From assembly GCF_036172515.1 (NCBI RefSeq), contig NZ_JAXKVW010000011.1:1-64000 (forward strand): a stretch of 64,000 nt of DNA. Reading direction: 5' to 3'. Shown one piece after another: positions 1 through 64,000 of this stretch. The notes beneath the pieces were generated by a model that ran no database searches, was not told where the DNA came from, and saw only the letters and a list, made by a program, of their open reading frames with translations. How positions within the stretch are numbered: the first letter of the stretch is position 1; the number at the start of each line of letters is the position of its first letter. Both the position numbers and the translations under genes were made by a program. Source of the DNA: Flexistipes sp. Lineage in GTDB: Bacteria > Chrysiogenota > Deferribacteres > Deferribacterales > Flexistipitaceae.

Positions 1-131
1 CTTTCCCCCATGAAAAAACGGTGGAGATTATTCAAAAAGATACCGGTACGCATTTTGATCCTGATGTGGCGGAAGCGTTTATGGCGTTGGAAAAAGAGTT
101 TGCCAGAATACGTGACGAGTTAGATGGTTGA
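1..131 (+). CDS. C-terminal end of an HD-GYP domain protein (partial)
   Basis: Only the last 42 codons are in the window, read from base 3 to the TGA at 129-131. The peptide contains GTHFDPDVAEAF, the typical end of an HD-GYP domain, in which a conserved GTHFDP motif precedes the last helix. HD-GYP proteins are usually cyclic di-GMP phosphodiesterases, often fused to a receiver domain. Neither the catalytic HD residues nor any sensory domain is visible, so the enzyme type is inferred from the tail alone. Confidence 0.75.
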   Translation, partial: FPHEKTVEIIQKDTGTHFDPDVAEAFMALEKEFARIRDELDG

Positions 132-200
132 AATAAGTGTTTATTCGACCGGACTTTCCCCCATCTTGTTCTCTCCCCGAACTTAAGAAAGGTTAGTAAC

Positions 201-253
201 CGGGATACTTAGTCAAAGCTCTAATCACGGAAACGGTTTGAAATAGTTAAAAT
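201..253 (-). pseudogene. Remnant of lipoprotein 3' end (duplicate of 1391-1443)
   Basis: About 53 bases match 1391-1443 with only a few differences. That second stretch holds the last codons and stop of the lipoprotein gene. Read on the minus strand, the remnant still encodes YFNYFKPFP followed by TGA, against YFDYFKPFP in the intact gene. No further upstream coding similarity is evident, so this looks like the scar of a lost paralogue or of a recombination event. Confidence 0.6.
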
Positions 254-276
254 ATGCTTTAATTGATAAATTATAA

Positions 277-420
277 TTCAAGTTTCGCACTTCGTTTTGT
301 CATTGCGAAGCCCTGTGGAAACAGGGTTGTGGCAATCTCAAAACAAGAAAAGTAGAGAGATTGCTTCGTCGTTTTCACTCCTCGCAAAGACGTGTAATAA
401 GTGTAAGTGCGAAACTTGAG
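277..420 (+). mobile_element. MITE-like element, copy 1
   Basis: 144 bp bounded by the terminal inverted repeat CTCAAGTTTCGCACTT; the left end has one change, T for C at its first base. The flanks share the direct repeat TTATAA (271-276 and 421-426), consistent with a target duplication. The interior has a CCCTGT/ACAGGG hairpin and a GCAATCTC/GAGATTGC stem, and no reading frame. The element lies 101 bp upstream of hicB. Confidence 0.8.
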
Positions 421-521
421 TTATAATTTATTGTATAACAGTGCCAACTAAAAAACAAAATATTGCAAAAAATATAGTTTCCTGTAAATTATAACTAAGA
501 ATTTTTAGGAGAATTAAATAT

Positions 522-734
522 ATGAAAGAGTTGATTTTTCAAATTGAAGATGATCCAGAAGGTGGCTTTACTGCCAGAGGTTTAGGAGAAAGCATTTTTA
601 CCGATGGAAACAGTTGGAAAGAATTAAAAACAAATATAAAAGATGCCGTAAAATGCCATTTTGACGAAAGTGAAATTCCAAAAGTGATAAGGCTTCATTA
701 TGTTAAAGACGAGATAATGGAAGTTGCTTCGTAA
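522..734 (+). CDS. hicB: HicB-like antitoxin
   Basis: A 70-residue protein that looks like the short HicB fold: an N-terminal strand (KELIFQIEDDPEGGFTARG) followed by a helix and a final strand, resembling a degenerate RNase H-like domain. It lacks the C-terminal DNA-binding helix of longer HicB proteins, so any autoregulation would need a different route. ATG follows AGGAG at a good distance. It overlaps hicA by 11 bp, so the pair is probably translationally coupled. In this family HicB binds and neutralises the HicA mRNA interferase. Family assignment rests on sequence style and the partner. Confidence 0.75.
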   Translation: MKELIFQIEDDPEGGFTARGLGESIFTDGNSWKELKTNIKDAVKCHFDESEIPKVIRLHYVKDEIMEVAS

Positions 735-972
735 AAATGTCAATGCATCAGATTTGATTACATTCCTGCAACAATACGGATATAGAGAAGTGAGGCAAAC
801 CGGAAGTCATATAAGGTTAGTTTCAGAATACAAACAACATAAACATAAAATAACAATTCCAAACCATAAACCAATAAAAATAGGTACTTTGAATAGCATT
901 GTTAATAACGTAGCAGAATATGTGGGTAAAGAAAAACATGTTATTATCAATGAACTAAACGAGAGTCTTTAG
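724..972 (+). CDS. hicA: HicA-like mRNA interferase toxin
   Basis: An 82-residue protein with a double-stranded RNA-binding-like fold. The TGSHIRL motif near residue 27-33 carries the histidine that is catalytic in HicA toxins. A second conserved stretch, ITIPNHKPIKIGTLNSI, matches the usual end of the domain. The frame opens just before position 724 and has no early ATG, so TTG at 724 inside the hicB 3' end is the most likely start. A weak start and coupling would keep toxin output below antitoxin. In this pair the order is antitoxin first, the reverse of E. coli hicAB. Confidence 0.8.
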   Translation: MLRKNVNASDLITFLQQYGYREVRQTGSHIRLVSEYKQHKHKITIPNHKPIKIGTLNSIVNNVAEYVGKEKHVIINELNESL

Positions 973-1414
973 TAAGAATGGATAATCTATAATTCATGAA
1001 AATCATTTTAATGTTTGCTGGACCTGACAGGTAATACCAAGTTGCATTTGTTAAAGTAACAAAGGATGCACGGTGTTAGCTTGCCAAAGCAGTTTTTGCA
1101 AAACTATCATTGTAGTCATGGCGGGGCTCAGCCCGCTGTCTGACACGTGAAGCCCCACTTCCAAAACCTTTTTAGGCTTGAGACTTTTGAATAATTGCCT
1201 TATTGTCACCCTGAACTTGGTTCAGGGTCTCATAAATTGTTGATAATCATAGATCCCGAAACAAGTTCGGGATGACCTTTTATAGTTATTCAAAGCTCTC
1301 GGCTTATTATTCTTTTGACAACAACTTGTAAGCCAGTAGGAGAGACCATTTCCTCCCCCAAGCACATAAGAATTTATGTACTCGGTTAGGCGGGGTACTT
1401 ATTCAAAGTTCTAA
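973..1414. other. Intergenic region rich in palindromes
   Basis: No gene is supported. The region carries a GCGGGGC/GCCCGC near-palindrome (1121-1136), two adjacent hairpins (1209-1227 and 1253-1273), and an AGCACATAA/TTATGTACT hairpin (1361-1382). A stretch around 1179-1215 recurs in inverted orientation near 40142-40185. This looks like an accumulation site for small repeats. Confidence 0.6.
1209..1273. repeat. Double intergenic hairpin (CCCTGAAC and ATCCCGAA stems)
   Basis: CCCTGAAC/GTTCAGGG form an 8-bp stem with a 3-base loop (1209-1227). ATCCCGAA/TTCGGGAT form an 8-bp stem with a 5-base loop (1253-1273). The arrangement resembles short palindromic intergenic repeats seen in many bacterial genomes. 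Confidence 0.6.
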
Positions 1415-2056
1415 TCACGGAAACGGTTTGAAATAGTCAAAATAATCGATATTATCGCTGTAAAAGTATTTAATGCGGTTATAATAGTTGTTGTCTTCCA
1501 TTGAACAGACGATTGAGATGAGATAATTGCCGTTTTCTGTTACAAAATCTCCGGTTTCGCAGTTTACATCGTAATAGCCTGAATTTCTTAAATCATTTTC
1601 TTTTGAGGAAACCAGCCCGCTCATATCTTCATAATTTATTTCACAAGGCCAGCCGTAGGGAAAGAGGGAATCACCGTTTACAGTTTCACTGTATGAATAT
1701 TCGTCGCAAAAACCATTTTCGCAGATTTCTTTTTCCACCTGGAGTATATAGCTGTTGTTGAAGGTTTGGCATGAGCCTGGATTAAAAGTTATATCCACAA
1801 TATTTATATCGGTTGTACGTTTGTCGATATAAACTGTGTGGTCAAAGTCCTCTTTATCTATTTTTTGTATACGGGTCAGGTAATCCATGTATCCCCTGAA
1901 ATTTATTTCTGTATTTTCTATATCAAAATCACTTCCGAAAAAAATATACCATTGAAGCTGCGAATCGGCATCCGAAGAACTGTAATAAGTGCTGAAACCT
2001 ATGTTGCAAGCGGCTAAAAGAAAAATTGCAGGAATGATTAACAGTAACTTTTTCAT
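1415..2056 (-). CDS. Predicted lipoprotein of unknown function
   Basis: A 213-residue protein starting MKKLLLIIPAIFLLAAC. It has a charged n-region, a hydrophobic core and an LAAC lipobox with cysteine 17 as the lipidation site, so it should be a membrane-anchored envelope lipoprotein. The mature part is rich in Asn, Asp, Ser and Tyr and has six or more cysteines (such as CQTF, EICENGFCDEY, WPCEI, NCETG), which suggests disulfides outside the cytoplasm. No family is recognised. A TTG four codons upstream is possible, but the ATG fits the signal peptide. The 3' end is duplicated at 201-253. Confidence 0.7.
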   Translation of the reverse strand: MKKLLLIIPAIFLLAACNIGFSTYYSSSDADSQLQWYIFFGSDFDIENTEINFRGYMDYLTRIQKIDKEDFDHTVYIDKRTTDINIVDITFNPGSCQTFNNSYILQVEKEICENGFCDEYSYSETVNGDSLFPYGWPCEINYEDMSGLVSSKENDLRNSGYYDVNCETGDFVTENGNYLISIVCSMEDNNYYNRIKYFYSDNIDYFDYFKPFP

Positions 2057-2189
2057 GATAATAAGCAAGATCCCCCGTAAAATTTAAATATTAATATTAT
2101 ATTGATTAAAATATATAAAATTGCAATGTTTTATAACTGCTATGCTCCTATTTATTAACGAGCCACAGCTATAGCGGGACGCTGTTATA

Positions 2190-2275
2190 GTGAAATGGTG
2201 GATTAGTGAGGTAGAGGTAAAGGTAAAGGTTGAGGTTGAAAAAGTTGATTAGGTTGAGATGGTTGAGTGGGCTTT
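2190..2275 (+). repeat. Degenerate tandem array (8-mer then 6-mer units)
   Basis: It begins with GTGAAATG, GTGGATTA and GTGAGGTA (octamer spacing), then shifts to hexamers of the GAGGTA/AAGGTA/GAGGTT type. The strand is almost free of cytosine. Related arrays occur at 11595, 14070 and 28463. Confidence 0.6.
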
Positions 2276-2283
2276 CAATATTG

Positions 2284-2327
2284 AACGTTGAATCCGCCCA
2301 AGGCGGACAAAGCATTGAACCTTTAAT
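2284..2327 (+). repeat. 44-bp intergenic repeat, copy A
   Basis: Matches the reverse complement of 13971-14014 over 44 bases with seven mismatches and no gaps. The centre is a CCGCC-CAA-GGCGG hairpin. The other copy has the compensated pair CCGTC/GACGG, so the stem is conserved while its sequence changes. Confidence 0.6.
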
Positions 2328-2408
2328 ACCCCTAATACCGGCTGGCGCCTCTACTATTTCAAAGCATATCGGTTGACAATTTAAAAGAAAAGCTGATAAA
2401 ATTAATAT

Positions 2409-2552
2409 ATAAAGTTTCGCACTTCTTTTTGTCATTGCGAAACCCTGTGTAAACAGGGTTGTGGCAATCTCAAAACAAGAAAAGTAGAGAGATTGCTTCG
2501 TCGTTTTCACTCCTCGCAAAGACGTGAAAACAGTGTAAGTGCGAAACTTGAA
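2409..2552 (+). mobile_element. MITE-like element, copy 2
   Basis: 144 bp. The ends match the CTCAAGTTTCGCACTT inverted repeat except for two changes in the outer three bases on the left and one outer base on the right. It is flanked by the perfect 7-bp direct repeat TTAATAT (2402-2408 and 2553-2559). The interior hairpins are as in copy 1. It ends just upstream of the cbiM ribosome site. Confidence 0.85.
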
Positions 2553-2581
2553 TTAATATATTAACAAAGGAGGGTGGATGT

Positions 2582-3541
2582 ATGCATATGGCTGATGCTC
2601 TGCTTTCAGTGCCGGTGGGTGTTACTTTTTGGGGGATATCAGGTGCTGCTGCCTGTTATGCTTCTTCAAAAATGAAAAAAGACCTTGATGAGGAAAAAAC
2701 CATTCCCCTTATGGGGGTTGCGGGTGCATTTGTATTCGCCTTGCAGATGGTGAATTTTGCTATACCGGGAACCGGCTCAAGTGGGCATTTTGCCGGAGGC
2801 TTCCTTCTGGCACTCCTGCTGGGGCGTCACGCATCATTTCTTGTAATGTCATCGGTTTTGTTGGTTCAGGCACTGTTTTTTGCAGACGGAGGGCTGCTTG
2901 CACTTGGATGCAATATTTTTAATCTTGCATTTATTCCCTCATACATAGTTTATCCGTTGTTTAAAAACATAATTGATAAAAATGAAAGCAAAACAGCCAT
3001 ATGGAGCGGTGCGTTTTTATCCCTTTGTCTTGGTGCAGTTATGGTCTCGATGCAGACGGGGATCTCAGGTATTGCCGAGCTGCCGTTTTCAAAGATGCTG
3101 CTGCTGATGCTGGGAATTCATCTGCTTATTGCGGTATTTGAAGGGGCCATAACAGTAGGGTCATATATGTTCATAAAACGTTATTCATTACAGACAGAGC
3201 TTAAAAGTGAGAAGGGAAAGCTTAAACCGTATTTTAGTATACTTTCTGTTTCTTTAATAATTGCAGCGGTCGTTTCTCTGTTTGCATCATCAAAACCGGA
3301 CGGTTTGGAATGGTCTGTATACAATATAATGGGCAGGGCATCCGAACCTCATTCCATGACAGGGCAATTTCATAACTTTTTAGGGAGTTTGCAGGAGAAA
3401 ATCGCATTTCTACCGGATTATGCATTTGCCGGAAGTTCCAGTCAGTGGGGCACATCGGTTTCAGGAATTGCCGGAGCTGTTATTGTTATTATTCTGGCCT
3501 CCTCACTTGGATATATAATCAGAAAAGCCAATAAAAATTGA
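2582..3541 (+). CDS. cbiM: Cobalt/nickel ECF transporter substrate-binding membrane subunit (CbiM-CbiN type)
   Basis: A 319-residue integral membrane protein. The N-terminus MHMADAL matches NikM/CbiM proteins, where the amino group of Met1, His2 and a later histidine (here probably His69 in SSGHFAGG) bind the metal in a buried site. The C-terminal part has two further membrane segments around 216-235 and 290-312 joined by an extracytoplasmic loop with KPDGLEWS and PDYAF, typical of CbiN/NikN. This is therefore a fused M-N subunit. ATG at 2582 follows AAAGGAGG and keeps the essential Met-His start. Sequence alone does not tell cobalt from nickel. Confidence 0.9.
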   Translation: MHMADALLSVPVGVTFWGISGAAACYASSKMKKDLDEEKTIPLMGVAGAFVFALQMVNFAIPGTGSSGHFAGGFLLALLLGRHASFLVMSSVLLVQALFFADGGLLALGCNIFNLAFIPSYIVYPLFKNIIDKNESKTAIWSGAFLSLCLGAVMVSMQTGISGIAELPFSKMLLLMLGIHLLIAVFEGAITVGSYMFIKRYSLQTELKSEKGKLKPYFSILSVSLIIAAVVSLFASSKPDGLEWSVYNIMGRASEPHSMTGQFHNFLGSLQEKIAFLPDYAFAGSSSQWGTSVSGIAGAVIVIILASSLGYIIRKANKN

Positions 3542-4299
3542 AAACCGCTCAGGACAGGTTGCAGCATCTAACTGCATTTGAGGAACTTGCCGAAAGTGAC
3601 TTTCCTTTAAACATAGTGAGTCCTGCAGTAAAAATCATTGTTGCTGCAGTATTCATTATATTGACTATCAGCGTTAATAAATACGATGTTATTCATTCCC
3701 TTCTCCTGACATCATTTACATGTTTTCTCATAGCAATAGCTCCTTTGAAAGTGACAAGTGTATTAAAGATGCTTTTATATCTCAGTCCCTTTGTCCTGCT
3801 GCTTGTTATTTTTAATCCGGTTTATGATAAATCCGTTATTACAATTGCGGGTTACCAGGTATACGGCGGGTATGTGTCAGCTTTTACCACTGTGTTGAAA
3901 TTTATAAACACTACCACTGTTTCTGTGCTGATAGTTTCCAGTACCAAATTTAATCATATAGCATCTTCATTGAGATTTTTCAGAGTGCCGAAATTTCTTG
4001 TTATACAGTTTATGGTGATGTACAGGTTTATTTTTATTTTTCTTTACGATATCATTCAGTCGCTGCAGGCGGTTAATTCAAGAGGTTTGCAAAGTGCTGG
4101 GTTTTCCTGGCGCAATATGAAAGCGATAATTTCCGCTTTTTTTGTAAAATCGGTATTGCGGGGTGAAGAAGTTTATAATGCTATGCTTTCCAGAGGGTTT
4201 GAAATAAAAAATTTTAAATTTGATAATAAAATAAATATCACCGATATTTTCTTCGGTTTTTGTTCATTATTGTACGTTATTATTGTGAGGTTTGTGTAA
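3538..4299 (+). CDS. cbiQ: ECF transporter T component, CbiQ family
   Basis: A 253-residue membrane protein with about five hydrophobic segments and the two short signature motifs by which T components couple to the ATPase. Here they read SRG at 181-183 and SRG at 218-220 (ARG in the consensus). It starts with TTG at 3538, overlapping the cbiM TGA, so it is translationally coupled. In the complex CbiQ transmits ATP hydrolysis by CbiO to the metal-binding CbiM. Confidence 0.9.
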   Translation: MKTAQDRLQHLTAFEELAESDFPLNIVSPAVKIIVAAVFIILTISVNKYDVIHSLLLTSFTCFLIAIAPLKVTSVLKMLLYLSPFVLLLVIFNPVYDKSVITIAGYQVYGGYVSAFTTVLKFINTTTVSVLIVSSTKFNHIASSLRFFRVPKFLVIQFMVMYRFIFIFLYDIIQSLQAVNSRGLQSAGFSWRNMKAIISAFFVKSVLRGEEVYNAMLSRGFEIKNFKFDNKINITDIFFGFCSLLYVIIVRFV

Positions 4300-4300
4300 A

Positions 4301-5020
4301 ATGAGTCATCACTTTATAGAAATTAATGGGCTGGGATATATATATCCGGACGGGACAAAAGCTGTGGATGATGTGAATCTTTATATTTCACACGGAGAAT
4401 CCGTTGCCATTCTCGGTTCCAACGGAGCGGGTAAGTCCACACTGATTAAACATTTGAACGGGACTATCCTGCCTGTGAAGGGTTCTGTGAATATCGGCGG
4501 CACGCCTGTTACAAAAAAAACACTGAAAACTATCAGGTCTACAGTAGGACTTGTGTTTCAGAATACGGACAATCAATTGTTTATGCCGAGTGTATTTGAG
4601 AATGTTGCATTCAGCCCCCGTAATATAGGGATCACCGGAGATGAACTGAAGAAAGTGGTGGAGGAGTCGCTTGAAAAAGTTGATGCACTCGGGCTGATTG
4701 ATAAACATCCGTTTAAGCTTTCCGGCGGTGAAAAAAGAAAAGTCTGTATTGCTTCTGTAATTGCTTCCAATCCTGAAATCCTGGTTTTGGATGAGCCGAC
4801 TGCGGAAATTGATCCTAAGGGAATCGGAGGTTTGGTTTCAATTTTAAGACAGTTCAGCCATACTAAAATCATTTCCTCTCACAATCTGAAGTTTTCAAGG
4901 GCGGTTTGCAGCAGAGGCGTGGTAATGCAGGAGGGCAGAATAGTATTCGACGGTGAACTGGATGAAATTTTCAGCAACGATAAACTCTTGGAAGCAGCCG
5001 GTCTGAAAGAAAATTATTGA
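4301..5020 (+). CDS. cbiO: ECF transporter ATPase, CbiO family
   Basis: A 239-residue ABC ATPase with Walker A GSNGAGKS (39-46), signature LSGGE (140-144) and Walker B ILVLDEP (160-166). The upstream in-frame TTG at 4292 lies inside cbiQ; ATG at 4301, one base after the cbiQ stop, is the better start. It powers cobalt or nickel uptake with CbiM and CbiQ. Its 3' end overlaps the convergent HAD gene by 7 bp, leaving no room for a terminator between them. Confidence 0.92.
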   Translation: MSHHFIEINGLGYIYPDGTKAVDDVNLYISHGESVAILGSNGAGKSTLIKHLNGTILPVKGSVNIGGTPVTKKTLKTIRSTVGLVFQNTDNQLFMPSVFENVAFSPRNIGITGDELKKVVEESLEKVDALGLIDKHPFKLSGGEKRKVCIASVIASNPEILVLDEPTAEIDPKGIGGLVSILRQFSHTKIISSHNLKFSRAVCSRGVVMQEGRIVFDGELDEIFSNDKLLEAAGLKENY

Positions 5021-5691
5021 AGTTTATCAACCAATTCTTCCAGATTTGCTACCGTAATTGTGGGTTCAATCTCCCATGGATCGAAAACGGCACTTTCACT
5101 TCTTTTTACCCATGCGGATTTTATCCCGGCTGAGACGGCACCGATTACGTCAAAAGGATTGCTTGATATAAGCCATACTTCGTTGTTGTATGCTCCGGCC
5201 GATCTTAAAAAATGAGCATAGACGGCAGGGCTGGGTTTAAAAGTTTTAAGATCATCCACACTGATCAGGTTGATGAAATAGTTTCGTATATTTGCATTTG
5301 TTAAGAGGGTTTCCAGTGCATCTTTGCTGCCGTTTGAAAATGCAAAAAGTCGGAAATTCATATCAAAAGCCTTTTTCAGCCCTTTTAAAGTGTCATTAAA
5401 AGGCGGCAGTTTTGAGTACAAATTCATAAGATTGTCTTTTTCTTTTGCTTCAATATTTATATCTAATGCACGGCAGGTGTATTCCAAAGCATCTTTTGTG
5501 CATTCGGCAAAGGTCTTATAATTTTGCATCAAACCTCTTCTGAAAGAGTATTCCAGCTGTTTGTTCCTCCACATTTCGGAAAATTCCCCAGCTTTTTCAG
5601 CGGCATATTTCTCCAGCTCAACCTTAAGGCCGTGGGTATCGATAAGTGTCCCGTAAACATCAAAAGCCAATGTAATGTTGTTTTTGCTCAT
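5014..5691 (-). CDS. HAD-family hydrolase, haloacid dehalogenase type II-like
   Basis: A 225-residue cytoplasmic HAD protein. Motif I is FDVYGTL with nucleophile Asp11, motif II is AFSNGS, the motif III lysine lies in KTFKPSPAVY, and the late loop is SSNPFDVIGA. The DVYGTL motif, an Arg-rich cap stretch (SFRRGLMQNY) and the WVKR end match (S)-2-haloacid dehalogenases, which replace the halogen of 2-haloacids with OH. The real substrate could be another small phosphate ester. ATG at 5691 follows GGGGGA; longer frames upstream lack a ribosome site. Confidence 0.8.
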   Translation of the reverse strand: MSKNNITLAFDVYGTLIDTHGLKVELEKYAAEKAGEFSEMWRNKQLEYSFRRGLMQNYKTFAECTKDALEYTCRALDINIEAKEKDNLMNLYSKLPPFNDTLKGLKKAFDMNFRLFAFSNGSKDALETLLTNANIRNYFINLISVDDLKTFKPSPAVYAHFLRSAGAYNNEVWLISSNPFDVIGAVSAGIKSAWVKRSESAVFDPWEIEPTITVANLEELVDKLQ

Positions 5692-5712
5692 AAATCCCCC
5701 TTGTCTTTGGAA

Positions 5713-5730
5713 GCGGGACTTCAGTCCCGC
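5713..5730. repeat. GCGGGACT-TC-AGTCCCGC palindrome
   Basis: An 8-bp perfect stem with a 2-base centre. It is followed by CATGTTTGACAATA. Relatives with the same neighbours lie at 13843-13863 (inverted), 40057-40072 and 40108-40119 (inverted). Confidence 0.65.
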
Positions 5731-5802
5731 ATGTTTGACAATAAGCACACTTGCATATTAGTTTGCTATATCTTTTCTTGTTTTGCGATTTCTCCACTCC
5801 AC

Positions 5803-5828
5803 CGAGCACATAAATGCTTATGTGCTCG
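5803..5828. repeat. CGAGCACATAA hairpin
   Basis: A perfect 11-bp inverted repeat CGAGCACATAA/TTATGTGCTCG with a 4-base loop ATGC. Less perfect relatives are at 1361-1382 and 29955-29991. Confidence 0.65.
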
Positions 5829-5985
5829 CTTCCGGTCGAAATGACACGAATAGGTAGTTGTCATTCCGAGCGAAGCCCAGAGATTTCTATCTATATGCCA
5901 ACAATTTCTGCGTATCTGTTTAACAATTTCGCTCTTTCTAATTTATTTGCTACAAAGTAATATGTCAATGTGTGGTTTAAAGACC

Positions 5986-6076
5986 GTGATGGGTAATGGG
6001 TAATGCGTGATGCGTAATGTGTTATGGGTGATGGGTTATGGGTTATGGGTTATGGGTTATGGGTTATGGGTTATGG
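5986..6076 (+). repeat. Heptamer tandem array, 13 units
   Basis: Thirteen consecutive 7-bp units with no slippage. The first seven vary (GTGATGG, GTAATGG, GTAATGC, GTGATGC, GTAATGT, GTTATGG, GTGATGG) and the last six are identical GTTATGG. The array ends 9 bases before the stop of the convergent minus-strand membrane protein gene. Confidence 0.9.
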
Positions 6077-6085
6077 GTGAGAAAC

Positions 6086-6478
6086 TCATCTGTAAAAATA
6101 ATATAAAATTATTGGGAGAATGAAGAGCCATATTGGTATGAGAATCCAGATTCTTCCTTTGAACAGATTATAATCGTTCAGCAGTTTGGAAAACGGTATT
6201 TTTGCAACAAAATGACCGAATAAAAATTCGAAAGTTATTGTTAAAACAGCCCACATTAGACCGATGCTTACAGCAGGAAGAAGGGATAAAACAGGAGCAA
6301 AATATCCTAAAGCCAATGTGTAAACAGCGAAGATTATAATCAGCAAAATGGTTGACAATTGGTGTGATTTTAATTCACCGCTAAACCGTCCAATAATTTT
6401 TTCCCTGATAATTCCATTAAAAACGGCTAAAGGAATCATTCCGAGCCAAATCAATAAATAAGTAGTAAATAATTTCAT
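6086..6478 (-). CDS. Small membrane protein of unknown function
   Basis: A 130-residue protein with four predicted membrane segments (about 3-24, 42-64, 66-90 and 108-128) separated by short basic loops. The cytoplasmic loop after segment 1 reads REKIIGRFSGELKSHQLS. I do not recognise a family. It stands alone on the minus strand and its 3' end abuts the heptamer repeat array. ATG is preceded by GGTTAGGC, a weak ribosome site. Confidence 0.6.
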   Translation of the reverse strand: MKLFTTYLLIWLGMIPLAVFNGIIREKIIGRFSGELKSHQLSTILLIIIFAVYTLALGYFAPVLSLLPAVSIGLMWAVLTITFEFLFGHFVAKIPFSKLLNDYNLFKGRIWILIPIWLFILPIILYYFYR

Positions 6479-6591
6479 TTGCCTAACCTTATGTTTGTGT
6501 ATTTTATTTGATGCATCTTGACCTTTGTGTTACTCTCAATATATGTTTGTTATTATTCAAATATTTTTAACACATTGTCAAGGAGTTTAAA

Positions 6592-7308
6592 ATGAGTGAA
6601 ATTAATATGAACTTTTCAGATTTAAATGCGGTATTTCTTAACTGTACCCTTAAGAAAACACCTGAACTGTCACACACTGAAGGGCTCATGAAGATTTCCA
6701 AAGCTATCATGGAAAAAAATGGAGTATCTGTGGAAATGCTCAGACCGGTGGATTATAATATAGCTTATGGTGTTTATCCGGACATGAAAGAGTATGGATG
6801 GGCTGAGGATGAATGGCCGGGTATTTATGAAAAAGTAAAAAAGGCAGATATTATTGTCATAGGAACTCCAATCTGGCTGGGGGATAAGTCGTCAGTATGC
6901 ACAAAGGTTATAGAAAGGCTTTACTCCTCTTCAGGAGATCTTAATGAGGAAGGACAATATGCATATTACGGCAAAGTCGGAGGCTGTATTATAACGGGAA
7001 ACGAAGACGGGGCAAAACACTGCGCAATGAATATTATGTATTCCCTTCAGCACTTAGGCTGTCTTATTCCTCCGCAATCTGATGCGGCATGGCTTGGAGA
7101 GGCCGGTCCGGGCCCCTCTTATCTGGATGAAGGCTCAGGCGGTCCTGAAAATGATTTTACTAACAGAAATACTACTTTTATGTCCTGGAATTTAATGCAT
7201 TTGGCACGTATATTGAAAGATAAGGGCGGTATTCCTGCACATGGGAATCAGCGTTCCAAATGGGACGCCGGCTGCAGGTTTGACCATCCAAATCCGGAAT
7301 ACAGATAA
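6592..7308 (+). CDS. Flavodoxin-fold NAD(P)H-dependent oxidoreductase
   Basis: A 238-residue protein of the NADPH-dependent FMN reductase/flavodoxin superfamily. The N-terminal strand LNAVFLNCTLKKTPELSHTE forms the phosphate-binding loop, and ADIIVIGTPIWLGDKSS (about 79-95) is the flavin-contact loop typical of the group. A conserved later stretch (GGCIITGNEDGAKHCAMN) is usual in this subfamily. ATG follows AAGGAG. It precedes the osmolyte ABC operon by 21 bp and could be co-transcribed with it, but the substrate is unknown. Confidence 0.8.
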   Translation: MSEINMNFSDLNAVFLNCTLKKTPELSHTEGLMKISKAIMEKNGVSVEMLRPVDYNIAYGVYPDMKEYGWAEDEWPGIYEKVKKADIIVIGTPIWLGDKSSVCTKVIERLYSSSGDLNEEGQYAYYGKVGGCIITGNEDGAKHCAMNIMYSLQHLGCLIPPQSDAAWLGEAGPGPSYLDEGSGGPENDFTNRNTTFMSWNLMHLARILKDKGGIPAHGNQRSKWDAGCRFDHPNPEYR

Positions 7309-7329
7309 TCAGCTCAGGGAGGCTTAAAT

Positions 7330-8238
7330 ATGAAAAGGATTTTAGGGATTATTTTTATAACAATTTTTTTAGCCGGCTCCGGTTTTGCTAATGAAAAAGT
7401 GGTTGTGGGCTCCAAGATTGACACCGAAGGTTCACTCTTAGGCAATATGATTATGTTAATGCTTGAAGAAAATGATATTTCCACTGTCAACAAAATCCAG
7501 CTGGGTCCTACAAATATTGTGCGTAATGCCATAAAAACAGGACAAATCGATATTTATCCGGAATATACCGGAAACGGAGCTTTTTTCTTCGATAATTTTG
7601 AAAAGGGTGTATTTAAAGATTTCCAAAAAGGCTATGAAACAGTGAAGAGGCTTGATTATAAGAAAAATAAAATTGTGTGGCTTACTCCTGCTGATGCAAA
7701 CAATACGTGGGCGATAGCCACTCGGAAAAAGTTGGCAGAGAAACATTCTTTGAAATCACTGGAAGATTTTGCCGAGTACGTTAACAACGGAGGCTATGTT
7801 AAACTGGCCTGCTCAGAAGAGTTTGCCACAAGGGAAGATGCACTTCCAGCTTTTATGGAGGCTTACGGTTTTAAGCTTAAGGATGAAAGTCTTCTGATTT
7901 TATCCGGAGGCAATACAGCCCAAACGGAAAAGGCCGCTGCCCGGAAAACAAGCGGTGTGAATTTTGCAATGGCTTACGGTACGGACGGAGCTTTGGCGGC
8001 TCTCAATCTTGTGGTACTTGAAGACACAAAAAACGTTCAGCCGGTGTACGCTCCGGCACCAATTATCAGAGAGGAAGTTCTTAACAAGTACCCTGAAATA
8101 GAGAAGATACTTAAGCCGGTTTTTGAATCGCTAAATCTGGAAAAACTCCAGAAAATGAATTCAAAGATAGCAATCGGAGGGGTTCCTGCTGAAATAGTAG
8201 CGCAAAATTATCTGAAGTCCAATGGATTTATCGACTAA
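7330..8238 (+). CDS. osmF: Osmolyte ABC transporter substrate-binding protein (OsmF/ProX type)
   Basis: A 302-residue exported protein with a signal peptide ending near FANE (about residue 21). The mature part starts VVVGSKIDTEGSLLGNM and contains DIYPEYTGNGAFFF, characteristic of the OpuAC/YehZ glycine betaine-binding family. The aromatic residues used to cage quaternary ammonium groups cannot be assigned with certainty. It heads a four-gene operon in YehZYXW order and overlaps the next gene by 17 bp. A ligand such as glycine betaine is an inference; E. coli OsmF binds it weakly. Confidence 0.85.
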   Translation: MKRILGIIFITIFLAGSGFANEKVVVGSKIDTEGSLLGNMIMLMLEENDISTVNKIQLGPTNIVRNAIKTGQIDIYPEYTGNGAFFFDNFEKGVFKDFQKGYETVKRLDYKKNKIVWLTPADANNTWAIATRKKLAEKHSLKSLEDFAEYVNNGGYVKLACSEEFATREDALPAFMEAYGFKLKDESLLILSGGNTAQTEKAAARKTSGVNFAMAYGTDGALAALNLVVLEDTKNVQPVYAPAPIIREEVLNKYPEIEKILKPVFESLNLEKLQKMNSKIAIGGVPAEIVAQNYLKSNGFID

Positions 8239-9424
8239 TAAAGTTTATGCCGGTTTGGTTTTCCGCAGATTGTTGGATAAAAATGAGATAATTTTTCTTT
8301 TGCTTTTTGCTTTGGGGCTTTTAAGCAGCAGCTTCATAGTGGAAAAACCTAACAGACTGGCCGGCGGAAGCCCCTTGGCTCTGGATAGTGTTATTTCCGG
8401 CACTTCAATAACTTTAGCAGTTGTTATCGCATTAATTGCTGTTTTACTGTCCAGAAAAAGAGCCTTTGTATTTACAAATCTTTCATTTTTGCTCCTCGGT
8501 CTGATGCTCTCTTTTTTCCTTTGGCAGGCCGGGGATTACGCCGCCGGTGTCACTTCACAGAATGATTATGCAAGAATCAGTCTTTCCTATGGTTTCTGGC
8601 TCATATTGGGAGCATTCTACTTTTTTTACATTTATAATATTAATTTTTTCAGCGGTGCTTTTTACAGATTTTTACTGTCAATTTCATTTTTTCTTCCATT
8701 AACAGTTGTTCTTTTAGCAGGTTTTGCGGATAAACTGTCTTTATTGATTGAATTTTACTACAATCAGGATCGTTTTTACGGAGAAGTTTTAAATCACTTT
8801 AAAATTGCATATGGAGCTGTTGTTTTGGCGGTAATTACAGGTTTTCCTTTGGCAGTTTTTATAACCCGAAACGAAAAGCTGAGTGAAAAAGTTTTTAATG
8901 TGCTGGGAATTCTGCAGACCATTCCCAGTATCGCTTTGTTCGGTTTTCTTATGATTCCTCTGGCGTTTATCGTAAATATGTTTCCTGTACTCGGCAAATT
9001 TGGCATTTCAGGCATAGGATGGCTTCCGGCTGTTATCGCCCTTTATCTGTACTCACTTCTGCCTGTGGTTATAAATGTTTTCACCGGAATAAAAAGTGTT
9101 TCTTCAGATGTGGTGGAAGCTGCCAGAGGGATGGGAATGGCAAGATACCAAGTGCTGTTCAGGATAAAAATTCTGTTAAGTCTGCCCGTTATTTTAAACG
9201 GAATAAGGGTTGCTCTGGTTCAGTCGGTTGGTAATACTGCCGTTGCCGCTCTTATAGGCGCAGGCGGTCTCGGTGTTTTTATCTTTCAGGGGCTTGGGCA
9301 GGCTGCTCCTGATTTGATACTGCTGGGTGCAATTCCCACAATTATAATTGCTGTGCTTACCGATTCAGTTATGCAGATATTGGCGGATTATACAAAAAAG
9401 AAGACGGCTTATGATAAAATTTGA
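8222..9424 (+). CDS. yehY: Osmolyte ABC transporter permease (YehY-like)
   Basis: A 400-residue membrane protein. The N-terminal third has several extra membrane segments, as in YehY and unlike short permeases. The C-terminal BPD permease domain has the EAA loop EAARGMGMARYQVLFRIKIL (about 299-318) that contacts the ATPase. ATG at 8222 lies inside the binding-protein gene. It overlaps the ATPase gene by 14 bp. With YehW it should form the heterodimeric membrane channel. Confidence 0.85.
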   Translation: MDLSTNKVYAGLVFRRLLDKNEIIFLLLFALGLLSSSFIVEKPNRLAGGSPLALDSVISGTSITLAVVIALIAVLLSRKRAFVFTNLSFLLLGLMLSFFLWQAGDYAAGVTSQNDYARISLSYGFWLILGAFYFFYIYNINFFSGAFYRFLLSISFFLPLTVVLLAGFADKLSLLIEFYYNQDRFYGEVLNHFKIAYGAVVLAVITGFPLAVFITRNEKLSEKVFNVLGILQTIPSIALFGFLMIPLAFIVNMFPVLGKFGISGIGWLPAVIALYLYSLLPVVINVFTGIKSVSSDVVEAARGMGMARYQVLFRIKILLSLPVILNGIRVALVQSVGNTAVAALIGAGGLGVFIFQGLGQAAPDLILLGAIPTIIIAVLTDSVMQILADYTKKKTAYDKI

Positions 9425-10499
9425 GAATGTTTCAAAAGCTTACGAAGAGAATAATGTGGTAAAAAACCTTTCCTTTGAGGTTAAGAAAGGAGAAATCTGT
9501 GTATTGATTGGCCCTTCCGGATGCGGGAAATCAACAACACTGAAGATGATAAACAGACTTGTTGAGCCCACGGAAGGGGCTGTAAGAATAGATGGAAAAG
9601 ATGTGAGAGATTTCAAACCTGAGATTCTGCGCAGAAGGATTGGTTATGTTATTCAGAATATAGGTCTTTTTCCTCATTTATCTGTTAAAGAAAATATTTC
9701 AGTTGTTCCTAAGCTGCTGAAATGGGATAAAAACAGAATTGGCCAACGAGTATCCGAACTCATGGATCTTATGGGAATGCAGGAGAGCCAGTTTCTTAAA
9801 AAACACCCTTCGGAACTTTCAGGAGGGCAGGCTCAGCGTGTCGGTGTTGCCCGCGCTTTGGCAGCAAATCCAGATATTGTACTGATGGATGAACCTTTTG
9901 GTGCTCTTGATCCTATTACAAAATCGAGTTTGCAAAATGAAATTCTGCGTTTGCAAAAGAAAGTGCAGAAGACGATTGTGTTTGTTACCCATGATATAGA
10001 TGAAGCGGTAAAACTTGCAGACAGAATTGCAGTGATGAATGAAGGTAGGCTTCTGGCATACGACAGGCCGGAATCTATTCTGAACAATAAAGAGAATGAA
10101 TTTATTAAAAAATTTGTCGGTTTTGACAGGGCATTGAAAAAACTTACACGTCTGTATGTTGAGGACTTTATAAAACCTTATAAAAGTGTAAAATTTTCTG
10201 ATTCGTCTGAATTTATTAAAAGGAAGGTAGAAAAAGAAATTTTTGTCTGGGTTGTGGATGATGACGGTAACTTAAAGGGATGGTTGAACAATGACGACAG
10301 TATTGGTTTTACTGAGCATATTGAAAATCTTGTCGTAAAGGATATAGAAAATTTTCAGGTCTCACCGGATTGTTCACTAAAGGACGCTTTGTCGGTGATG
10401 ATGAGTGAAAATGTTGTAACACTGCCGGTGGTGGATAACGGTAAATTAATCGGGGAAATCAGGCTGTCGGATATAGTGGGCAATGAAAAAAATAGCTAA
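9411..10499 (+). CDS. yehX: Osmolyte ABC transporter ATPase with CBS domains (YehX/OpuCA-like)
   Basis: A 362-residue ABC ATPase with Walker A GPSGCGKST, signature LSGGQAQR and Walker B IVLMDEPFGALD. The C-terminal part from about residue 245 carries two CBS repeats, the second being CSLKDALSVMMSENVVTLPVVDNGKLIGEI. CBS modules in OpuA-type ATPases sense ionic strength or bind cyclic di-AMP, so osmotic gating is likely. A longer frame opens at 9348 inside the permease gene; ATG at 9411 gives the normal ABC N-terminus MIKFENVSKAY. Confidence 0.9.
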   Translation: MIKFENVSKAYEENNVVKNLSFEVKKGEICVLIGPSGCGKSTTLKMINRLVEPTEGAVRIDGKDVRDFKPEILRRRIGYVIQNIGLFPHLSVKENISVVPKLLKWDKNRIGQRVSELMDLMGMQESQFLKKHPSELSGGQAQRVGVARALAANPDIVLMDEPFGALDPITKSSLQNEILRLQKKVQKTIVFVTHDIDEAVKLADRIAVMNEGRLLAYDRPESILNNKENEFIKKFVGFDRALKKLTRLYVEDFIKPYKSVKFSDSSEFIKRKVEKEIFVWVVDDDGNLKGWLNNDDSIGFTEHIENLVVKDIENFQVSPDCSLKDALSVMMSENVVTLPVVDNGKLIGEIRLSDIVGNEKNS

Positions 10500-11205
10500 A
10501 CTTAAAATGTTTCAACCTTTACTTATGTTTATAGCTGTTATCTTTACTCTAACTTTAGTTTTCTATACTTACGGCAACAGGGAAGGTTTTGAGGAATTTT
10601 TGTACACCCGATCGGACGCTTTGGGGCTGACGATAGAGCATTTATATATGGTTTTCGTTTCGGCTGGATTTTCCGTGATTGCGGGGGTTTTTACCGGTGT
10701 TCTTGTGACCAGAAAATTCTGGTCTGATCTTCTGCCTGCGGTTAATTCCCTGGCTTCAGTGGGCCAAACATTTCCGCCTGTGGCAGTTCTTGCTCTGGCT
10801 GTGCCTGTGGTCGGATTCGGATTCAAACCCACAATAATAGCATTGATTCTGTACGGTTTTTTCCCTATTGTCAGAAATACTATTGCCGGAATTGAGTCGG
10901 TGCCAAAAGATGTAAAAGAAGCAGCAAAAGGGATGGGAATGACCGGCGTTCAGATATTGGCTAAAGTGGAACTTCCTCTTGCCTCGAAAATTATATTGGC
11001 CGGTATAAGAACCTCTGTTATTATAAACATCGGAACAGCCACAATAGGTGCTACAATCGGTGCAGGCGGGTTAGGGGCTCCTATAATATCCGGATTGATT
11101 AATGAGAATTTCTATTATGTTTTACAAGGAAGCTTGTGTGTAGGCCTTTTGGCAGTTGTGGCAGATAAGGCAATAGAGGATTTGGGGAGATTGTTGTTTG
11201 AGTAA
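10483..11205 (+). CDS. yehW: Osmolyte ABC transporter permease (YehW-like)
   Basis: A 240-residue permease with about six membrane segments and an EAA loop containing EAAKGMGMTGVQILAKVELP (about 145-164). It overlaps the ATPase gene by 17 bp. It is the shorter of the two permeases and completes the four-component transporter. Confidence 0.88.
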   Translation: MKKIAKLKMFQPLLMFIAVIFTLTLVFYTYGNREGFEEFLYTRSDALGLTIEHLYMVFVSAGFSVIAGVFTGVLVTRKFWSDLLPAVNSLASVGQTFPPVAVLALAVPVVGFGFKPTIIALILYGFFPIVRNTIAGIESVPKDVKEAAKGMGMTGVQILAKVELPLASKIILAGIRTSVIINIGTATIGATIGAGGLGAPIISGLINENFYYVLQGSLCVGLLAVVADKAIEDLGRLLFE

Positions 11206-11225
11206 TTATTAGATTTGGAGTGAAA

Positions 11226-11573
11226 ATGGGAAAAAATAAGAAAGAAGAAATAAAAAAACAGGTTATTTCGCTTATTCAAGAACTTGAACAGGAAATTGCA
11301 GAACTTAATGAGAATGATCAGACAGTAGCTCCGGATAATGCAATAGGAAGACTGAGCAGAATGGAGGCCATGCAGGCACAGAACATAAATAATGCAACCT
11401 TGAGTAATAAGCGTAAAAGACTAATCAGACTTAAAGACACATTGGGTAAGATTGATTCTCCGCATTTCGGAGAGTGTAAAGCGTGTGGTGAGGAAATAGA
11501 GATTAACAGACTAAGAGCCAGTCCAGAAGCCAACGTATGCAGTGAATGTATTCGTCAGAATCAAAAAAAGTGA
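11226..11573 (+). CDS. DksA/TraR family zinc-finger protein
   Basis: A 115-residue cytoplasmic protein with a coiled-coil N-terminal half and a C4 zinc finger (Cys84, Cys87, Cys105, Cys108). The GRLSRMEAMQAQN stretch at 41-53 is typical of the family. Such proteins enter the RNA polymerase secondary channel and change promoter output, often with ppGpp. The usual acidic coiled-coil tip is not obvious (DNAIGR), so it may be a TraR-like or YbiI-like paralogue rather than DksA itself. ATG at 11226 has GGAG 5 bases upstream; a GTG at 11220 is less likely. Confidence 0.8.
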   Translation: MGKNKKEEIKKQVISLIQELEQEIAELNENDQTVAPDNAIGRLSRMEAMQAQNINNATLSNKRKRLIRLKDTLGKIDSPHFGECKACGEEIEINRLRASPEANVCSECIRQNQKK

Positions 11574-11594
11574 TGCGTAAGTGGTAGAGAAGTA

Positions 11595-11636
11595 GAGGCA
11601 AAGGTAAAGGCAAAGGCAAAGATAAAGGTAAAGGTT
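11595..11636 (+). repeat. Hexamer tandem array, 7 units
   Basis: Seven units in register: GAGGCA, AAGGTA, AAGGCA, AAGGCA, AAGATA, AAGGTA, AAGGTT. The array begins 21 bases after the stop of the zinc-finger gene and lies upstream of MITE copy 3. Confidence 0.75.
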
Positions 11637-11693
11637 TTGATTGAACTTTTTACTTTAAAAATGATTCAAATAATGTATATTTCTTCTAAATAA

Positions 11694-11836
11694 CTCAAGT
11701 TTCGCACTTCTCTGTGTCATTGCGAAACCCTGTGAAACAGGGTTGTGGCAATCTCAAAATAATATAAAAAGAGAGATTGCTTCGTCGTTATCACTCCTCG
11801 CAAAGACGTGTAATAAGTGCAAGTGCGAAACTTGAG
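11694..11836 (+). mobile_element. MITE-like element, copy 3
   Basis: The cleanest copy: 143 bp with a perfect 16-bp terminal inverted repeat CTCAAGTTTCGCACTT (11694-11709 and 11821-11836) and a perfect 7-bp flanking repeat TAAATAA (11687-11693 and 11837-11843). It ends 25 bases before the radical SAM gene start, so that gene's ribosome site lies just past the insertion. Confidence 0.9.
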
Positions 11837-11861
11837 TAAATAAAATAAAAAGAGGTAGTGA

Positions 11862-12941
11862 ATGTCAGAAAAATGGGAACTCAAATGGATGGCATGGGAA
11901 CTGACGGAAAAGTGCAATCTCAGCTGTGTGCATTGCAGATCAGCCTCAGAAATTGATTCATCTGAAGGTTTGTTTACTTTAGATAAAGCAAAAGCTTTTC
12001 TGGATGAAATTGCCGAATTTGCTTCACCTGTTATTGTTCTTTCCGGCGGTGAGCCGTTAATGAGAAAGGATGTTTTTGATATAGCGGAATACGGCACGGA
12101 AAAAGGTTTTCGTATGTGTATGGCCACCAACGGTGTTCTTGTGGACGATGAAGTTTGTGAAAAAATCAACTCATCAGGCATCAGAATTGTTGCTTTAAGT
12201 CTGGATGGTTCCACCAGAGAAATCCATGATGATTTCAGAGGCCAGGTTGGTGCTTTTGACGGTGTGATGAGAGCTGCCGAATATTTCAGGAAACATGACA
12301 TTAAGTTTATTATAAATTCCTCTTTTACCAAGAGAAATCAGGAAGATATCCCGAATGTAAAAGATCTCGCCAAAAAAATAGGTGCAACAGCTTGGTACAT
12401 GTTCCAGATTGTGCCTACTGGTCGTGGTGAAGAAATAATGAAAGAACTTATAGATAAAGAAGATTACGAAAAGATTCTTAACTGGCACTATGACATGGAG
12501 AGGGAAGAAGAGGATATCCTTGTACGCCCTACATGTGCTCCTCAGTATTACCGTATTTGGCATGAGCGCAGCAGAAAAGAGGGCAAAGACAGTACAAGAA
12601 GAAATCTCAGCTTTTCCACAGGCGGCGGCAAAGGATGTATTGCAGCACAGAAAATCTGCCTTGTAACGGCTATGGGTGATGTGTACCCGTGCTCATATTT
12701 TCCTCTGGCAGCCGGCAATGTTTTCAAAGAGTCTTTCAAGGAAATCTGGGAAAAATCAAAGCTTTTTAACGACATACGGAGCTTTAAAGATTACGAAGGT
12801 AAATGCGGCTCCTGCAGATATCTGGGGGTATGCGGCGGTTGCAGAGCCAGAGCATATGCAGTATCGGATTCCTATATGGCTGAAGAGCCTTTTTGCGACT
12901 ATGTGCCTGAAAATTACAAAGAGCCTGTTGATAAAAAATAG
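11862..12941 (+). CDS. Radical SAM/SPASM protein, AhbD/NirJ-like
   Basis: A 359-residue enzyme with the radical SAM cluster motif CNLSCVHC (Cys18, Cys22, Cys25) and the SAM-contact motif SGGEP near residue 60. A C-terminal SPASM region has [17 protein letters not shown] and [13 protein letters not shown], likely to bind auxiliary 4Fe-4S clusters. It resembles the heme-pathway proteins AhbC, AhbD and NirJ, which decarboxylate or remove propionates from siroheme-derived tetrapyrroles. No other heme gene is nearby, so a peptide-maturation role cannot be excluded. ATG follows an AGAGGTAG site. Confidence 0.75.
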
Positions 12942-12947
12942 GACATT

Positions 12948-13541
12948 TTAGAGAAATACCGGTACAAGTACAGGCACAAGTGAACTTAAAATAAATCCGT
13001 GAAGAAATGCGATAAACGCTGCTGAAGAACCGGCATATTTTTCAATGATTGGCAGCGTTGTGTCCATTGTAGTAGCCCCTCCCGGTGCTATACTTACATA
13101 AGGATTCACATATTTAGCCAGTACCGGAATAAGTATAATACTTATTATTTCCCTGAAAACATTTGTCAGAAATGCCACGGATCCCAAATCACTGCCTTTG
13201 GCATCAGCTATGATGACGGCAGAGAGTGAATACCAGCCGAACCCTGCTGAAACAGCCAGGGAATCTTTTATACTCATATTGATAAATAAAACGGCAAATG
13301 CTCCTCCTGCCAATGTCCCGGCTATTGTTCCAAAGGGAATGAAAAAAGCCTGCCTGTCTGCATTGATCAGTTTGCGTATTGTGTTTTTGTCTCTTCCTAT
13401 ATCATATCCAATAAGAAGTAAGAGCAGATAAAGCATATATCGGGTTATTTCATCGGTACCGATTATTATAAATTCGGGAAGTATCGAGAATTGAGCTGTT
13501 AATGTGCCTGCCGTCACTGCTGCCAACATCAGGATTATCAT
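12948..13541 (-). CDS. LysO family transporter, C-terminal half
   Basis: A 197-residue membrane protein matching the C-terminal part of LysO (DUF340) lysine exporters, including GFGWYSLSAVIIADAKGSDLGSVAFLTNVFRE and GGATTMDTTLP, parts of the conserved core. In E. coli LysO is one chain of about 300 residues; here the region is split between this gene and the one upstream. The ATG overlaps the upstream stop by 4 bp, so the halves should be co-translated and assemble together. Export of lysine or a toxic analogue is the family role. Confidence 0.8.
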   Translation of the reverse strand: MIILMLAAVTAGTLTAQFSILPEFIIIGTDEITRYMLYLLLLLIGYDIGRDKNTIRKLINADRQAFFIPFGTIAGTLAGGAFAVLFINMSIKDSLAVSAGFGWYSLSAVIIADAKGSDLGSVAFLTNVFREIISIILIPVLAKYVNPYVSIAPGGATTMDTTLPIIEKYAGSSAAFIAFLHGFILSSLVPVLVPVFL

Positions 13542-13807
13542 TTTTTCCCACCTATGAAACTTACAACAATCAATACCCCTATTATGCTGAAAAAAATTGT
13601 AGAAGAAGCTATTACAAGTGCCTGAAACCCGAAACCGGCAATTTTGTCAAATAATTCCGGGTCTTTGCCTATGCTTGCCCCCATAAAAAACAGCAAAAGC
13701 AAAATACTGATATTGAGAAAAATTTTCTGGGTTTTGTCTACATGTTTCCCGTTAAGAAAATATCCGAGAGCGATACCTGTCATTAAAAACAGTAAAAAAA
13801 TAAGCAT
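13538..13807 (-). CDS. LysO family transporter, N-terminal half
   Basis: An 89-residue protein with three hydrophobic segments, matching the N-terminal half of LysO, including LLLFFMGASIGKDPELF. It ends in an overlapping ATGA with the C-terminal half. Both frames are intact and tightly coupled, so this looks like a genuine two-gene arrangement rather than a fresh frameshift. Confidence 0.78.
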   Translation of the reverse strand: MLIFLLFLMTGIALGYFLNGKHVDKTQKIFLNISILLLLFFMGASIGKDPELFDKIAGFGFQALVIASSTIFFSIIGVLIVVSFIGGKK

Positions 13808-13842
13808 AATTTAACCGCCGTCATAAACTAAAAATCAAACAT

Positions 13843-13863
13843 GGCACGGCTGAAGCCGCGCTT
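13843..13863 (-). repeat. CGGCT/AGCCG palindrome of the GGGACT family
   Basis: The core is CGGCT-GA-AGCCG (13847-13858). Read on the minus strand it is flanked by TTTCAGGAAG on one side and CATGTTTGAT on the other, the same neighbours as the palindromes at 40057 and 5713, so they belong together. Confidence 0.55.
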
Positions 13864-13970
13864 CCTGAAATATTCAAAGCTCTCGTTTTTTAACCAAGTA
13901 TTTATAAAAAGTAAAGTATTAATAAGTTATATGTGTGATGGTAGCTAAAGGTACTATGGGTATTAGACGT

Positions 13971-14014
13971 ATTAGAGGTTCAATGTTTAGTCCGTCTTTG
14001 ACGGATTCAAAGTT
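13971..14014 (-). repeat. 44-bp intergenic repeat, copy B
   Basis: The reverse complement aligns with 2284-2327 over 44 bases without gaps. Its central stem is CCGTC/GACGG. Confidence 0.6.
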
Positions 14015-14069
14015 CTAAACCAATGCAAGTGGACATTAAAATGAAATCTTACTGCCTAAAAGCCTCTAC

Positions 14070-14149
14070 TATTTCACTATCTCACTATTTCACTACTTCA
14101 CGATCTCACTATTTCTCCACCTCACCACTTCACCATTTCACTACCTCAC
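14070..14149 (-). repeat. Octamer tandem array, 10 units
   Basis: Ten 8-bp units in perfect register. On the plus strand they read TATTTCAC, TATCTCAC, TATTTCAC, TACTTCAC, GATCTCAC, TATTTCTC, CACCTCAC, CACTTCAC, CATTTCAC, TACCTCAC. On the minus strand this is the GTGAAATA consensus. It starts 7 bases after the stop of the YyaL-like gene. Confidence 0.85.
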
Positions 14150-14156
14150 CGAAATA

Positions 14157-15872
14157 CTATACCCCGAATTTGAAATAATTTAGCAGAGTAGGGTGCCCTG
14201 CCGGGAATTTTAAAACCCTGTCAGCACCGAAATCCTTTAGTTTGCCAACAATATCCCCGTTTATATCCGAAATTTCAGAGAGGTGCTCACTGTTTTTAAT
14301 TGCAACTGCAAAAGCCGAAGGAACGGCTTCGTCAAATGTATCCGATACATCATGATTGGTGTCGAAAAAAAGGACTCCGTTCTCATGAAAAATTTCAAAC
14401 ATTTTCTTTGTGAGTTTTACCGCAAAATCCAGCATAACCCTGTCTTTTGTCATTTCAAACATTCTCATCGTTGTATCAATAGTATAGGCGTAATCTTCCA
14501 GCGTTCTGTGATTAAAAGCAAGGTCTTTATGATACTTTATACGAAATAAGCTGCCGTCGTCATTGATCAGATAATTTTTGACTTTGTTGTATAAATTCAC
14601 TGCCATCTGGAAATAATATTCATCATTGGTCATTTCTGATAATGTAAGAAGTGTGTTAACAAAAAGCATGTTCCATGAAATTATTACTTTTGTGTCAAGA
14701 ACAGGCTTTTCTTTATTTATGCTGTTCTGTATTTTTTCAAAGACGGGCTCGATTTTAACGTATTTTTCATAGTCTATGTCCTGCAGGTTGAGAACATTTT
14801 CTTTAAACACAATATGGTTATGTATAAGCTGTTTTTCATTTTCACTGAAATTTGCCGGGATGTCGTTTTCAAAAATTTTATAGTAATATCCTTCCACCAG
14901 ATTATTGTTTTCATCAGGTGAATCAGCATTCATGGATGCAGCCAGACCGAAATCAGTGGAGAAATATTCCAGGATAAAATCAGCCGCCTTACGTGCAATG
15001 TGCAGATAAAGCGGATCTTTTGTAACATCATAAAGTTTTGTCAAAAATTCGGCATTGAGGGCATTATCGTAAAGCATTTTCTCGAAATGCGGCGTGTTCC
15101 AGGATGAGTCCACGCAGTACCTGTAAAAACCGCCGTTGATGTGATCGAATATCCCTGATCTGCACAATTGATCAGCGGTCTTTTTTAGAAATTTCATTAT
15201 GTTTTCATCATTTTCAGCAAAAGAAAGCAGATAATTCATAACGGGAATATTAGGGAACTTACTGTTCCCCTTCAATCCTCCCTGTTGCCTGTCGGCCTGA
15301 TCCATAAAACTGCTTATTTCCTTTTCTTTTGTATAATTTTGGAAATCATTGAAGTCTGAATCGATTTGATTAAATCGTTTAATAAAATTTCGGTAATTTC
15401 CCCTGATCTTATCCAGTTTTGAATCGTTATTTTTGTACAACTCCGATACGGCCTTAAGTACATTTAGAAAGGCAGGAATTCCCTGTATTTCATTTTTGGG
15501 GAAATATGTTCCCCCGTAAAAGGGAGTCAAATCGGGGTCCGTAAATACAGTCAGCGGCCATCCGCCCATCTGTCTGATTATTTGCAGAAAAAACTGATAC
15601 TTTTTATCAATATCCGGATATTCTTCTCGGTCAATTTTAACAGGGATAAAGTTTTCATTAATAAATTCCGCAGTTTCATTGTCACTGAATGATTCATCCG
15701 CCATTACATGGCACCAATGACATGAGGAATAGCCAATACTCAGTAATATCGGTTTGTTCTCCTTCTTGGCAGTTTCAGTAATTTGGTAGGTAAAGGGCTG
15801 CCAGGCAACAGGGTTGCCTTTATGTTCAAGCAGATAAAGGCTGTATTCATTTTTTAGTTTATTTTCAAGCAT
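14157..15872 (-). CDS. Thioredoxin-domain protein, YyaL/DUF255 family
   Basis: A 571-residue protein. The N-terminus NPVAWQPF followed by YSSCHWCHVM (Cys51, Cys54) is the hallmark of the DUF255 thioredoxin-like domain. The rest resembles a six-hairpin glycosidase-like helical barrel with HFEKMLYDNALNAEFL. Family members such as B. subtilis YyaL and human SPATA20 are usually nearer 680 residues, so this one is short by about 100 at the C-terminus. The function is not established. ATG at 15872 follows GGAGG; an earlier in-frame start lacks one. Confidence 0.85.
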   Translation of the reverse strand: MLENKLKNEYSLYLLEHKGNPVAWQPFTYQITETAKKENKPILLSIGYSSCHWCHVMADESFSDNETAEFINENFIPVKIDREEYPDIDKKYQFFLQIIRQMGGWPLTVFTDPDLTPFYGGTYFPKNEIQGIPAFLNVLKAVSELYKNNDSKLDKIRGNYRNFIKRFNQIDSDFNDFQNYTKEKEISSFMDQADRQQGGLKGNSKFPNIPVMNYLLSFAENDENIMKFLKKTADQLCRSGIFDHINGGFYRYCVDSSWNTPHFEKMLYDNALNAEFLTKLYDVTKDPLYLHIARKAADFILEYFSTDFGLAASMNADSPDENNNLVEGYYYKIFENDIPANFSENEKQLIHNHIVFKENVLNLQDIDYEKYVKIEPVFEKIQNSINKEKPVLDTKVIISWNMLFVNTLLTLSEMTNDEYYFQMAVNLYNKVKNYLINDDGSLFRIKYHKDLAFNHRTLEDYAYTIDTTMRMFEMTKDRVMLDFAVKLTKKMFEIFHENGVLFFDTNHDVSDTFDEAVPSAFAVAIKNSEHLSEISDINGDIVGKLKDFGADRVLKFPAGHPTLLNYFKFGV

Positions 15873-16040
15873 ATTATGCCTCCGATGATAATGTGAAACT
15901 AATAATAAGTTAAAGTTGTTAATTGTCAAATAATAAAACCGTGATTATTAGTGCTAAGCGTTAAGTTTTAAGTGTTAAGAGATAAATGAGAATTTGTTTT
16001 GAAATTATTAAACTATTTTCAATTTGACTGAAAATATTAG

Positions 16041-16069
16041 TTGACTTTTAACTCATGAGTTACTATAAA
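16041..16069 (+). promoter_or_regulatory. Sigma-70 promoter of the liv operon with palindromic operator candidate
   Basis: TTGACT (16041-16046), a 17-base spacer, and TATAAA (16064-16069), 27 bases before the livG ATG. The spacer contains the perfect 14-bp palindrome TAACTCATGAGTTA (16049-16062). A dimeric repressor bound there would block RNA polymerase. No regulator gene is adjacent. Confidence 0.65.
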
Positions 16070-16096
16070 AGTACTTAATTATAACAAGGTTATATA

Positions 16097-16879
16097 ATGA
16101 TGAATAAAGAAAGTTTACTTACAGTTAAGAATATCTATCTGAGCTTCGGCGGTATAATGGCCGTAGCCGGTGTGTCGTTTAATGTAAACAAAGGTGATGT
16201 CTTTTCAATAATAGGCCCCAATGGTGCCGGCAAGACAAGTATTTTAAATACAATCACAGGTATATACTTTCCGGAAAGAGGGAGCATTTTTCTAAAAGGG
16301 GCTGATATCACAAAAATGCCTGTTTATAAAAGGCCTGCAAAAGGTGTGGTCAGAACATTCCAAAATCTCGAGCTGTTCAAAGGGATGACTGTTTTGGATA
16401 ATCTGATGCTTTCCCGCCACAGCCTGATGAATTACGGGATATTTTCTTCAATTTTTTATTTTGGCAAACCTTTAAAAGAGGAAGTCAGACACAGGGAAAA
16501 AGTTGAAGAGATAATTGACTTTCTGGATCTGTCAGGAATCAGGAAGAAACATGTTTTTGAACTTTCTTACGGTCTTCAGAAAAGGGTTGAGCTTGCCAGA
16601 GCTTTGGCACTGGAGCCGGAACTGCTGCTTCTGGATGAGCCTATGGCCGGCATGAACACGGAAGAAACCGAGGACATGGCAAGGTATATTATTGATATTA
16701 ACGAAGAAAGAGACACTACAATAGTATTGATTGAACACGATATGAATGTCGTTATGGATATTTCTTCAAGAATACTGGCTATAGATTTCGGAGAAAAAAT
16801 TTGCGAAGGTCTGCCTTCTGATGTGGCTAATGACGAGAGGGTGCTTTCCGCATATCTGGGTGAGGAAAAATGGATTTAA
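16097..16879 (+). CDS. livG: Branched-chain amino acid-type ABC transporter ATPase (LivG-like)
   Basis: A 260-residue ABC ATPase with Walker A GPNGAGKTS, a signature in divergent form LSYGLQKRVELARAL, and Walker B LLLLDEPMAGMN. The divergent signature and the length are normal for LivG. It starts with tandem ATG codons at 16097 and 16100. It overlaps the acyl-CoA synthetase gene by 10 bp. In this operon the cargo may be a carboxylic or aromatic acid rather than leucine, given the ligase genes inside it. Confidence 0.88.
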   Translation: MMNKESLLTVKNIYLSFGGIMAVAGVSFNVNKGDVFSIIGPNGAGKTSILNTITGIYFPERGSIFLKGADITKMPVYKRPAKGVVRTFQNLELFKGMTVLDNLMLSRHSLMNYGIFSSIFYFGKPLKEEVRHREKVEEIIDFLDLSGIRKKHVFELSYGLQKRVELARALALEPELLLLDEPMAGMNTEETEDMARYIIDINEERDTTIVLIEHDMNVVMDISSRILAIDFGEKICEGLPSDVANDERVLSAYLGEEKWI

Positions 16880-18774
16880 ATACTCTCCCTGCATATCTCT
16901 ATAGTAATTTTAAGAAAAATCCTGATAAAACAGCCTTCAGGGAGAAAGATCTGGGTATTTGGCAAAGTTTCACATGGTCGGATTATTTGAAAAATGTATG
17001 TGTGATTGCCGTTTTTTTTGAAGAACAGGGGCTAAAAAAAGGCGATACCATTGCAGTGGTTGGGGATAATAAACCTGAGTGGGTAGTGTGTGAGATGGCA
17101 GCACAGCTTCTCGGTGTTATACCGATCGGGATTTATCAGGATTCGGTAATTTCAGAGGTTAAATATATTCTGCAAAAAGCGGAAGTTAAAATTGTGATTG
17201 CAGAAGACCAGGAGCAGGTGGATAAAATCCTGGATATTCTGGAGGAAAGCGAAGAGGGGAATGATATTAAGTGTGTCATATATTACGATGACAAAGGAAT
17301 GTATCAATATAGTGACCCATCTCTGGTGTATTACGCTGATATTTTTAACAATGGATATTTTAAAGAGGGCGGATTCGAGAAGTATTGCGAGTCAAAAATA
17401 AACGAAATAGATGAAAATGATGTGGCTGTTATGTGTACCACTTCAGGCACCACAGGCTTTCCGAAACTAGCTATGCTTACCCACAAAAATATGATTTTCA
17501 TGTCCCGCAGTCTGGGTAAAGCAGACCCCAAGCAAGAAGATGACGAATTTGTTTCATTTCTCCCGCTTCCATGGATAGGTGAGCAGATGATGTGTGTTGC
17601 AAGTGCTTTAATTTTTGGATTCAAGGTAAACTTTCCTGAAAGCCATGATACAGTCCAGAATGATATGAAAGAGATAGGCCCGAACCTGATATTTTCTCCG
17701 CCAAGGGTGTGGGAAAACCTTGCTTCAAATGTTCAGGTTAAAATAATGGATACAAGCAGGTTTAAACGTTTTGTGTACAATAAATGCCTTCCAGTAGGCT
17801 ATAAATACGCCGAGTGTAGATTTGACAGGGTGGAGCCACCGGTTTGGTTAAAAATCAAATACAGGCTTGCTTACCTGGCTGTTTTCAGAAAATTGAAGGA
17901 GCGGATGGGTTTTTCTTTTTTAAGAAGCGCAATAACAGGCGGGGCTGCATTGGGGCCGGATACGTTCAAATTTTTTCATGCACTTGGGATTAACCTGAAG
18001 CAGATTTACGGTCAGACTGAAATTTCAGGTATTTCGTGCATACACAGACAGGATGATGTTGATTTTACCTCTGTTGGCAAACCTATAGAAGGAACGGAAA
18101 TAAAAATCCTGGAAGACGGTGAGATTATATCAAGAAGTGATGCAGTCTTTGCAGGGTATTACAAGGATCAAAAAGCCACCGATGAGACACTTAAAGACGG
18201 ATGGCTTTATTCCGGGGATGCAGGGTATTTTGATGAGAACGGCAAGCTTGTGGTTCTGGACAGAAAAAAAGATATAATGCACCTGAATGACGGAACGATG
18301 TTTTCTCCTCAGTTTCTGGAAAATAAAATAAAATTCAGCCCTTATGTAAAGGAAGCCGTGACTTTCGGCAACAACCGCGACTTTATAGCAATGATTATAA
18401 ATATTGACATGGATATAGTCAGTAAATGGGCTGAGGAAAATAAAATTTCATATACGACCTATACTGATCTCTCCTCGAAAAATGAGGTTTACGAACTTAT
18501 TGCGAAAGAAGTGGCGGAGGTGAACCGCCAGTTGAAAGATAATATGAAAATAAAACGCTTTGTCCTTCTTTACAAAGAGCTGGATGCCGACGACGGGGAG
18601 CTGACAAGAACGAGAAAGGTCAGAAGGGGGTTTGTGGAGGAGAGATACAGGGAAATCGTGGAAGCCTTATACGGTGAAAAGAATGAAATTACCATTGATG
18701 CCGTGATCAGGCTTCAGGACGAAAGGGAAAAGCGTATACATACCACGATGAAAATTTACAATATGGTGAAATGA
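16870..18774 (+). CDS. Long-chain acyl-CoA synthetase (AMP-forming)
   Basis: A 634-residue ANL-superfamily enzyme. The ATP-binding loop is TTSGTTGFPK (about 191-200), the adenine motif is YGQTE (about 382), and the hinge region has DAGYFDENGKLVVLDRKKD. It should activate a fatty or aryl acid to the acyl-CoA. It lies inside the Liv operon, overlapping livG by 10 bp and livH by 4 bp. This suggests that an imported acid is activated on entry. The same livG-ligase-livHM order is common in proteobacterial clusters, but the substrate has not been settled from sequence. Confidence 0.85.
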   Translation: MDLNTLPAYLYSNFKKNPDKTAFREKDLGIWQSFTWSDYLKNVCVIAVFFEEQGLKKGDTIAVVGDNKPEWVVCEMAAQLLGVIPIGIYQDSVISEVKYILQKAEVKIVIAEDQEQVDKILDILEESEEGNDIKCVIYYDDKGMYQYSDPSLVYYADIFNNGYFKEGGFEKYCESKINEIDENDVAVMCTTSGTTGFPKLAMLTHKNMIFMSRSLGKADPKQEDDEFVSFLPLPWIGEQMMCVASALIFGFKVNFPESHDTVQNDMKEIGPNLIFSPPRVWENLASNVQVKIMDTSRFKRFVYNKCLPVGYKYAECRFDRVEPPVWLKIKYRLAYLAVFRKLKERMGFSFLRSAITGGAALGPDTFKFFHALGINLKQIYGQTEISGISCIHRQDDVDFTSVGKPIEGTEIKILEDGEIISRSDAVFAGYYKDQKATDETLKDGWLYSGDAGYFDENGKLVVLDRKKDIMHLNDGTMFSPQFLENKIKFSPYVKEAVTFGNNRDFIAMIINIDMDIVSKWAEENKISYTTYTDLSSKNEVYELIAKEVAEVNRQLKDNMKIKRFVLLYKELDADDGELTRTRKVRRGFVEERYREIVEALYGEKNEITIDAVIRLQDEREKRIHTTMKIYNMVK

Positions 18775-19658
18775 TGGATTTTTTTCTTCAACTTGTAATT
18801 ACTGGAATTGTGATAGGCAGTATATATTCACTTCTTGCCCTCGGTTTTACCTTAATCTATAAAGCCACCGGTGTTGTCAATTTTGCTCAGGGGGAATTAC
18901 TGCTGGTGGGGGCGTATATCTGCCTTCAATTTACCGTTGGCTATAAAGTTCCTTTTATTTTTTCTTTTTTATTAACCCTTATTTTTATGTTTTTTTTCGG
19001 ATTTCTGATAGAAAAAATATTTTTAAGAAAAATGATAGGCGAACCAATTATATCAATCATTATGCTTACAATAGGTTTATCATCAGTATTGAAATCAGTG
19101 GTTCAGCTTTTTTGGGGAACAAGTACCCGGACATTTCCACAGATTTTTCCGGAAGAGCCCATAGCTGTGATGGATTTACAAATAAGTTATGTATATCTGG
19201 CTTCAATTGTTGCTGTAGCGGTTTTTCTCCTTTTGTTTACAGTTTTTTTTAAAAAAACAAGGGTTGGAGTGGCCATGAGAGCTGTTGCAAGTGATCAGCA
19301 GGCTGCACTTTCCATGGGCATAAATGTGAAAAGGATTTTTGCTCTTTCCTGGGCGATTGCAGCAATTGTTTCCACTGTAGGCGGTGTTTTTCTCGGTAAT
19401 ATTAACGGGATTAACACAAGTCTGTCACATTTCGGACTTATGGTATTCCCCGTTGTTATTTTGGGCGGGCTGGACAGCATAGGCGGCGCAATTATTGCCG
19501 GGCTCATAATCGGAGTGCTGGAAAATCTTGCGGGTGGTTATATAGATCCGTTGATAGGCGGCGGTGCGAAGGACGTTTTTCCTTTTGTGGTGATGATTCT
19601 CGTGATGATGATCAGACCTTACGGTTTATTTGGTACGGCTGACGTGGAGAAAGTATGA
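18771..19658 (+). CDS. livH: Branched-chain amino acid-type ABC permease (LivH-like)
   Basis: A 295-residue membrane protein with about eight segments. Family marks include GSIYSLLALGFTLIYKATGVVNFAQGE near the N-terminus and MRAVASDQQAALSMGI, the ATPase-contact loop. ATG overlaps the synthetase stop (ATGA). It pairs with LivM. Confidence 0.9.
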   Translation: MMDFFLQLVITGIVIGSIYSLLALGFTLIYKATGVVNFAQGELLLVGAYICLQFTVGYKVPFIFSFLLTLIFMFFFGFLIEKIFLRKMIGEPIISIIMLTIGLSSVLKSVVQLFWGTSTRTFPQIFPEEPIAVMDLQISYVYLASIVAVAVFLLLFTVFFKKTRVGVAMRAVASDQQAALSMGINVKRIFALSWAIAAIVSTVGGVFLGNINGINTSLSHFGLMVFPVVILGGLDSIGGAIIAGLIIGVLENLAGGYIDPLIGGGAKDVFPFVVMILVMMIRPYGLFGTADVEKV

Positions 19659-20707
19659 ATTATACAAATTGTGGGAATTTTAAAACCAGCTATATAAAAG
19701 ATGCGGCAATCTTTCAAACGAAATTTTCGCTGATTATGATTTATTCTTTTATAGTGCTGACTTTTATTTTTCCTTTTTTTGCAAATACCTATTACCTTTA
19801 TCTTTGTAATACCATTTTTATTGCCATTATAGGCGCAGCCGGCCTCAACATACTAACGGGTTTTACCGGTCTTATATCCCTTGGTCACGGTGCTTTCATC
19901 GGAGTGGGTGCTTATGCAGCTGCGTATATTTTTAACAATACTGATTTGAATTTTCTGATTGTAATACCTCTTGCAGGACTTGTTACTGCAGCTGTGGGAA
20001 TGTTTTTCGGTATTCCTTCTTTGAGGCTGAAAGGTTTGTATCTTTCAATAGCGACACTGGCAGCCCAATTTATCCTCCAGTTTTTCTTTGTGAGGGCGGA
20101 ATTTATAACCGGTGGGGTTTCAGGAGCTTTTGTGAATTTTCCTTCAGTTTTCGGAGTAAGTATAAACAGTGATTTCAGTTTTTATTTTGTGGGGTTGATC
20201 TTTACAATAATAATGCTTTTGGCCGCTAAGAACCTTATCAGAACAAAAACGGGAAGGATTTTTCTCAGTATCAGAGATAATTATATCGCTGCGGAAGCCA
20301 TGGGAGTAAATGTTTTTAAATACAAAATCATTTCTTTTGGAATCAGCTCCTTTTATGCAGGGGTTGCAGGGGCATTGTGGCTTTTTTATCTTACGATAAT
20401 TACTCCCGAGCATTTTACCATAGGGGTTTCAATCCAGTATCTTTCAATGGTTATTATAGGTGGACTGGGAAGTTTGCTGGGCAGTATTTTCGGAGCGGTT
20501 TTTATAACCTTACTTCCTGAATTTTTAAGATTTGCAGCCGATAATCTGTCTCAAATCTATCCGGCGGTAACCAGTGCTTTTGCAGCAATCAGGGAGGGTG
20601 CATTTGGTATCGTGATAATACTGTTTCTGCTTCTGGAGCCGGAAGGGCTGGCAAAAAGATGGAATCTGATAAAGGCTTACTGGAAACTATGGCCTTATTC
20701 CCATTAA
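19655..20707 (+). CDS. livM: Branched-chain amino acid-type ABC permease (LivM-like)
   Basis: A 350-residue membrane protein. The family core is seen in GLNILTGFTGLISLGHGAFIGVGAYAAA and, later, in the contact loop RDNYIAAEAMGVNVFKYKI. It overlaps livH by 4 bp. It has an N-terminal cytoplasmic extension of about 25 residues before the first membrane segment. Confidence 0.9.
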   Translation: MNYTNCGNFKTSYIKDAAIFQTKFSLIMIYSFIVLTFIFPFFANTYYLYLCNTIFIAIIGAAGLNILTGFTGLISLGHGAFIGVGAYAAAYIFNNTDLNFLIVIPLAGLVTAAVGMFFGIPSLRLKGLYLSIATLAAQFILQFFFVRAEFITGGVSGAFVNFPSVFGVSINSDFSFYFVGLIFTIIMLLAAKNLIRTKTGRIFLSIRDNYIAAEAMGVNVFKYKIISFGISSFYAGVAGALWLFYLTIITPEHFTIGVSIQYLSMVIIGGLGSLLGSIFGAVFITLLPEFLRFAADNLSQIYPAVTSAFAAIREGAFGIVIILFLLLEPEGLAKRWNLIKAYWKLWPYSH

Positions 20708-20716
20708 GACTGGGTT

Positions 20717-20734
20717 TGCAGGACTGCTCCTGCA
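20717..20734 (+). promoter_or_regulatory. Hairpin between livM and livK
   Basis: A perfect 7-bp inverted repeat TGCAGGA/TCCTGCA with loop CTGC. It is not followed by a T tract, so it is not a classical terminator. It could stabilise or separate the livK message, since binding proteins are usually needed in excess. Confidence 0.45.
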
Positions 20735-20770
20735 GGTTATATAAATAAAAAGTAATATGGAGGATGCAAA

Positions 20771-21916
20771 ATGAAAAGATTGTTACTGGTAATTGTAATG
20801 TTAGCTATTTTCAGCGGAGCTGTATTTGCTGAACCGATTAAAATTGGTGCACTTTTTGATTTAACCGGAGGAACTGCTGATGTAGGGAAGCCTTACGCTG
20901 AAGGTGTCAGAGACTGTGTGCGATGGTTCAATGAGGAGAAAAACGGGATCGATGGAAGGCAGATTGAGCTTTTAGGTGTGGATTATGCCTATAAAATACC
21001 GCAGGCGATAGCGGCTTATAAGAATTTTATGAGGCAGGACGTTGTAGCTGTGCACGGCTGGGGAACGGGTGACACCGAAGCTTTGACTAAATTTGTCAGC
21101 AGGGATAAAATACCCTATTTTTCAGCTTCCTATTCTGAACATTTGACAGATCCTGATAAAGCACCTTACAATTTTCTCGTGGGTGCCACATATTCAGATC
21201 AGGCCAGAATTGCTCTGAAATATATAAAGGAAAACAGCGAGGAAGACACTGCTGCTTTTATCTATAATGACTCAGGTTTCGGCCGATCACCATTTTTTCC
21301 GGATGCAGAAAATTATGCAAAAAAGATAGGCGTGGATGTTGTTGATACGGAAATTGTAGGCCTGAAGGCTCTGGATGCCACAAGTCAGCTTTTGAATATG
21401 CAGAAGAAAAATCCGGCTTATGCTTTGATTCAGGAAACATATATGGCTACCTCAACCATATTAAAGGATGCTCAGAAGCTGGATCTCGATACAAAATTTA
21501 TAGGACTTAACTGGACTTTCGGAAAAACACTTATCGAACTGGCAGGAGAGGCAGCCAATGGCTTTTATGGAACAAACTCTTTTGCAATGTGGAATCAGAC
21601 AGATGTGGAAGGTATAAAATTTCTTCATGAGCTTAATGCCAAATATCACCCGGATGTTAAATACAGAGCTGTGAATTATGTTCAGGGTTTTTCCTCAATG
21701 TATGTTCTTCTTTCTGCACTTGAGAAGACAGAAGGGGAGTTAACAGGAGAAAATATAAAGGCTGCACTTGAATCAATGAAGAATTTTTCAACCATGGGGC
21801 TGACAGCGCCTGTCAGTTTCAGTAAAGACAGCCATAAGGGTGTCACCGCCCTTAAGCTTTATCAGATTCAAAATGGCGAAATTAAATCGGTTTCAGACTA
21901 CATATCGGCGGATTGA
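20771..21916 (+). CDS. livK: Periplasmic substrate-binding protein (LivK-like)
   Basis: A 381-residue exported protein with a signal peptide ending at VFAE (about 22). The mature start EPIKIGALFDLTGGTADVGKPYAEG is typical of type I periplasmic binding proteins (Peripla_BP_6). ATG follows GGAGG. Its stop overlaps the livF start. Homologues in ligase-containing clusters often bind aromatic or branched acids, so the ligand is uncertain. Confidence 0.88.
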   Translation: MKRLLLVIVMLAIFSGAVFAEPIKIGALFDLTGGTADVGKPYAEGVRDCVRWFNEEKNGIDGRQIELLGVDYAYKIPQAIAAYKNFMRQDVVAVHGWGTGDTEALTKFVSRDKIPYFSASYSEHLTDPDKAPYNFLVGATYSDQARIALKYIKENSEEDTAAFIYNDSGFGRSPFFPDAENYAKKIGVDVVDTEIVGLKALDATSQLLNMQKKNPAYALIQETYMATSTILKDAQKLDLDTKFIGLNWTFGKTLIELAGEAANGFYGTNSFAMWNQTDVEGIKFLHELNAKYHPDVKYRAVNYVQGFSSMYVLLSALEKTEGELTGENIKAALESMKNFSTMGLTAPVSFSKDSHKGVTALKLYQIQNGEIKSVSDYISAD

Positions 21917-22701
21917 TGTTAAACGTTAATAATATCGAAGTAGTCTACAATGATGTAATACTTGTTTTAAAAGGGCTCTCCCTGAATGTGAGGGAGGGCT
22001 CTGTTGTTTGTCTGTTGGGCTCTAACGGTGCCGGCAAGACTACAACACTTAAGGCTGTGTCCGGTCTTCTCGATTCAGAGGATGGAAGAGTAACTGACGG
22101 TGAAATTGTTTTCATGGGGGACAGGATTGACAACAAGGACGCCGCCGAGATTGTTAAAAAAGGGATTTTTCAAATAATGGAGGGGCGCAGGGTTTTTAAA
22201 GATCTTAATGTGGAGGAAAACCTCATTGCCGGAGCTTACACGAGCCCTTCAGCCAAAGTAAAAGATTATATTGATAAGGTATATACATATTTCCCGAGAT
22301 TAAAAGAGAGAAGAACACAGTTAGCCGGTTATATGAGCGGCGGTGAACAGCAGATGCTTGCCATAGGCAGAGCGCTCATGGCTGAGCCTAAGCTGATATT
22401 AATGGATGAGCCTTCACTCGGTTTGAGTCCGCTGCTTGTTAAAGAGATTTTCAACATTATTAAAACATTACGTGAAAAGGAGAATGCTTCCATACTTCTG
22501 GTGGAGCAAAATGCAAATATGGCTTTAGCCGTATCCGACTATGGTTATATTATGGAGAACGGTAAAATAGTTCTTGAAGGTACATCGGAAGAACTTGTCA
22601 AAAATGAAGATGTAAAAGAATTTTATCTTGGCTCCGGAGCCGGAAGAAAGCGTTTCAGAGATGTAAAACACTACAGGAGACGTAAAAGATGGCTTTCTTA
22701 G
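21916..22701 (+). CDS. livF: Branched-chain amino acid-type ABC transporter ATPase (LivF-like)
   Basis: A 261-residue ABC ATPase with Walker A GSNGAGKTT, signature MSGGEQQMLAIGRAL and Walker B LILMDEPSLGLSP. ATG at 21916 overlaps the livK TGA by one base; a TTG one codon earlier is also in frame. Its 3' end overlaps the PaaK-like gene by 13 bp. An unusual basic tail (RKRFRDVKHYRRRKR) follows the ATPase domain. Confidence 0.88.
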   Translation: MLNVNNIEVVYNDVILVLKGLSLNVREGSVVCLLGSNGAGKTTTLKAVSGLLDSEDGRVTDGEIVFMGDRIDNKDAAEIVKKGIFQIMEGRRVFKDLNVEENLIAGAYTSPSAKVKDYIDKVYTYFPRLKERRTQLAGYMSGGEQQMLAIGRALMAEPKLILMDEPSLGLSPLLVKEIFNIIKTLREKENASILLVEQNANMALAVSDYGYIMENGKIVLEGTSEELVKNEDVKEFYLGSGAGRKRFRDVKHYRRRKRWLS

Positions 22702-23846
22702 GAAATTTGAGAAAATTATTGTCTTTTCTGAATGACGGCATTGAAAACCCTGAAATAATAAAGTTTTTGAAGAAAAGAGGGTTGAAGGACGGCCCTATTA
22801 GCTCATATGAGGATTTTTGCAGTATAAAACCTCTCACCAAATTCGAGTTATCACATATGCAGCAGCAAAATCCTCCTTTTGCCGGATTAGTGGACATGGA
22901 AATCGTTAGTAAGATATATCTCTCACCGGGACCGATTTTTAATTCTAAAGTTGCTGAATTTAGTCATTACAGATTTTATAAGGCTCTCTCAAAAGCTGAT
23001 TTTAATAAAAACGATATCGTTTTTAATGCATTTTCCTATAATATGTCACCGGCCGGGGATATGTTTGACGAAGCGGCCAGGTATCTAGGTGCGGCCGTTA
23101 TCCCTGCAGGCCCTTCAGAATCTCAAAAAGCTGCGGAAATAATTGAGAAAACCGGTGCAACCGCTTTTACCGGTACGAGAACATTTTTGTTTAATATATT
23201 AAAACACCTTGGAAATAAGAGCCGGCTGAAGAAAGCCTATCTGATTGCAGAAAAAATGACTGAAAAAGACAGGGAGCTCTTTGCATCAAAATACGGAGTG
23301 CAGGCATATCAGGGTTACGGAACTGCTGAAGTTGGGTTGATTGCAACTGAATGCTCAGAAAAACATATGCATCCGGATATAGATATTTTTTTGGAAGTTT
23401 TAGAGCCCGGGAATTTTCAACCTGTTGACTTAGGGGAAACGGGGGAAGCTGTAATTACTTTTATGAATGGCAAGCTCCCTTTTGTCAGATTAGCCACGGG
23501 TGATTTGACAATTGCAGAAAATCAGGAGTGTGGCTGCGGCAGTGATGAGGGATTTATAAAAGGAATTTTCGGCAGAAGCGACAGCTCGGTAAAAGTTAAG
23601 GGTATCTTTGTGCATTACTGGCAGTTTCAGAATTTTTTGGAAGAAAACGGTATTAATGGAAAACTTGTTGTTGAAACTACAGGGAATAAGGATGTTCTCA
23701 GAATGATATCAAACATCGAAAGCGAAGGTGATTTGAAACAAGATTTTCATAAAAAATTCGGTTTAAAACTGGAAAGTATAGAGATGGATAAAAATTTAGA
23801 AGAAAATGGTATAATTGATAATAGAGACAGGTTAAAGCAGAGCTGA
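22689..23846 (+). CDS. PaaK-like (phenylacetate-CoA ligase family) protein
   Basis: A 385-residue member of the PaaK branch of the adenylate-forming family. The YQGYGTAEVGLIATE motif (about 213-227) is the adenine/acyl motif, and RLATGDLT and GIFGRSDSSVKVKG are the later conserved loops. The usual Ser/Thr/Gly-rich ATP loop (SSGTTG) is replaced by LSPGPIFNSK near residue 78. It is shorter than PaaK (about 430). It is encoded directly after livF and overlaps it. Whether it is an active ligase, or acts in transport or regulation, is open. Confidence 0.78.
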   Translation: MAFLGNLRKLLSFLNDGIENPEIIKFLKKRGLKDGPISSYEDFCSIKPLTKFELSHMQQQNPPFAGLVDMEIVSKIYLSPGPIFNSKVAEFSHYRFYKALSKADFNKNDIVFNAFSYNMSPAGDMFDEAARYLGAAVIPAGPSESQKAAEIIEKTGATAFTGTRTFLFNILKHLGNKSRLKKAYLIAEKMTEKDRELFASKYGVQAYQGYGTAEVGLIATECSEKHMHPDIDIFLEVLEPGNFQPVDLGETGEAVITFMNGKLPFVRLATGDLTIAENQECGCGSDEGFIKGIFGRSDSSVKVKGIFVHYWQFQNFLEENGINGKLVVETTGNKDVLRMISNIESEGDLKQDFHKKFGLKLESIEMDKNLEENGIIDNRDRLKQS

Positions 23847-23854
23847 GGTGATTT

Positions 23855-24532
23855 ATGTTTGTAAAAGACTGGATGCAGACGAATTTAATTACAGTTAACG
23901 AAGATGATACGATTCTGGATGCCGTTCACCTGATGAGGGAAAACAGAATCAGAAGGCTGCCCGTACTTAAAAAGGGGAAACTTACAGGTATTATCACTGA
24001 AAAGGATATAAAAGAATTCTCACCTTCCAGAGCCAGTACACTTGATATCTATGAAATGCACAATATTTTGGCTAAGTCAGTGGTAAAAGATGCCATGACC
24101 AGTGATGTGATCAGCGTTAGTCCTGAAAATCCCATTGAAAGAGCCGCTCTGATATTACGCGATAAACGTTTTGGCGGATTACCCGTTGTGGATAGTGATG
24201 GCGAGCTGTGCGGTATAATCACCTCTGTTGATGTGTTTGATGTTTTTGTTGAGGCTATGGGGATGAGAAAGGCGGGTGCCCGAATTACGATTTTTGTTGA
24301 GGACCAGCCGGGGGCAATTGCTGAGATAGCAAAAACAATCAAGAAACACAATCTTAATATTATCAGCCTGGCAACATTTTACTTTAAAAACAAACCGGAA
24401 GGTTTCAGGGACATTGTAATAAGGCTGAGCGGGAATGAAAATGAAGTTCAGTCAGCTTCTGATGAGCTTCACGAAAACGGTTTTGAGGTGACAAGTCTTT
24501 TATTTCTGGATGCTGCAAATATCGTGAAGTAA
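23855..24532 (+). CDS. CBS-ACT domain protein (AcuB-like)
   Basis: A 225-residue cytoplasmic protein. Two CBS repeats occupy about 1-135 (VKDWMQTNLITVNEDDTILDA and AMTSDVISVSPENPIE mark their starts). An ACT domain follows from about 143 (ARITIFVEDQPGAIAEIAKT). CBS pairs bind adenosyl nucleotides and ACT domains often bind amino acids, so this is probably the regulatory sensor of the Liv/ligase operon. It is the last gene, 8 bp after the PaaK-like gene, with an AGGTGA ribosome site. Confidence 0.85.
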   Translation: MFVKDWMQTNLITVNEDDTILDAVHLMRENRIRRLPVLKKGKLTGIITEKDIKEFSPSRASTLDIYEMHNILAKSVVKDAMTSDVISVSPENPIERAALILRDKRFGGLPVVDSDGELCGIITSVDVFDVFVEAMGMRKAGARITIFVEDQPGAIAEIAKTIKKHNLNIISLATFYFKNKPEGFRDIVIRLSGNENEVQSASDELHENGFEVTSLLFLDAANIVK

Positions 24533-24540
24533 AGAGCTTT

Positions 24541-24978
24541 CTATCCGGGAAGCATTGTCTTTAAATCCTGAAATGTTTTACACCCGGGTGAGATATCGTC
24601 CATTCTGCCTTTTTTATCAAAAACAGCGGTTATGGGAACCATCCTGATATTCATTTTTTCTTTAAGGCTGTCTGTTATAAGATAGGTTTTGAAAGGGAAT
24701 TTATTTTTTTCAGTAAAAACTCTGACAGTCTCTTCTGATTTATCGATTGCAATGCCGATAATCTTAACTCCGTTGTCAGTAAAGTACTTGTAATTGTTTT
24801 TGACGGCTGTAAGTTCTTTGAGGCAGTATGGGCAGTAGGTCGCCCAAAAAATGACAACAGTTTTTCCATTATGGCCGGCTACTTCTTTTTTAAGTTTTTT
24901 ATACGTAATATTTGATACTTCTGCATTTACTAAACCGGCTGCCAATAAAATTATAAATAAAAAAATAGATTTTTTCAT
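24541..24978 (-). CDS. TlpA-like periplasmic thioredoxin
   Basis: A 145-residue exported protein with a signal peptide (cleavage near VNAE, about 19) and a thioredoxin fold. The active site is CPYC (Cys49, Cys52) in WATYCPYCLKEL, and the cis-proline loop is MVPIT. TlpA/ResA-type proteins reduce disulfides, for example in cytochrome c maturation. CPYC is a more oxidising motif than the ResA CEPC, so its direction is unclear. It converges with the CBS-ACT gene, with 8 bases between stops. Confidence 0.82.
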   Translation of the reverse strand: MKKSIFLFIILLAAGLVNAEVSNITYKKLKKEVAGHNGKTVVIFWATYCPYCLKELTAVKNNYKYFTDNGVKIIGIAIDKSEETVRVFTEKNKFPFKTYLITDSLKEKMNIRMVPITAVFDKKGRMDDISPGCKTFQDLKTMLPG

Positions 24979-25310
24979 CTCTTCACCTGTTTTTTAGAGG
25001 GATAATACATTTAATTATAAAAAAATAAATACTAAATATTTTTGCCTCCCTCCCACTTTTTTAATAGCATGCCAAATTCAGTAGTTTACAGGGTCTCAAG
25101 TATTCAACCATTTCAACTACCTCTAACTACCTCTAACTACCTCCCTCTACTTATCACGCGCCAAGGATTACGTATATAAATGCGAAAATTTTGGAAGATT
25201 CGTATATATCATGTTAAATATTTAATTCTGAGTGTACAGGGTTAGTTTCACTTAAATAAATTAAAAATTAATAAAATTCTTTTTTGTTTTTAAGTATTTT
25301 TTTCTAAATA
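24979..25310. other. Intergenic region upstream of the TRAP operon
   Basis: No gene is supported. A degenerate decamer repeat CTACCTCTAA lies around 25118-25150, followed by an AT-rich stretch with two direct copies of CGTATATA. The last part leads into the dctP promoter. Confidence 0.5.
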
Positions 25311-25338
25311 TTGACAATAAAGAAAATAATAGTATAGT
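25311..25338 (+). promoter_or_regulatory. Sigma-70 promoter for dctP
   Basis: TTGACA (25311-25316), a 16-base spacer and TATAGT (25333-25338). An AAAGGAG ribosome site follows and ATG is at 25372, giving a short leader. Confidence 0.6.
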
Positions 25339-25371
25339 GGGGTTATTGAAAATTTAACAAAGGAGTTGCTT

Positions 25372-26445
25372 ATGAAAGTATTAAGAAATCTGTTCGTTAT
25401 TATCTTTTTGTTTGCCGTGTTTATCCCCTTTGGCAATGCTGAGGAAAAAAGGGTAAGGTGGAAACTTGCAATGACATGGGGTCCGACGCTTCATCCGTTT
25501 GTTGATACTGTGGAAAATATGGCCGATATGGTCGAAACAATGAGCGGCGGCAATTTTGTCATACGAATCGATGCTTCAAACATCCATAAGTCACCGTTTG
25601 GAGTATTCGATATGGTAAAACTCGACCAGTATGAAATGGGGCACACCGCTTCATACTACTGGAAAGGAAAAGATATGTCATTCCTTCCTTTGACAACAAT
25701 GCCTTTTGGGATGACAACTCCTGAGCAGTATGCCTGGTTTTATTATGGCGATGGTATGGAACTTATGCAAAAAGCTTATGAAAAAAACGGTATGCTCTCT
25801 TTTCCCGGCGGTAATACCGGAAATCAGATGGGGGGTTGGTTCCGCAAAGAAATCAATTCTCTGGATGATTTAAAGGGGCTAAAAATGCGTATTCCGGGGT
25901 TTGCCGGTCAGGTTTTGGCAAAGCTGGGCGTTACTGTTACCAATATTCCTCCCGGTGAGCTTTATACTTCTCTGGAGAGGGGAACTATTGATGCTCTTGA
26001 ATGGGTTGGCCCCGGTATGGATATAAATATGGGATTTCATAAAATTGCACCATATTATTATACGGGCTGGCATGAGCCTGCAACTGAGCTGCAGTTTCTT
26101 GTAAATAAGAAAGCTTATGATAAGCTGCCTGAGAAATATAAAGAAATATTAAAAGTGGCAATGAAAACGGCAGCTTACGATATGTACATTCAGAATTACC
26201 ATATGAGTGCAAATGCCTGGTCTACAATGAAGGAAAAATATCCGAATATCAAAGTAAAAACGTTTCCTGATGAAGTACTAAATGCAATGAAAGCTTCATA
26301 CAATGAGCTGCTAAGCAAATATAAAAAAGAGAATGCTCTTTTTAAGGAGATTATGGAGTCCAAGGAAGCTTATCTGAAAAAAGCACGTGACTGGACTTAT
26401 ATCTCCGATTATCTCTATTTGAAATCCATGTCTGACACAGAATAA
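25372..26445 (+). CDS. dctP: TRAP transporter substrate-binding protein (TakP-like), copy 1
   Basis: A 357-residue exported protein with a signal peptide ending near GNAE (about 24). The mature domain contains KMRIPGFAGQVLAKLG and LERGTIDALEWVGPGMDINMGF, close in style to the TakP branch, which binds 2-oxo acids such as pyruvate. The conserved arginine in RIPGF would form the salt bridge to the ligand carboxylate. It heads the operon and is followed by a terminator, then dctQ and dctM, so it can be made in excess of the membrane subunits. Confidence 0.87.
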   Translation: MKVLRNLFVIIFLFAVFIPFGNAEEKRVRWKLAMTWGPTLHPFVDTVENMADMVETMSGGNFVIRIDASNIHKSPFGVFDMVKLDQYEMGHTASYYWKGKDMSFLPLTTMPFGMTTPEQYAWFYYGDGMELMQKAYEKNGMLSFPGGNTGNQMGGWFRKEINSLDDLKGLKMRIPGFAGQVLAKLGVTVTNIPPGELYTSLERGTIDALEWVGPGMDINMGFHKIAPYYYTGWHEPATELQFLVNKKAYDKLPEKYKEILKVAMKTAAYDMYIQNYHMSANAWSTMKEKYPNIKVKTFPDEVLNAMKASYNELLSKYKKENALFKEIMESKEAYLKKARDWTYISDYLYLKSMSDTE

Positions 26446-26464
26446 GTTTATATTGTTACAATTC

Positions 26465-26494
26465 AAAAAGGGGCTGTAAAAAAGCCCCTTTTTT
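26465..26494 (+). terminator. Rho-independent terminator or attenuator after dctP
   Basis: Stem AAGGGGCT/AGCCCCTT (26468-26475 and 26483-26490) with a 7-base loop, followed by TTTT. It sits between dctP and dctQ, so partial read-through would set the ratio of binding protein to membrane subunits. Confidence 0.8.
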
Positions 26495-26555
26495 ACTTTA
26501 AAAAATACTGCTTTTAGTATATTACTTTTATGAATCCAAACTAAGGTGTATTAAT

Positions 26556-27101
26556 ATGCTTATAAAAATTGAATCTTTCTTTAACATGATTTCCAAATTT
26601 CTGGGTTATCTGACAGCTTTTGCGACAGTCTTAATGGTTATAAATGTTTTTGTTGATGCAATGGGGAGATATCTCTTTGACTGGGGGTCGGTGGGGCTGC
26701 AGGAGATGGAATGGCATTTGCTCTCTGTTGTTATACTTTTGGGCATACCTTATGCTCTGATGGAAGAGGGTCATGTTAGGGTTGATGTTATTTATGACAG
26801 GCTGGGGCATAGAAAGCGGGCGGTTATAAATATCATTGGAACGATTATTTTTATAATGACTTTTTCACTTCTTATTGCCTCGGGCTCCATAAGTTTTGTA
26901 GTCGAAGCTTTTGTATCCGGTGAAACAAGCAATGATCCTGGAGGTCTGCCATACAGGTGGATAGTAAAGAGTCTGATACCTTTTTCTTTCTTTTTATTAG
27001 CTTTTATGAGTATCGGGTATATTGTTAAAAATATTAACCTTTTCCGATATGGTGACGGTTTTCAAAAAACACAAAAAGATGATATCCAGGAGAACTTATA
27101 A
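26556..27101 (+). CDS. dctQ: TRAP transporter small membrane subunit DctQ
   Basis: A 181-residue membrane protein with four predicted segments and the family motif QEMEWHLLSVVILLGIPYAL with HVRVDV after it. It shares one base with the dctM start (TAATG), so the two are translationally coupled. Confidence 0.88.
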   Translation: MLIKIESFFNMISKFLGYLTAFATVLMVINVFVDAMGRYLFDWGSVGLQEMEWHLLSVVILLGIPYALMEEGHVRVDVIYDRLGHRKRAVINIIGTIIFIMTFSLLIASGSISFVVEAFVSGETSNDPGGLPYRWIVKSLIPFSFFLLAFMSIGYIVKNINLFRYGDGFQKTQKDDIQENL

Positions 27102-28444
27102 TGGTTGGTATTGTTATGTTTTTCGCAGCACTGCTGCTGCTTTTATTCGGGTTTCCCGTTGCATTTACATTTGGCGGTGTTTCTGTAATTTTTGCAGTAA
27201 TACATGGTCTTGTTGAGGTTATACCTTTCGGAGGCACGATTTGGGAAGGGGTACAGGAAGGGATGAGTATGTTTTCTTTTATGCCCTTTCGTTTGTATGC
27301 AATAATGACAAATAAGCTGCTGATGGCTGTCCCTCTTTTTATCTTTATGGGACTTATACTGCAAAAATCCAACTTGGCTGAAAGGCTGCTGGAGTCTATG
27401 GGCTCACTTTTTGGAAATATGCGGGGCGGTATGGCTATCAGTACGGTCTTAGTGGGTGCACTGCTTGCAGCTTCCACCGGAGTTGTCGGTGCCAGTGTTG
27501 TTGCAATGGGAATAATTTCCCTTCCTGTAATGCTTAAGTACAATTATAATAAAGAACTTTCTACGGGTACAATATGTGCTGCCGGCACATTGGGCCAAAT
27601 TATTCCGCCTTCAATAGTTCTGATTATTCTCGGAGATGTTTTCCAGCTTCCTGTGGGAGATGTGTTTAAAGCTGCTTTCATCCCCGGATTATGGCTGGTG
27701 GGATCTTATCTTGTTTACATAATTGTTATCTCTTTTTTTAAAAAAGAGGTGGCACCTCCCATTGTTCTTGAAAACAGAGGCAACAAAATTCAGCAGATTA
27801 TTAAAGCGCTCATTGATATTCTTCCGCCGTTGATACTCATCGTCCTTGTTTTAGGCTCTATCTTTGCAGGCATTGCAACTCCGACTGAATCTGCAGCGGT
27901 GGGTTGTTTCGGAGCAGTCATACTGGCATTGCTTTACAGACAGTTTTCTTACGGAATGGTTAAGCAGACAGCTCTTGAAACGGTTAAAATTACAGTAATG
28001 GTCTATACAATCCTTATCGGCGCTACTGCATTTTCAATGGTTTTTGTCTATACGGGCGGAGATGCTATTGTCAGGGATGTGCTGCTTCAGCTTCCCGGTG
28101 AGAAATACGGGTTCATTATTTTTTCAATGATAGCTATATTAATTCTCGGCTTTTTCATCGATTTCATTGAAATTTCATATATTATTGTTCCAATTCTTCT
28201 TCCTGTGGCTGATCATATCGGATTGAATCCGTTATGGTTTGCAATATTGATTGCAATGAATCTTCAGACGTCGTTTTTGACACCTCCTTTTGGATTCAGC
28301 CTGTTCTACCTGAAAGGGGTTTCTCCGCCTTCTGTCAGAACCGTTCATATATACAGAGGGGTGGTACCGTTTATTACAATCCAGGTTATTGTACTGCTGA
28401 TTTTGGCATTTTATCCTCAACTGTTTTTTCTGAGCTCCGGATAG
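27101..28444 (+). CDS. dctM: TRAP transporter large membrane subunit DctM
   Basis: A 447-residue membrane protein with about 12 segments. Family marks are LMAVPLFIFMGLILQKS, GTLGQIIPPSIVLIILGD and the C-terminal TPPFGFSLFYLKGV. It uses the sodium gradient to drive solute uptake with DctQ and a DctP protein. Confidence 0.92.
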   Translation: MVGIVMFFAALLLLLFGFPVAFTFGGVSVIFAVIHGLVEVIPFGGTIWEGVQEGMSMFSFMPFRLYAIMTNKLLMAVPLFIFMGLILQKSNLAERLLESMGSLFGNMRGGMAISTVLVGALLAASTGVVGASVVAMGIISLPVMLKYNYNKELSTGTICAAGTLGQIIPPSIVLIILGDVFQLPVGDVFKAAFIPGLWLVGSYLVYIIVISFFKKEVAPPIVLENRGNKIQQIIKALIDILPPLILIVLVLGSIFAGIATPTESAAVGCFGAVILALLYRQFSYGMVKQTALETVKITVMVYTILIGATAFSMVFVYTGGDAIVRDVLLQLPGEKYGFIIFSMIAILILGFFIDFIEISYIIVPILLPVADHIGLNPLWFAILIAMNLQTSFLTPPFGFSLFYLKGVSPPSVRTVHIYRGVVPFITIQVIVLLILAFYPQLFFLSSG

Positions 28445-28462
28445 ACGTTGCTGATGTAAAGA

Positions 28463-28518
28463 GTGAAATAGTGAAATGGGGAAATGGAGAAGTGGGGAGA
28501 TAGAGAGATAGAAAGTAG
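28463..28518 (+). repeat. Octamer tandem array, 7 units
   Basis: Seven 8-bp units in register: GTGAAATA, GTGAAATG, GGGAAATG, GAGAAGTG, GGGAGATA, GAGAGATA, GAAAGTAG. It begins 18 bases after the dctM stop and is the same family as the array at 14070. Confidence 0.8.
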
Positions 28519-28689
28519 TGCTTTGTTGAGTGGTATATTCGTATATTGGTTAATTGGGCATTGAACATTGAACCTTAACCTTGAATTTTTCACATCACGG
28601 CTTTTTAAATTTTGAGAGTTTGGCAAGACTTTTTGTTTGAAAAATATAATAATTATAATATAGTAATAAAAATGTTTTTGGAGGATTTT

Positions 28690-29769
28690 ATGGGAATGAT
28701 GAAAAAATTGTTGTACTCTATGCTTATTATCTTGCTTGTTGCTTCTGCAGGGTTTACAGCGGAGAAAAAAGTTCGATGGAAACTGGCAATGACCTGGGGA
28801 CCAACACTGCATCCGCTTTCTGATACTGCGGAGCATATGGCGGAAATTGTTAAGGAACTCAGTGACGGTAATTTTGTAATTAATATTGATGCTTCCAATG
28901 TGCATAAAGCCCCTTTCGGTATTTTTGATATGGTAAAACTCGGTCAGTATGAAATGGGGCACACCGCTTCATATTATTATAAGGGCAAAAATATTGCTTT
29001 TCTGCCCCTTACTACCATGCCTTTCGGTATGACTGCTCCGGAACAGTATGCATGGTTTTATTACGGAGGCGGAGTTGAGCTTATGCAGGAAGCTTACGCT
29101 AAGCATGGAATGCTGGCTTTCCCCGGTGGTAACACGGGAAATCAGATGGGCGGATGGTTTACCAAGAAAATCAATTCTCTGAAGGATCTACAGGGGCTGA
29201 AAATGCGTATTCCCGGATTTGCCGGTCAGATTATGTCCAAACTTGGTGTTACGGTTACCAATATACCTCCAGGTGAGCTTTACACAGCACTTGAAAGGGG
29301 CACAGTTGATGCTGTTGAATGGACAGGCCCCGGTATGGACATAAACATGGGTTTTCATAAAATTGCCAAATATTATTATACAGGCTGGCATGAGCCGGGT
29401 TCTGAAGTGGAATTTCTCATAAATGAAAAGGAATACAATAAATTGCCTGAAAAATATAAAAAGATACTCAAAATAGCTATGAAAACAGCGGCGTACGATA
29501 TGTATATTCAAAGCTATGAAATGAACGCCGAAGCGTGGCAGCAGATGAAAGAAAAGTATCCTGATATTAAGGTGAAAGTATTTCCCGAAGAAGTGCTTAA
29601 AGAAATGAAGACTGCTTATGACAGTTTGGTTGCCAGTTATGAGAAAGAATCTCCGATGTTCAAAAAAATTATGAAGTCTAAAAGGGCTTATCTGGATAAA
29701 GTGCGTGACTGGACTCATATATCCGACTACTTATACCTGAAGTCAACATCAGAATCCAACCTAAAGTAA
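28690..29769 (+). CDS. dctP: TRAP transporter substrate-binding protein (TakP-like), copy 2
   Basis: A 359-residue exported protein, closely related to the gene at 25372 over its full length; long blocks are identical, such as GELYT near residue 200. The signal peptide ends near GFTAE. ATG at 28690 follows GGAGG; a longer frame from 28612 lacks a signal-peptide start. It is separated from dctM by 245 bp of repeats, so it probably has its own promoter. It is a likely duplicate with altered specificity or regulation. Confidence 0.87.
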   Translation: MGMMKKLLYSMLIILLVASAGFTAEKKVRWKLAMTWGPTLHPLSDTAEHMAEIVKELSDGNFVINIDASNVHKAPFGIFDMVKLGQYEMGHTASYYYKGKNIAFLPLTTMPFGMTAPEQYAWFYYGGGVELMQEAYAKHGMLAFPGGNTGNQMGGWFTKKINSLKDLQGLKMRIPGFAGQIMSKLGVTVTNIPPGELYTALERGTVDAVEWTGPGMDINMGFHKIAKYYYTGWHEPGSEVEFLINEKEYNKLPEKYKKILKIAMKTAAYDMYIQSYEMNAEAWQQMKEKYPDIKVKVFPEEVLKEMKTAYDSLVASYEKESPMFKKIMKSKRAYLDKVRDWTHISDYLYLKSTSESNLK

Positions 29770-29907
29770 TAGAAGTAGTTGAGGTAATTTAGAGGTTGTT
29801 AGCAGGGTGAGCTTGAGAGTTTGTGAATATAAAACATGTTTGCATAACTATTTTTAATATCTTATGCCACATGTAAGAAATCTCTCCGCTCACCTGCTCA
29901 TACTAAA

Positions 29908-30073
29908 CAGATACGCAGATATATTTGATCTAATTAAAAAAATACCCCCTCTCAACCGAGTACTTAGCACATCAGTTTTTATATGCTCGGTGCTTGAATA
30001 GGATGGGGTACATAAAAATATTGTTTATCAAAAAGATCTCTCGGCTTATATACTAATAAATTATGCGTATCTG
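29908..30073. repeat. Possible inverted-repeat element with CAGATACGCA ends
   Basis: CAGATACGCA (29908-29917) and its complement TGCGTATCTG (30064-30073) bound 166 bp. A single related end lies near 5912-5924. No target duplication was found, so mobility is speculative. Confidence 0.35.
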
Positions 30074-30192
30074 CTTACCTCAATATAGAAATTAAACTTA
30101 TTTAAATGAAAAATGATCATTGATCAAAAATTTTCATGGGCACAGCAACAACTTTTTATAAATACATACAGCATCAGTAATATGCACCACTT

Positions 30193-30246
30193 AAAATACC
30201 TCAGCTACCTCAAATACCTCTAAATACCTTTAAATACCTCAACTAC
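30193..30246 (-). repeat. Degenerate tandem repeats (GGTATTTAAA type)
   Basis: On the minus strand the units read roughly GGTATTTAAA, GGTATTTAGA, GGTATTTGA, GGTAGCTGA, GGTATTTT. The period wavers between 9 and 10 bases. Confidence 0.5.
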
Positions 30247-30324
30247 TTTTTAATATTATTAACAATCCCTTGCATATATATAAGGCTTTTGATTATAATG
30301 CCATAAATACAGCAGGAGGAAATA

Positions 30325-31044
30325 GTGGATATTTTACTGGATCCTAATATTTGGGCAAGTCTTCTTACGTTAACGGTTCTGGAACTTGTGTTGGGAGTTG
30401 ATAATGTAGTGGTAATAAGTATTTTTTCATCAAAATTGCCGGTACACGAGCAAAAAAAAGCACTAAAACTCGGTATAACCATAGCACTATTAACCAGAAT
30501 TCTTATGTTATTGAGCCTTTTTGCTCTCAGTAAAATCACTCAGCCTTTATTTTCCCTTTTCGGTAATACGTTTTCTGCAAGAGAGATTGTCCTGTTAGGA
30601 GGCGGGCTGTTTTTGCTGTTCAAGGGTACCAAGGAAATACATGCTTTGGTGGAGGAAGACACTGAGGTAAAAGAGGAAAAGGTCCTGGCGACCATGGGAA
30701 AAGTTGTCGCACAAATCGTTCTTATGGATCTTGTTTTTTCTCTGGATTCTGTAATTACCGCAATCGGTATATCAGATAATGTTATTATAATGATAATTGC
30801 TATAAGTATAGCCATGGTTTTGATGTTAGTTGCTGCAGAATCAATTGCGGGTTTCATAGAAAAACATCTTTCTATAAAAATGCTTGCTCTTAGTTTCTTG
30901 CTCTTAGTGGGAGTCAGTTTGGTGGCAGAGGGATTTCATTTTGAAATTCCCAAAGGGTATTTGTATTTCGGCATGGGTTTTTCCGGTTTTGTGGAAATAA
31001 TGTCTTTAGTAGCTAAAAAGAAAAAGAAAGAATACGCGCATTAA
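30325..31044 (+). CDS. TerC family membrane protein
   Basis: A 239-residue membrane protein with about seven segments. The family motifs are LELVLGVDNVVVISI near the N-terminus and IVLMDLVFSLDSVITAIG in the middle, which carry the paired aspartates proposed to coordinate metal. TerC proteins are linked to manganese export or tellurite resistance. The start is GTG at 30325 with AGGAGG upstream. It is followed by the HD gene after 12 bp. Confidence 0.85.
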   Translation: MDILLDPNIWASLLTLTVLELVLGVDNVVVISIFSSKLPVHEQKKALKLGITIALLTRILMLLSLFALSKITQPLFSLFGNTFSAREIVLLGGGLFLLFKGTKEIHALVEEDTEVKEEKVLATMGKVVAQIVLMDLVFSLDSVITAIGISDNVIIMIIAISIAMVLMLVAAESIAGFIEKHLSIKMLALSFLLLVGVSLVAEGFHFEIPKGYLYFGMGFSGFVEIMSLVAKKKKKEYAH

Positions 31045-31056
31045 TCGGGGTAGGCA

Positions 31057-32241
31057 ATGATTAAAAAAGGCTTGATAGACAAGATATTTGATGCAGCAAA
31101 CATCAAAAGATGGAATGACCACGTTACCCCCATGGATTTAACCGAACTCGACAAACAGGCTCATAAATTTATAATAGCTTATCTTCTGGCTAAAAATGAA
31201 GAGCATGAGAGGAATGTCAGAATAGACTGGATTGCATTGATTGAAGGGGGAATTCATGAGTTCCTTCACAGGGTTCTTCTTACAGATATTAAGCCTCCCG
31301 TTTTCCATAAAATGATGAAAGAAAAAGGGGATGAGCTGAACCGCTGGGTAATAGATAATCTACGGGAGGATTTGATTGCAACTGATGAAAATTATTTTGA
31401 CAGATTTGTAACTTATCTCAGCCAGAAAAAGGATGCCACCAGAGAGAAAAAAATACTCAATGCAGCCCACTATCTTGCGACCAATTGGGAATTCAGAATT
31501 GTTTATAATTCCAGCCCTTTTATCTACGGTATTGAAGGGACGAAAAGTGATATAGAAAATCAGATTGAGGATTATTACGATTTGATCGGGGTTCAGAAAA
31601 TTTCACTAAGAAGGAAGTCTTTTGGCTTTGTTGACTTGTGCGGTCAGTTGCGTTTTCAGAAACGCTGGGCTCAGGTTCCCAGAATTCCTGAAACCTCGGT
31701 GTTGGGACATATGCTTCTGGTTGCTGTTTTTTCTTATTTCGGCTGTCTGAAATTAAAAGCTTGCCCTAAAAGGATATACAATAACTTTTATACATCATTA
31801 TTTCATGATTTGCCGGAAGTGCTGACAAGAGATATTGTCTCACCTATTAAGCAGTCTGTTGCCGGACTGGAAAAAACAATAAAGGAATATGAGGAAATCC
31901 AGATCGAACAGCGTATATTGCCGCTTTTGCCCGAATATATGCATGATGAAATCAAATTCTTTATAACGAAAGAGTTTTCAAATAAAGTAAGATTAAACGG
32001 CAAGATAGTGTACGATATCGATCAGCAGACTCTTCATGAAAGCTATAATGAAGACGGTTTTGATCCGGTGGACGGGGAACTCCTTAAAACATTCGATATT
32101 CTGGCGGCATATCTGGAAGCGTGCAAGTCCATACAATACGGTGTCAGCCCGAGTCAACTGACCGATGCCAGGGAGAAAATTGAAAAATCCCTGAAAGGCA
32201 ATGAAGTCCTTGGCCTGGATTTAACAGAATTTTTTGAATGA
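31057..32241 (+). CDS. HD-domain hydrolase, YfbR-like
   Basis: A 394-residue cytoplasmic protein. The HD metal-binding residues appear to be His218 in LGHMLLVA, then His250-Asp251 in SLFHDLPEVLTRDIVSPIK, with another Asp further on. The HDLPEVLTRDIVSPIK stretch resembles the YfbR 5'-deoxynucleotidase group, which dephosphorylates dNMPs. The N-terminal 180 residues are an additional helical region not found in YfbR (about 200 residues long). Substrate unknown. Confidence 0.75.
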   Translation: MIKKGLIDKIFDAANIKRWNDHVTPMDLTELDKQAHKFIIAYLLAKNEEHERNVRIDWIALIEGGIHEFLHRVLLTDIKPPVFHKMMKEKGDELNRWVIDNLREDLIATDENYFDRFVTYLSQKKDATREKKILNAAHYLATNWEFRIVYNSSPFIYGIEGTKSDIENQIEDYYDLIGVQKISLRRKSFGFVDLCGQLRFQKRWAQVPRIPETSVLGHMLLVAVFSYFGCLKLKACPKRIYNNFYTSLFHDLPEVLTRDIVSPIKQSVAGLEKTIKEYEEIQIEQRILPLLPEYMHDEIKFFITKEFSNKVRLNGKIVYDIDQQTLHESYNEDGFDPVDGELLKTFDILAAYLEACKSIQYGVSPSQLTDAREKIEKSLKGNEVLGLDLTEFFE

Positions 32242-32256
32242 TGATGGTCTGAATAT

Positions 32257-33966
32257 ATGGAAAATGCTTCAATAGCAGAAATACTTGAAGAGTATGCTAA
32301 ATATCTTGAGATTAACAATGAAGATTTTTTCAGGGTGAGGGCTTATAATTCAGCAGCTCGTTCTTTACTGGGTCTTGATTTCAATATTGCTGAAATATTA
32401 AAAAGCGGTGAAGAACTCCCGAAAATCAAGGGTGTCGGTAAAAACATTCAGGGTCATATAGAAGAAATAGTCAATTCCGGAACTTTCCATGAGCTGGAAG
32501 AAATCAAGTCCAATACTCCTCAAATTTTGATTCTTATGAACAAAATTCCTGGAGTGGGGGCAAAAAAAGCTTTTAAGATACATAAGGAGCTGGGGGTAAA
32601 TTCTCTTGGTGAATTGGAGTATGCCTGTATTGAAAACCGTCTGGCGATGCTGGATGGGTTCGGAGAAAAATCGCAAAATAAAATACTGAAAAATATTGAA
32701 TATGTAAAATTAAGTATGCAGAGGCGTCTTCTGGCAGATGCCGAGGAAACAGCAGAAAAAATACGCAGTTTTTTTGAGAGCATTGGATATGTTGAAAAAT
32801 ATGAAATAGCAGGAAGTTACAGAAGAAAGCTCGAAACCGTTAAAGATTTGGATTTGGTTATAGTTGCCCAGGGTGAAAGTAATGTTCTTGATAAGATAGC
32901 AAAAGAGGGTTTCTTTGATGAGATCAGGGAGGGAGGAGAAAAAAAGATTTCAGCTGCTTTGGACGGGCTGCCTGTGGATTTAAGGTGCTTTGAAAAGGAT
33001 GATTTTTACACAGCTCTACATCATTTCACAGGCAGTAAAGCCCATCATGAAAGATTGAGAGGGATCGCAAAAACAAAGAATTTTAAAATTAATGAATATG
33101 GTATTTTTCAGGGAGATAAAAAGTTAAAAGTAAGCAGTGAAGAAGATATATATGAGATTTTGGGGTTACATTATGTCCCTCCGGAGCTGAGAGAGGGGAT
33201 TTTCGAATTTCGGGAGGATATGGACTTTGAAAACCTGGTTACAGAAGAGGACATAAAAGGCATTTTTCATATTCACACAAATTACTCAGACGGTGCAATG
33301 GCGTTACAGGATATTGTTGATTACTGCAGGAGCAGAAATTTTAAATACGCAGGTATCAGCGATCACAGCCGCAGTGCTTTTTATGCCGGGGGACTAAAAG
33401 ATCAAGAGCTTTTTGATCAAATTGAGAAAATAGACGCTGTAAATGCTAAAAACAACGATTTTTTTGTTTTTAAGGGGATAGAATCAGATATTTTGCCTGA
33501 CGGCAGTTTGGACTATTCAAAGGATGTCCTTCAAAAACTTGATTTTGTAATAGCCAGTGTTCACTCGCATTTTAATATGAGTATGTCTGAAATGACAGAC
33601 CGGATTATAAAGGCGGTAAACAATCCGTGCACGAAAATCCTCGGTCATCCTACTGGCAGACTGCTTTTGTCAAGGGATGGATATCAGGTGGATATGTATG
33701 AGGTGATAAAAGAGTGCTGCAGAAATAATGTTATTATAGAGCTGAACTGTAATCCTTACAGGCTTGATATTGACTGGAGATATTTGCAGACTTTGATTAA
33801 GGAAGGCGGTCGGGTCATTTTATGTCCGGATGCTCATTCGAAAAACGGGTTTGAACATATGAAATACGGGGTTTTTGCTGCAAGAAAAGGCGGGTTAACC
33901 CCTGCTCACGTTCTGAATACTTTGGACACAGATGGAATTGCTGGAATTTTAAAAAACAAATGTTAA
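32257..33966 (+). CDS. polX: DNA polymerase/3'-5' exonuclease PolX
   Basis: A 569-residue repair polymerase. The N-terminal helix-hairpin-helix region (IKGVGKNIQGHIEEIV and IPGVGAKKAFKIHKELG) binds DNA. The family X nucleotidyltransferase site is AGSYRRKLETVKDLDLV, with its two metal-binding aspartates and a third in LPVDLRC. The C-terminal PHP domain (GIFHIHTNYSDGAM at about 341 and later HPTGRLL) is the manganese-dependent 3'-5' exonuclease. Length and order match bacterial PolX. Confidence 0.93.
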   Translation: MENASIAEILEEYAKYLEINNEDFFRVRAYNSAARSLLGLDFNIAEILKSGEELPKIKGVGKNIQGHIEEIVNSGTFHELEEIKSNTPQILILMNKIPGVGAKKAFKIHKELGVNSLGELEYACIENRLAMLDGFGEKSQNKILKNIEYVKLSMQRRLLADAEETAEKIRSFFESIGYVEKYEIAGSYRRKLETVKDLDLVIVAQGESNVLDKIAKEGFFDEIREGGEKKISAALDGLPVDLRCFEKDDFYTALHHFTGSKAHHERLRGIAKTKNFKINEYGIFQGDKKLKVSSEEDIYEILGLHYVPPELREGIFEFREDMDFENLVTEEDIKGIFHIHTNYSDGAMALQDIVDYCRSRNFKYAGISDHSRSAFYAGGLKDQELFDQIEKIDAVNAKNNDFFVFKGIESDILPDGSLDYSKDVLQKLDFVIASVHSHFNMSMSEMTDRIIKAVNNPCTKILGHPTGRLLLSRDGYQVDMYEVIKECCRNNVIIELNCNPYRLDIDWRYLQTLIKEGGRVILCPDAHSKNGFEHMKYGVFAARKGGLTPAHVLNTLDTDGIAGILKNKC

Positions 33967-34137
33967 TGCTATTCTTTCTTATATAATTAGGCGCATTATG
34001 ATATATTGCCTGATAAAATAATATATTTACTCTTGATTGTATTTATTAAATAGTTTATGTTTTATTCTGTCAGTTTCGTTTTCAGATACTGATTTTGTAT
34101 GTTATATTTTAGAAGAAGAACGATCCGGAGGTTTATT

Positions 34138-35841
34138 TTGAAAAGAATTCTGCCTGTATATGTTAATAAATTAAGCCCCTGTTATTCAAAAGATCATATG
34201 GGAAATACCGGCTGTCCCGCCGGTAATGATATACCACGTTTCTTAAGGCTTATTGCCTTAAGACGTTTTGAAGAAGCATTTTATGTTTTAAAAGAAACAA
34301 ATCCTTTTTCAGCCGGTTGCGGCAGATTTTGCGATCATCCGTGTGAGACGGCCTGCAACCGGGCTAAATTTGATCAGCCTGTGGATATCAAAGCTTTGGA
34401 AAGGTTTATAGCCGACTGGGGATATGCAAACAATCTGCAGCCTAAAGATATTAAAAATGACAAAGATAAAAGTATTGCAGTTGTAGGCTCAGGTCCTGCA
34501 GGGCTGACTGCGGCTTATTTTTTGTCTAAAGAAGGTTATAATGTGACCGTTTATGAAAAACATTCCAAAGCCGGAGGTTTACTTTCGCAGGGCATTCCTG
34601 AATACAGATACCCTGATGAGATTCTTGAGAAAGAGCTGGAATATATTTATAAAACAGGTGTCAAAGTTAAGCTTAATTACGAAATCAATAAAAACAGGTT
34701 TATTGATCTTGCGGAAGAATTTGATGCTGTAATCGTTGCCACGGGAGCTCAAAGTCCGGGTGTCCTCAATATTGAGGGAGAAGATGACCCTGCTGTGGAG
34801 AATGGTATAAAATTCTTGACGGATATAAATTTAAATAATCTCGAAAAAGTTAATGTGGGCAAAAATGAAAAGATAGGCATCATCGGCGGGGGATATACCG
34901 CTTTTGATGTTGCAAGGTGTTCAGCCAGGCTTGGTGCAGATCCGCATATTATTTACAGAAGAACGGTTAATGAAATGACGGCACACCCCGGTGAAGTAAA
35001 AGACAGTGAAGAAGAGGGCGTTACTTTTCATTTTCTCAGACAGCCTGTGAGAATAAAACGCAACGGCGATAAACTTAAACTTGTTTGTTCTGTGATGAAA
35101 CTGGGGCCCGTTGATGAAAGCGGGAGAGCTAAGCCTGTCCAGATGAAAGATGCATATGAAGAGTTTGAGCTTGACAGGATTGTTATGGCAGTAGGAGATA
35201 AACCTGATCTCTTTTTTGTGGGGGAAAGATTTATTAATGAGTATCCTAACCTTAACTGCCCTGATCTGCCCGATGAACTCAAAGATAAAATATTTATAGC
35301 CGGTGACTCAAGTATGGGTAATTCTGAGCTTGTTGGCATGGTCGTTAGGGCAGTCGGATCCGCTCAGATTACTGTGGAAAAAGTCAGAAAATTTTTGGGA
35401 GAAAAAATAGAGCCTTCGGAGAACAAGGAGATTTCTTTTTATAATACTATAAATACGAAATATTTTCAGGAAACCACCAGACTTGTTGAAAAGAGGATAG
35501 AGCTGGAGCAGAGGAAAAACACTTTTGAAGAGATAAATAAGACTATAGATGAGGATACGGCAGTGGTTTTTTCCGAGAGGTGTTTTTTCTGCGGCATATG
35601 CATTCAGTGTGACTGGTGTTATTATTACAGCGAGGGATCTCTGCTGAAACTGGGAAAGGAATGGTCACCGGCAATAGATGAGAGTTTTTATAAATATGTC
35701 CTTGATAAAATATCCGAAGCTTCTTTCAAAAGTGTTGAGGCCTGCCCAAGGTCTGCTTTGAGTATTACAGATGAAGATTCAAAGCTGATGGAAGTTTGTG
35801 ATTATCAGTTTGTAAACTTTGACGAAATAAAAGGTAAATAG
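34138..35841 (+). CDS. gltD: Glutamate synthase small subunit-like NAD(P)H oxidoreductase with extra Fe-S domain
   Basis: A 567-residue flavoprotein. An N-terminal cysteine-rich domain (CPAGNDIPRF, CGRFCDHPCETAC) carries 4Fe-4S clusters as in GltD. A first Rossmann motif VVGSGPAGLTAAYFL binds FAD and a second (IIGGGYTAFDVARCSARLG) binds NAD(P)H. A C-terminal CFFCGICIQCDWC motif adds a further 4Fe-4S cluster absent from standard GltD. TTG at 34138 follows CCGGAGG. It feeds electrons to the FMN subunit encoded two genes downstream. Confidence 0.85.
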   Translation: MKRILPVYVNKLSPCYSKDHMGNTGCPAGNDIPRFLRLIALRRFEEAFYVLKETNPFSAGCGRFCDHPCETACNRAKFDQPVDIKALERFIADWGYANNLQPKDIKNDKDKSIAVVGSGPAGLTAAYFLSKEGYNVTVYEKHSKAGGLLSQGIPEYRYPDEILEKELEYIYKTGVKVKLNYEINKNRFIDLAEEFDAVIVATGAQSPGVLNIEGEDDPAVENGIKFLTDINLNNLEKVNVGKNEKIGIIGGGYTAFDVARCSARLGADPHIIYRRTVNEMTAHPGEVKDSEEEGVTFHFLRQPVRIKRNGDKLKLVCSVMKLGPVDESGRAKPVQMKDAYEEFELDRIVMAVGDKPDLFFVGERFINEYPNLNCPDLPDELKDKIFIAGDSSMGNSELVGMVVRAVGSAQITVEKVRKFLGEKIEPSENKEISFYNTINTKYFQETTRLVEKRIELEQRKNTFEEINKTIDEDTAVVFSERCFFCGICIQCDWCYYYSEGSLLKLGKEWSPAIDESFYKYVLDKISEASFKSVEACPRSALSITDEDSKLMEVCDYQFVNFDEIKGK

Positions 35842-35856
35842 CCGGAGGATTTGACT

Positions 35857-37068
35857 ATGGAAAGCTATGAAAATACAGGATTATATCCACAAAAAGAAAT
35901 CAGTGTCAGGGAATTTTCCGGCGGCTCTGAAGGTATACCTTCAGGTGCATGCGGTCTGCTGGCTGCAGTTGGTGATTTCAAACTCAGTGCCCTTTTAAAG
36001 AGTGCTCTCTGCCTTCAATACAGAGGGAGAACCGGTGCCGGTGTTACACTTAAAGGGATTTACAAAGACCATAATTTCTATGTTTTTCATGTCATGTACA
36101 GAAACCAGCATAAAGTCAAGGAATTGGAGAATTTTATAGAAAGCTGGGGGGTTCATATTGTGGAATCTCAGGAGATGGTCCCCAGAAGACTTTATTATGA
36201 GTACGATATTCCTATAATTAAAAAGTATTATGTTGCTCCGCCGACGTTGGATGAAATCAGATACAGGGAGACCATAGATGATGAATATTTTTATATTTTA
36301 AAGCAGGTTACCAAATTTAATAAGATGTTTATTAAGGATGCCCGGATATTTTCCAGCTCCAAAGAAAACGGTACATTTCTGACTGCTTTTGAGCTTTTGG
36401 ATACAATGAGAATATACGATTTGGAGCAATTTGAGGATGCCGATTACGAAGCCTGTCTTATACATTTGAGGTGGCCTACAAGCTCCGGAAGAGGGCTTTG
36501 GTGGGGACCTCAGCCTATTTCAGTGGGTGAAATAGCAGGAATTCATAACGGTCATCTTTCCAGCGACAAAGCTAATGCTATAGCTCTTGAGCAGCTGGGG
36601 ATACACCTTCATGTGGGTACCGATTCTGAGGCTATTTTTCTTGAAGTTGATTACCTGTTGCGTAACGGCTATTCGATACAGGATATAGAGTGGATAATCA
36701 GCAGAAAGTTTCCATGTGAACTGGACAATATGAACGAAAATGAACGGCAGCGTTTCAATGAACTTGTTTCCGATCCTTATCTGAAAAAGATGAAAATGAG
36801 CGGACCGGCCACTTCAATTGTAATGTCTGAAGATGAAATTATAGGATTTACCGACAGGGATCATTTAAGATCTTTCAGTATAGGCTATAATGATAAAACG
36901 GCCTTTTTGGCCAGCGAACAGAGGGCAATAATTTCTGCGGCTTATTTCCTGCAGGAGGAACTTGACACTATTTATGATCCGGATGCAGGTAAAGTTGAGG
37001 GGTTTTCTGTTAAAAATAAAAAAATTGAGAAACTAAATTATGGGTGGAAAAGAGATGTACAGGTTTAA
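35857..37068 (+). CDS. Glutamate synthase glutaminase subunit (class II glutamine amidotransferase)
   Basis: A 403-residue protein with the class II amidotransferase fold: ACGLLAAVG near residue 30, then LQYRGRTGAGV, GIHNGHLSS and VGTDSEAIF, which bind glutamine. The nucleophile must be an N-terminal cysteine, so about 30 residues should be removed at the Ala-Cys junction, as in GltB propeptides. The domain is a separate gene, as in archaeal-type glutamate synthases. ATG at 35857 has GGAGG 8 bases upstream; a TTG at 35851 is too close to it. Confidence 0.85.
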   Translation: MESYENTGLYPQKEISVREFSGGSEGIPSGACGLLAAVGDFKLSALLKSALCLQYRGRTGAGVTLKGIYKDHNFYVFHVMYRNQHKVKELENFIESWGVHIVESQEMVPRRLYYEYDIPIIKKYYVAPPTLDEIRYRETIDDEYFYILKQVTKFNKMFIKDARIFSSSKENGTFLTAFELLDTMRIYDLEQFEDADYEACLIHLRWPTSSGRGLWWGPQPISVGEIAGIHNGHLSSDKANAIALEQLGIHLHVGTDSEAIFLEVDYLLRNGYSIQDIEWIISRKFPCELDNMNENERQRFNELVSDPYLKKMKMSGPATSIVMSEDEIIGFTDRDHLRSFSIGYNDKTAFLASEQRAIISAAYFLQEELDTIYDPDAGKVEGFSVKNKKIEKLNYGWKRDVQV

Positions 37069-39787
37069 TAGTAACGAAATTACAGTTAAAAGATCTATAA
37101 AATATGTAGAACCGGATAGTACCGGGATTTACGCTCAGGGAGCAAAGTATTGGGTTAAAGTTACTGATGATAAAGAGGAGCCTGGCAGAGGGTGCATACA
37201 TTGTGCCACATGTGTTGAAGCTTGCACTCACAATTTGAAAAACCCGGACAGTGAAACCGGAGTTTTTGATATGGAAACCGTTTACTATGATGAGAAAGGA
37301 AACCGTGTCCAGCCTGACAATGACAGTATTAATTTTATCGAAAAAATATTGTGGATAAACCCTGATGAATGCTGCAACTGTAAAAGATGTGTAAAGATGT
37401 GTCCTCAGAGGGCAATAAAAGTAACGGATAACCCTGATTATAATGATATGGGGGTAAATCTGTCCAATGCTGAAATCATCAACAACTGTCTTTCCAGAGC
37501 AGACGGTAAATCAACTGTCAGCAGTGCACATCTGGGAAGATTTTCGTCCAAATTAAGTGAAGACTGGCTTATAGATGCTGCAGAAATACTCAGCCCCCAA
37601 AGGGATCATCTGCATGAGTATGCAGGAAGAATGGACAATATGTATCTGGGCAAAAGAAATGCTCGTTTTCATTGCAAAACGCCTATATTTGATGTTCATA
37701 TGAGCTACGGCTCAAACAGCCACGAGGCTTTTCTTTCAAGAATCATGGCCAGTATAAAACTTGGCAGACCTTTTTTTACCGGAGAAGGATATATTCATCC
37801 TGATATGATGCCTGCAGCAAAGCACTGCATCCTGCAATTTGGCTCTGGCGGGTACGGCCCCTGGGTGGAGCTTGATAAATTTGCAGGAATTTCCATGAAA
37901 TACGGACAGGATGCCAAAAAGGGAAAAGGCGGCAGACTCCAGGCCAAAAAGAATGATATTGAAATTGCTCTGTTAAGGTGTGTTGAAGCGTTAAGAAATC
38001 TTACGGCACCGAATCCCCAGCATTTGCAGTATTCGATAGAAGAACTCCCCATGCGGGTGGAGTCTTTGAGAGCACTGCTTGGTGAGGATAAATTAATAGG
38101 CGCCGATGTTTACGGTACAGCATGGAATTTTCAGGAAATAGTGGTGGCCCTTGCCAAAGCCGGCTTTGACTACATAACCGTAAAAGCCGGAGATGGTTCC
38201 ACGGGCGCTGCACACTTAGTTGATATGCAGAACAGAGGGCTCAATGTCGTTTATCTTACTCACATAGCCGATCTTGCTTTAAGAAAAGAAGGTCTGAGGG
38301 AACAGATTTCAGTTATTGCTGAAGGCGGAGTATTGGATAGTTTTCATGCTTTTCTGGTTCTCCTGACTGGTGCTGATTTTGTTGGTATGGGAATGAGAAC
38401 TTTACACCCCCTTGGATGTACTCTTTGCAGAAGATGTCATACAGGACAGTGTGCATGGGGCATTACCTCAAGACCTTATGGTACCAGAATTGACCCTGGT
38501 ATGGGAAGCGAAAGAATAGTAAAAATGGTTGAGAGCTTTGTGGAAGATATGGAAGGTTTGGCCGCAGGCTTGGGGATGAGCAGTCATACCGATGTGGTCG
38601 GAGCAAGACGATTCAGGTACCATGGAAGCGATCCGCTTTTGTATGAAACATTCGGCAGAGGAGAAGCTGAGAAGCAGGTTGAAGAAGTGGCCATAAAAGA
38701 GCGTTATCACAAGATATTCAAGACAAAAAAGGAATTGAGAATACAATTTAAAGACTTTTTCCAGAATTCATTAGAAAATATTAAAGATGATACCATTACT
38801 ATAGATGTGGGAGTTGATCAGGTGGACAGCAGAAGCCTGAATGTTTTAATGAAGGACGCAACTGAGAGAGGGGTGAAGAAGTTTGTTCTGGAAAATGTTG
38901 TGGGTCAGCGGATAATAGGTACCGGTGTAAAGGCTGATGAGATAACTGTAAAAGGATTGGTGGGCAACCATTCCTTTGCGTTTGTGCGGAATGTTAAAAT
39001 AAATGTTGTTCCGACATCTGTGGGTGGTTTTAAAGTGCCCGGCAATACACAGGTGGGAGTGGCAAACACTTCCAATCCCCACGAAATTAATATCGCAGGG
39101 CATGTAAGTGACTTGTTTGCCGCATACGCTGTAAGCGGAACATTCCGCGTGGCAAAAAGCGGAGGAGTAAGAAACCTGCTTCTAATGAAAGCCGGAATTC
39201 CCGAGGAATGGAATAAAATAGATTTAAACAAATATGAAAATTATTCTGATGAAAAGATACTTGAGGATTTACTTTTGAACTACCAGGAGCGGAAGGCCAG
39301 ACTGAGAAAAATGGGGTGGAATAAATTTATCCGCTCCCAGGAAGATAAAATTAATGACCGTAAGCCACCTGTGGCGGTTTTTGGTGTAGGTATAGAAAGG
39401 GGTATGGGTGATTATTTTATGGAATACGCCCAAGGCGGAATCGGTATTGTATTAAACGTTGTTAATAAAGATAATCCAATCGGATACTATATTTGCAGCG
39501 GAATGACAGCCGGTGCTGCATATATTCGTGGTAACATTTCCGATTCACAGCTTGGTGTTGGGGTGAAAAAAATCGAATATCTTACTGACTCTGATAAATC
39601 GATGCTCAAAAAGGAGATTGAGGACTTTCTTGATAAGTTTTTGAATATAAATATTGATGAAGAGTATGGTTCAAAACTCAGGGAATTTGCGGACAAATAT
39701 AAAAGTGAACCCAGAATTGTATTGGATGAGTTTTGTAAAATTATCCCTGTTTCATCCGGCATAAGGGTTTCACGGATAAGTGAATAA
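37055..39787 (+). CDS. Glutamate synthase FMN and GXGXG subunit with N-terminal ferredoxin domain
   Basis: A 910-residue protein. Two ferredoxin-like clusters come first (CIHCATCVEACTH and CCNCKRCVKMCP), then the FMN-binding synthase barrel, which has AKKGKGGRL, VKAGDGSTGAA and the 3Fe-4S site CTLCRRCHTGQC. The final 250 residues are the GXGXG beta-helix domain (a glycine-rich stretch near KPPVAVFGVGIERG onward). It makes two glutamates from 2-oxoglutarate and ammonia. An upstream in-frame ATG at 37040 is possible. It overlaps the glutaminase gene by 14 bp. Confidence 0.88.
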   Translation: MYRFNSNEITVKRSIKYVEPDSTGIYAQGAKYWVKVTDDKEEPGRGCIHCATCVEACTHNLKNPDSETGVFDMETVYYDEKGNRVQPDNDSINFIEKILWINPDECCNCKRCVKMCPQRAIKVTDNPDYNDMGVNLSNAEIINNCLSRADGKSTVSSAHLGRFSSKLSEDWLIDAAEILSPQRDHLHEYAGRMDNMYLGKRNARFHCKTPIFDVHMSYGSNSHEAFLSRIMASIKLGRPFFTGEGYIHPDMMPAAKHCILQFGSGGYGPWVELDKFAGISMKYGQDAKKGKGGRLQAKKNDIEIALLRCVEALRNLTAPNPQHLQYSIEELPMRVESLRALLGEDKLIGADVYGTAWNFQEIVVALAKAGFDYITVKAGDGSTGAAHLVDMQNRGLNVVYLTHIADLALRKEGLREQISVIAEGGVLDSFHAFLVLLTGADFVGMGMRTLHPLGCTLCRRCHTGQCAWGITSRPYGTRIDPGMGSERIVKMVESFVEDMEGLAAGLGMSSHTDVVGARRFRYHGSDPLLYETFGRGEAEKQVEEVAIKERYHKIFKTKKELRIQFKDFFQNSLENIKDDTITIDVGVDQVDSRSLNVLMKDATERGVKKFVLENVVGQRIIGTGVKADEITVKGLVGNHSFAFVRNVKINVVPTSVGGFKVPGNTQVGVANTSNPHEINIAGHVSDLFAAYAVSGTFRVAKSGGVRNLLLMKAGIPEEWNKIDLNKYENYSDEKILEDLLLNYQERKARLRKMGWNKFIRSQEDKINDRKPPVAVFGVGIERGMGDYFMEYAQGGIGIVLNVVNKDNPIGYYICSGMTAGAAYIRGNISDSQLGVGVKKIEYLTDSDKSMLKKEIEDFLDKFLNINIDEEYGSKLREFADKYKSEPRIVLDEFCKIIPVSSGIRVSRISE

Positions 39788-39921
39788 TTTATAATTTTTG
39801 ACCGGTATGGGGCTTTATTGAATAGTTTTCAGGCATTTTAAGACCTTTGAATAACTAAAAAAAGTCACACCGAACTTGTTTCTGTATCTATAATTATTAG
39901 TAAGTTACGAGACCCTGTAGC

Positions 39922-39960
39922 ACCAACCTGACAGGTTGGTAAATATGTGGAACACATTAA
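39922..39960. repeat. ACCAACCTG palindrome followed by a 19-bp repeat
   Basis: ACCAACCTG-A-CAGGTTGGT is a perfect 9-bp inverted repeat with a single central base. It is followed directly by AATATGTGGAACACATTAA, identical to 46018-46036. Confidence 0.55.
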
Positions 39961-40056
39961 ACAAATGATTACCTACGGTAAATTTATCTTCGCTATGCTC
40001 AGATGCTACAAGGTAAGAGCTTTGAATAATGTCTTTTTCTCCGTTTCAGGAAGTGG

Positions 40057-40119
40057 GACTTTAGTCCCGCATGCTTGATAATACTGGGTCTCGGAATAAA
40101 CTTTGCACGGCTGAAGCCG
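40057..40119. repeat. Two palindromes of the GGGACT/CGGCT family in inverted arrangement
   Basis: GGGACT-TT-AGTCCC (40057-40070) and CGGCT-GA-AGCCG (40108-40119), with flanks CAGGAAG and GCTTCCTG in opposite orientations. Members of the same family are at 5713 and 13847. Confidence 0.55.
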
Positions 40120-40565
40120 AGCTTCCTGAATTATTCATAGCTCTCAGGGTGACAATAAAGCAATTATTTAAAAGCCTCGAAAAAAGTTATTAAAAGATTT
40201 TGAATTGTATCCAAAGCTGAGTATTAACATATAATTTATAAAGTTAATAAATTATAAATGCATAACCTGATTTTATTATCGAGCAATATATTCTTTGTAT
40301 TAATTCAGTAGAAATAACATTTTTTTAAATGATTGTTTATAAAATTTCAGTAAAAAATTTAATATATAATATATCCTTGTTGAAAATAAGTTACAATTTT
40401 TATTTAATATAAAACTTTTTTATTTTTAATTTACAAAATAAAGTATTTGACATATATAATCCTGTTAAATAAAACATTTTTATATATAGGTTTTTATTAA
40501 ATTTTGTTTGGTGTTTTATGATAAAGCATAACGAACCATTTTTTATTAAAATTAAAGGAGGTTTT

Positions 40566-41225
40566 ATGAGTAACGGAAAATTTGCAGATGTAATTGTTGA
40601 CAGAAAAGGGAAGGGTGAAGTCAAAGAAACATTTGACAAAGCTTCAAATGTAGCCGAAACAATAATTAGAGACACTTCGGCAAATCCTGCTCCACTCGGG
40701 CTTATGGGTTTTGGCATGACCACTATTTTGTTGAATATGCATAACGTTGGTTTATTCGGCCTCAGCAGTATGATTATTGCAATGGGTATTTTTTATGGTG
40801 GACTTGCACAAATTATCGCTGGTGTTATGGAGTGGAAAAAGAAAAACACTTTTGGAACTGTGGCTTTTACATCTTACGGTCTCTTCTGGATTACACTGGT
40901 GGCCATGATTTTGCTGCCGAAAGCCGGCTTGATTAGTGCTCCGGCAAGTCACGAGGTGGCTGCTTATCTGTTTTTCTGGGGAATGTTTACCCTCATTATG
41001 TTTATAGGTACATTTAAGATGAATAAAGCTTTAATGACTGTTTTCTTTTTACTGACTATACTTTTCTTTTTGCTGGGATTTGCAGATGCTACAGGTAATC
41101 CAATGCTGAAAGTGATAGCAGGATATGAAGGGATTTTATGCGGGCTTTCTGCCGTATATGCCGGTGCTGCTCAGATTTTAAATGAAGTTTACGGAAGGAC
41201 TTTGCTTCCTCTCGGAGATTTGTAA
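40566..41225 (+). CDS. Acetate uptake transporter, SatP/YaaH family
   Basis: A 219-residue membrane protein with an N-terminal cytoplasmic stretch and about six segments. The signature [14 protein letters not shown] is the acetate-transporter NPAPLGL motif, which lines the substrate path. Members take up acetate or succinate with protons. ATG at 40566 follows AAAGGAGG; an earlier in-frame start at 40518 lacks a ribosome site. It is monocistronic, with a terminator after it. Confidence 0.88.
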
Positions 41226-41252
41226 TCAATCAAATGTGTTCTTAAAAGATTT

Positions 41253-41278
41253 AAAGCCTCCTTTACGGAGGCTTTTTT
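41253..41278 (+). terminator. Rho-independent terminator after the acetate transporter gene
   Basis: A 9-bp stem AAAGCCTCC/GGAGGCTTT with loop TTTAC, followed by a T run, 28 bases after the stop. Confidence 0.9.
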
Positions 41279-41337
41279 ATTTTGTATTATATTTTTGCCT
41301 ATCTTATGCTATATTTATACAGTTTAATTATTTATAT

Positions 41338-41533
41338 CTCAAGTTTCGCACTTCTCTGTGTCATTGCGAAACCCTGTGAAAAACAGGGTTGTGGCAATCT
41401 CAAAATGATATAAAAAGAGAGATTGCTTCGTCGTTATCACTTCCTGCCCTGTTAAATGCCACAGGCAATCAGCGAAGCTGATATTTAACAGGGTGAACAA
41501 AGACGTGCAATAAGTGCAAGTGCGAAACTTGTG
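41338..41533 (+). mobile_element. MITE-like element, copy 4, with internal insertion
   Basis: 196 bp with terminal repeats CTCAAGTTTCGCACTT and AAGTGCGAAACTTGTG (one change in the second). Flanks are TTTATAT (41331-41337) and TTAATAT (41534-41540), a near-perfect 7-bp match. About 53 extra bases relative to copy 3 lie near 41442-41497, bounded by CCCTGTTAAAT (41447-41457) and ATTTAACAGGG (41483-41493). It ends 32 bases before the DUF502 gene. Confidence 0.85.
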
Positions 41534-41565
41534 TTAATATTTGGTTTTAGGAGCAGCTTTTTAAT

Positions 41566-42213
41566 ATGCACAGAGTTAAAGGGTATTTAAGAAATACTTT
41601 CTTACTTGGGATCCTGACTACTTTACCCATTATCATTACATATTTTTTTCTAAGTTTTATTTTCAAAAAAGTCACAGGCTTTCTTATTCCTTTCATTGAT
41701 TTTGTAGCTTCTAAATTAGGTATAACACTTACTGTCTTTGCTAAACAGTCTCTCTCGTTAATAGTGTTAATTTTTTTACTTTTTATTATAGGGATAATCG
41801 CCAAAAATTATTTTGGTAAAAAAATCATAAGCTTTTTTGAATATCTTCTTGTAAAAATACCACTGGTCAGAGGGGTTTATTCATCAATCCGCCAAGTGGT
41901 GGAAACTTTTCAGGTTTCAGGCGGGACGAGTTTTAAGAAAGTAGTTCTTCTGGAATACCCCATGCAAAAAAAGTACAGCATTGGGTTTGTAACAAAAGAG
42001 ACCTCCGGATTTTTGAATAATAAAGTTAACAATGAATCTTATAACATTTTTGTTCCAACCACTCCCAACCCGACTTCCGGATTTATACTTATAGTACCTA
42101 AATGCGAGGTTATAGAGCTTGATATAACTATTGATGAGGGTATAAGATTTGTTATTTCTGCCGGTTTGATTTCTCCGGAAGCCGCAGAAAAATTAAAATC
42201 AGGTTCAAAATAA
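41566..42213 (+). CDS. DUF502 family membrane protein
   Basis: A 215-residue protein with two membrane segments (about 10-35 and 57-80). A conserved cytoplasmic domain follows, with PLVRGVYSSIRQVVETF and NPTSGFILIVPKCEVIELDITIDEG, the core of DUF502. The family function is unknown. ATG follows AGGAGC. It lies upstream of aroE by 26 bp and may share its transcript. Confidence 0.82.
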   Translation: MHRVKGYLRNTFLLGILTTLPIIITYFFLSFIFKKVTGFLIPFIDFVASKLGITLTVFAKQSLSLIVLIFLLFIIGIIAKNYFGKKIISFFEYLLVKIPLVRGVYSSIRQVVETFQVSGGTSFKKVVLLEYPMQKKYSIGFVTKETSGFLNNKVNNESYNIFVPTTPNPTSGFILIVPKCEVIELDITIDEGIRFVISAGLISPEAAEKLKSGSK

Positions 42214-42239
42214 TAGTAAATTGTTCCAGGAGGTGGATA

Positions 42240-43079
42240 TTGTTTTTTAACACCGGAATAATCGGTTTTCCCTTAAGGCATTCTTTGTCACCTTTGCTGC
42301 ATAACTTTTTTATTTATCATGCTGAAGTAAACGGCGGTTATTGTTGTTTCGAGGTTTCCAAAGCTGATAATCTGCCAAAAACACTTTCCTTTTTAATAGA
42401 ATCGGGGTTTGTTGGTGTTAATGTTACACTGCCTTATAAAACTGACATTATGAGATATATTGATAAAACAGATTCTGCAGCTTCAGAAATAGGCGCAGTA
42501 AACACGTTATTGTTCGGTGATAGTGGTATTTTAGGGTTAAATACCGATGTTTTCGGGATTGGAAAAACTTTTAAATATCATGGCATATCATGTTTGGGTA
42601 AAGATATACTCGTACTGGGAGCAGGTGGTTCAACAAAAGCTTTGCTGTATTATCTAAAGAGCCAGAGTTATAAATCTTTAACTATAGTAAACAGAACGCC
42701 GGTTAAGGGAGAAAAAATGCTGGCACACTTTGGCTTGAATAAGTGCAGGGTGAAAAATATTGACTCTTTGAAAAAATATAATGAATATGATATAATTATA
42801 AATACTACTTCAATGGGGCTGGATGGTGGAAGGTTTTTGGACATGTCTGATATAAAATGCAGAGAGTTTGCTTTTGATTTTCAATATTCCGTAAACTTGA
42901 CACCATTCCTGAAAGAGTACTATAAACAGGATATTATTTGTTCAGATGGGCTGATGATGTTGATTTATCAGGGAGCCGAATCGTTTTCCAGGTGGGCAGA
43001 GAATATTTTTGTGAAGAAACAATTAAACATCGAAAAGGAACTTGAAATACTGAAAAAAAAATTAAGGAGAGCTGTCTGA
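42240..43079 (+). CDS. aroE: Shikimate dehydrogenase
   Basis: A 279-residue enzyme converting 3-dehydroshikimate to shikimate with NADPH. The substrate site SLSPLLHN (about 15-22), NVTLPYK with the catalytic lysine (about 67) and NTDVFG match AroE. The NADPH motif is GAGGSTKALLYYL, with NRT marking NADP preference. The start is TTG at 42240 with AGGAGG upstream. It ends one base before the pilB start. Confidence 0.92.
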   Translation: MFFNTGIIGFPLRHSLSPLLHNFFIYHAEVNGGYCCFEVSKADNLPKTLSFLIESGFVGVNVTLPYKTDIMRYIDKTDSAASEIGAVNTLLFGDSGILGLNTDVFGIGKTFKYHGISCLGKDILVLGAGGSTKALLYYLKSQSYKSLTIVNRTPVKGEKMLAHFGLNKCRVKNIDSLKKYNEYDIIINTTSMGLDGGRFLDMSDIKCREFAFDFQYSVNLTPFLKEYYKQDIICSDGLMMLIYQGAESFSRWAENIFVKKQLNIEKELEILKKKLRRAV

Positions 43080-43080
43080 T

Positions 43081-44778
43081 ATGCTTGCAAGAAAAATCGG
43101 TGCTATATTATTAAGTGAAAATCTTATTACCCATGAGCAGCTTGAGAAAGCCATCGAGGTTCAGAAAAAAGAAGGGGGGAGATTAGGCTCAACACTTATA
43201 AAGCTTGGCTATGTGGATGAGTCAAAAATTGCTGAATTTCTGAGTAAACAATATAATGTCCCCTATGTAAATCTCAAAGAAATTGATATTGATAACAGGA
43301 TATTAAGCAGCATACCCGCAGACTTAAGCAGAAAATTTCTTGTCATACCGTTTGACAGGGAAGGTCAAACTCTGAAGGTGGCTATTGCAGATCCTTCTAA
43401 TGTTTATGCAATCGAAGAACTGAGGTTTGTTACGGGGTTTAATATTAAGCCTTATGTTGCCGTTGAGTCTTCAATCAGAGAATATCTGGATATGCAGTCC
43501 GAATCTGTTGATAACACTCTGGCGGAACTGGAAGATATGGAAATTGCTGATATGGAGTATGAACAGGAGGAAGAGGAAGAAGTAAAGTTAGATGTGTTGA
43601 AAAAAGAAGTTGAGGATACTCCTACCGTTAAGCTTGTGAATCATATAATGAATGAGGCGGTTAAAAGGGGAGCTTCTGATATACATGTGGAGCCGTATGA
43701 GAAAATTTTTAGGGTAAGGTTCAGAATCGACGGCGTTATGCATGAATTTATGAGACCGCCTAAAAAGATTAGAAATGCAGTTATTTCCAGGCTGAAAATT
43801 CTGGCGGATCTGGATATAGCAGAAAGAAGGCTGCCTCAGGATGGAAGAATAAAATTAAAAGTTGGCAAACATTCTGTTGATATGAGGGTTTCAACACTTC
43901 CTGTACTGTTTGGTGAAAAAGTTGTTATGAGGATCCTTGATAAGAGCAGTCTTCAGCTTGATATGGAGAAACTCGGCTTTGAACAATCATCTCTGGATAA
44001 GTTTATAAAGGGAATTGAAAGCCCTTATGGAATGGTGCTTGTTACAGGCCCCACAGGAAGCGGTAAATCTACGACACTTTATTCAGCGTTGAGTAGACTA
44101 AATAAGGACGATGTCAATATTATGACAGCTGAAGATCCTGTTGAGTATAACCTTTTCGGGATAAACCAGGTCCAGATGAAAGAAGAGATAGGACTTAATT
44201 TTGCTTCTGCATTGAGATCATTTTTAAGACAAGACCCCGATATTATTATGGTAGGGGAAATCAGGGACTATGAAACTGCTGAGATAGCAATAAAAGCTGC
44301 TCTGACCGGCCACCTTGTTTTGTCTACACTCCATACCAATGATGCTCCCAGTACGGTAAACAGGCTGCTAAATATGGGAATTGAACCTTTTCTCGTGGCA
44401 TCATCCACAGTTATTATTCTGGCTCAAAGACTGGCCAGAAAACTTTGCCCTTCGTGTTCGGAAGAAATTAAGCTCCCCAAAGAGGCTCTGTTGTCGGTAG
44501 GATTCAAAGAAGAGGAAATAGGGAAATTTAATCCAAAAAAAGGTAAAGGATGCGACAAGTGCAACGGCACAGGTTACAAAGGAAGAGTGGCTCTTTATGA
44601 AGTGATGGGAGTTACTGAAGGAATTAAGGAGCTTGTATTAAGAGGGGCTAATGCCAACGAGTTAAAAGCCAAAGCAATGGAAGAAAGTATGATTTCTCTC
44701 AGGAGAAGCGGACTGGAAAAAGTGAAAAAAGGGGTTACAACTATAGAGGAGGTAGTAAGGGTAACTTTTGAAGAATAA
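43081..44778 (+). CDS. pilB: Type IV pilus assembly ATPase PilB
   Basis: A 565-residue hexameric extension ATPase. The N-terminal GspE-N domain (about 1-150) is followed by the ATPase core with Walker A GPTGSGKST, Asp box, Walker B DPDIIMVGEIRD and the His box. A tetracysteine CPSC/CDKC motif near 460-490 binds zinc, as in GspE/PilB. It polymerises pilin from the inner membrane. It is two genes ahead of pilC, the platform protein. Confidence 0.93.
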   Translation: MLARKIGAILLSENLITHEQLEKAIEVQKKEGGRLGSTLIKLGYVDESKIAEFLSKQYNVPYVNLKEIDIDNRILSSIPADLSRKFLVIPFDREGQTLKVAIADPSNVYAIEELRFVTGFNIKPYVAVESSIREYLDMQSESVDNTLAELEDMEIADMEYEQEEEEEVKLDVLKKEVEDTPTVKLVNHIMNEAVKRGASDIHVEPYEKIFRVRFRIDGVMHEFMRPPKKIRNAVISRLKILADLDIAERRLPQDGRIKLKVGKHSVDMRVSTLPVLFGEKVVMRILDKSSLQLDMEKLGFEQSSLDKFIKGIESPYGMVLVTGPTGSGKSTTLYSALSRLNKDDVNIMTAEDPVEYNLFGINQVQMKEEIGLNFASALRSFLRQDPDIIMVGEIRDYETAEIAIKAALTGHLVLSTLHTNDAPSTVNRLLNMGIEPFLVASSTVIILAQRLARKLCPSCSEEIKLPKEALLSVGFKEEEIGKFNPKKGKGCDKCNGTGYKGRVALYEVMGVTEGIKELVLRGANANELKAKAMEESMISLRRSGLEKVKKGVTTIEEVVRVTFEE

Positions 44779-44870
44779 AATTTTTTGATAATTAGAAAAA
44801 TAGTGTTATTATTAATAAAGGATGATTGAACAGTTCCCGTCCGTGGGCGGGGCGAGAAAAGGGGGAATTT

Positions 44871-45968
44871 ATGTATTCTTTGCAGGAATTATTGCAGAAG
44901 ATGATAGATATGGGCGCCACAGACCTTCATTTGACTGTGGGTTCCAGCCCTGTTTTCAGAGTAAACGGAATGCTTGTAAGAACAGAAGGTGAAGCACTCA
45001 GTGCAAATGATACAAAAAAGATGTGTTACAGCATAATGACAGAGGCTCAGAAAAAGACTTTTGAAGAGGAGCTGGAGCTGGACCTGTCCTTCGGTATAAA
45101 AGGGCTCAGCAGGTTCAGGGCAAACTTTTTTATGCAGCGGGGTGCTATGGCTGCAGCGATGCGCCGGATACCATACCAGGTTATGTCATTTGAACAGCTA
45201 GGTGTACCTAAAATTGTGGAAAGCTTGTGTGAAAAATCAAGAGGGCTTGTTCTTGTTACCGGGCCTACCGGGAGTGGTAAATCAACTACTTTGGCGTCTA
45301 TGATTGATAAGATTAATCACGAAAAAAAGGTGCACATTATTACAGTTGAAGATCCTATTGAATACCTGCATAATCATGATAAAGCACTGATTAATCAAAG
45401 AGAGGTCAATTCAGATACAAAATCATTTGCAAAAGCACTCAAATACATATTGAGGCAGGATCCTGATGTTGCGCTTGTCGGTGAAATGAGAGACCTTGAA
45501 ACCATTGAAGCGGCTTTGACTGTTTCAGAAACCGGACACCTTACTTTCGGTACACTTCATACGAACAGTGCTGTCCAAACGATAAACAGGATAATAGATG
45601 TTTTTCCTCCTCATCAGCAGTCTCAAATCAGAGCTCAGCTTTCTTTTGTTCTAGAGGGTGTCATATGTCAGCAGCTTCTTCAGACTTCCGATGGTAACAG
45701 CAGAGTGCTCGCTTGCGAGGTGCTTGTACCAAACTCAGGTATTAGAAATCTTATAAGAGAGGATAAGCTTCATCAGATATATTCTATGATGCAGTCAGGC
45801 CAGGCAGAACACGGTATGATTACAATGACACAGTCTTTATATGCTTTGTACAGGAAGAATTTAATTTCATATGAAGATGCTGTTAACAGAGCTGTATATC
45901 CCGATGAAGTTAGGCAGCTTATTGAAAGGGGAAATGTTGTCAGCAAAAAGAAAAGTGGACGTCTTTAA
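44871..45968 (+). CDS. pilT: Type IV pilus retraction ATPase PilT
   Basis: A 365-residue retraction ATPase starting MYSLQELLQKMIDMGATDLHL. Walker A GPTGSGKSTT and Walker B DPDVALVGEMRD match PilT, and the C-terminal helix region AIRNLIRE is present as GIRNLIRE. ATG at 44871 follows GGGGGAA; an earlier frame from 44826 would add an unlikely extension. It supplies twitching power with PilB. Confidence 0.94.
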   Translation: MYSLQELLQKMIDMGATDLHLTVGSSPVFRVNGMLVRTEGEALSANDTKKMCYSIMTEAQKKTFEEELELDLSFGIKGLSRFRANFFMQRGAMAAAMRRIPYQVMSFEQLGVPKIVESLCEKSRGLVLVTGPTGSGKSTTLASMIDKINHEKKVHIITVEDPIEYLHNHDKALINQREVNSDTKSFAKALKYILRQDPDVALVGEMRDLETIEAALTVSETGHLTFGTLHTNSAVQTINRIIDVFPPHQQSQIRAQLSFVLEGVICQQLLQTSDGNSRVLACEVLVPNSGIRNLIREDKLHQIYSMMQSGQAEHGMITMTQSLYALYRKNLISYEDAVNRAVYPDEVRQLIERGNVVSKKKSGRL

Positions 45969-45971
45969 AAG

Positions 45972-46015
45972 CCGGACTACTCCTCCTTTGAATTCATCCT
46001 GGGGAAGTAGTCTGG
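45972..46015 (+). promoter_or_regulatory. Hairpin between pilT and pilC
   Basis: CCGGACTACT (45972-45981) pairs with AGTAGTCTGG (46006-46015) across a 24-base loop, with one G-T pair. It is followed by the 19-bp repeat 46018-46036 and the pilC ribosome site GGAGG. There is no T tract, so attenuation is possible but not shown. Confidence 0.4.
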
Positions 46016-46017
46016 TG

Positions 46018-46036
46018 AATATGTGGAACACATTAA
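46018..46036. repeat. 19-bp repeat AATATGTGGAACACATTAA, second copy
   Basis: Identical to 39942-39960. The core ATGTG-GAA-CACAT is palindromic, so the repeat could be an operator. It lies just before the pilC ribosome site. Confidence 0.5.
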
Positions 46037-46047
46037 TGGAGGATTAA

Positions 46048-47259
46048 ATGCCTAAGTATGTTTATAGTGGTGTTGATATGACAGGCAAGCCTGCCAGCGG
46101 ACAGATCAGCGCCAAAAATAAAGCAGAGGCGGAGCAGGTACTTAAAAACCGTAAAATAAATGTCAGTCAACTCAAAATGGACTGGAAAAATATCGAATTA
46201 TCATTTGGAGAGAAAATCAAAGACGAAGATTTGGTTATTGTTACCAGACAGATGGCTACTATGATCAATGCAGGTCTTTCTATCGTTAAGTGTTTGGAAA
46301 TTGTAGCAAGTCAGGCACCGAAAAAGAAATTGAGGCAAATTTTTGAAGATGTGAAAAACCAGATAGAACAGGGCTCAACATTCAGCAAAGCTCTTGAAAA
46401 ACATAAAAACGTTTTTGGAACATTATATATAAACATGGTTGCCGCCGGTGAGGCCGGGGGTCTCCTTGATACAATTTTGGACAGACTCTCCATCTACATG
46501 GAAAAATCCATGTCTCTAAAAAGAAAAGTTAAATCCGCAATGATGTACCCGTCGATAGTTTTAATAGTTGCAGTGCTTGTGGTATGGGGGCTGCTGGTTT
46601 TCATCATCCCCAAGTTTGAAGCCATGTACGAAGGTTTTGGTGGAACTCTGCCCGCACTTACCCAGTTTACCATAGGAATAAGCAATTTTCTCTCAAGCTG
46701 GTATGGAGGCGGCTTGCTGGCGGTGTTAATAATAGCACTGGTTGTTACTGTGGGAACAATTTATAAAAAATCCGAGCGTGGAAGGTATGCTATTGACCAG
46801 ATGCTCCTGAAGGTTCCCAAAATCGGCGATCTTATTAAAAAAGTCTCGGTATCTAAATTTACAAGGACATTCGGAACGCTTTTGAGCAGTGGTGTGGCTA
46901 TACTCGATGCTTTGGATATAGTTGCACGAACAAGCGGCAATAAAGTGATAGAAAAACACTTGTTGCGCAGTAAAGCTGATATCGAAGGTGGTAAAACAGT
47001 TGTTGCTCCACTGGAAAAAGCGGGAGTTTTTCCTCCGATGGTAACACAGATGATCTCAGTAGGTGAGGAAACAGGAGCACTTGATCAAATGCTCACAAAA
47101 ATTGCTGACTTTTACGATGATGAAGTCGACAGAGCAGTGGATGGGTTAACAAAAATGATTGAGCCTTTGCTGATGATTTTCGTAGGAGGAGCGGTTGGAT
47201 TTGTGATTATTGCGATGTATCTGCCGATCTTTAAACTTGGTTCAGTTGTGGGTGGCTAA
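46048..47259 (+). CDS. pilC: Type IV pilus inner membrane platform protein PilC
   Basis: A 403-residue protein with two GspF-like halves (about 65-190 and 270-390) and three membrane segments (about 170-190, 220-245 and 375-395). The conserved ARQMATMINAGLSIVK-like motif appears as TRQMATMINAGLSIV. It anchors PilB and PilT. ATG is preceded by GGAGG. Confidence 0.93.
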   Translation: MPKYVYSGVDMTGKPASGQISAKNKAEAEQVLKNRKINVSQLKMDWKNIELSFGEKIKDEDLVIVTRQMATMINAGLSIVKCLEIVASQAPKKKLRQIFEDVKNQIEQGSTFSKALEKHKNVFGTLYINMVAAGEAGGLLDTILDRLSIYMEKSMSLKRKVKSAMMYPSIVLIVAVLVVWGLLVFIIPKFEAMYEGFGGTLPALTQFTIGISNFLSSWYGGGLLAVLIIALVVTVGTIYKKSERGRYAIDQMLLKVPKIGDLIKKVSVSKFTRTFGTLLSSGVAILDALDIVARTSGNKVIEKHLLRSKADIEGGKTVVAPLEKAGVFPPMVTQMISVGEETGALDQMLTKIADFYDDEVDRAVDGLTKMIEPLLMIFVGGAVGFVIIAMYLPIFKLGSVVGG

Positions 47260-47325
47260 TTTTTCAGATGACTTGTTTTCAGGGATTTATCTGCTTGTTT
47301 ACACTGATCGATGGTTTTTAATATT

Positions 47326-48975
47326 ATGTCGTCTTTAAGCAATGACAGCAGTGAACCAAGTTCCGAATCTTCTGAACTTGTTTCTGAAAATGTCAACAAC
47401 ATACTAATACTTATCAGGTTATCCTTATACTTTTTTGTAATATTTTTTATTCTGATCCTTAATGCATTTTTTGAGACAAATATCCCCGGTATAACTGACG
47501 GGAAAGTTTTTATGCCCACTGAAAACAGCGTTTTCTTCAATATAGGACTGTTAATTGCTTTTTTTTCTCTTCTTGTTTTTTTTGCATCAAAACTGTTTTC
47601 AAAAATGCTGCTTTTTTATGTCCAGGCAATCTTTGATTTCTTTATTATAAGCTATCTTGTGATAAATACGGGTTTTACAGAAAGTCCTTTTCTTATTTTT
47701 TATGCCCTTATTGTAATTTACATAAGCTTTTTTGAGGGTGTTCGGGGTGGTATCAGTATAATTCTCGCTTTTATGATTTTTGTTGTTTATACGTTTATTT
47801 ATTATGATCTTGTTAAAGATGTTAACATATCCAACTATGATTTTATACTAAGCATAAGTCAGTATTGTCTTGTGTTTTTGGTGGTTCTTTTTTTCTCATA
47901 TTTCTTACATAAAAAATATGCAAAAAAGGAGCAGGAAACTGCTTTTTTCGAAAAAAAATTACGTGAGCTTGAAAATTTACACGAACTTGTAATTGAAAAT
48001 ATTAATATAGGAATTTTTGTTTTAAATTCTGCTGGCAGCATAATTTCATGCAACAGGTCTTCTGTGGAAATTCTTAAACTTGGCAAAAGCGCCATTATAG
48101 GTAAAAAACCGTGGCAGCTGATCCCTGGTATTAGAGGGGATATGGATATTGTTCACTTTAAAAACAAATACATTGGCTATAAATTTCAGGAATTTTCAGA
48201 AAATAAAGGCAATTTAGGCTCACTGCTGATATTTCAAGATGTTACTGAGCGTGAACATCTCAAGAAAGAACTGATAGAAAAAGAAAAACTTGCTTTCCTG
48301 GGTGAGTTTGCGGCAGTTGTTGCCCATGAAATTAAGAATCCGTTAGGTGCTATAAAAGGAAGTTTTCACCTTATAAAAAAGAGCGGGGGAACGAATAAAC
48401 GGCTTATCCAGATTGTGGACAGAGAAATATCCCGCCTGGAACTGGCTTTAAATAACTTATTGTTTGTTACAAGAAACAGAAGTGTTGAAAGCGGAGAATT
48501 CTCAGTGGGCAATATCCTGGGGGGCGATAAAAGTCAGTCCAAGCCTTTCCTGGGTACAATTCTTGATGAGTTCTGCAGTTATATGGAGGATTACGAGGTT
48601 TTTGAAAAAATTACGTTTGAATACGAAGTGGAAGATGATTTTCAGATTCCCTTTACCAAGGAAGAATTTTATCAGATGTTCTGGAATCTTGTTCTGAATA
48701 GTTATGAGAACAGAAATGATAACGAAATAACCATTTCATCCAGCAAAGAGAATGGAAGAGTTACTGTAGAATACAGGGACAAAGGAACCGGCTTGAGCAG
48801 AGACATTCTGGATAAAATTTGCCAGCCGTTTTTCACCACTAAAAAATCCGGCACAGGTCTTGGGTTATATGTTATCAAATCTATTATGGATAAATATGGT
48901 TTACCATGTAGATTTTATTCCATTGATGAAGTGGAAAGTGATGGAGGCGGATTTGTTTTTCAGTTTTATATTTAG
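47326..48975 (+). CDS. PilS-like sensor histidine kinase
   Basis: A 549-residue membrane kinase. The N-terminal 190 residues carry about six hydrophobic segments. A PAS-like region follows (NINIGIFVLNSAGSIISCNRS), then HisKA with the H-box AHEIKNPLGAIKGSF, and a HATPase with N-box WNLVLNSYENR and G-boxes DKGTGL and GTGLGLYVI. Its position after pilBTC suggests control of pilus genes. No response regulator is adjacent; the nearest on the same molecule is NtrX at 54257. ATG at 47311 is also possible. Confidence 0.8.
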   Translation: MSSLSNDSSEPSSESSELVSENVNNILILIRLSLYFFVIFFILILNAFFETNIPGITDGKVFMPTENSVFFNIGLLIAFFSLLVFFASKLFSKMLLFYVQAIFDFFIISYLVINTGFTESPFLIFYALIVIYISFFEGVRGGISIILAFMIFVVYTFIYYDLVKDVNISNYDFILSISQYCLVFLVVLFFSYFLHKKYAKKEQETAFFEKKLRELENLHELVIENINIGIFVLNSAGSIISCNRSSVEILKLGKSAIIGKKPWQLIPGIRGDMDIVHFKNKYIGYKFQEFSENKGNLGSLLIFQDVTEREHLKKELIEKEKLAFLGEFAAVVAHEIKNPLGAIKGSFHLIKKSGGTNKRLIQIVDREISRLELALNNLLFVTRNRSVESGEFSVGNILGGDKSQSKPFLGTILDEFCSYMEDYEVFEKITFEYEVEDDFQIPFTKEEFYQMFWNLVLNSYENRNDNEITISSSKENGRVTVEYRDKGTGLSRDILDKICQPFFTTKKSGTGLGLYVIKSIMDKYGLPCRFYSIDEVESDGGGFVFQFYI

Positions 48976-48988
48976 TTGAGATGTTACC

Positions 48989-49014
48989 AACGATTTGTTT
49001 GGATAAAAATCGTT
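48989..49014 (+). promoter_or_regulatory. Hairpin downstream of the kinase gene, upstream of carB
   Basis: AACGATTT/AAATCGTT forms an 8-bp perfect stem with a 10-base loop, 13 bases after the kinase stop. No T run follows. It could end the pilus transcript or act in the carB leader. Confidence 0.35.
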
Positions 49015-49102
49015 AGCTATTGTGTTTTGCTTAATATTTTGATATAGAAATAAGAATTTTGAGCTGTTACTGTTAATCTGCAGATACTTTCCAGGAGGAA
49101 AT

Positions 49103-52100
49103 ATGCCCAAAAGAACAGACATCAAGAGTATTCTGATAATAGGCTCAGGACCTATAGTGATTGGTCAGGCATGTGAGTTTGATTATTCCGGAACCCAGGC
49201 ACTTAAAGCACTTAAGGAAGAGGGGTATAAAGTCATTCTTGTTAATTCCAACCCGGCTACAATTATGACGGATCCGGAGCTTGCCGATTCCACATATATT
49301 GAACCTCTTAACTCCGAATCTTTGGAAAGTATTATATCAAAAGAAAAACCCGATGCACTGCTTCCAACCGTGGGAGGACAAACCGCGTTAAATGTTGCAT
49401 TGGATTTGGACAAAAAGGGTATACTGGAAAAATATTCAGTTGAGCTGATCGGTGCAAATATAGAGGCGATAAACAAGGCAGAAGATCGTGAACTTTTTAA
49501 AGATGCCATGACAAAAATAGGCCTGGGTATGCCGAAAAGTGCATATATCAGGTCCTATCAGGCAGCCATGGATACTATTGATGAAATCGGTTTTCCCGTA
49601 ATAATAAGACCTTCATTTACTTTGGGCGGCACAGGTGGAAATGTTGCATACAATATGGAAGAGTACAGGGATTATATAACGTGGGCATTGGAAGCCTCTC
49701 CTGTACATGAAGTGTTAGTGGAAGAGTCCATAATAGGGTGGAAAGAGTTTGAGCTGGAAGTGATGAGGGATTTGAACAACAATGTTGTGATTATCTGTTC
49801 CATAGAAAATTTTGATGCAATGGGTGTCCACACTGGTGACAGCATTACCGTTGCTCCGGCACAGACACTCACCGACAAAGAGTATCAGGAACTCAGAAAT
49901 GCTGCAATAAATGTTATCAGGGAGATAGGGGTTGATACAGGCGGGTCAAATGTTCAGTTTGCTGTAGATCCCAAAACGGGCAGACAGGTTATTATAGAAA
50001 TGAACCCCCGAGTTTCAAGGAGCTCCGCTCTTGCTTCAAAAGCCACAGGTTTTCCAATTGCAAAGATTGCAGCTAAACTTGCCGTTGGCTATACACTTGA
50101 TGAGATACCCAATGATATAACCAAGGAAACACCGGCTTCTTTTGAGCCCACAATAGATTATTGTGTTGTTAAATTCCCGCGGTTTACATTTGAAAAATTT
50201 CCGGGAAGTAACGACACATTAACAACTCAGATGAAATCGGTGGGAGAAGTAATGGCCATAGGGCGTACATTCAAGGAGTCTCTGCAAAAATCGATAAATT
50301 CTCTGGAAATAGGCAAAACAGGCTTTGATGAGATTTTTGAAGAAAATATGCTGGAAGATGAAAATGTTCTGGATGAAATAGTCAACTATTTAAAGCGCCC
50401 CACAGACAAAAGAATCTGGTATATTGCAGAGGCGTTCAGAGCCGGTTTTACAGTGGATCAGATTTATCATTTTTCACACATTGATCCGTGGTTTTTGAAT
50501 AATATAAAAGAGATTATTGACTTTGAATATATCCTGAAAAATAACAGCAATCCCGATTATAATGTTCTGAAAAAAGCTAAGGAGCTGGGTTTTTCCAATG
50601 CAAGATTAGCACATTTATTGGGAAAATCTGAACTGGAAATAGAAGAATTGTTGGCAAACCATTGTATTGAAACGGTTTATAAAAGAGTGGATACGTGCGG
50701 GGCTGAGTTTGAATCCTATACCCCTTATCTGTATTCCACTTTTGAAGAAGAATGTGAGGCAGATGTTACAGACCGTAAAAAAGTTGTGATTCTTGGAGGC
50801 GGACCGAACAGAATAGGGCAGGGGATAGAGTTCGATTATTGCTGTGTGCATGCTTGTTTTGCCCTTTCCTATATCGGATATGAGACGATAATGATTAACT
50901 GCAATCCCGAGACTGTAAGTACAGATTATGATACATCCGACAGGCTTTATTTTGAGCCTCTTACAAGGGAGCATGTGTTAAATATTATCAAGAAAGAAAA
51001 TCCGGACGGTGTAATTGTACAATTCGGCGGCCAAACACCTCTTAAACTTGCCGGAAGCCTGGAAAATTCTGAAGCGAAGATACTGGGAACATCTCCTGAC
51101 AGCATTGATATTGCTGAGGACAGGGAGCGTTTTAAGGATATGGTAAACAGGCTGGATTTAAAACAGCCGCCTAATGATATTGCCATGAACTATGAAGATG
51201 CCTTTCGTATTGCTGAAAGAATTGGTTATCCGGTGGTAGTCAGGCCGTCATATGTTTTGGGCGGAAGAGCTATGGAAATTGTTTATGATGAAGACTCTCT
51301 TGAAAATTACATGAAATATGCCGTTGAGGCGAGTGAAGAGCACCCTGTTCTTATTGATAAGTTTCTTGAAAATGCTGTTGAAATAGATGTTGATGCGCTG
51401 AGTGATGGTGAAAATACTATTGTGGCAGGCATTATGCAGCATATTGAAGAGGCCGGTATCCATTCAGGAGATTCAGCATGCTCTATACCACCCAGAAGTA
51501 TTTCCAAAGAGATGGAATCAGAGATTATTAAACAGACAAAACGGATAGCCGAAGAGTTGAAAGTTATAGGACTGATGAATATTCAATATGCAATAAAAGA
51601 TGGAGATATATATCTTATTGAAGTTAATCCCAGAGCTTCCCGAACAATCCCCTATGTCAGCAAATCTGTTGGTATACCACTGGCTAAAGTTGCTGCAAAG
51701 GTTATGCTCGGCTATAAACTAAAAGATATAGGCATTGAAGATGTTAAGAAGAATAAGTTTTATACAGTGAAAGAGTCTGTGTTTCCATTTATAAAATTTC
51801 CAAATACAGACCCTATCCTGGGCCCCGAAATGAAATCCACCGGTGAGGTTATGGGCATAGATACAACGTTCGGAAAAGCTTTTTACAAATCGCAGCTTGC
51901 CGCGGGTAACGTTTTGCCCAAAAAAGGTAAAGTTTTTATCAGTGTTAAGGATTCTGTCAAAGATAATATAGTAACTGTGGCGGAAAAACTGAGTAATATC
52001 GGGTTTGAAATCGTTGCCACCAGCGGTACTCACAAGTATCTGGTTGAAAACAATATTAAGGCTGAACATGTTCTGAAGGTTCAGGAGGGAAGACCCAACA

Positions 52101-52339
52101 TTGTTGATTTGATAAAAAATGGCCAGATTGATTTTGTTATTAATGTACCTGCCGGTAAAAAATCGCGGCTGGATGCTCATTCTATAAGAAGAGCTATTTT
52201 AAGTTATAATATTCCATATGTTACCACAATTGAAGCTGCAGAGGCTTCTGTTAACGGAATAGAAGCTTATAAAGACCAGGGGCTTACAGCAAAATCGCTT
52301 CAGGAATATTATAGGCAGATGCAGACAAAATATTATTAA
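49103..52339 (+). CDS. carB: Carbamoyl-phosphate synthase large subunit
   Basis: A 1078-residue protein with the usual duplicated layout: two ATP-grasp halves (the first with [14 protein letters not shown], the second with [15 protein letters not shown]), an oligomerisation region between, and a C-terminal methylglyoxal synthase-like allosteric domain from about 940. It makes carbamoyl phosphate from ammonia, bicarbonate and two ATP. The small subunit CarA is not in the window. It heads the carB-pyrK-pyrD cluster with CAGGAGG upstream. Confidence 0.96.
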
Positions 52340-52355
52340 TCCCTAAGGAGTTGCT

Positions 52356-53156
52356 GTGGAAGGAGTGGTAGTTGATAACAGACTGTTAAACGACAAATAC
52401 GGCTTAATGTGTATTGAGTCACCTGAGTTTGTGAAGAATGCAAAACCCGGTCAGTTTCTGATGATTAAAACCCAGCTGCACAATTATCTGTATGACCCTC
52501 TTTTAAGGCGTCCTCTGGGAATATGCGATGTTAATCTGAAAAGAGGCACGTTTTCCCTGCTGTATATGATTATCGGAAAAGGAACCAAACTACTCTCAAA
52601 TATAGCTAAAGAAGCAGTTATAAGCTTTTCTGAACCATTGGGAACTCCTTTTAACCTGACGGCGGACAAAAAAATAGCTGCTATTGGGGGCGGAGTGGGG
52701 ATAGCTCCTATGCTATTTTTGACGAAAACACTCTACGAGAATAACAGTGTGGATGTATATTACGGAGGAGCGGAGGAAAAAGACATTTTGCTTACACATG
52801 TTTTTGAAAAATACTCGAATAATATGAAAATATCCACAAATGACGGAAGTGTGGGAAAAAAAGGTTTTGTTACGGATTTGGTTGAAAATATAGACAGTTA
52901 TGACAAAGTTTATGCATGCGGTCCTAAACCTATGCTAAAAGCTGCGTTTGAACTGGTAAAAGATATAGGCGAAATAGATTTTGAAGTATCTTTGGAGGAG
53001 CGTATGGCTTGTGGAGTAGGTGCATGTCTTGGCTGTATAATATATATTAATGATGAAAGGACCGAAAAAATAAAACAGGTAAGATGCTGTGCAGAAGGGC
53101 CGGTTTTTGATGGAAAACAGATTGTATGGGATACGGTATGCAAGGAGCAGTTATGA
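52356..53156 (+). CDS. pyrK: Dihydroorotate dehydrogenase electron transfer subunit PyrK
   Basis: A 266-residue protein with an FAD-binding domain (DPLLRRPLGICDV), an NAD-binding domain (IGGGVGIAPM) and a 2Fe-2S site (CGVGACLGC followed by CC near the C-terminus). It passes electrons from PyrD to NAD+. GTG at 52356 follows AAGGAG. Its stop overlaps the pyrD ATG. Confidence 0.92.
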   Translation: MEGVVVDNRLLNDKYGLMCIESPEFVKNAKPGQFLMIKTQLHNYLYDPLLRRPLGICDVNLKRGTFSLLYMIIGKGTKLLSNIAKEAVISFSEPLGTPFNLTADKKIAAIGGGVGIAPMLFLTKTLYENNSVDVYYGGAEEKDILLTHVFEKYSNNMKISTNDGSVGKKGFVTDLVENIDSYDKVYACGPKPMLKAAFELVKDIGEIDFEVSLEERMACGVGACLGCIIYINDERTEKIKQVRCCAEGPVFDGKQIVWDTVCKEQL

Positions 53157-54067
53157 ATAATCCGCTCATAACTGAAATTTGCGGTGTTAAATTTAATAAT
53201 CCACTCATAATGGCCAGTGGTACGTTTGGTTACGGTCTGGAATATTCAGAAATAATCGATTTAAATAAAATAGGCGGAATCTCGGTAAAAGGAATATCAC
53301 TGAATGAGGTTCAGGGTAATCCAATGCCCAGAATAATGGAAACACACGCAGGGATGTTAAATGCCATCGGGTTGCAGAATGTGGGAGTTGAAAAATTTAT
53401 AAAAGAAAAACTACCGGGAATTAAGAAATACAGCACACGGATTATAGCAAATTTCTGGGGAAAAACAGTTGATGAATATGTTAAAGTTGCAGAGGTTCTG
53501 GATAAAGAAGATGTGGACATGCTTGAAATGAATATATCATGTCCCAATATAAAAGAAGGGGGCATAGCATTCGGAACAGATCCGAAAATGACCTTTGATG
53601 TGGTCAGTGAAGTAAAAAAAGCAGTAAATAATAAACCATTAGTTGTAAAACTATCTCCAAATGTCTCGGATATAAGTATATTTGGCCGTGCAGTTGAAGA
53701 TGCCGGTGCAGATGCTGTCAGCGCCATAAATACGCTATTAGGTATGTCTATCAACACAAACACACGCAAACCTTTTTTATCTAACGTTACAGGAGGGCTC
53801 AGCGGCCCGGCAATCAAGCCTGTGGCAGTAAAGATGGTTTATGACTTGTATAAAACAATCAGTATTCCGATTATCGGCATAGGCGGGATAATGAACTACA
53901 AAGATGTGATAGAATTCTATTTAGCCGGAGCAAGTGCTGTTCAGATAGGAACAGCAAACTTCGTAGACCCTGAAATTACCCTTGAGATAATCAAAGACCT
54001 GGAAAACTATTGCATTGAAAATAAAATAGCTAATATTTCCCAGCTCAGCGGTGGAATAGTTGTTTAA
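53153..54067 (+). CDS. pyrD: Dihydroorotate dehydrogenase, class 1B catalytic subunit
   Basis: A 304-residue FMN enzyme. NISCPN carries the catalytic cysteine used by class 1 enzymes, and VVKLSPNVSDI and GIGGIMNYKDVIEFYLAGASAVQIGTA bind FMN. Pairing with pyrK confirms class 1B (NAD-dependent). ATG at 53153 overlaps the pyrK stop; longer starts lie inside pyrK. Confidence 0.93.
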   Translation: MNNPLITEICGVKFNNPLIMASGTFGYGLEYSEIIDLNKIGGISVKGISLNEVQGNPMPRIMETHAGMLNAIGLQNVGVEKFIKEKLPGIKKYSTRIIANFWGKTVDEYVKVAEVLDKEDVDMLEMNISCPNIKEGGIAFGTDPKMTFDVVSEVKKAVNNKPLVVKLSPNVSDISIFGRAVEDAGADAVSAINTLLGMSINTNTRKPFLSNVTGGLSGPAIKPVAVKMVYDLYKTISIPIIGIGGIMNYKDVIEFYLAGASAVQIGTANFVDPEITLEIIKDLENYCIENKIANISQLSGGIVV

Positions 54068-54256
54068 TTAGCTGGCTTATTGGTTAATTTGTGAATCTGT
54101 AAAATAGCTATCCAATATTAAAGTTTAAACATAGGGCTAAAATAAAGGAACAAATAATGCCTATCGCAATAACGTCCGATAAGATATATTATGTTAAGTT
54201 TACACGAAAGCGTACAAATATTTTTATACCCAGCATACCTCCTTCTTTCCCGGGAG

Positions 54257-55639
54257 TTAATCCCTGAATTGATCCAAACTGTAGTCTTTAATTTTTTTGT
54301 GAAGATATGTTCTCTCTATTCCGAGATATTTAGCTGATTGGGATACGTTCCATTTTTTGTTTTGCAGTGTCTTTAATATGTAGTATTTTTCAAAGCGCTC
54401 TTTTGCTTTCTTCAAATTGTCATTTCTGTAAATGATTGTTTCCATTTCTTTTTCGACGTCTTTTTTGTTATTGGATGCAAAATTTTTCATTATAAATTCC
54501 GGTGCATCCTTTACTGTTAATATGTCATTTTCTGTTAGTACAACCATTCTCTCGATGATATTTTTAAGCTGTCTAACATTTCCCGGCCATGTGTACTCCA
54601 TAAAAATATCCATCAGATTTTTATCAATTTTCTTTATCTGTAAACCGTTAGTTTGACAGGATTCTTTAATAAAGTAGTTTGTTAACAGTGGTATATCGTC
54701 TTTTCTTTTTCTCAACGGGGGTACATAAATGGGAATTACGTTTATCCTGTAATATAAGTCTTCTCTAAAATTGTTTCTGTCTATCTCTTTTTCCAGGTCT
54801 TTATTCGTTGCAGAAATAATTCTGAAATCGGATCGGATTACTTCATTCCCCCCTACCCGTGTAAATTCACCTGTTTCCAAAACCCTTAAGAGTTTGGCTT
54901 GTAAGTTAATGTCCATATCACCAATCTCATCGAGGAATATTGTACCTTTGTTTCCGTTTTCCAGCTTACCTATTTTTCTGCTTGCAGCTCCGGTGAATGC
55001 TCCTTTTTCATAGCCGAACATTTCACTTTCCATCAGCTCACTTGGAATTGCTGAGCAGTTTATTTCGACAAATTTGTTGTTCGATTTTTTACTGAGTAGA
55101 TGTATTAACCTGGCGACATGCTCTTTGCCTGTTCCGTTTTCACCAGTTATTAAGACCCAGGCATTTGTGGGCGCAATCTTTTCTATTCTTGATTTCAGCT
55201 GCTTTACGGGTTCACTGGTTCCAATCAGTTCGTATTTTTTCAACAGATTAAATTTGTATTCTTTTAAGTCTGATTTGAGTTTAAGTTTGTCTTCCAAGTG
55301 CTTTATAATTAAGATTATTCTGTCAAGGGACAGAGGTTTTTCCAGGTAGTCGTATGCTCCGTATTTTATTGTTTCAACGGCGTTTTCAATATTCCCATGT
55401 CCGCTTATCATAATGACTTCGGTTTCTGGAAAATATTTTTTGATTTTATGTAGTCCTTCACTACCATCGTGGTCTGGCAGCCAGATATCCAAAAAAATCA
55501 CATCGAAAATTTCATGTTTTAATTTTTTCATTCCGTCATTGAAGTTGAGTGCATATTCAGCTTCATAGCCTTCATCGGTTAATATGCTTTGTATAGTGGT
55601 ACATATGTTTATTTCATCGTCAATTATTAGTATTTTCAT
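54257..55639 (-). CDS. ntrX: NtrX-like sigma-54-dependent response regulator
   Basis: A 460-residue regulator with an N-terminal receiver (phospho-acceptor Asp in FLDIWLPD), an AAA+ sigma-54 interaction domain with Walker A GENGTGKE and the sigma-54 contact motif GAFTGA, and a C-terminal Fis-type helix-turn-helix (WNVSQSAKYLGIERTYLHKKIKD). The ERTYLHKKIK motif fits NtrX more than NtrC. It overlaps the kinase gene by 20 bp. Control of nitrogen or respiration genes is the family role, but the targets are unknown here. Confidence 0.88.
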   Translation of the reverse strand: MKILIIDDEINICTTIQSILTDEGYEAEYALNFNDGMKKLKHEIFDVIFLDIWLPDHDGSEGLHKIKKYFPETEVIMISGHGNIENAVETIKYGAYDYLEKPLSLDRIILIIKHLEDKLKLKSDLKEYKFNLLKKYELIGTSEPVKQLKSRIEKIAPTNAWVLITGENGTGKEHVARLIHLLSKKSNNKFVEINCSAIPSELMESEMFGYEKGAFTGAASRKIGKLENGNKGTIFLDEIGDMDINLQAKLLRVLETGEFTRVGGNEVIRSDFRIISATNKDLEKEIDRNNFREDLYYRINVIPIYVPPLRKRKDDIPLLTNYFIKESCQTNGLQIKKIDKNLMDIFMEYTWPGNVRQLKNIIERMVVLTENDILTVKDAPEFIMKNFASNNKKDVEKEMETIIYRNDNLKKAKERFEKYYILKTLQNKKWNVSQSAKYLGIERTYLHKKIKDYSLDQFRD

Positions 55640-57785
55640 TACTCACCTGTGCGTACGGTAATTTTATATTAAATGTTGTATATTTATTTTTTTCGCTGTC
55701 TATTTTAACGCTTCCGGAGTGTTCTTCAATAATTTTTTTCACAATTGCAAGGCCCAGGCCGGTTCCATCCGGTTTTTTGCTGAAATAAGGCATAAATATT
55801 TTTTCAATATCATTCTTGTCTATACCTGCACCATCGTCTTTGAATACTACCTTTACCCAATTTTTGTCTCTAAAAACATCTATAAAGATATTTCCGTTAT
55901 CATTTAGTGCATGAATGGAATTATTTATTAAATTCAGAAACATCCTTTTGATTTGTTGTTTATCCGCATAAATTTCTAATGATTCATCAATATTCTTGTG
56001 GAAATTTATATTTGGATGGGACTGCTGATATATAAATACTACTGAATCTACCAACTTACTGATATTAAAATATTCTTTTTTAATTTCCGGCAGCCGTGCA
56101 AAGCTGTTGAATTCATTGACAAGGTTGTACAACTCATTTGCTTCGTTAATAACAGTTGACATGCTTTCTTCGAGCATTTGTTTCATCTCTGCATCATCAA
56201 GTTTTTTCACTTTTCTTAGCATCCGCTCTGCTGAAAGTTTTATGGGAGTAAGCGGATTTTTTATTTCGTGGGCAATTCTTGTAGCAATTTCCCTCCAAAT
56301 GTTTATTCTTTGCAGCCTGACAACCTCTGAAATGTCATCCAACACTAAAACTATATTTTCTAAATTATTCCTGTCTAAAATTTTTGAGATTGTAACGGTA
56401 AAAGTGCGGTTATCTCCGTTTACAGACAGTTCTGTCTGAAAATTAGTAAAACTATCTTCGCTTTTAATAAAGTTGTTAAGAAACTTTTTGAGTTTTTCAT
56501 TTGTAAACTGGTTCTCTGAATTTACAAATTTCTCCCCTATTCTGTTCACTTTAAGTATTTCAAGACTGCTGTTAAGAAGAAAAATTGATGATTTTACATT
56601 TTTAAAAATAGTGTCTATGTATTGGTTATCTTTGGAAATTTGGTTGTACATTTCCGAAAGTATTTCATTTTTCTTTTTTAATTCCTCATTATGCAGCCTT
56701 AATTTTTGTGTCATATCGTTGAATGATTCCACCAGAAAACCTACTTCGTCATTGCCTGCCTTATCAAGTACCACATCGAGGTTTCCTTCTGAAACCTGGT
56801 GAGATGCAGAGGTAAGTTTTTCCAGGGGGTCTGTAATGCTCTTTGCAAAGAGAAGGCTACCCCAAATACCGGCAAATACAACAAGTAAGGTCATCATAAC
56901 TAATAAAATTTTATATGAATTTTCTATAGGTTTTGAATAAAATTTAATCTGTCTGTAGTTGTTATAGGATTCCAGAATACGGGAAACCTTTTCCGCTTGT
57001 TGTGCAGGAACGGTTTTATAAACAAAAAGCGCTCCAAGAATGATGTTATCATTAACGGTGGAGGAAATCGGCTGTCCCACCCAGTAAACCTGCTTGTTGC
57101 TGAAAAATTTATATTGTGCAACTTGGGAGCCGGATAATACTTTATTCAGCTCTTCATTTCCTATGATAATGGACAGATAAATATTCTTGTCTATGCTGAT
57201 CAGCTCTGTTTTTTGGTTATTATAGATACCAATTCCCCGAATTCGGTTGTCCTTCATATAGCCTCTTACAAATTCGGCCATTTCATCATAATTTTTATGG
57301 AGGAGGAATCCTTTGGAGGTTATAAGTTTGGAAAGAATACTTGTTTGTTCGATAATATCCTGTTCTACCTGGTTTTGATATCGCTGCATCAAATCGATAG
57401 AGTTTTTTAGTGCCAATTCCACCTGGGCATTGAACCATTTGTCTATGGAATTGTTTATTATTGCATTTGAAAAGGTGAAGACAACCGCTACCGGGATCAC
57501 AGTAAGTATAATGGAAAATATTACCAGTTTGCTCTGAAGTTTTGTCCCGAATACATTTTTTCGTTGATCCAGAAGCAGTTTACCCACTTTTCTGAAAATA
57601 ACGATGAGAAGAACAAGCAGTAAAATGATATTGATATTTACTAAAAGAAAGATTGATATATTTGAATACCAGGGGAAATCGGAATTGACTAACTGGGAGC
57701 TGGCAATGAAATTAAGTATAACTAAAATAATGGCAAATAAAGAATACCATAAAACTTTACTTTTTTTACCAATGTATTTTATCAA
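55620..57785 (-). CDS. ntrY: NtrY-like membrane sensor histidine kinase
   Basis: A 721-residue kinase with three N-terminal membrane segments (about 12-32, 42-64 and 85-108). A long extracytoplasmic region and a fourth segment (about 294-315) follow, then a HAMP domain with TDPLEKLTSASHQVSEGNL. After that come PAS, HisKA with IAHEIKNPLTPIKLSAERM, and HATPase with GTGLGLAIVKK. It phosphorylates the overlapping ntrX product. Length and order match NtrY. Confidence 0.88.
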   Translation of the reverse strand: MIKYIGKKSKVLWYSLFAIILVILNFIASSQLVNSDFPWYSNISIFLLVNINIILLLVLLIVIFRKVGKLLLDQRKNVFGTKLQSKLVIFSIILTVIPVAVVFTFSNAIINNSIDKWFNAQVELALKNSIDLMQRYQNQVEQDIIEQTSILSKLITSKGFLLHKNYDEMAEFVRGYMKDNRIRGIGIYNNQKTELISIDKNIYLSIIIGNEELNKVLSGSQVAQYKFFSNKQVYWVGQPISSTVNDNIILGALFVYKTVPAQQAEKVSRILESYNNYRQIKFYSKPIENSYKILLVMMTLLVVFAGIWGSLLFAKSITDPLEKLTSASHQVSEGNLDVVLDKAGNDEVGFLVESFNDMTQKLRLHNEELKKKNEILSEMYNQISKDNQYIDTIFKNVKSSIFLLNSSLEILKVNRIGEKFVNSENQFTNEKLKKFLNNFIKSEDSFTNFQTELSVNGDNRTFTVTISKILDRNNLENIVLVLDDISEVVRLQRINIWREIATRIAHEIKNPLTPIKLSAERMLRKVKKLDDAEMKQMLEESMSTVINEANELYNLVNEFNSFARLPEIKKEYFNISKLVDSVVFIYQQSHPNINFHKNIDESLEIYADKQQIKRMFLNLINNSIHALNDNGNIFIDVFRDKNWVKVVFKDDGAGIDKNDIEKIFMPYFSKKPDGTGLGLAIVKKIIEEHSGSVKIDSEKNKYTTFNIKLPYAQVSNENTNN

Positions 57786-57831
57786 TCACTGCTCCGGCCT
57801 TCTGCTTTTTTTCGTTTAAATAATAAAAAAT

Positions 57832-58650
57832 TTATAAGGCTAACAGACCCAAATCATTTACGACCTGATCAACAGTTTCTTTTTTTATAACTTTTTCTTT
57901 TATAAGATATGATTCAAACATGGCATTGTCACAAATTGTGTTTATAACTCTGGGGATGCCACCGGAAGCTTCAAAAATGGATCTGTAGGCATCATCAGCA
58001 AAAAAATTATATTTAGCGCCTGATACTTTTATCCTGTGCATAATGTAATTTTTGGTACTTTCAAAGTCAAGCTGCTTTAGTTCGCATTTTAGTGCAACCC
58101 TTTGTCGTAAAGGTTCATCTACTGAAAGGTTAGTTTCCAGCTCGGGCAGCCCAAAAAAAATAAATGTCAGCAATTTCCCAAATTCGTCCTCAAAGTTCAG
58201 AATACCTCTGATTTCTTCCATGACATCTCTGTGTTTAAGCATTTGTGCTTCATCAATCAAAATGACAGCTTTCTTCCCTTTCTCATTGAGCTCATACAGT
58301 CTTTTGTACAGAGCTGTTAGCATTCCAGGTTTATCTGTCGATATATTTTCAACGTCCATTTGGGTGCATATTTTTTTTAGTATCCATTCGGAAGTAATTT
58401 CCGAATGAACCACAATCATTAATACGGTTTCATATTGCTGAGGATCCAGCTCTTCAAAAAGTAATCGGGCAAGGGTAGTTTTCCCTGTGCCGATTTGTCC
58501 GGTTACAAGGGCAAGCCCTTTACGGTTTTCAATGATATGCCTGAGCCTGGTAAGAGTTTCCTGGTGTGGTTTTGATGAATAAAAATACTTCAAATCCGGG
58601 GCATTGTTAAAAGGCAGTTCTTTAATCTGGAAAAACTCTTTTACACTCAT
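57832..58650 (-). CDS. ExeA/GspA-like AAA ATPase
   Basis: A 272-residue ATPase starting MSVKEFFQIKELPFNNAPDL, with Walker A TGQIGTGKTT (about 50-59) and Walker B AVILIDEAQ near 130. This is the N-terminal ATPase part of ExeA/GspA, which helps insert secretin pores through the peptidoglycan. It lacks the C-terminal membrane segment and peptidoglycan-binding domain, so it is soluble. The gap to the TPR gene upstream is 31 bp. ATG at 58650 has AGGTG upstream; GTG at 58656 is an alternative. Confidence 0.82.
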   Translation of the reverse strand: MSVKEFFQIKELPFNNAPDLKYFYSSKPHQETLTRLRHIIENRKGLALVTGQIGTGKTTLARLLFEELDPQQYETVLMIVVHSEITSEWILKKICTQMDVENISTDKPGMLTALYKRLYELNEKGKKAVILIDEAQMLKHRDVMEEIRGILNFEDEFGKLLTFIFFGLPELETNLSVDEPLRQRVALKCELKQLDFESTKNYIMHRIKVSGAKYNFFADDAYRSIFEASGGIPRVINTICDNAMFESYLIKEKVIKKETVDQVVNDLGLLAL

Positions 58651-58681
58651 ATTCACCTGCTGATAACAGTTTTAATAAATT

Positions 58682-61051
58682 TTACAAATATGATATCTTC
58701 TTTTTATCTTTCAAATCATTATCATCTGAACTATCAATATTTGTTTCAGATGAATGGGACGAACCCAAAGAATCAGGATTATCTATCTTAGCTTTAACAT
58801 CTCTAAAGTTTTCATCGAGAAAGAATACTTTTTTGTAATAATTTAAGGCCACAGGAGCATTACCTCTGATTTCGTATATGTGAGCAATTTCATAAAGAGA
58901 ATTTAACATCCTCTCCTTATCTGAATAATCTACAACAATAAGTTTGTGAATATTGATGGATTGATCGTAATTTCCCAATAACTTATAGCATTCTGCCATT
59001 AGATACAGGCTTTCATATCTTTTATTACTCGTTGCTGACTTTTTAAGCTCAGTTATGGCATCATCGTAAAGCTCCATTTCCATGTAAGCCATAGCCATAT
59101 TATAGTGTGTTTCATAATCCCCGGGGTCTATCATTTCATTGATACTTTCACGAATAGATTTTGCAACATCCTTAAATTCGGAAGTTAAGCTGTTTATGTC
59201 CTCGCTTTTTTCTTCAGTTACTTCTTTGCTTTCACTTTCTTCACTGAAAAGAATAAGCTCTGTAGCAAGATTTTTAATTTCCTCATCATCAGGATATTGC
59301 TGTAGAAGTTCGTCCAAAGCAGAGTGAGCAGTGTCAAAGTCATTTCTGTCAATCAATTGCTTTATTTTTTCTATTTTTGTCTCTTTACTTTCTGAAGAGA
59401 CCTCAATATCGGAATCCTCACTCTCCTGCTCAACCGGTGTTTCGCTGAAAATATTTCCCTCGTTCATTTCATTCAAATCAAAATCTTCCAGCTCATCAAG
59501 AGATTCTGATTCTTCATCACTTTTTTCAGTTTCGGGAGATTGTTTATCAGAATAACTTTGCTCATTGTGCTCTAATCCACTGATGTTATCTAAAGGTTCA
59601 GCTGATTCATTGTCAAATCCCGTTTCATCTTCATTACCTGAATTCCTGCCGGAGTCCAGATCATTAAGATCAAATTCCATATCCAAATCGGTATCTTCTT
59701 CCTCACTGTCTTTTTCGGTACTTTCTCCAATATCTGCATTATTTAGCTCCAAGCCGAAGATATCCTCATCTTCCATTTCTTCCTGAAGATCTACATCTAT
59801 TGAATCCAGAAGGTTTTCTGATTTTTCTCCCATATCTTCAAAAGATGTCTGCTCCAAAAGGTCCCCGAAATCTTTAACATCATCGGACTGTGTCACATCT
59901 TCTTCATCTGCTTCGAAATCATTAGCATGGTTAAAGCCTGTTTTTTCAAGATCTGAAATAAACTGCTCCAGGTTGTCTGCTCTTTCATTATCTCCACGTT
60001 GATTGTATATGTCTTTAAGATGTCTGTATAAGTTTATTGTGGTATCTCTGTCTTCGCACTTTTCGGAAATTATTGCCATTGCATCCAGAATCTCTGTGTG
60101 ATCTAAAGAGCTATAATATTTTTCAATAATATCCATTACTGAGTTGTCAAAATTATATTTAGGAAGATCAGCAATTTCTTCCAAAAGCTTCACTGTTTCA
60201 TCATAATTTCTGTGATTTATCGTGTATTGAAGCAGATAATTGTAAATGGCTATATGATTATATTTATCTTTAATTTCCTCGAAAAATTCCGGGTCATCGT
60301 CATAATCCAGAAATTCGACAAAGTCACTGAAAAAGGACTCATCAAAATTTTCATGAAGATAGTTTATTCCATATTTACTGAAGAGCTCCTTATGCTCATC
60401 TGTATCTTTGTAATAAGGTATAATAAATTTAATACAATTTGTCAGGTCACAATCATTCTTTATGGCTGTATCTACAAGATTGCTTATTAGTTGTTCTTTA
60501 TTATATTTATCTGCCAGCTCAAAGGCATGGTAAATAAATCTGTTTACTTCCTGCTGTTTGCCGTATTTGTCGAATTTTAAGATAATATTATAATAATTTT
60601 CAGCATTGCTTCTGTTGTACTCGGCTATCTCTTTTAAAATATCTACAGCTTTATCTTTTTCACCGCGCTCTTCATATATGTTACTCAATTCATAAAGCAC
60701 ATTAACATGCTCTGCCAGCAGACCTTTTTTGCTGTAGAGTTTCGAAATCTTACGATATAAATCCAGTTGGTCGGGAAAAAATCTTATTATTTTTCTGGTG
60801 ACAGCGATAGCTCTTTCTGTGAATTTATCTTCTTCGAGTTTTTCCGCAAGATTCCTGTAAACTTCTATTGCTTTTGATTCGTTACCCATCTTGTAATGTA
60901 TATCACCAAGAAGATTGTATGCTTCGAAATCATTTGGATTTTTATTTATTAAATTCTTACAGGTGCTCAGCGCTTTCTTAAAGTGACCCTTTGCATATAA
61001 TGCCTTAGCCTGACTTATTGTGTCTGTCTTATGTTTACCAAATAATTTCAT
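58682..61051 (-). CDS. Large acidic TPR protein
   Basis: A 789-residue protein. The N-terminal part has TPR helices (HFKKALSTCKNLINKNPNDFEAYNLLG about 23-49, then a run to about 330). A long acidic, Ser/Glu/Asp-rich, probably disordered linker spans about 385-560, and a second TPR block about 680-775 (ETHYNMAMAYMEMELYDDAITELKK). No enzyme domain is seen. It overlaps queE by 4 bp and precedes the AAA ATPase. A scaffold for envelope or motility machinery is plausible but unproven. Confidence 0.8.
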   Translation of the reverse strand: MKLFGKHKTDTISQAKALYAKGHFKKALSTCKNLINKNPNDFEAYNLLGDIHYKMGNESKAIEVYRNLAEKLEEDKFTERAIAVTRKIIRFFPDQLDLYRKISKLYSKKGLLAEHVNVLYELSNIYEERGEKDKAVDILKEIAEYNRSNAENYYNIILKFDKYGKQQEVNRFIYHAFELADKYNKEQLISNLVDTAIKNDCDLTNCIKFIIPYYKDTDEHKELFSKYGINYLHENFDESFFSDFVEFLDYDDDPEFFEEIKDKYNHIAIYNYLLQYTINHRNYDETVKLLEEIADLPKYNFDNSVMDIIEKYYSSLDHTEILDAMAIISEKCEDRDTTINLYRHLKDIYNQRGDNERADNLEQFISDLEKTGFNHANDFEADEEDVTQSDDVKDFGDLLEQTSFEDMGEKSENLLDSIDVDLQEEMEDEDIFGLELNNADIGESTEKDSEEEDTDLDMEFDLNDLDSGRNSGNEDETGFDNESAEPLDNISGLEHNEQSYSDKQSPETEKSDEESESLDELEDFDLNEMNEGNIFSETPVEQESEDSDIEVSSESKETKIEKIKQLIDRNDFDTAHSALDELLQQYPDDEEIKNLATELILFSEESESKEVTEEKSEDINSLTSEFKDVAKSIRESINEMIDPGDYETHYNMAMAYMEMELYDDAITELKKSATSNKRYESLYLMAECYKLLGNYDQSINIHKLIVVDYSDKERMLNSLYEIAHIYEIRGNAPVALNYYKKVFFLDENFRDVKAKIDNPDSLGSSHSSETNIDSSDDNDLKDKKKISYL

Positions 61052-61755
61052 CTTATCTCCATAAATTTATGTGTTTGGGGGATAAAATAAGCATTTACTC
61101 CATTATCTTGCAAAAGATCAATTATATATTCCAGTTTATTATTATAACTTATATTATTCAGAGGTTGCAAGTATATTTCTTTTATTTTTGAATCCATTAA
61201 AAATTTAAGGGCAGCGCTCATTTCTATTTCAGTTATATTTTTACTTATTATAAGTTTAACATATGTTTTGCTTGTGTCAATTGATCTCAAAATTTTCTGA
61301 ACCGACTGAAGATTGTTTACTCCAAAGGAACTATTAATTTTTAAATCAATACTGAAGATATCCACGATATCTTGTAATGCCAATAACTTATCAGAGTAAA
61401 AGCCGCTTGTTTCCAAAAAGATTCTGATCCCGGATATTCTTTTGACAGATTTAATAAAGTCTTTTAAAAAACCGAATTGATCCAGCGGTTCTCCGCCTGT
61501 TATGGAGATGCTGTGGAATGAATTAAGACCAAAGGCTTCTGTAATATTACCGGCTAAATCCACTGGTGAAACCGGATTTTGTATCTTTTTGTCTTTAATA
61601 ATGAAAAAATCTTCCGCAGAGTAATCGGTATCACAGTTCAAGCAGTTTATGGAACAACCGGCGAATCTCACAAAGAGCTGTTTTGCTCCGACATATTTGC
61701 CTTCTCCCTGAATCGACGGAAAAATCTCTTTGATGTATCCAGAAGAATTATTCAT
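61048..61755 (-). CDS. queE: 7-carboxy-7-deazaguanine synthase QueE
   Basis: A 235-residue radical SAM enzyme in queuosine biosynthesis. The cluster motif is CSINCLNC in FAGCSINCLNCDTDY, SITGGEP lies about residue 84-90, and PSIQGEG is the N-terminal family stretch. It converts 6-carboxy-tetrahydropterin to 7-carboxy-7-deazaguanine. It follows queD with an 8-bp overlap. QueC and QueF are not in the window. Confidence 0.92.
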   Translation of the reverse strand: MNNSSGYIKEIFPSIQGEGKYVGAKQLFVRFAGCSINCLNCDTDYSAEDFFIIKDKKIQNPVSPVDLAGNITEAFGLNSFHSISITGGEPLDQFGFLKDFIKSVKRISGIRIFLETSGFYSDKLLALQDIVDIFSIDLKINSSFGVNNLQSVQKILRSIDTSKTYVKLIISKNITEIEMSAALKFLMDSKIKEIYLQPLNNISYNNKLEYIIDLLQDNGVNAYFIPQTHKFMEIR

Positions 61756-62107
61756 AATACTCCGCAGCAGAATTATTGCTTTCCCATACAGTTACACTAT
61801 CCATCCTATCTTTAAACCTGGACTTTAATTTCTTATAAATAAAATGTGCTATATTTTCGCTTGTGGGATTGACTCGTGAAAAATATTCATGATCGTTAAG
61901 GTATGTATGATCCAGAGTGTTAAGGATGTTTTTTACTTCTTTTTTCAACTCCCTGAAATCCACAAGCATACCCAGTTCATCAAGCTCTTCCCCCTTCAGG
62001 GAAACTTCAATCTGCCAATTGTGACCGTGAAGTTTTTCACAGTTTCCTTCATATTCCCTCAGATTGTGGGCTGATGAAAAATTATCAGTTACTTTAACTT
62101 TATACAT
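61748..62107 (-). CDS. queD: 6-carboxy-5,6,7,8-tetrahydropterin synthase QueD
   Basis: A 119-residue enzyme. Zinc ligands are His14 in SSAHNLREYEGNC and the pair in LHGHNW; the catalytic cysteine is in EGNCEKLHG. It makes the pterin used by QueE from dihydroneopterin triphosphate. It overlaps rluB by 8 bp and queE by 8 bp. Confidence 0.92.
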   Translation of the reverse strand: MYKVKVTDNFSSAHNLREYEGNCEKLHGHNWQIEVSLKGEELDELGMLVDFRELKKEVKNILNTLDHTYLNDHEYFSRVNPTSENIAHFIYKKLKSRFKDRMDSVTVWESNNSAAEYYE

Positions 62108-62822
62108 TTGTAATCTCCATGATTTCGTTTTTTGTTAATTGCCTGAATTCACCTGGATTCAGGTCTTTTAGACCGACACACCCTATTTTTGTTCTGATTA
62201 ATCTCCTGGTTTTTTTCCCGCAGTGATTAATCATATTTCTTATTTGCCTGTTTTTCCCTTCATAAAGTACAATTCTGTATTTTCTGTCAGCAAGTTTGTC
62301 GATTTTGCACGGCATATAGTTTGTTCCGTTGAATGTTATCCCCTGTTCAAGGAGTTTTATATCCGCTTCCGACAAGTTTTCATCGATATAAACTAAATAT
62401 TCCTTGGGGATTTTATTATCGGGTCTTTGAAGTTTTTGTATAAAATGTCCGTCATTGCTGAACAATATGAGCCCCTCGCTGTTATAATCCAGCCTTCCCG
62501 AATAAGCCGGTTTTTTTCTGTTTAATTTATCGAAATCGGAGAGGCATCGCTTTTCCCCTTCCCGCTCATATGAGGTTAATACTGCCTTTGGCTTATAAAA
62601 AGCCCAATATTCTTTTGTTTTGGTTGCTATTAAATGGTTATCCAACATGACTTCATCGTTATCCCTGTCAACATATGTTGCCGGAGATGAAATTATTGCG
62701 CCGTTTAAACGAACACGACGTGAAAATATCGCTTCATCAGCTTTTCTCCTGGATAGAGAAGTATTGGAAGCCAAGAATTTATTTAGGCGAATTTTTGTCA
62801 GCTCTGTTTTAACTCCTGCCAT
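62100..62822 (-). CDS. rluB: Pseudouridine synthase, RluB/RsuA family
   Basis: A 240-residue enzyme with an N-terminal S4 RNA-binding domain (IRLNKFLASNTSLSRRKADEAI, residues about 11-32). The catalytic motif is SGRLDYNSEGLILFSNDG with the nucleophilic Asp. It modifies rRNA uridines; RluB (23S) is the usual neighbour of scpAB. It overlaps scpB by 25 bp. Confidence 0.87.
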   Translation of the reverse strand: MAGVKTELTKIRLNKFLASNTSLSRRKADEAIFSRRVRLNGAIISSPATYVDRDNDEVMLDNHLIATKTKEYWAFYKPKAVLTSYEREGEKRCLSDFDKLNRKKPAYSGRLDYNSEGLILFSNDGHFIQKLQRPDNKIPKEYLVYIDENLSEADIKLLEQGITFNGTNYMPCKIDKLADRKYRIVLYEGKNRQIRNMINHCGKKTRRLIRTKIGCVGLKDLNPGEFRQLTKNEIMEITNV

Positions 62823-63316
62823 TCTCTGAAAGTAGGTAATTCGGACAAAGTTTTCAAGTTAAAATACTCTAAAAAGTATTTGGTGGTACAGTACAGCATC
62901 GGTCTGCCCGGTACGTCTTTTCTCCCCATTACCCGTATGAGATTTTTATCAAGAAGCTGTCTGATTACACCTGCTGAATTTACCCCTCTTAATTCCTCAA
63001 TTTCAATTTTTGTGACCGGCTGTTTATATGCTACTACTGCCACGGTTTCCATAGCAGCTTTTGATAGGTTTTCTGCCCTTTCACCAAAAAATGTGCTCAA
63101 CTCATCGAATATTGCTGTGTCTGTAACCATTTGATAACCTTCTGCAACTTTCCGGATAAACAAACCTGTCTGCATATTATTGAATTCATGTGCAAACTCA
63201 TCAAGTCGGTTTTCCATATTAATCGGGTCAAACATTTCTCTGAAAAATTTCAGGTTGAGAGGTTTGCCTGAAAGGAAAAGCGAGGCAAAAAACATCTGTT
63301 TTTCTTTATTCTGCAT
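62798..63316 (-). CDS. scpB: Segregation and condensation protein B
   Basis: A 172-residue protein with tandem winged-helix domains and the conserved ETVAVVAYKQPVTKIEIEELRGVNS stretch (about 88-112). With ScpA it binds SMC and condenses the chromosome. It overlaps scpA by 11 bp. Confidence 0.93.
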   Translation of the reverse strand: MQNKEKQMFFASLFLSGKPLNLKFFREMFDPINMENRLDEFAHEFNNMQTGLFIRKVAEGYQMVTDTAIFDELSTFFGERAENLSKAAMETVAVVAYKQPVTKIEIEELRGVNSAGVIRQLLDKNLIRVMGRKDVPGRPMLYCTTKYFLEYFNLKTLSELPTFREWQELKQS

Positions 63317-64000
63317 ACTTTTTCACCAGTATTTCACCAAAGTTTTCTGTTTGAAGAGCAGTTATTACTTTTATCCTTACCAGTTCCAGTATTGCAAGCA
63401 ACGCAACGACAACTTCCCTTTTGCTCCTGCAGACATTTAGGATTTCAGACCAGAAAATTTCATCTCTGTTTAACACAAAATCTTTCATCTGCTCAATTAA
63501 ATCATCTATATCAACATTGTCATGTTCGATAACAACATTATCATCTTTTTCCTTCTCAATAAGTCTGAAAAATTCTTTGGCCAGACTCAAAGGATCTTCT
63601 TGATATGAATGCTCTTTGGGAAGATATAGTGTATCTCTGCGTGTCAGATATCTTTTGCTGAAAAATTCTTTCTGCCTGAGTGTCTCTGAAATATCCCTAT
63701 AAAAAGAATATTCTATAAGTCTCTGGGTAAACTGATATTTTTCTTCTTCCGGGTCGATATCCTCTTCAAAAGTGGAAGTTTTGGGCAAAAGCATTTTTGA
63801 TTTCAGATATGTCAGGTACGATGCCATATTTATAAATTCTGCAGCAACCTCCATATCCAGTCTTTCCATCTGCCTGACCGTGTCAACAAACTGATCGGCA
63901 ATTGTTGAGATTGAGATGTCATATATATTCATTTCGTTTTTGTAGATTAAATGGATGAGTAAATCCAGCGGACCTTCAAAATTTGCTGTTTTTACATCGA
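63306..64000 (-). CDS. scpA: Segregation and condensation protein A (5' end outside window)
   Basis: The first ATG in the window is at 63932, but the frame stays open to 64000 and encodes FEGPLDLLIHLI, the conserved ScpA N-terminus. The true start is therefore outside the window. The kleisin N-terminal and C-terminal regions that bind SMC are recognisable, with LVRIKVITALQ near the end. It heads or continues the scpA-scpB-rluB-que run. Confidence 0.93.
   Translation of the reverse strand, partial: DVKTANFEGPLDLLIHLIYKNEMNIYDISISTIADQFVDTVRQMERLDMEVAAEFINMASYLTYLKSKMLLPKTSTFEEDIDPEEEKYQFTQRLIEYSFYRDISETLRQKEFFSKRYLTRRDTLYLPKEHSYQEDPLSLAKEFFRLIEKEKDDNVVIEHDNVDIDDLIEQMKDFVLNRDEIFWSEILNVCRSKREVVVALLAILELVRIKVITALQTENFGEILVKKYAE

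Follow-up and report, generated by a model that had tools for sequence, protein, structure and literature searches.

A genus-restricted family of modular MITEs in Flexistipes with hairpin differences at shared insertion sites

The short repeats in the Flexistipes DNA analysed here are best explained as a genus-restricted MITE family, a known kind of element, and we assign this reading a probability of roughly 0.8. What is new lies in their interior, where hairpins are swapped at fixed slots in copies that two genomes share. The window, that is, the whole stretch analysed (bases 1-64000 of contig 11), belongs to a 2.47-Mb draft genome of 31 contigs (G000), and the comparison genome is the finished chromosome of Flexistipes sinusarabici from the same genus (G001), a single contig of 2,526,590 bp; the F. 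sinusarabici MAS10 chromosome is 2,526,590 bp long (PMC3236037).

A dispersed family with inverted ends and target duplications

All four repeats that the original prediction placed in the window were found (Table 1). When up to three mismatches are allowed, the window contains nine matches to the 16-bp pattern of the ends, where shuffling predicts 0.54; eight of the nine are the four pairs of MITE ends. Copy 4 is longer than the other window copies because it carries an extra 55-bp hairpin module in slot 4. The 7-bp duplications had been described as perfect at copies 2 and 3, which they are, and as matching at six of seven positions at copy 4, which is also correct (TTTATAT/TTAATAT), whereas that of copy 1 is better given as 6-7 bp, as it reads TTATAAT if base 277 is counted. 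Pfam confirms the cbiM, radical SAM and DUF502 genes named downstream of copies 2, 3 and 4, whereas ORF 522-734, downstream of copy 1, has no Pfam or NCBIfam match, so that its label hicB is a resemblance only.

Table 1. Window features and the hairpin differences at insertions shared with F. sinusarabici
Feature	Position	Strand	Remark
MITE copy 1	277..420	+	142-bp class; slots 1 and 4 empty; CCCTG hairpin in slot 2
Copy 1 left terminal inverted repeat	277..292	+	
Copy 1 right terminal inverted repeat	405..420	-	
Copy 1 slot 2 hairpin tip CCCTGTGGAAACAGGG	311..326	+	Other hairpins replace the tip in related copies
Copy 1 target duplication TTATAA	left 271-276, right 421-426	n/a	
MITE copy 2	2409..2552	+	Upstream of cbiM; F. 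sinusarabici site empty
Copy 2 target duplication TTAATAT/TTAATAT	left 2402-2408, right 2553-2559		
Promoter-like TTGACA-18-TAAAAT of cbiM	2373..2402	+	Found too at the F. sinusarabici empty site
MITE copy 3	11694..11836	+	Upstream of radical SAM gene; F. sinusarabici site empty
Copy 3 target duplication TAAATAA/TAAATAA	left 11687-11693, right 11837-11843		
MITE copy 4	41338..41533	+	Upstream of DUF502 gene; F. sinusarabici site empty, target diverged
Copy 4 slot 4 hairpin module	41443..41497	+	Lacking in copies 1-3
Shared insertion L062/L214			Slots 1 and 4 differ
Shared insertion L067/L145			Slot 4 only differs
Shared insertion L072/L147, first copy			Slot 4 only differs
Shared insertion L072/L147, second copy			Several modules differ
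Shared insertion L094/L161			Several modules differ
Shared insertion L079/L157			Slot 2 hairpin replaced by other hairpin
Shared insertion L095/L213			Slot 2 hairpin replaced by other hairpin

Reading of the stretches around all exact 14-mer ends in G000 (75, versus none for a reversed control) yielded 47 two-ended copies and about 10 more that are partial or decayed. The ends, (N)TCAAGTTTCGCACTT, are terminal inverted repeats of 15-16 bp with a variable outermost base. Two-ended copies mostly measure 132-291 bp, one of 489 bp holds a nested insertion, and no gene was called inside any of the 47. Exact 15-mer ends number 44 in F. sinusarabici and 3 in a third genome of the genus. The family was not found in 97 other genomes searched by end pattern, which gave two single matches only; these exact 15-mers, in G074 and G081, were taken as chance, lying in coding-looking sequence with no partner end within the 3 kb read. 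A collection scan with the end plus GTCATTGCGA returned a Deferribacteraceae bin as its sole match, and no mention of the end sequence was found in the literature examined.

The family bears the hallmarks of MITEs: it is short, non-coding, multi-copy and dispersed, with terminal inverted repeats, target duplication and insertion polymorphism. Specifically, the left and right flanks of the 47 copies agree above shuffled pairings at k = 6-7 only, with a mean identity of 0.66 (k = 6) and 0.56 (k = 7) versus 0.48 and 0.43, and the target duplications are A+T-rich and vary in length between 6 and 7 bp. In F. sinusarabici, the empty sites corresponding to window copies 2 and 3 hold exactly one 7-mer (TTAATAT and TAAATAA, respectively); therefore, the MITE has been mobile after the split from this species. 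A single target copy is likewise held by the empty sites of L077 (second copy) and L098 (TACTTAA), and the sites of copy 4 and several others are empty with the target somewhat changed. Among 15 chosen sites compared with F. sinusarabici, mostly at about 95% flank identity (range about 85-98%), 7 are empty, 4 are shared and 4 are unclear or were not found. The non-autonomous mobility proposed for the window copies is thus borne out by inverted ends, 6-7 bp duplications and empty sites. In the mechanism we propose, a transposase acting in trans would recognise the (N)TCAAGTTTCGCACTT ends and put the element into A+T-rich intergenic targets of 6-7 bp, the target being duplicated upon insertion.

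An insertion sequence (IS) with these ends, which the original prediction had suggested looking for, was found neither by end-pattern search of G000, G001 and 98 other genomes nor through Pfam searches with PF01609, PF01797, PF13612 and PF00665 (IS4-type, IS982-type and rve included); none of the Pfam matches in the genome lies within the window. G000 has one decayed PF01609 match and none for rve or PF13612, and the IS4-type IS of F. sinusarabici (115 matches) bear other ends. When all F. sinusarabici ends within one mismatch were listed, the pairs were less than 400 bp apart except for one at 1,260 bp; this relative with the same ends was rejected as a parent, as its contents are a small ORF and a gene for a ParE-type toxin, with no transposase. 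The start of an IS110 transposase (L137:1389-2417) falls just within a copy, and we took it to have inserted into that copy rather than to be its parent. The 489-bp copy (L061:2999-3487) contains a nested MITE with ends TTGGCACCCTCCCATTTT and a 10-bp duplication, TAAAAGACTG, and these ends match a 429-aa IS4-type IS of F. sinusarabici, so that the nested MITE serves as a positive control for the parent search. An autonomous element with matching ends was thus not found for the family in the same genus. A parent element need not survive alongside its MITEs in one genome, and no parent is known for many accepted MITEs.

Modular interior and hairpin differences at shared insertions

Inside its ends the element is modular, consisting of 142 bp with 51 bp and 78 bp each either added or not, plus a swappable hairpin tip, which gives length classes of 142, 193, 220 and 271 bp. 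Variation is found in slot 1, of about 78 bp, in slot 4, of about 51 bp net, and in the hairpin tip of slot 2. Each of the two main subfamilies includes all four possible states of slots 1 and 4, and therefore the modules were not inherited as a block. All folded copies are highly structured (z from -7 to -10), and the interior would form a branched palindrome built of interchangeable hairpin modules. For eight loci searched with Rfam covariance models, matches up to E = 0.1 were to tRNAs only. The hairpin modules are also present outside the MITE family. The CCCTG hairpin occupies slot 2 in 38 of 39 parsed copies in G000 versus 6 of 15 in relatives (Fisher p = 8e-6, to be taken only as a guide because the copies are not independent), and such near uniformity is as expected from within-genome homogenisation.

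Twelve insertions are common to G000 and F. sinusarabici, with flanks about 85-98% identical, and at seven of them whole hairpins are cleanly gained, lost or swapped between the two copies (Table 1), with the ends, the target duplication and nearby private SNPs retained. Outside the modules, the two copies are nearly identical at L062/L214, L067/L145, L072/L147 (first copy), L079/L157 and L095/L213. The modules are kept in three further shared insertions (L065, L082 and L101 at 7949), and divergence is greater at L073 and L087. In particular, private SNPs lying 10-60 bp from the swapped module are common to both species, namely the right tag TTGCAAAAGATGC of L067 and the loop AAAATCTGAAAAGCATC of L095.

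We propose that modules may be gained, lost or swapped inside a resident copy, the whole element staying put, and that the most likely cause would be breakage at a hairpin followed by repair from another copy, in other words short-tract gene conversion. The odds seem to us about even that this amounts to a rapid in-place exchange of hairpin cassettes, in which whole hairpins, both arms together, would be exchanged at several sites per element over about 5% flank divergence, with hairpin-induced breakage and repair templated by other copies as the driving force and with types homogenised within a species. Hairpin-centred gene conversion is our preferred, if unproven, mechanism for the module differences, held with about half confidence.

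The differences may alternatively have arisen as hairpins were repeatedly inserted or deleted, through replication slippage or through template switching. Resident copies might instead be overwritten end to end by homologous recombination; L094/L161 do differ across most of their left and middle part, and a same-subfamily donor such as L063 could explain the first copy of L072/L147, but the private tags near the module are kept in L067/L145 and L095/L213, which makes replacement of the whole element unlikely. It is rather improbable that the hairpins are themselves mobile in a REP-like manner, inserted at fixed MITE sites by a Y1/RAYT transposase. Y1 transposases are encoded in both genomes and the modules do occur beyond the family, but the hairpin that flanks the 232-aa Y1 genes, CTCACACTTCGTAAGTGTGAG, is a different one, no MITE module was seen next to the sampled Y1 genes (297-aa ones included), and a gained module takes the place of a few bases, unlike a clean insertion. 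Misassembly collapsing or exchanging repeat interiors is very improbable. The 31-contig draft state of G000, the susceptibility of 140-270-bp repeats to such errors and the near uniformity of slot 2 in G000 speak for it, but the private SNPs of L067 and L095, within one read length of the module, match the finished F. sinusarabici chromosome.

Position relative to genes

The distances of 101, 29, 25 and 32 nt from the window copies to the next start codon, as first reported, are correct, and many other copies also lie 24-45 nt before a start, mostly in one orientation. Together with the strong folding of the copies and the location of copy 2 between a conserved promoter-like site and cbiM, this invites the reading that the repeat is a functional regulatory element (5' leader, promoter or attenuator) kept by selection upstream of chosen genes. 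The genome-wide distribution argues against it. With genes called by a simple purpose-written codon-usage caller, all 47 two-ended copies in G000 lie outside genes (the window is 89% coding). Of 44 classifiable copies, 28 fall between codirectional genes, 9 between divergent and 7 between convergent ones, shares close to those of the background intergenic bases (23.4, 5.9 and 5.9 kb, respectively). Within codirectional gaps, 19 copies have the same orientation as the genes and 9 the opposite one in G000 (p = 0.087), and the ratio is 5:5 in F. sinusarabici. The claim that every copy precedes a gene and reads in one direction therefore does not hold genome-wide. Random position and orientation, named in the original prediction as a refuting outcome, are largely what the genome shows, while ends of the same kind are plentiful beyond the four sites.

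Copies 20-50 nt before start codons number 14 in G000 versus 6.6 expected from uniform placement. This excess largely vanishes once the A+T-rich target preference is modelled (14 versus 9.8, p = 0.07; both genomes, 19 versus 15.3, p = 0.14); within its own gap, the true target scores at the 92nd percentile (median), in a target model built from the same sites. Additionally, the four window copies lack an internal gene-strand promoter-like site or a terminator-like site, element-supplied promoters or terminators show no excess over shuffles, the cbiM promoter is native and lies outside copy 2, and the orthologous F. sinusarabici genes do without copies 2-4. A built-in regulatory role is thus quite improbable, and the tempting reading is corrected: upstream placement mostly reflects the preference for A+T-rich targets.

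Some copies may nevertheless have landed between a native promoter and the ribosome-binding site. Promoter-like hexamers closely precede the insertions that lie 20-50 nt before a start, with a mean best match of 8.26 of 12 versus 7.07 in shuffles, a score reached by 0 of 200 shuffles. Copy 2 lies 6 bp downstream of the promoter-like site of cbiM, and because this site is also present at the empty site of F. sinusarabici, copy 2 probably became the leader of the cbiM transcript. Such copies would probably be structured 5' leaders of their genes as a by-product of insertion, if transcribed as we infer.

Comparison with known elements

In its module behaviour, the Flexistipes MITE is closest to the pneumococcal BOX elements, but its hairpins are swapped at fixed slots. 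The BOX elements found in Streptococcus pneumoniae are short, intergenic, MITE-like modular repeats with inverted ends and target duplications; strains can differ in the modules present at a shared site, and some large copies carry ORFs (PMC3049150). The likeness is in modular behaviour only. Ends and sequence appear to differ, and BOX varies mainly by the number of tandem boxB units, whereas in the Flexistipes MITE each of two independent slots either holds a module or does not, and a hairpin tip is swapped for a different hairpin. RUP, Nezha, Correia and other bacterial MITEs are non-coding and palindromic, with ends, a target duplication and presumed mobility in trans (PMC10969869). Unlike in this group, the target duplication of the Flexistipes MITE is 6-7 bp and A+T-rich, and RUP and Nezha have candidate parent IS with matching ends, whereas none was found here. 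The nested IS4-type MITE within L061:2999-3487 is likewise a MITE of these genomes, but its parent IS is identifiable.

REP elements are similar in being intergenic and having hairpin modules, and Y1 transposases are present in the genus. However, the Flexistipes MITE makes target duplications, and the hairpin adjoining the 232-aa Y1 genes differs from its modules. To our knowledge, Y1 enzymes make no target duplications. Among the sampled Y1 genes, none was flanked by the same hairpin as the MITE, the arrangement by which a REP/RAYT system is recognised.

The shared copies constitute a natural record of hairpin turnover, with the same insertions and the same private SNPs but different hairpins in two genomes, and hairpin-directed gene conversion in bacteria thereby becomes testable from sequence alone.

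Variants of the MITE family

One MITE is nested within another; the ends of the inner element, TTGGCACCCTCCCATTTT, are of the IS4 type, and it is flanked by a 10-bp duplication, TAAAAGACTG. A 38-bp miniature, bordered by A+T-rich DNA, comprises two MITE-family ends and little else. In a 1,260-bp element of F. sinusarabici, whose ends are those of the family, a ParE-type toxin gene is preceded upstream by a 69-aa ORF that could encode its antitoxin.

Coordinates of features (L, stretches read around copies or transposase genes; G001, F. sinusarabici)
Feature	Position
Nested MITEs	L061:2999-3487
Miniature	L102:3784-3821
Toxin-bearing element	L136:1847-3106 (G001:C1:1346346-1347605)
MITE copy (from its left end) with IS110-type transposase gene	L137:1223-2417 (gene, 1389-2417)
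Y1 transposase gene	L237:948-1619; also in L236
300-bp repeat units	window 25443-25742, 28761-29060

Transposase genes

An IS110-type transposase gene begins approximately 165 bp inward from the left end of a MITE copy, the right end of which was not found. In both species, hairpins CTCACACTTCGTAAGTGTGAG lie on either side of a transposase gene of the Y1 (REP-associated) type. IS4-type matches number 115 in F. sinusarabici, whereas the window's genome has one, decayed, although some may be hidden by its draft assembly.

Direct repeat in the window

The two units of a 300-bp direct repeat (75% identity) fall within adjacent plus-strand ORFs, which are probably paralogous genes.
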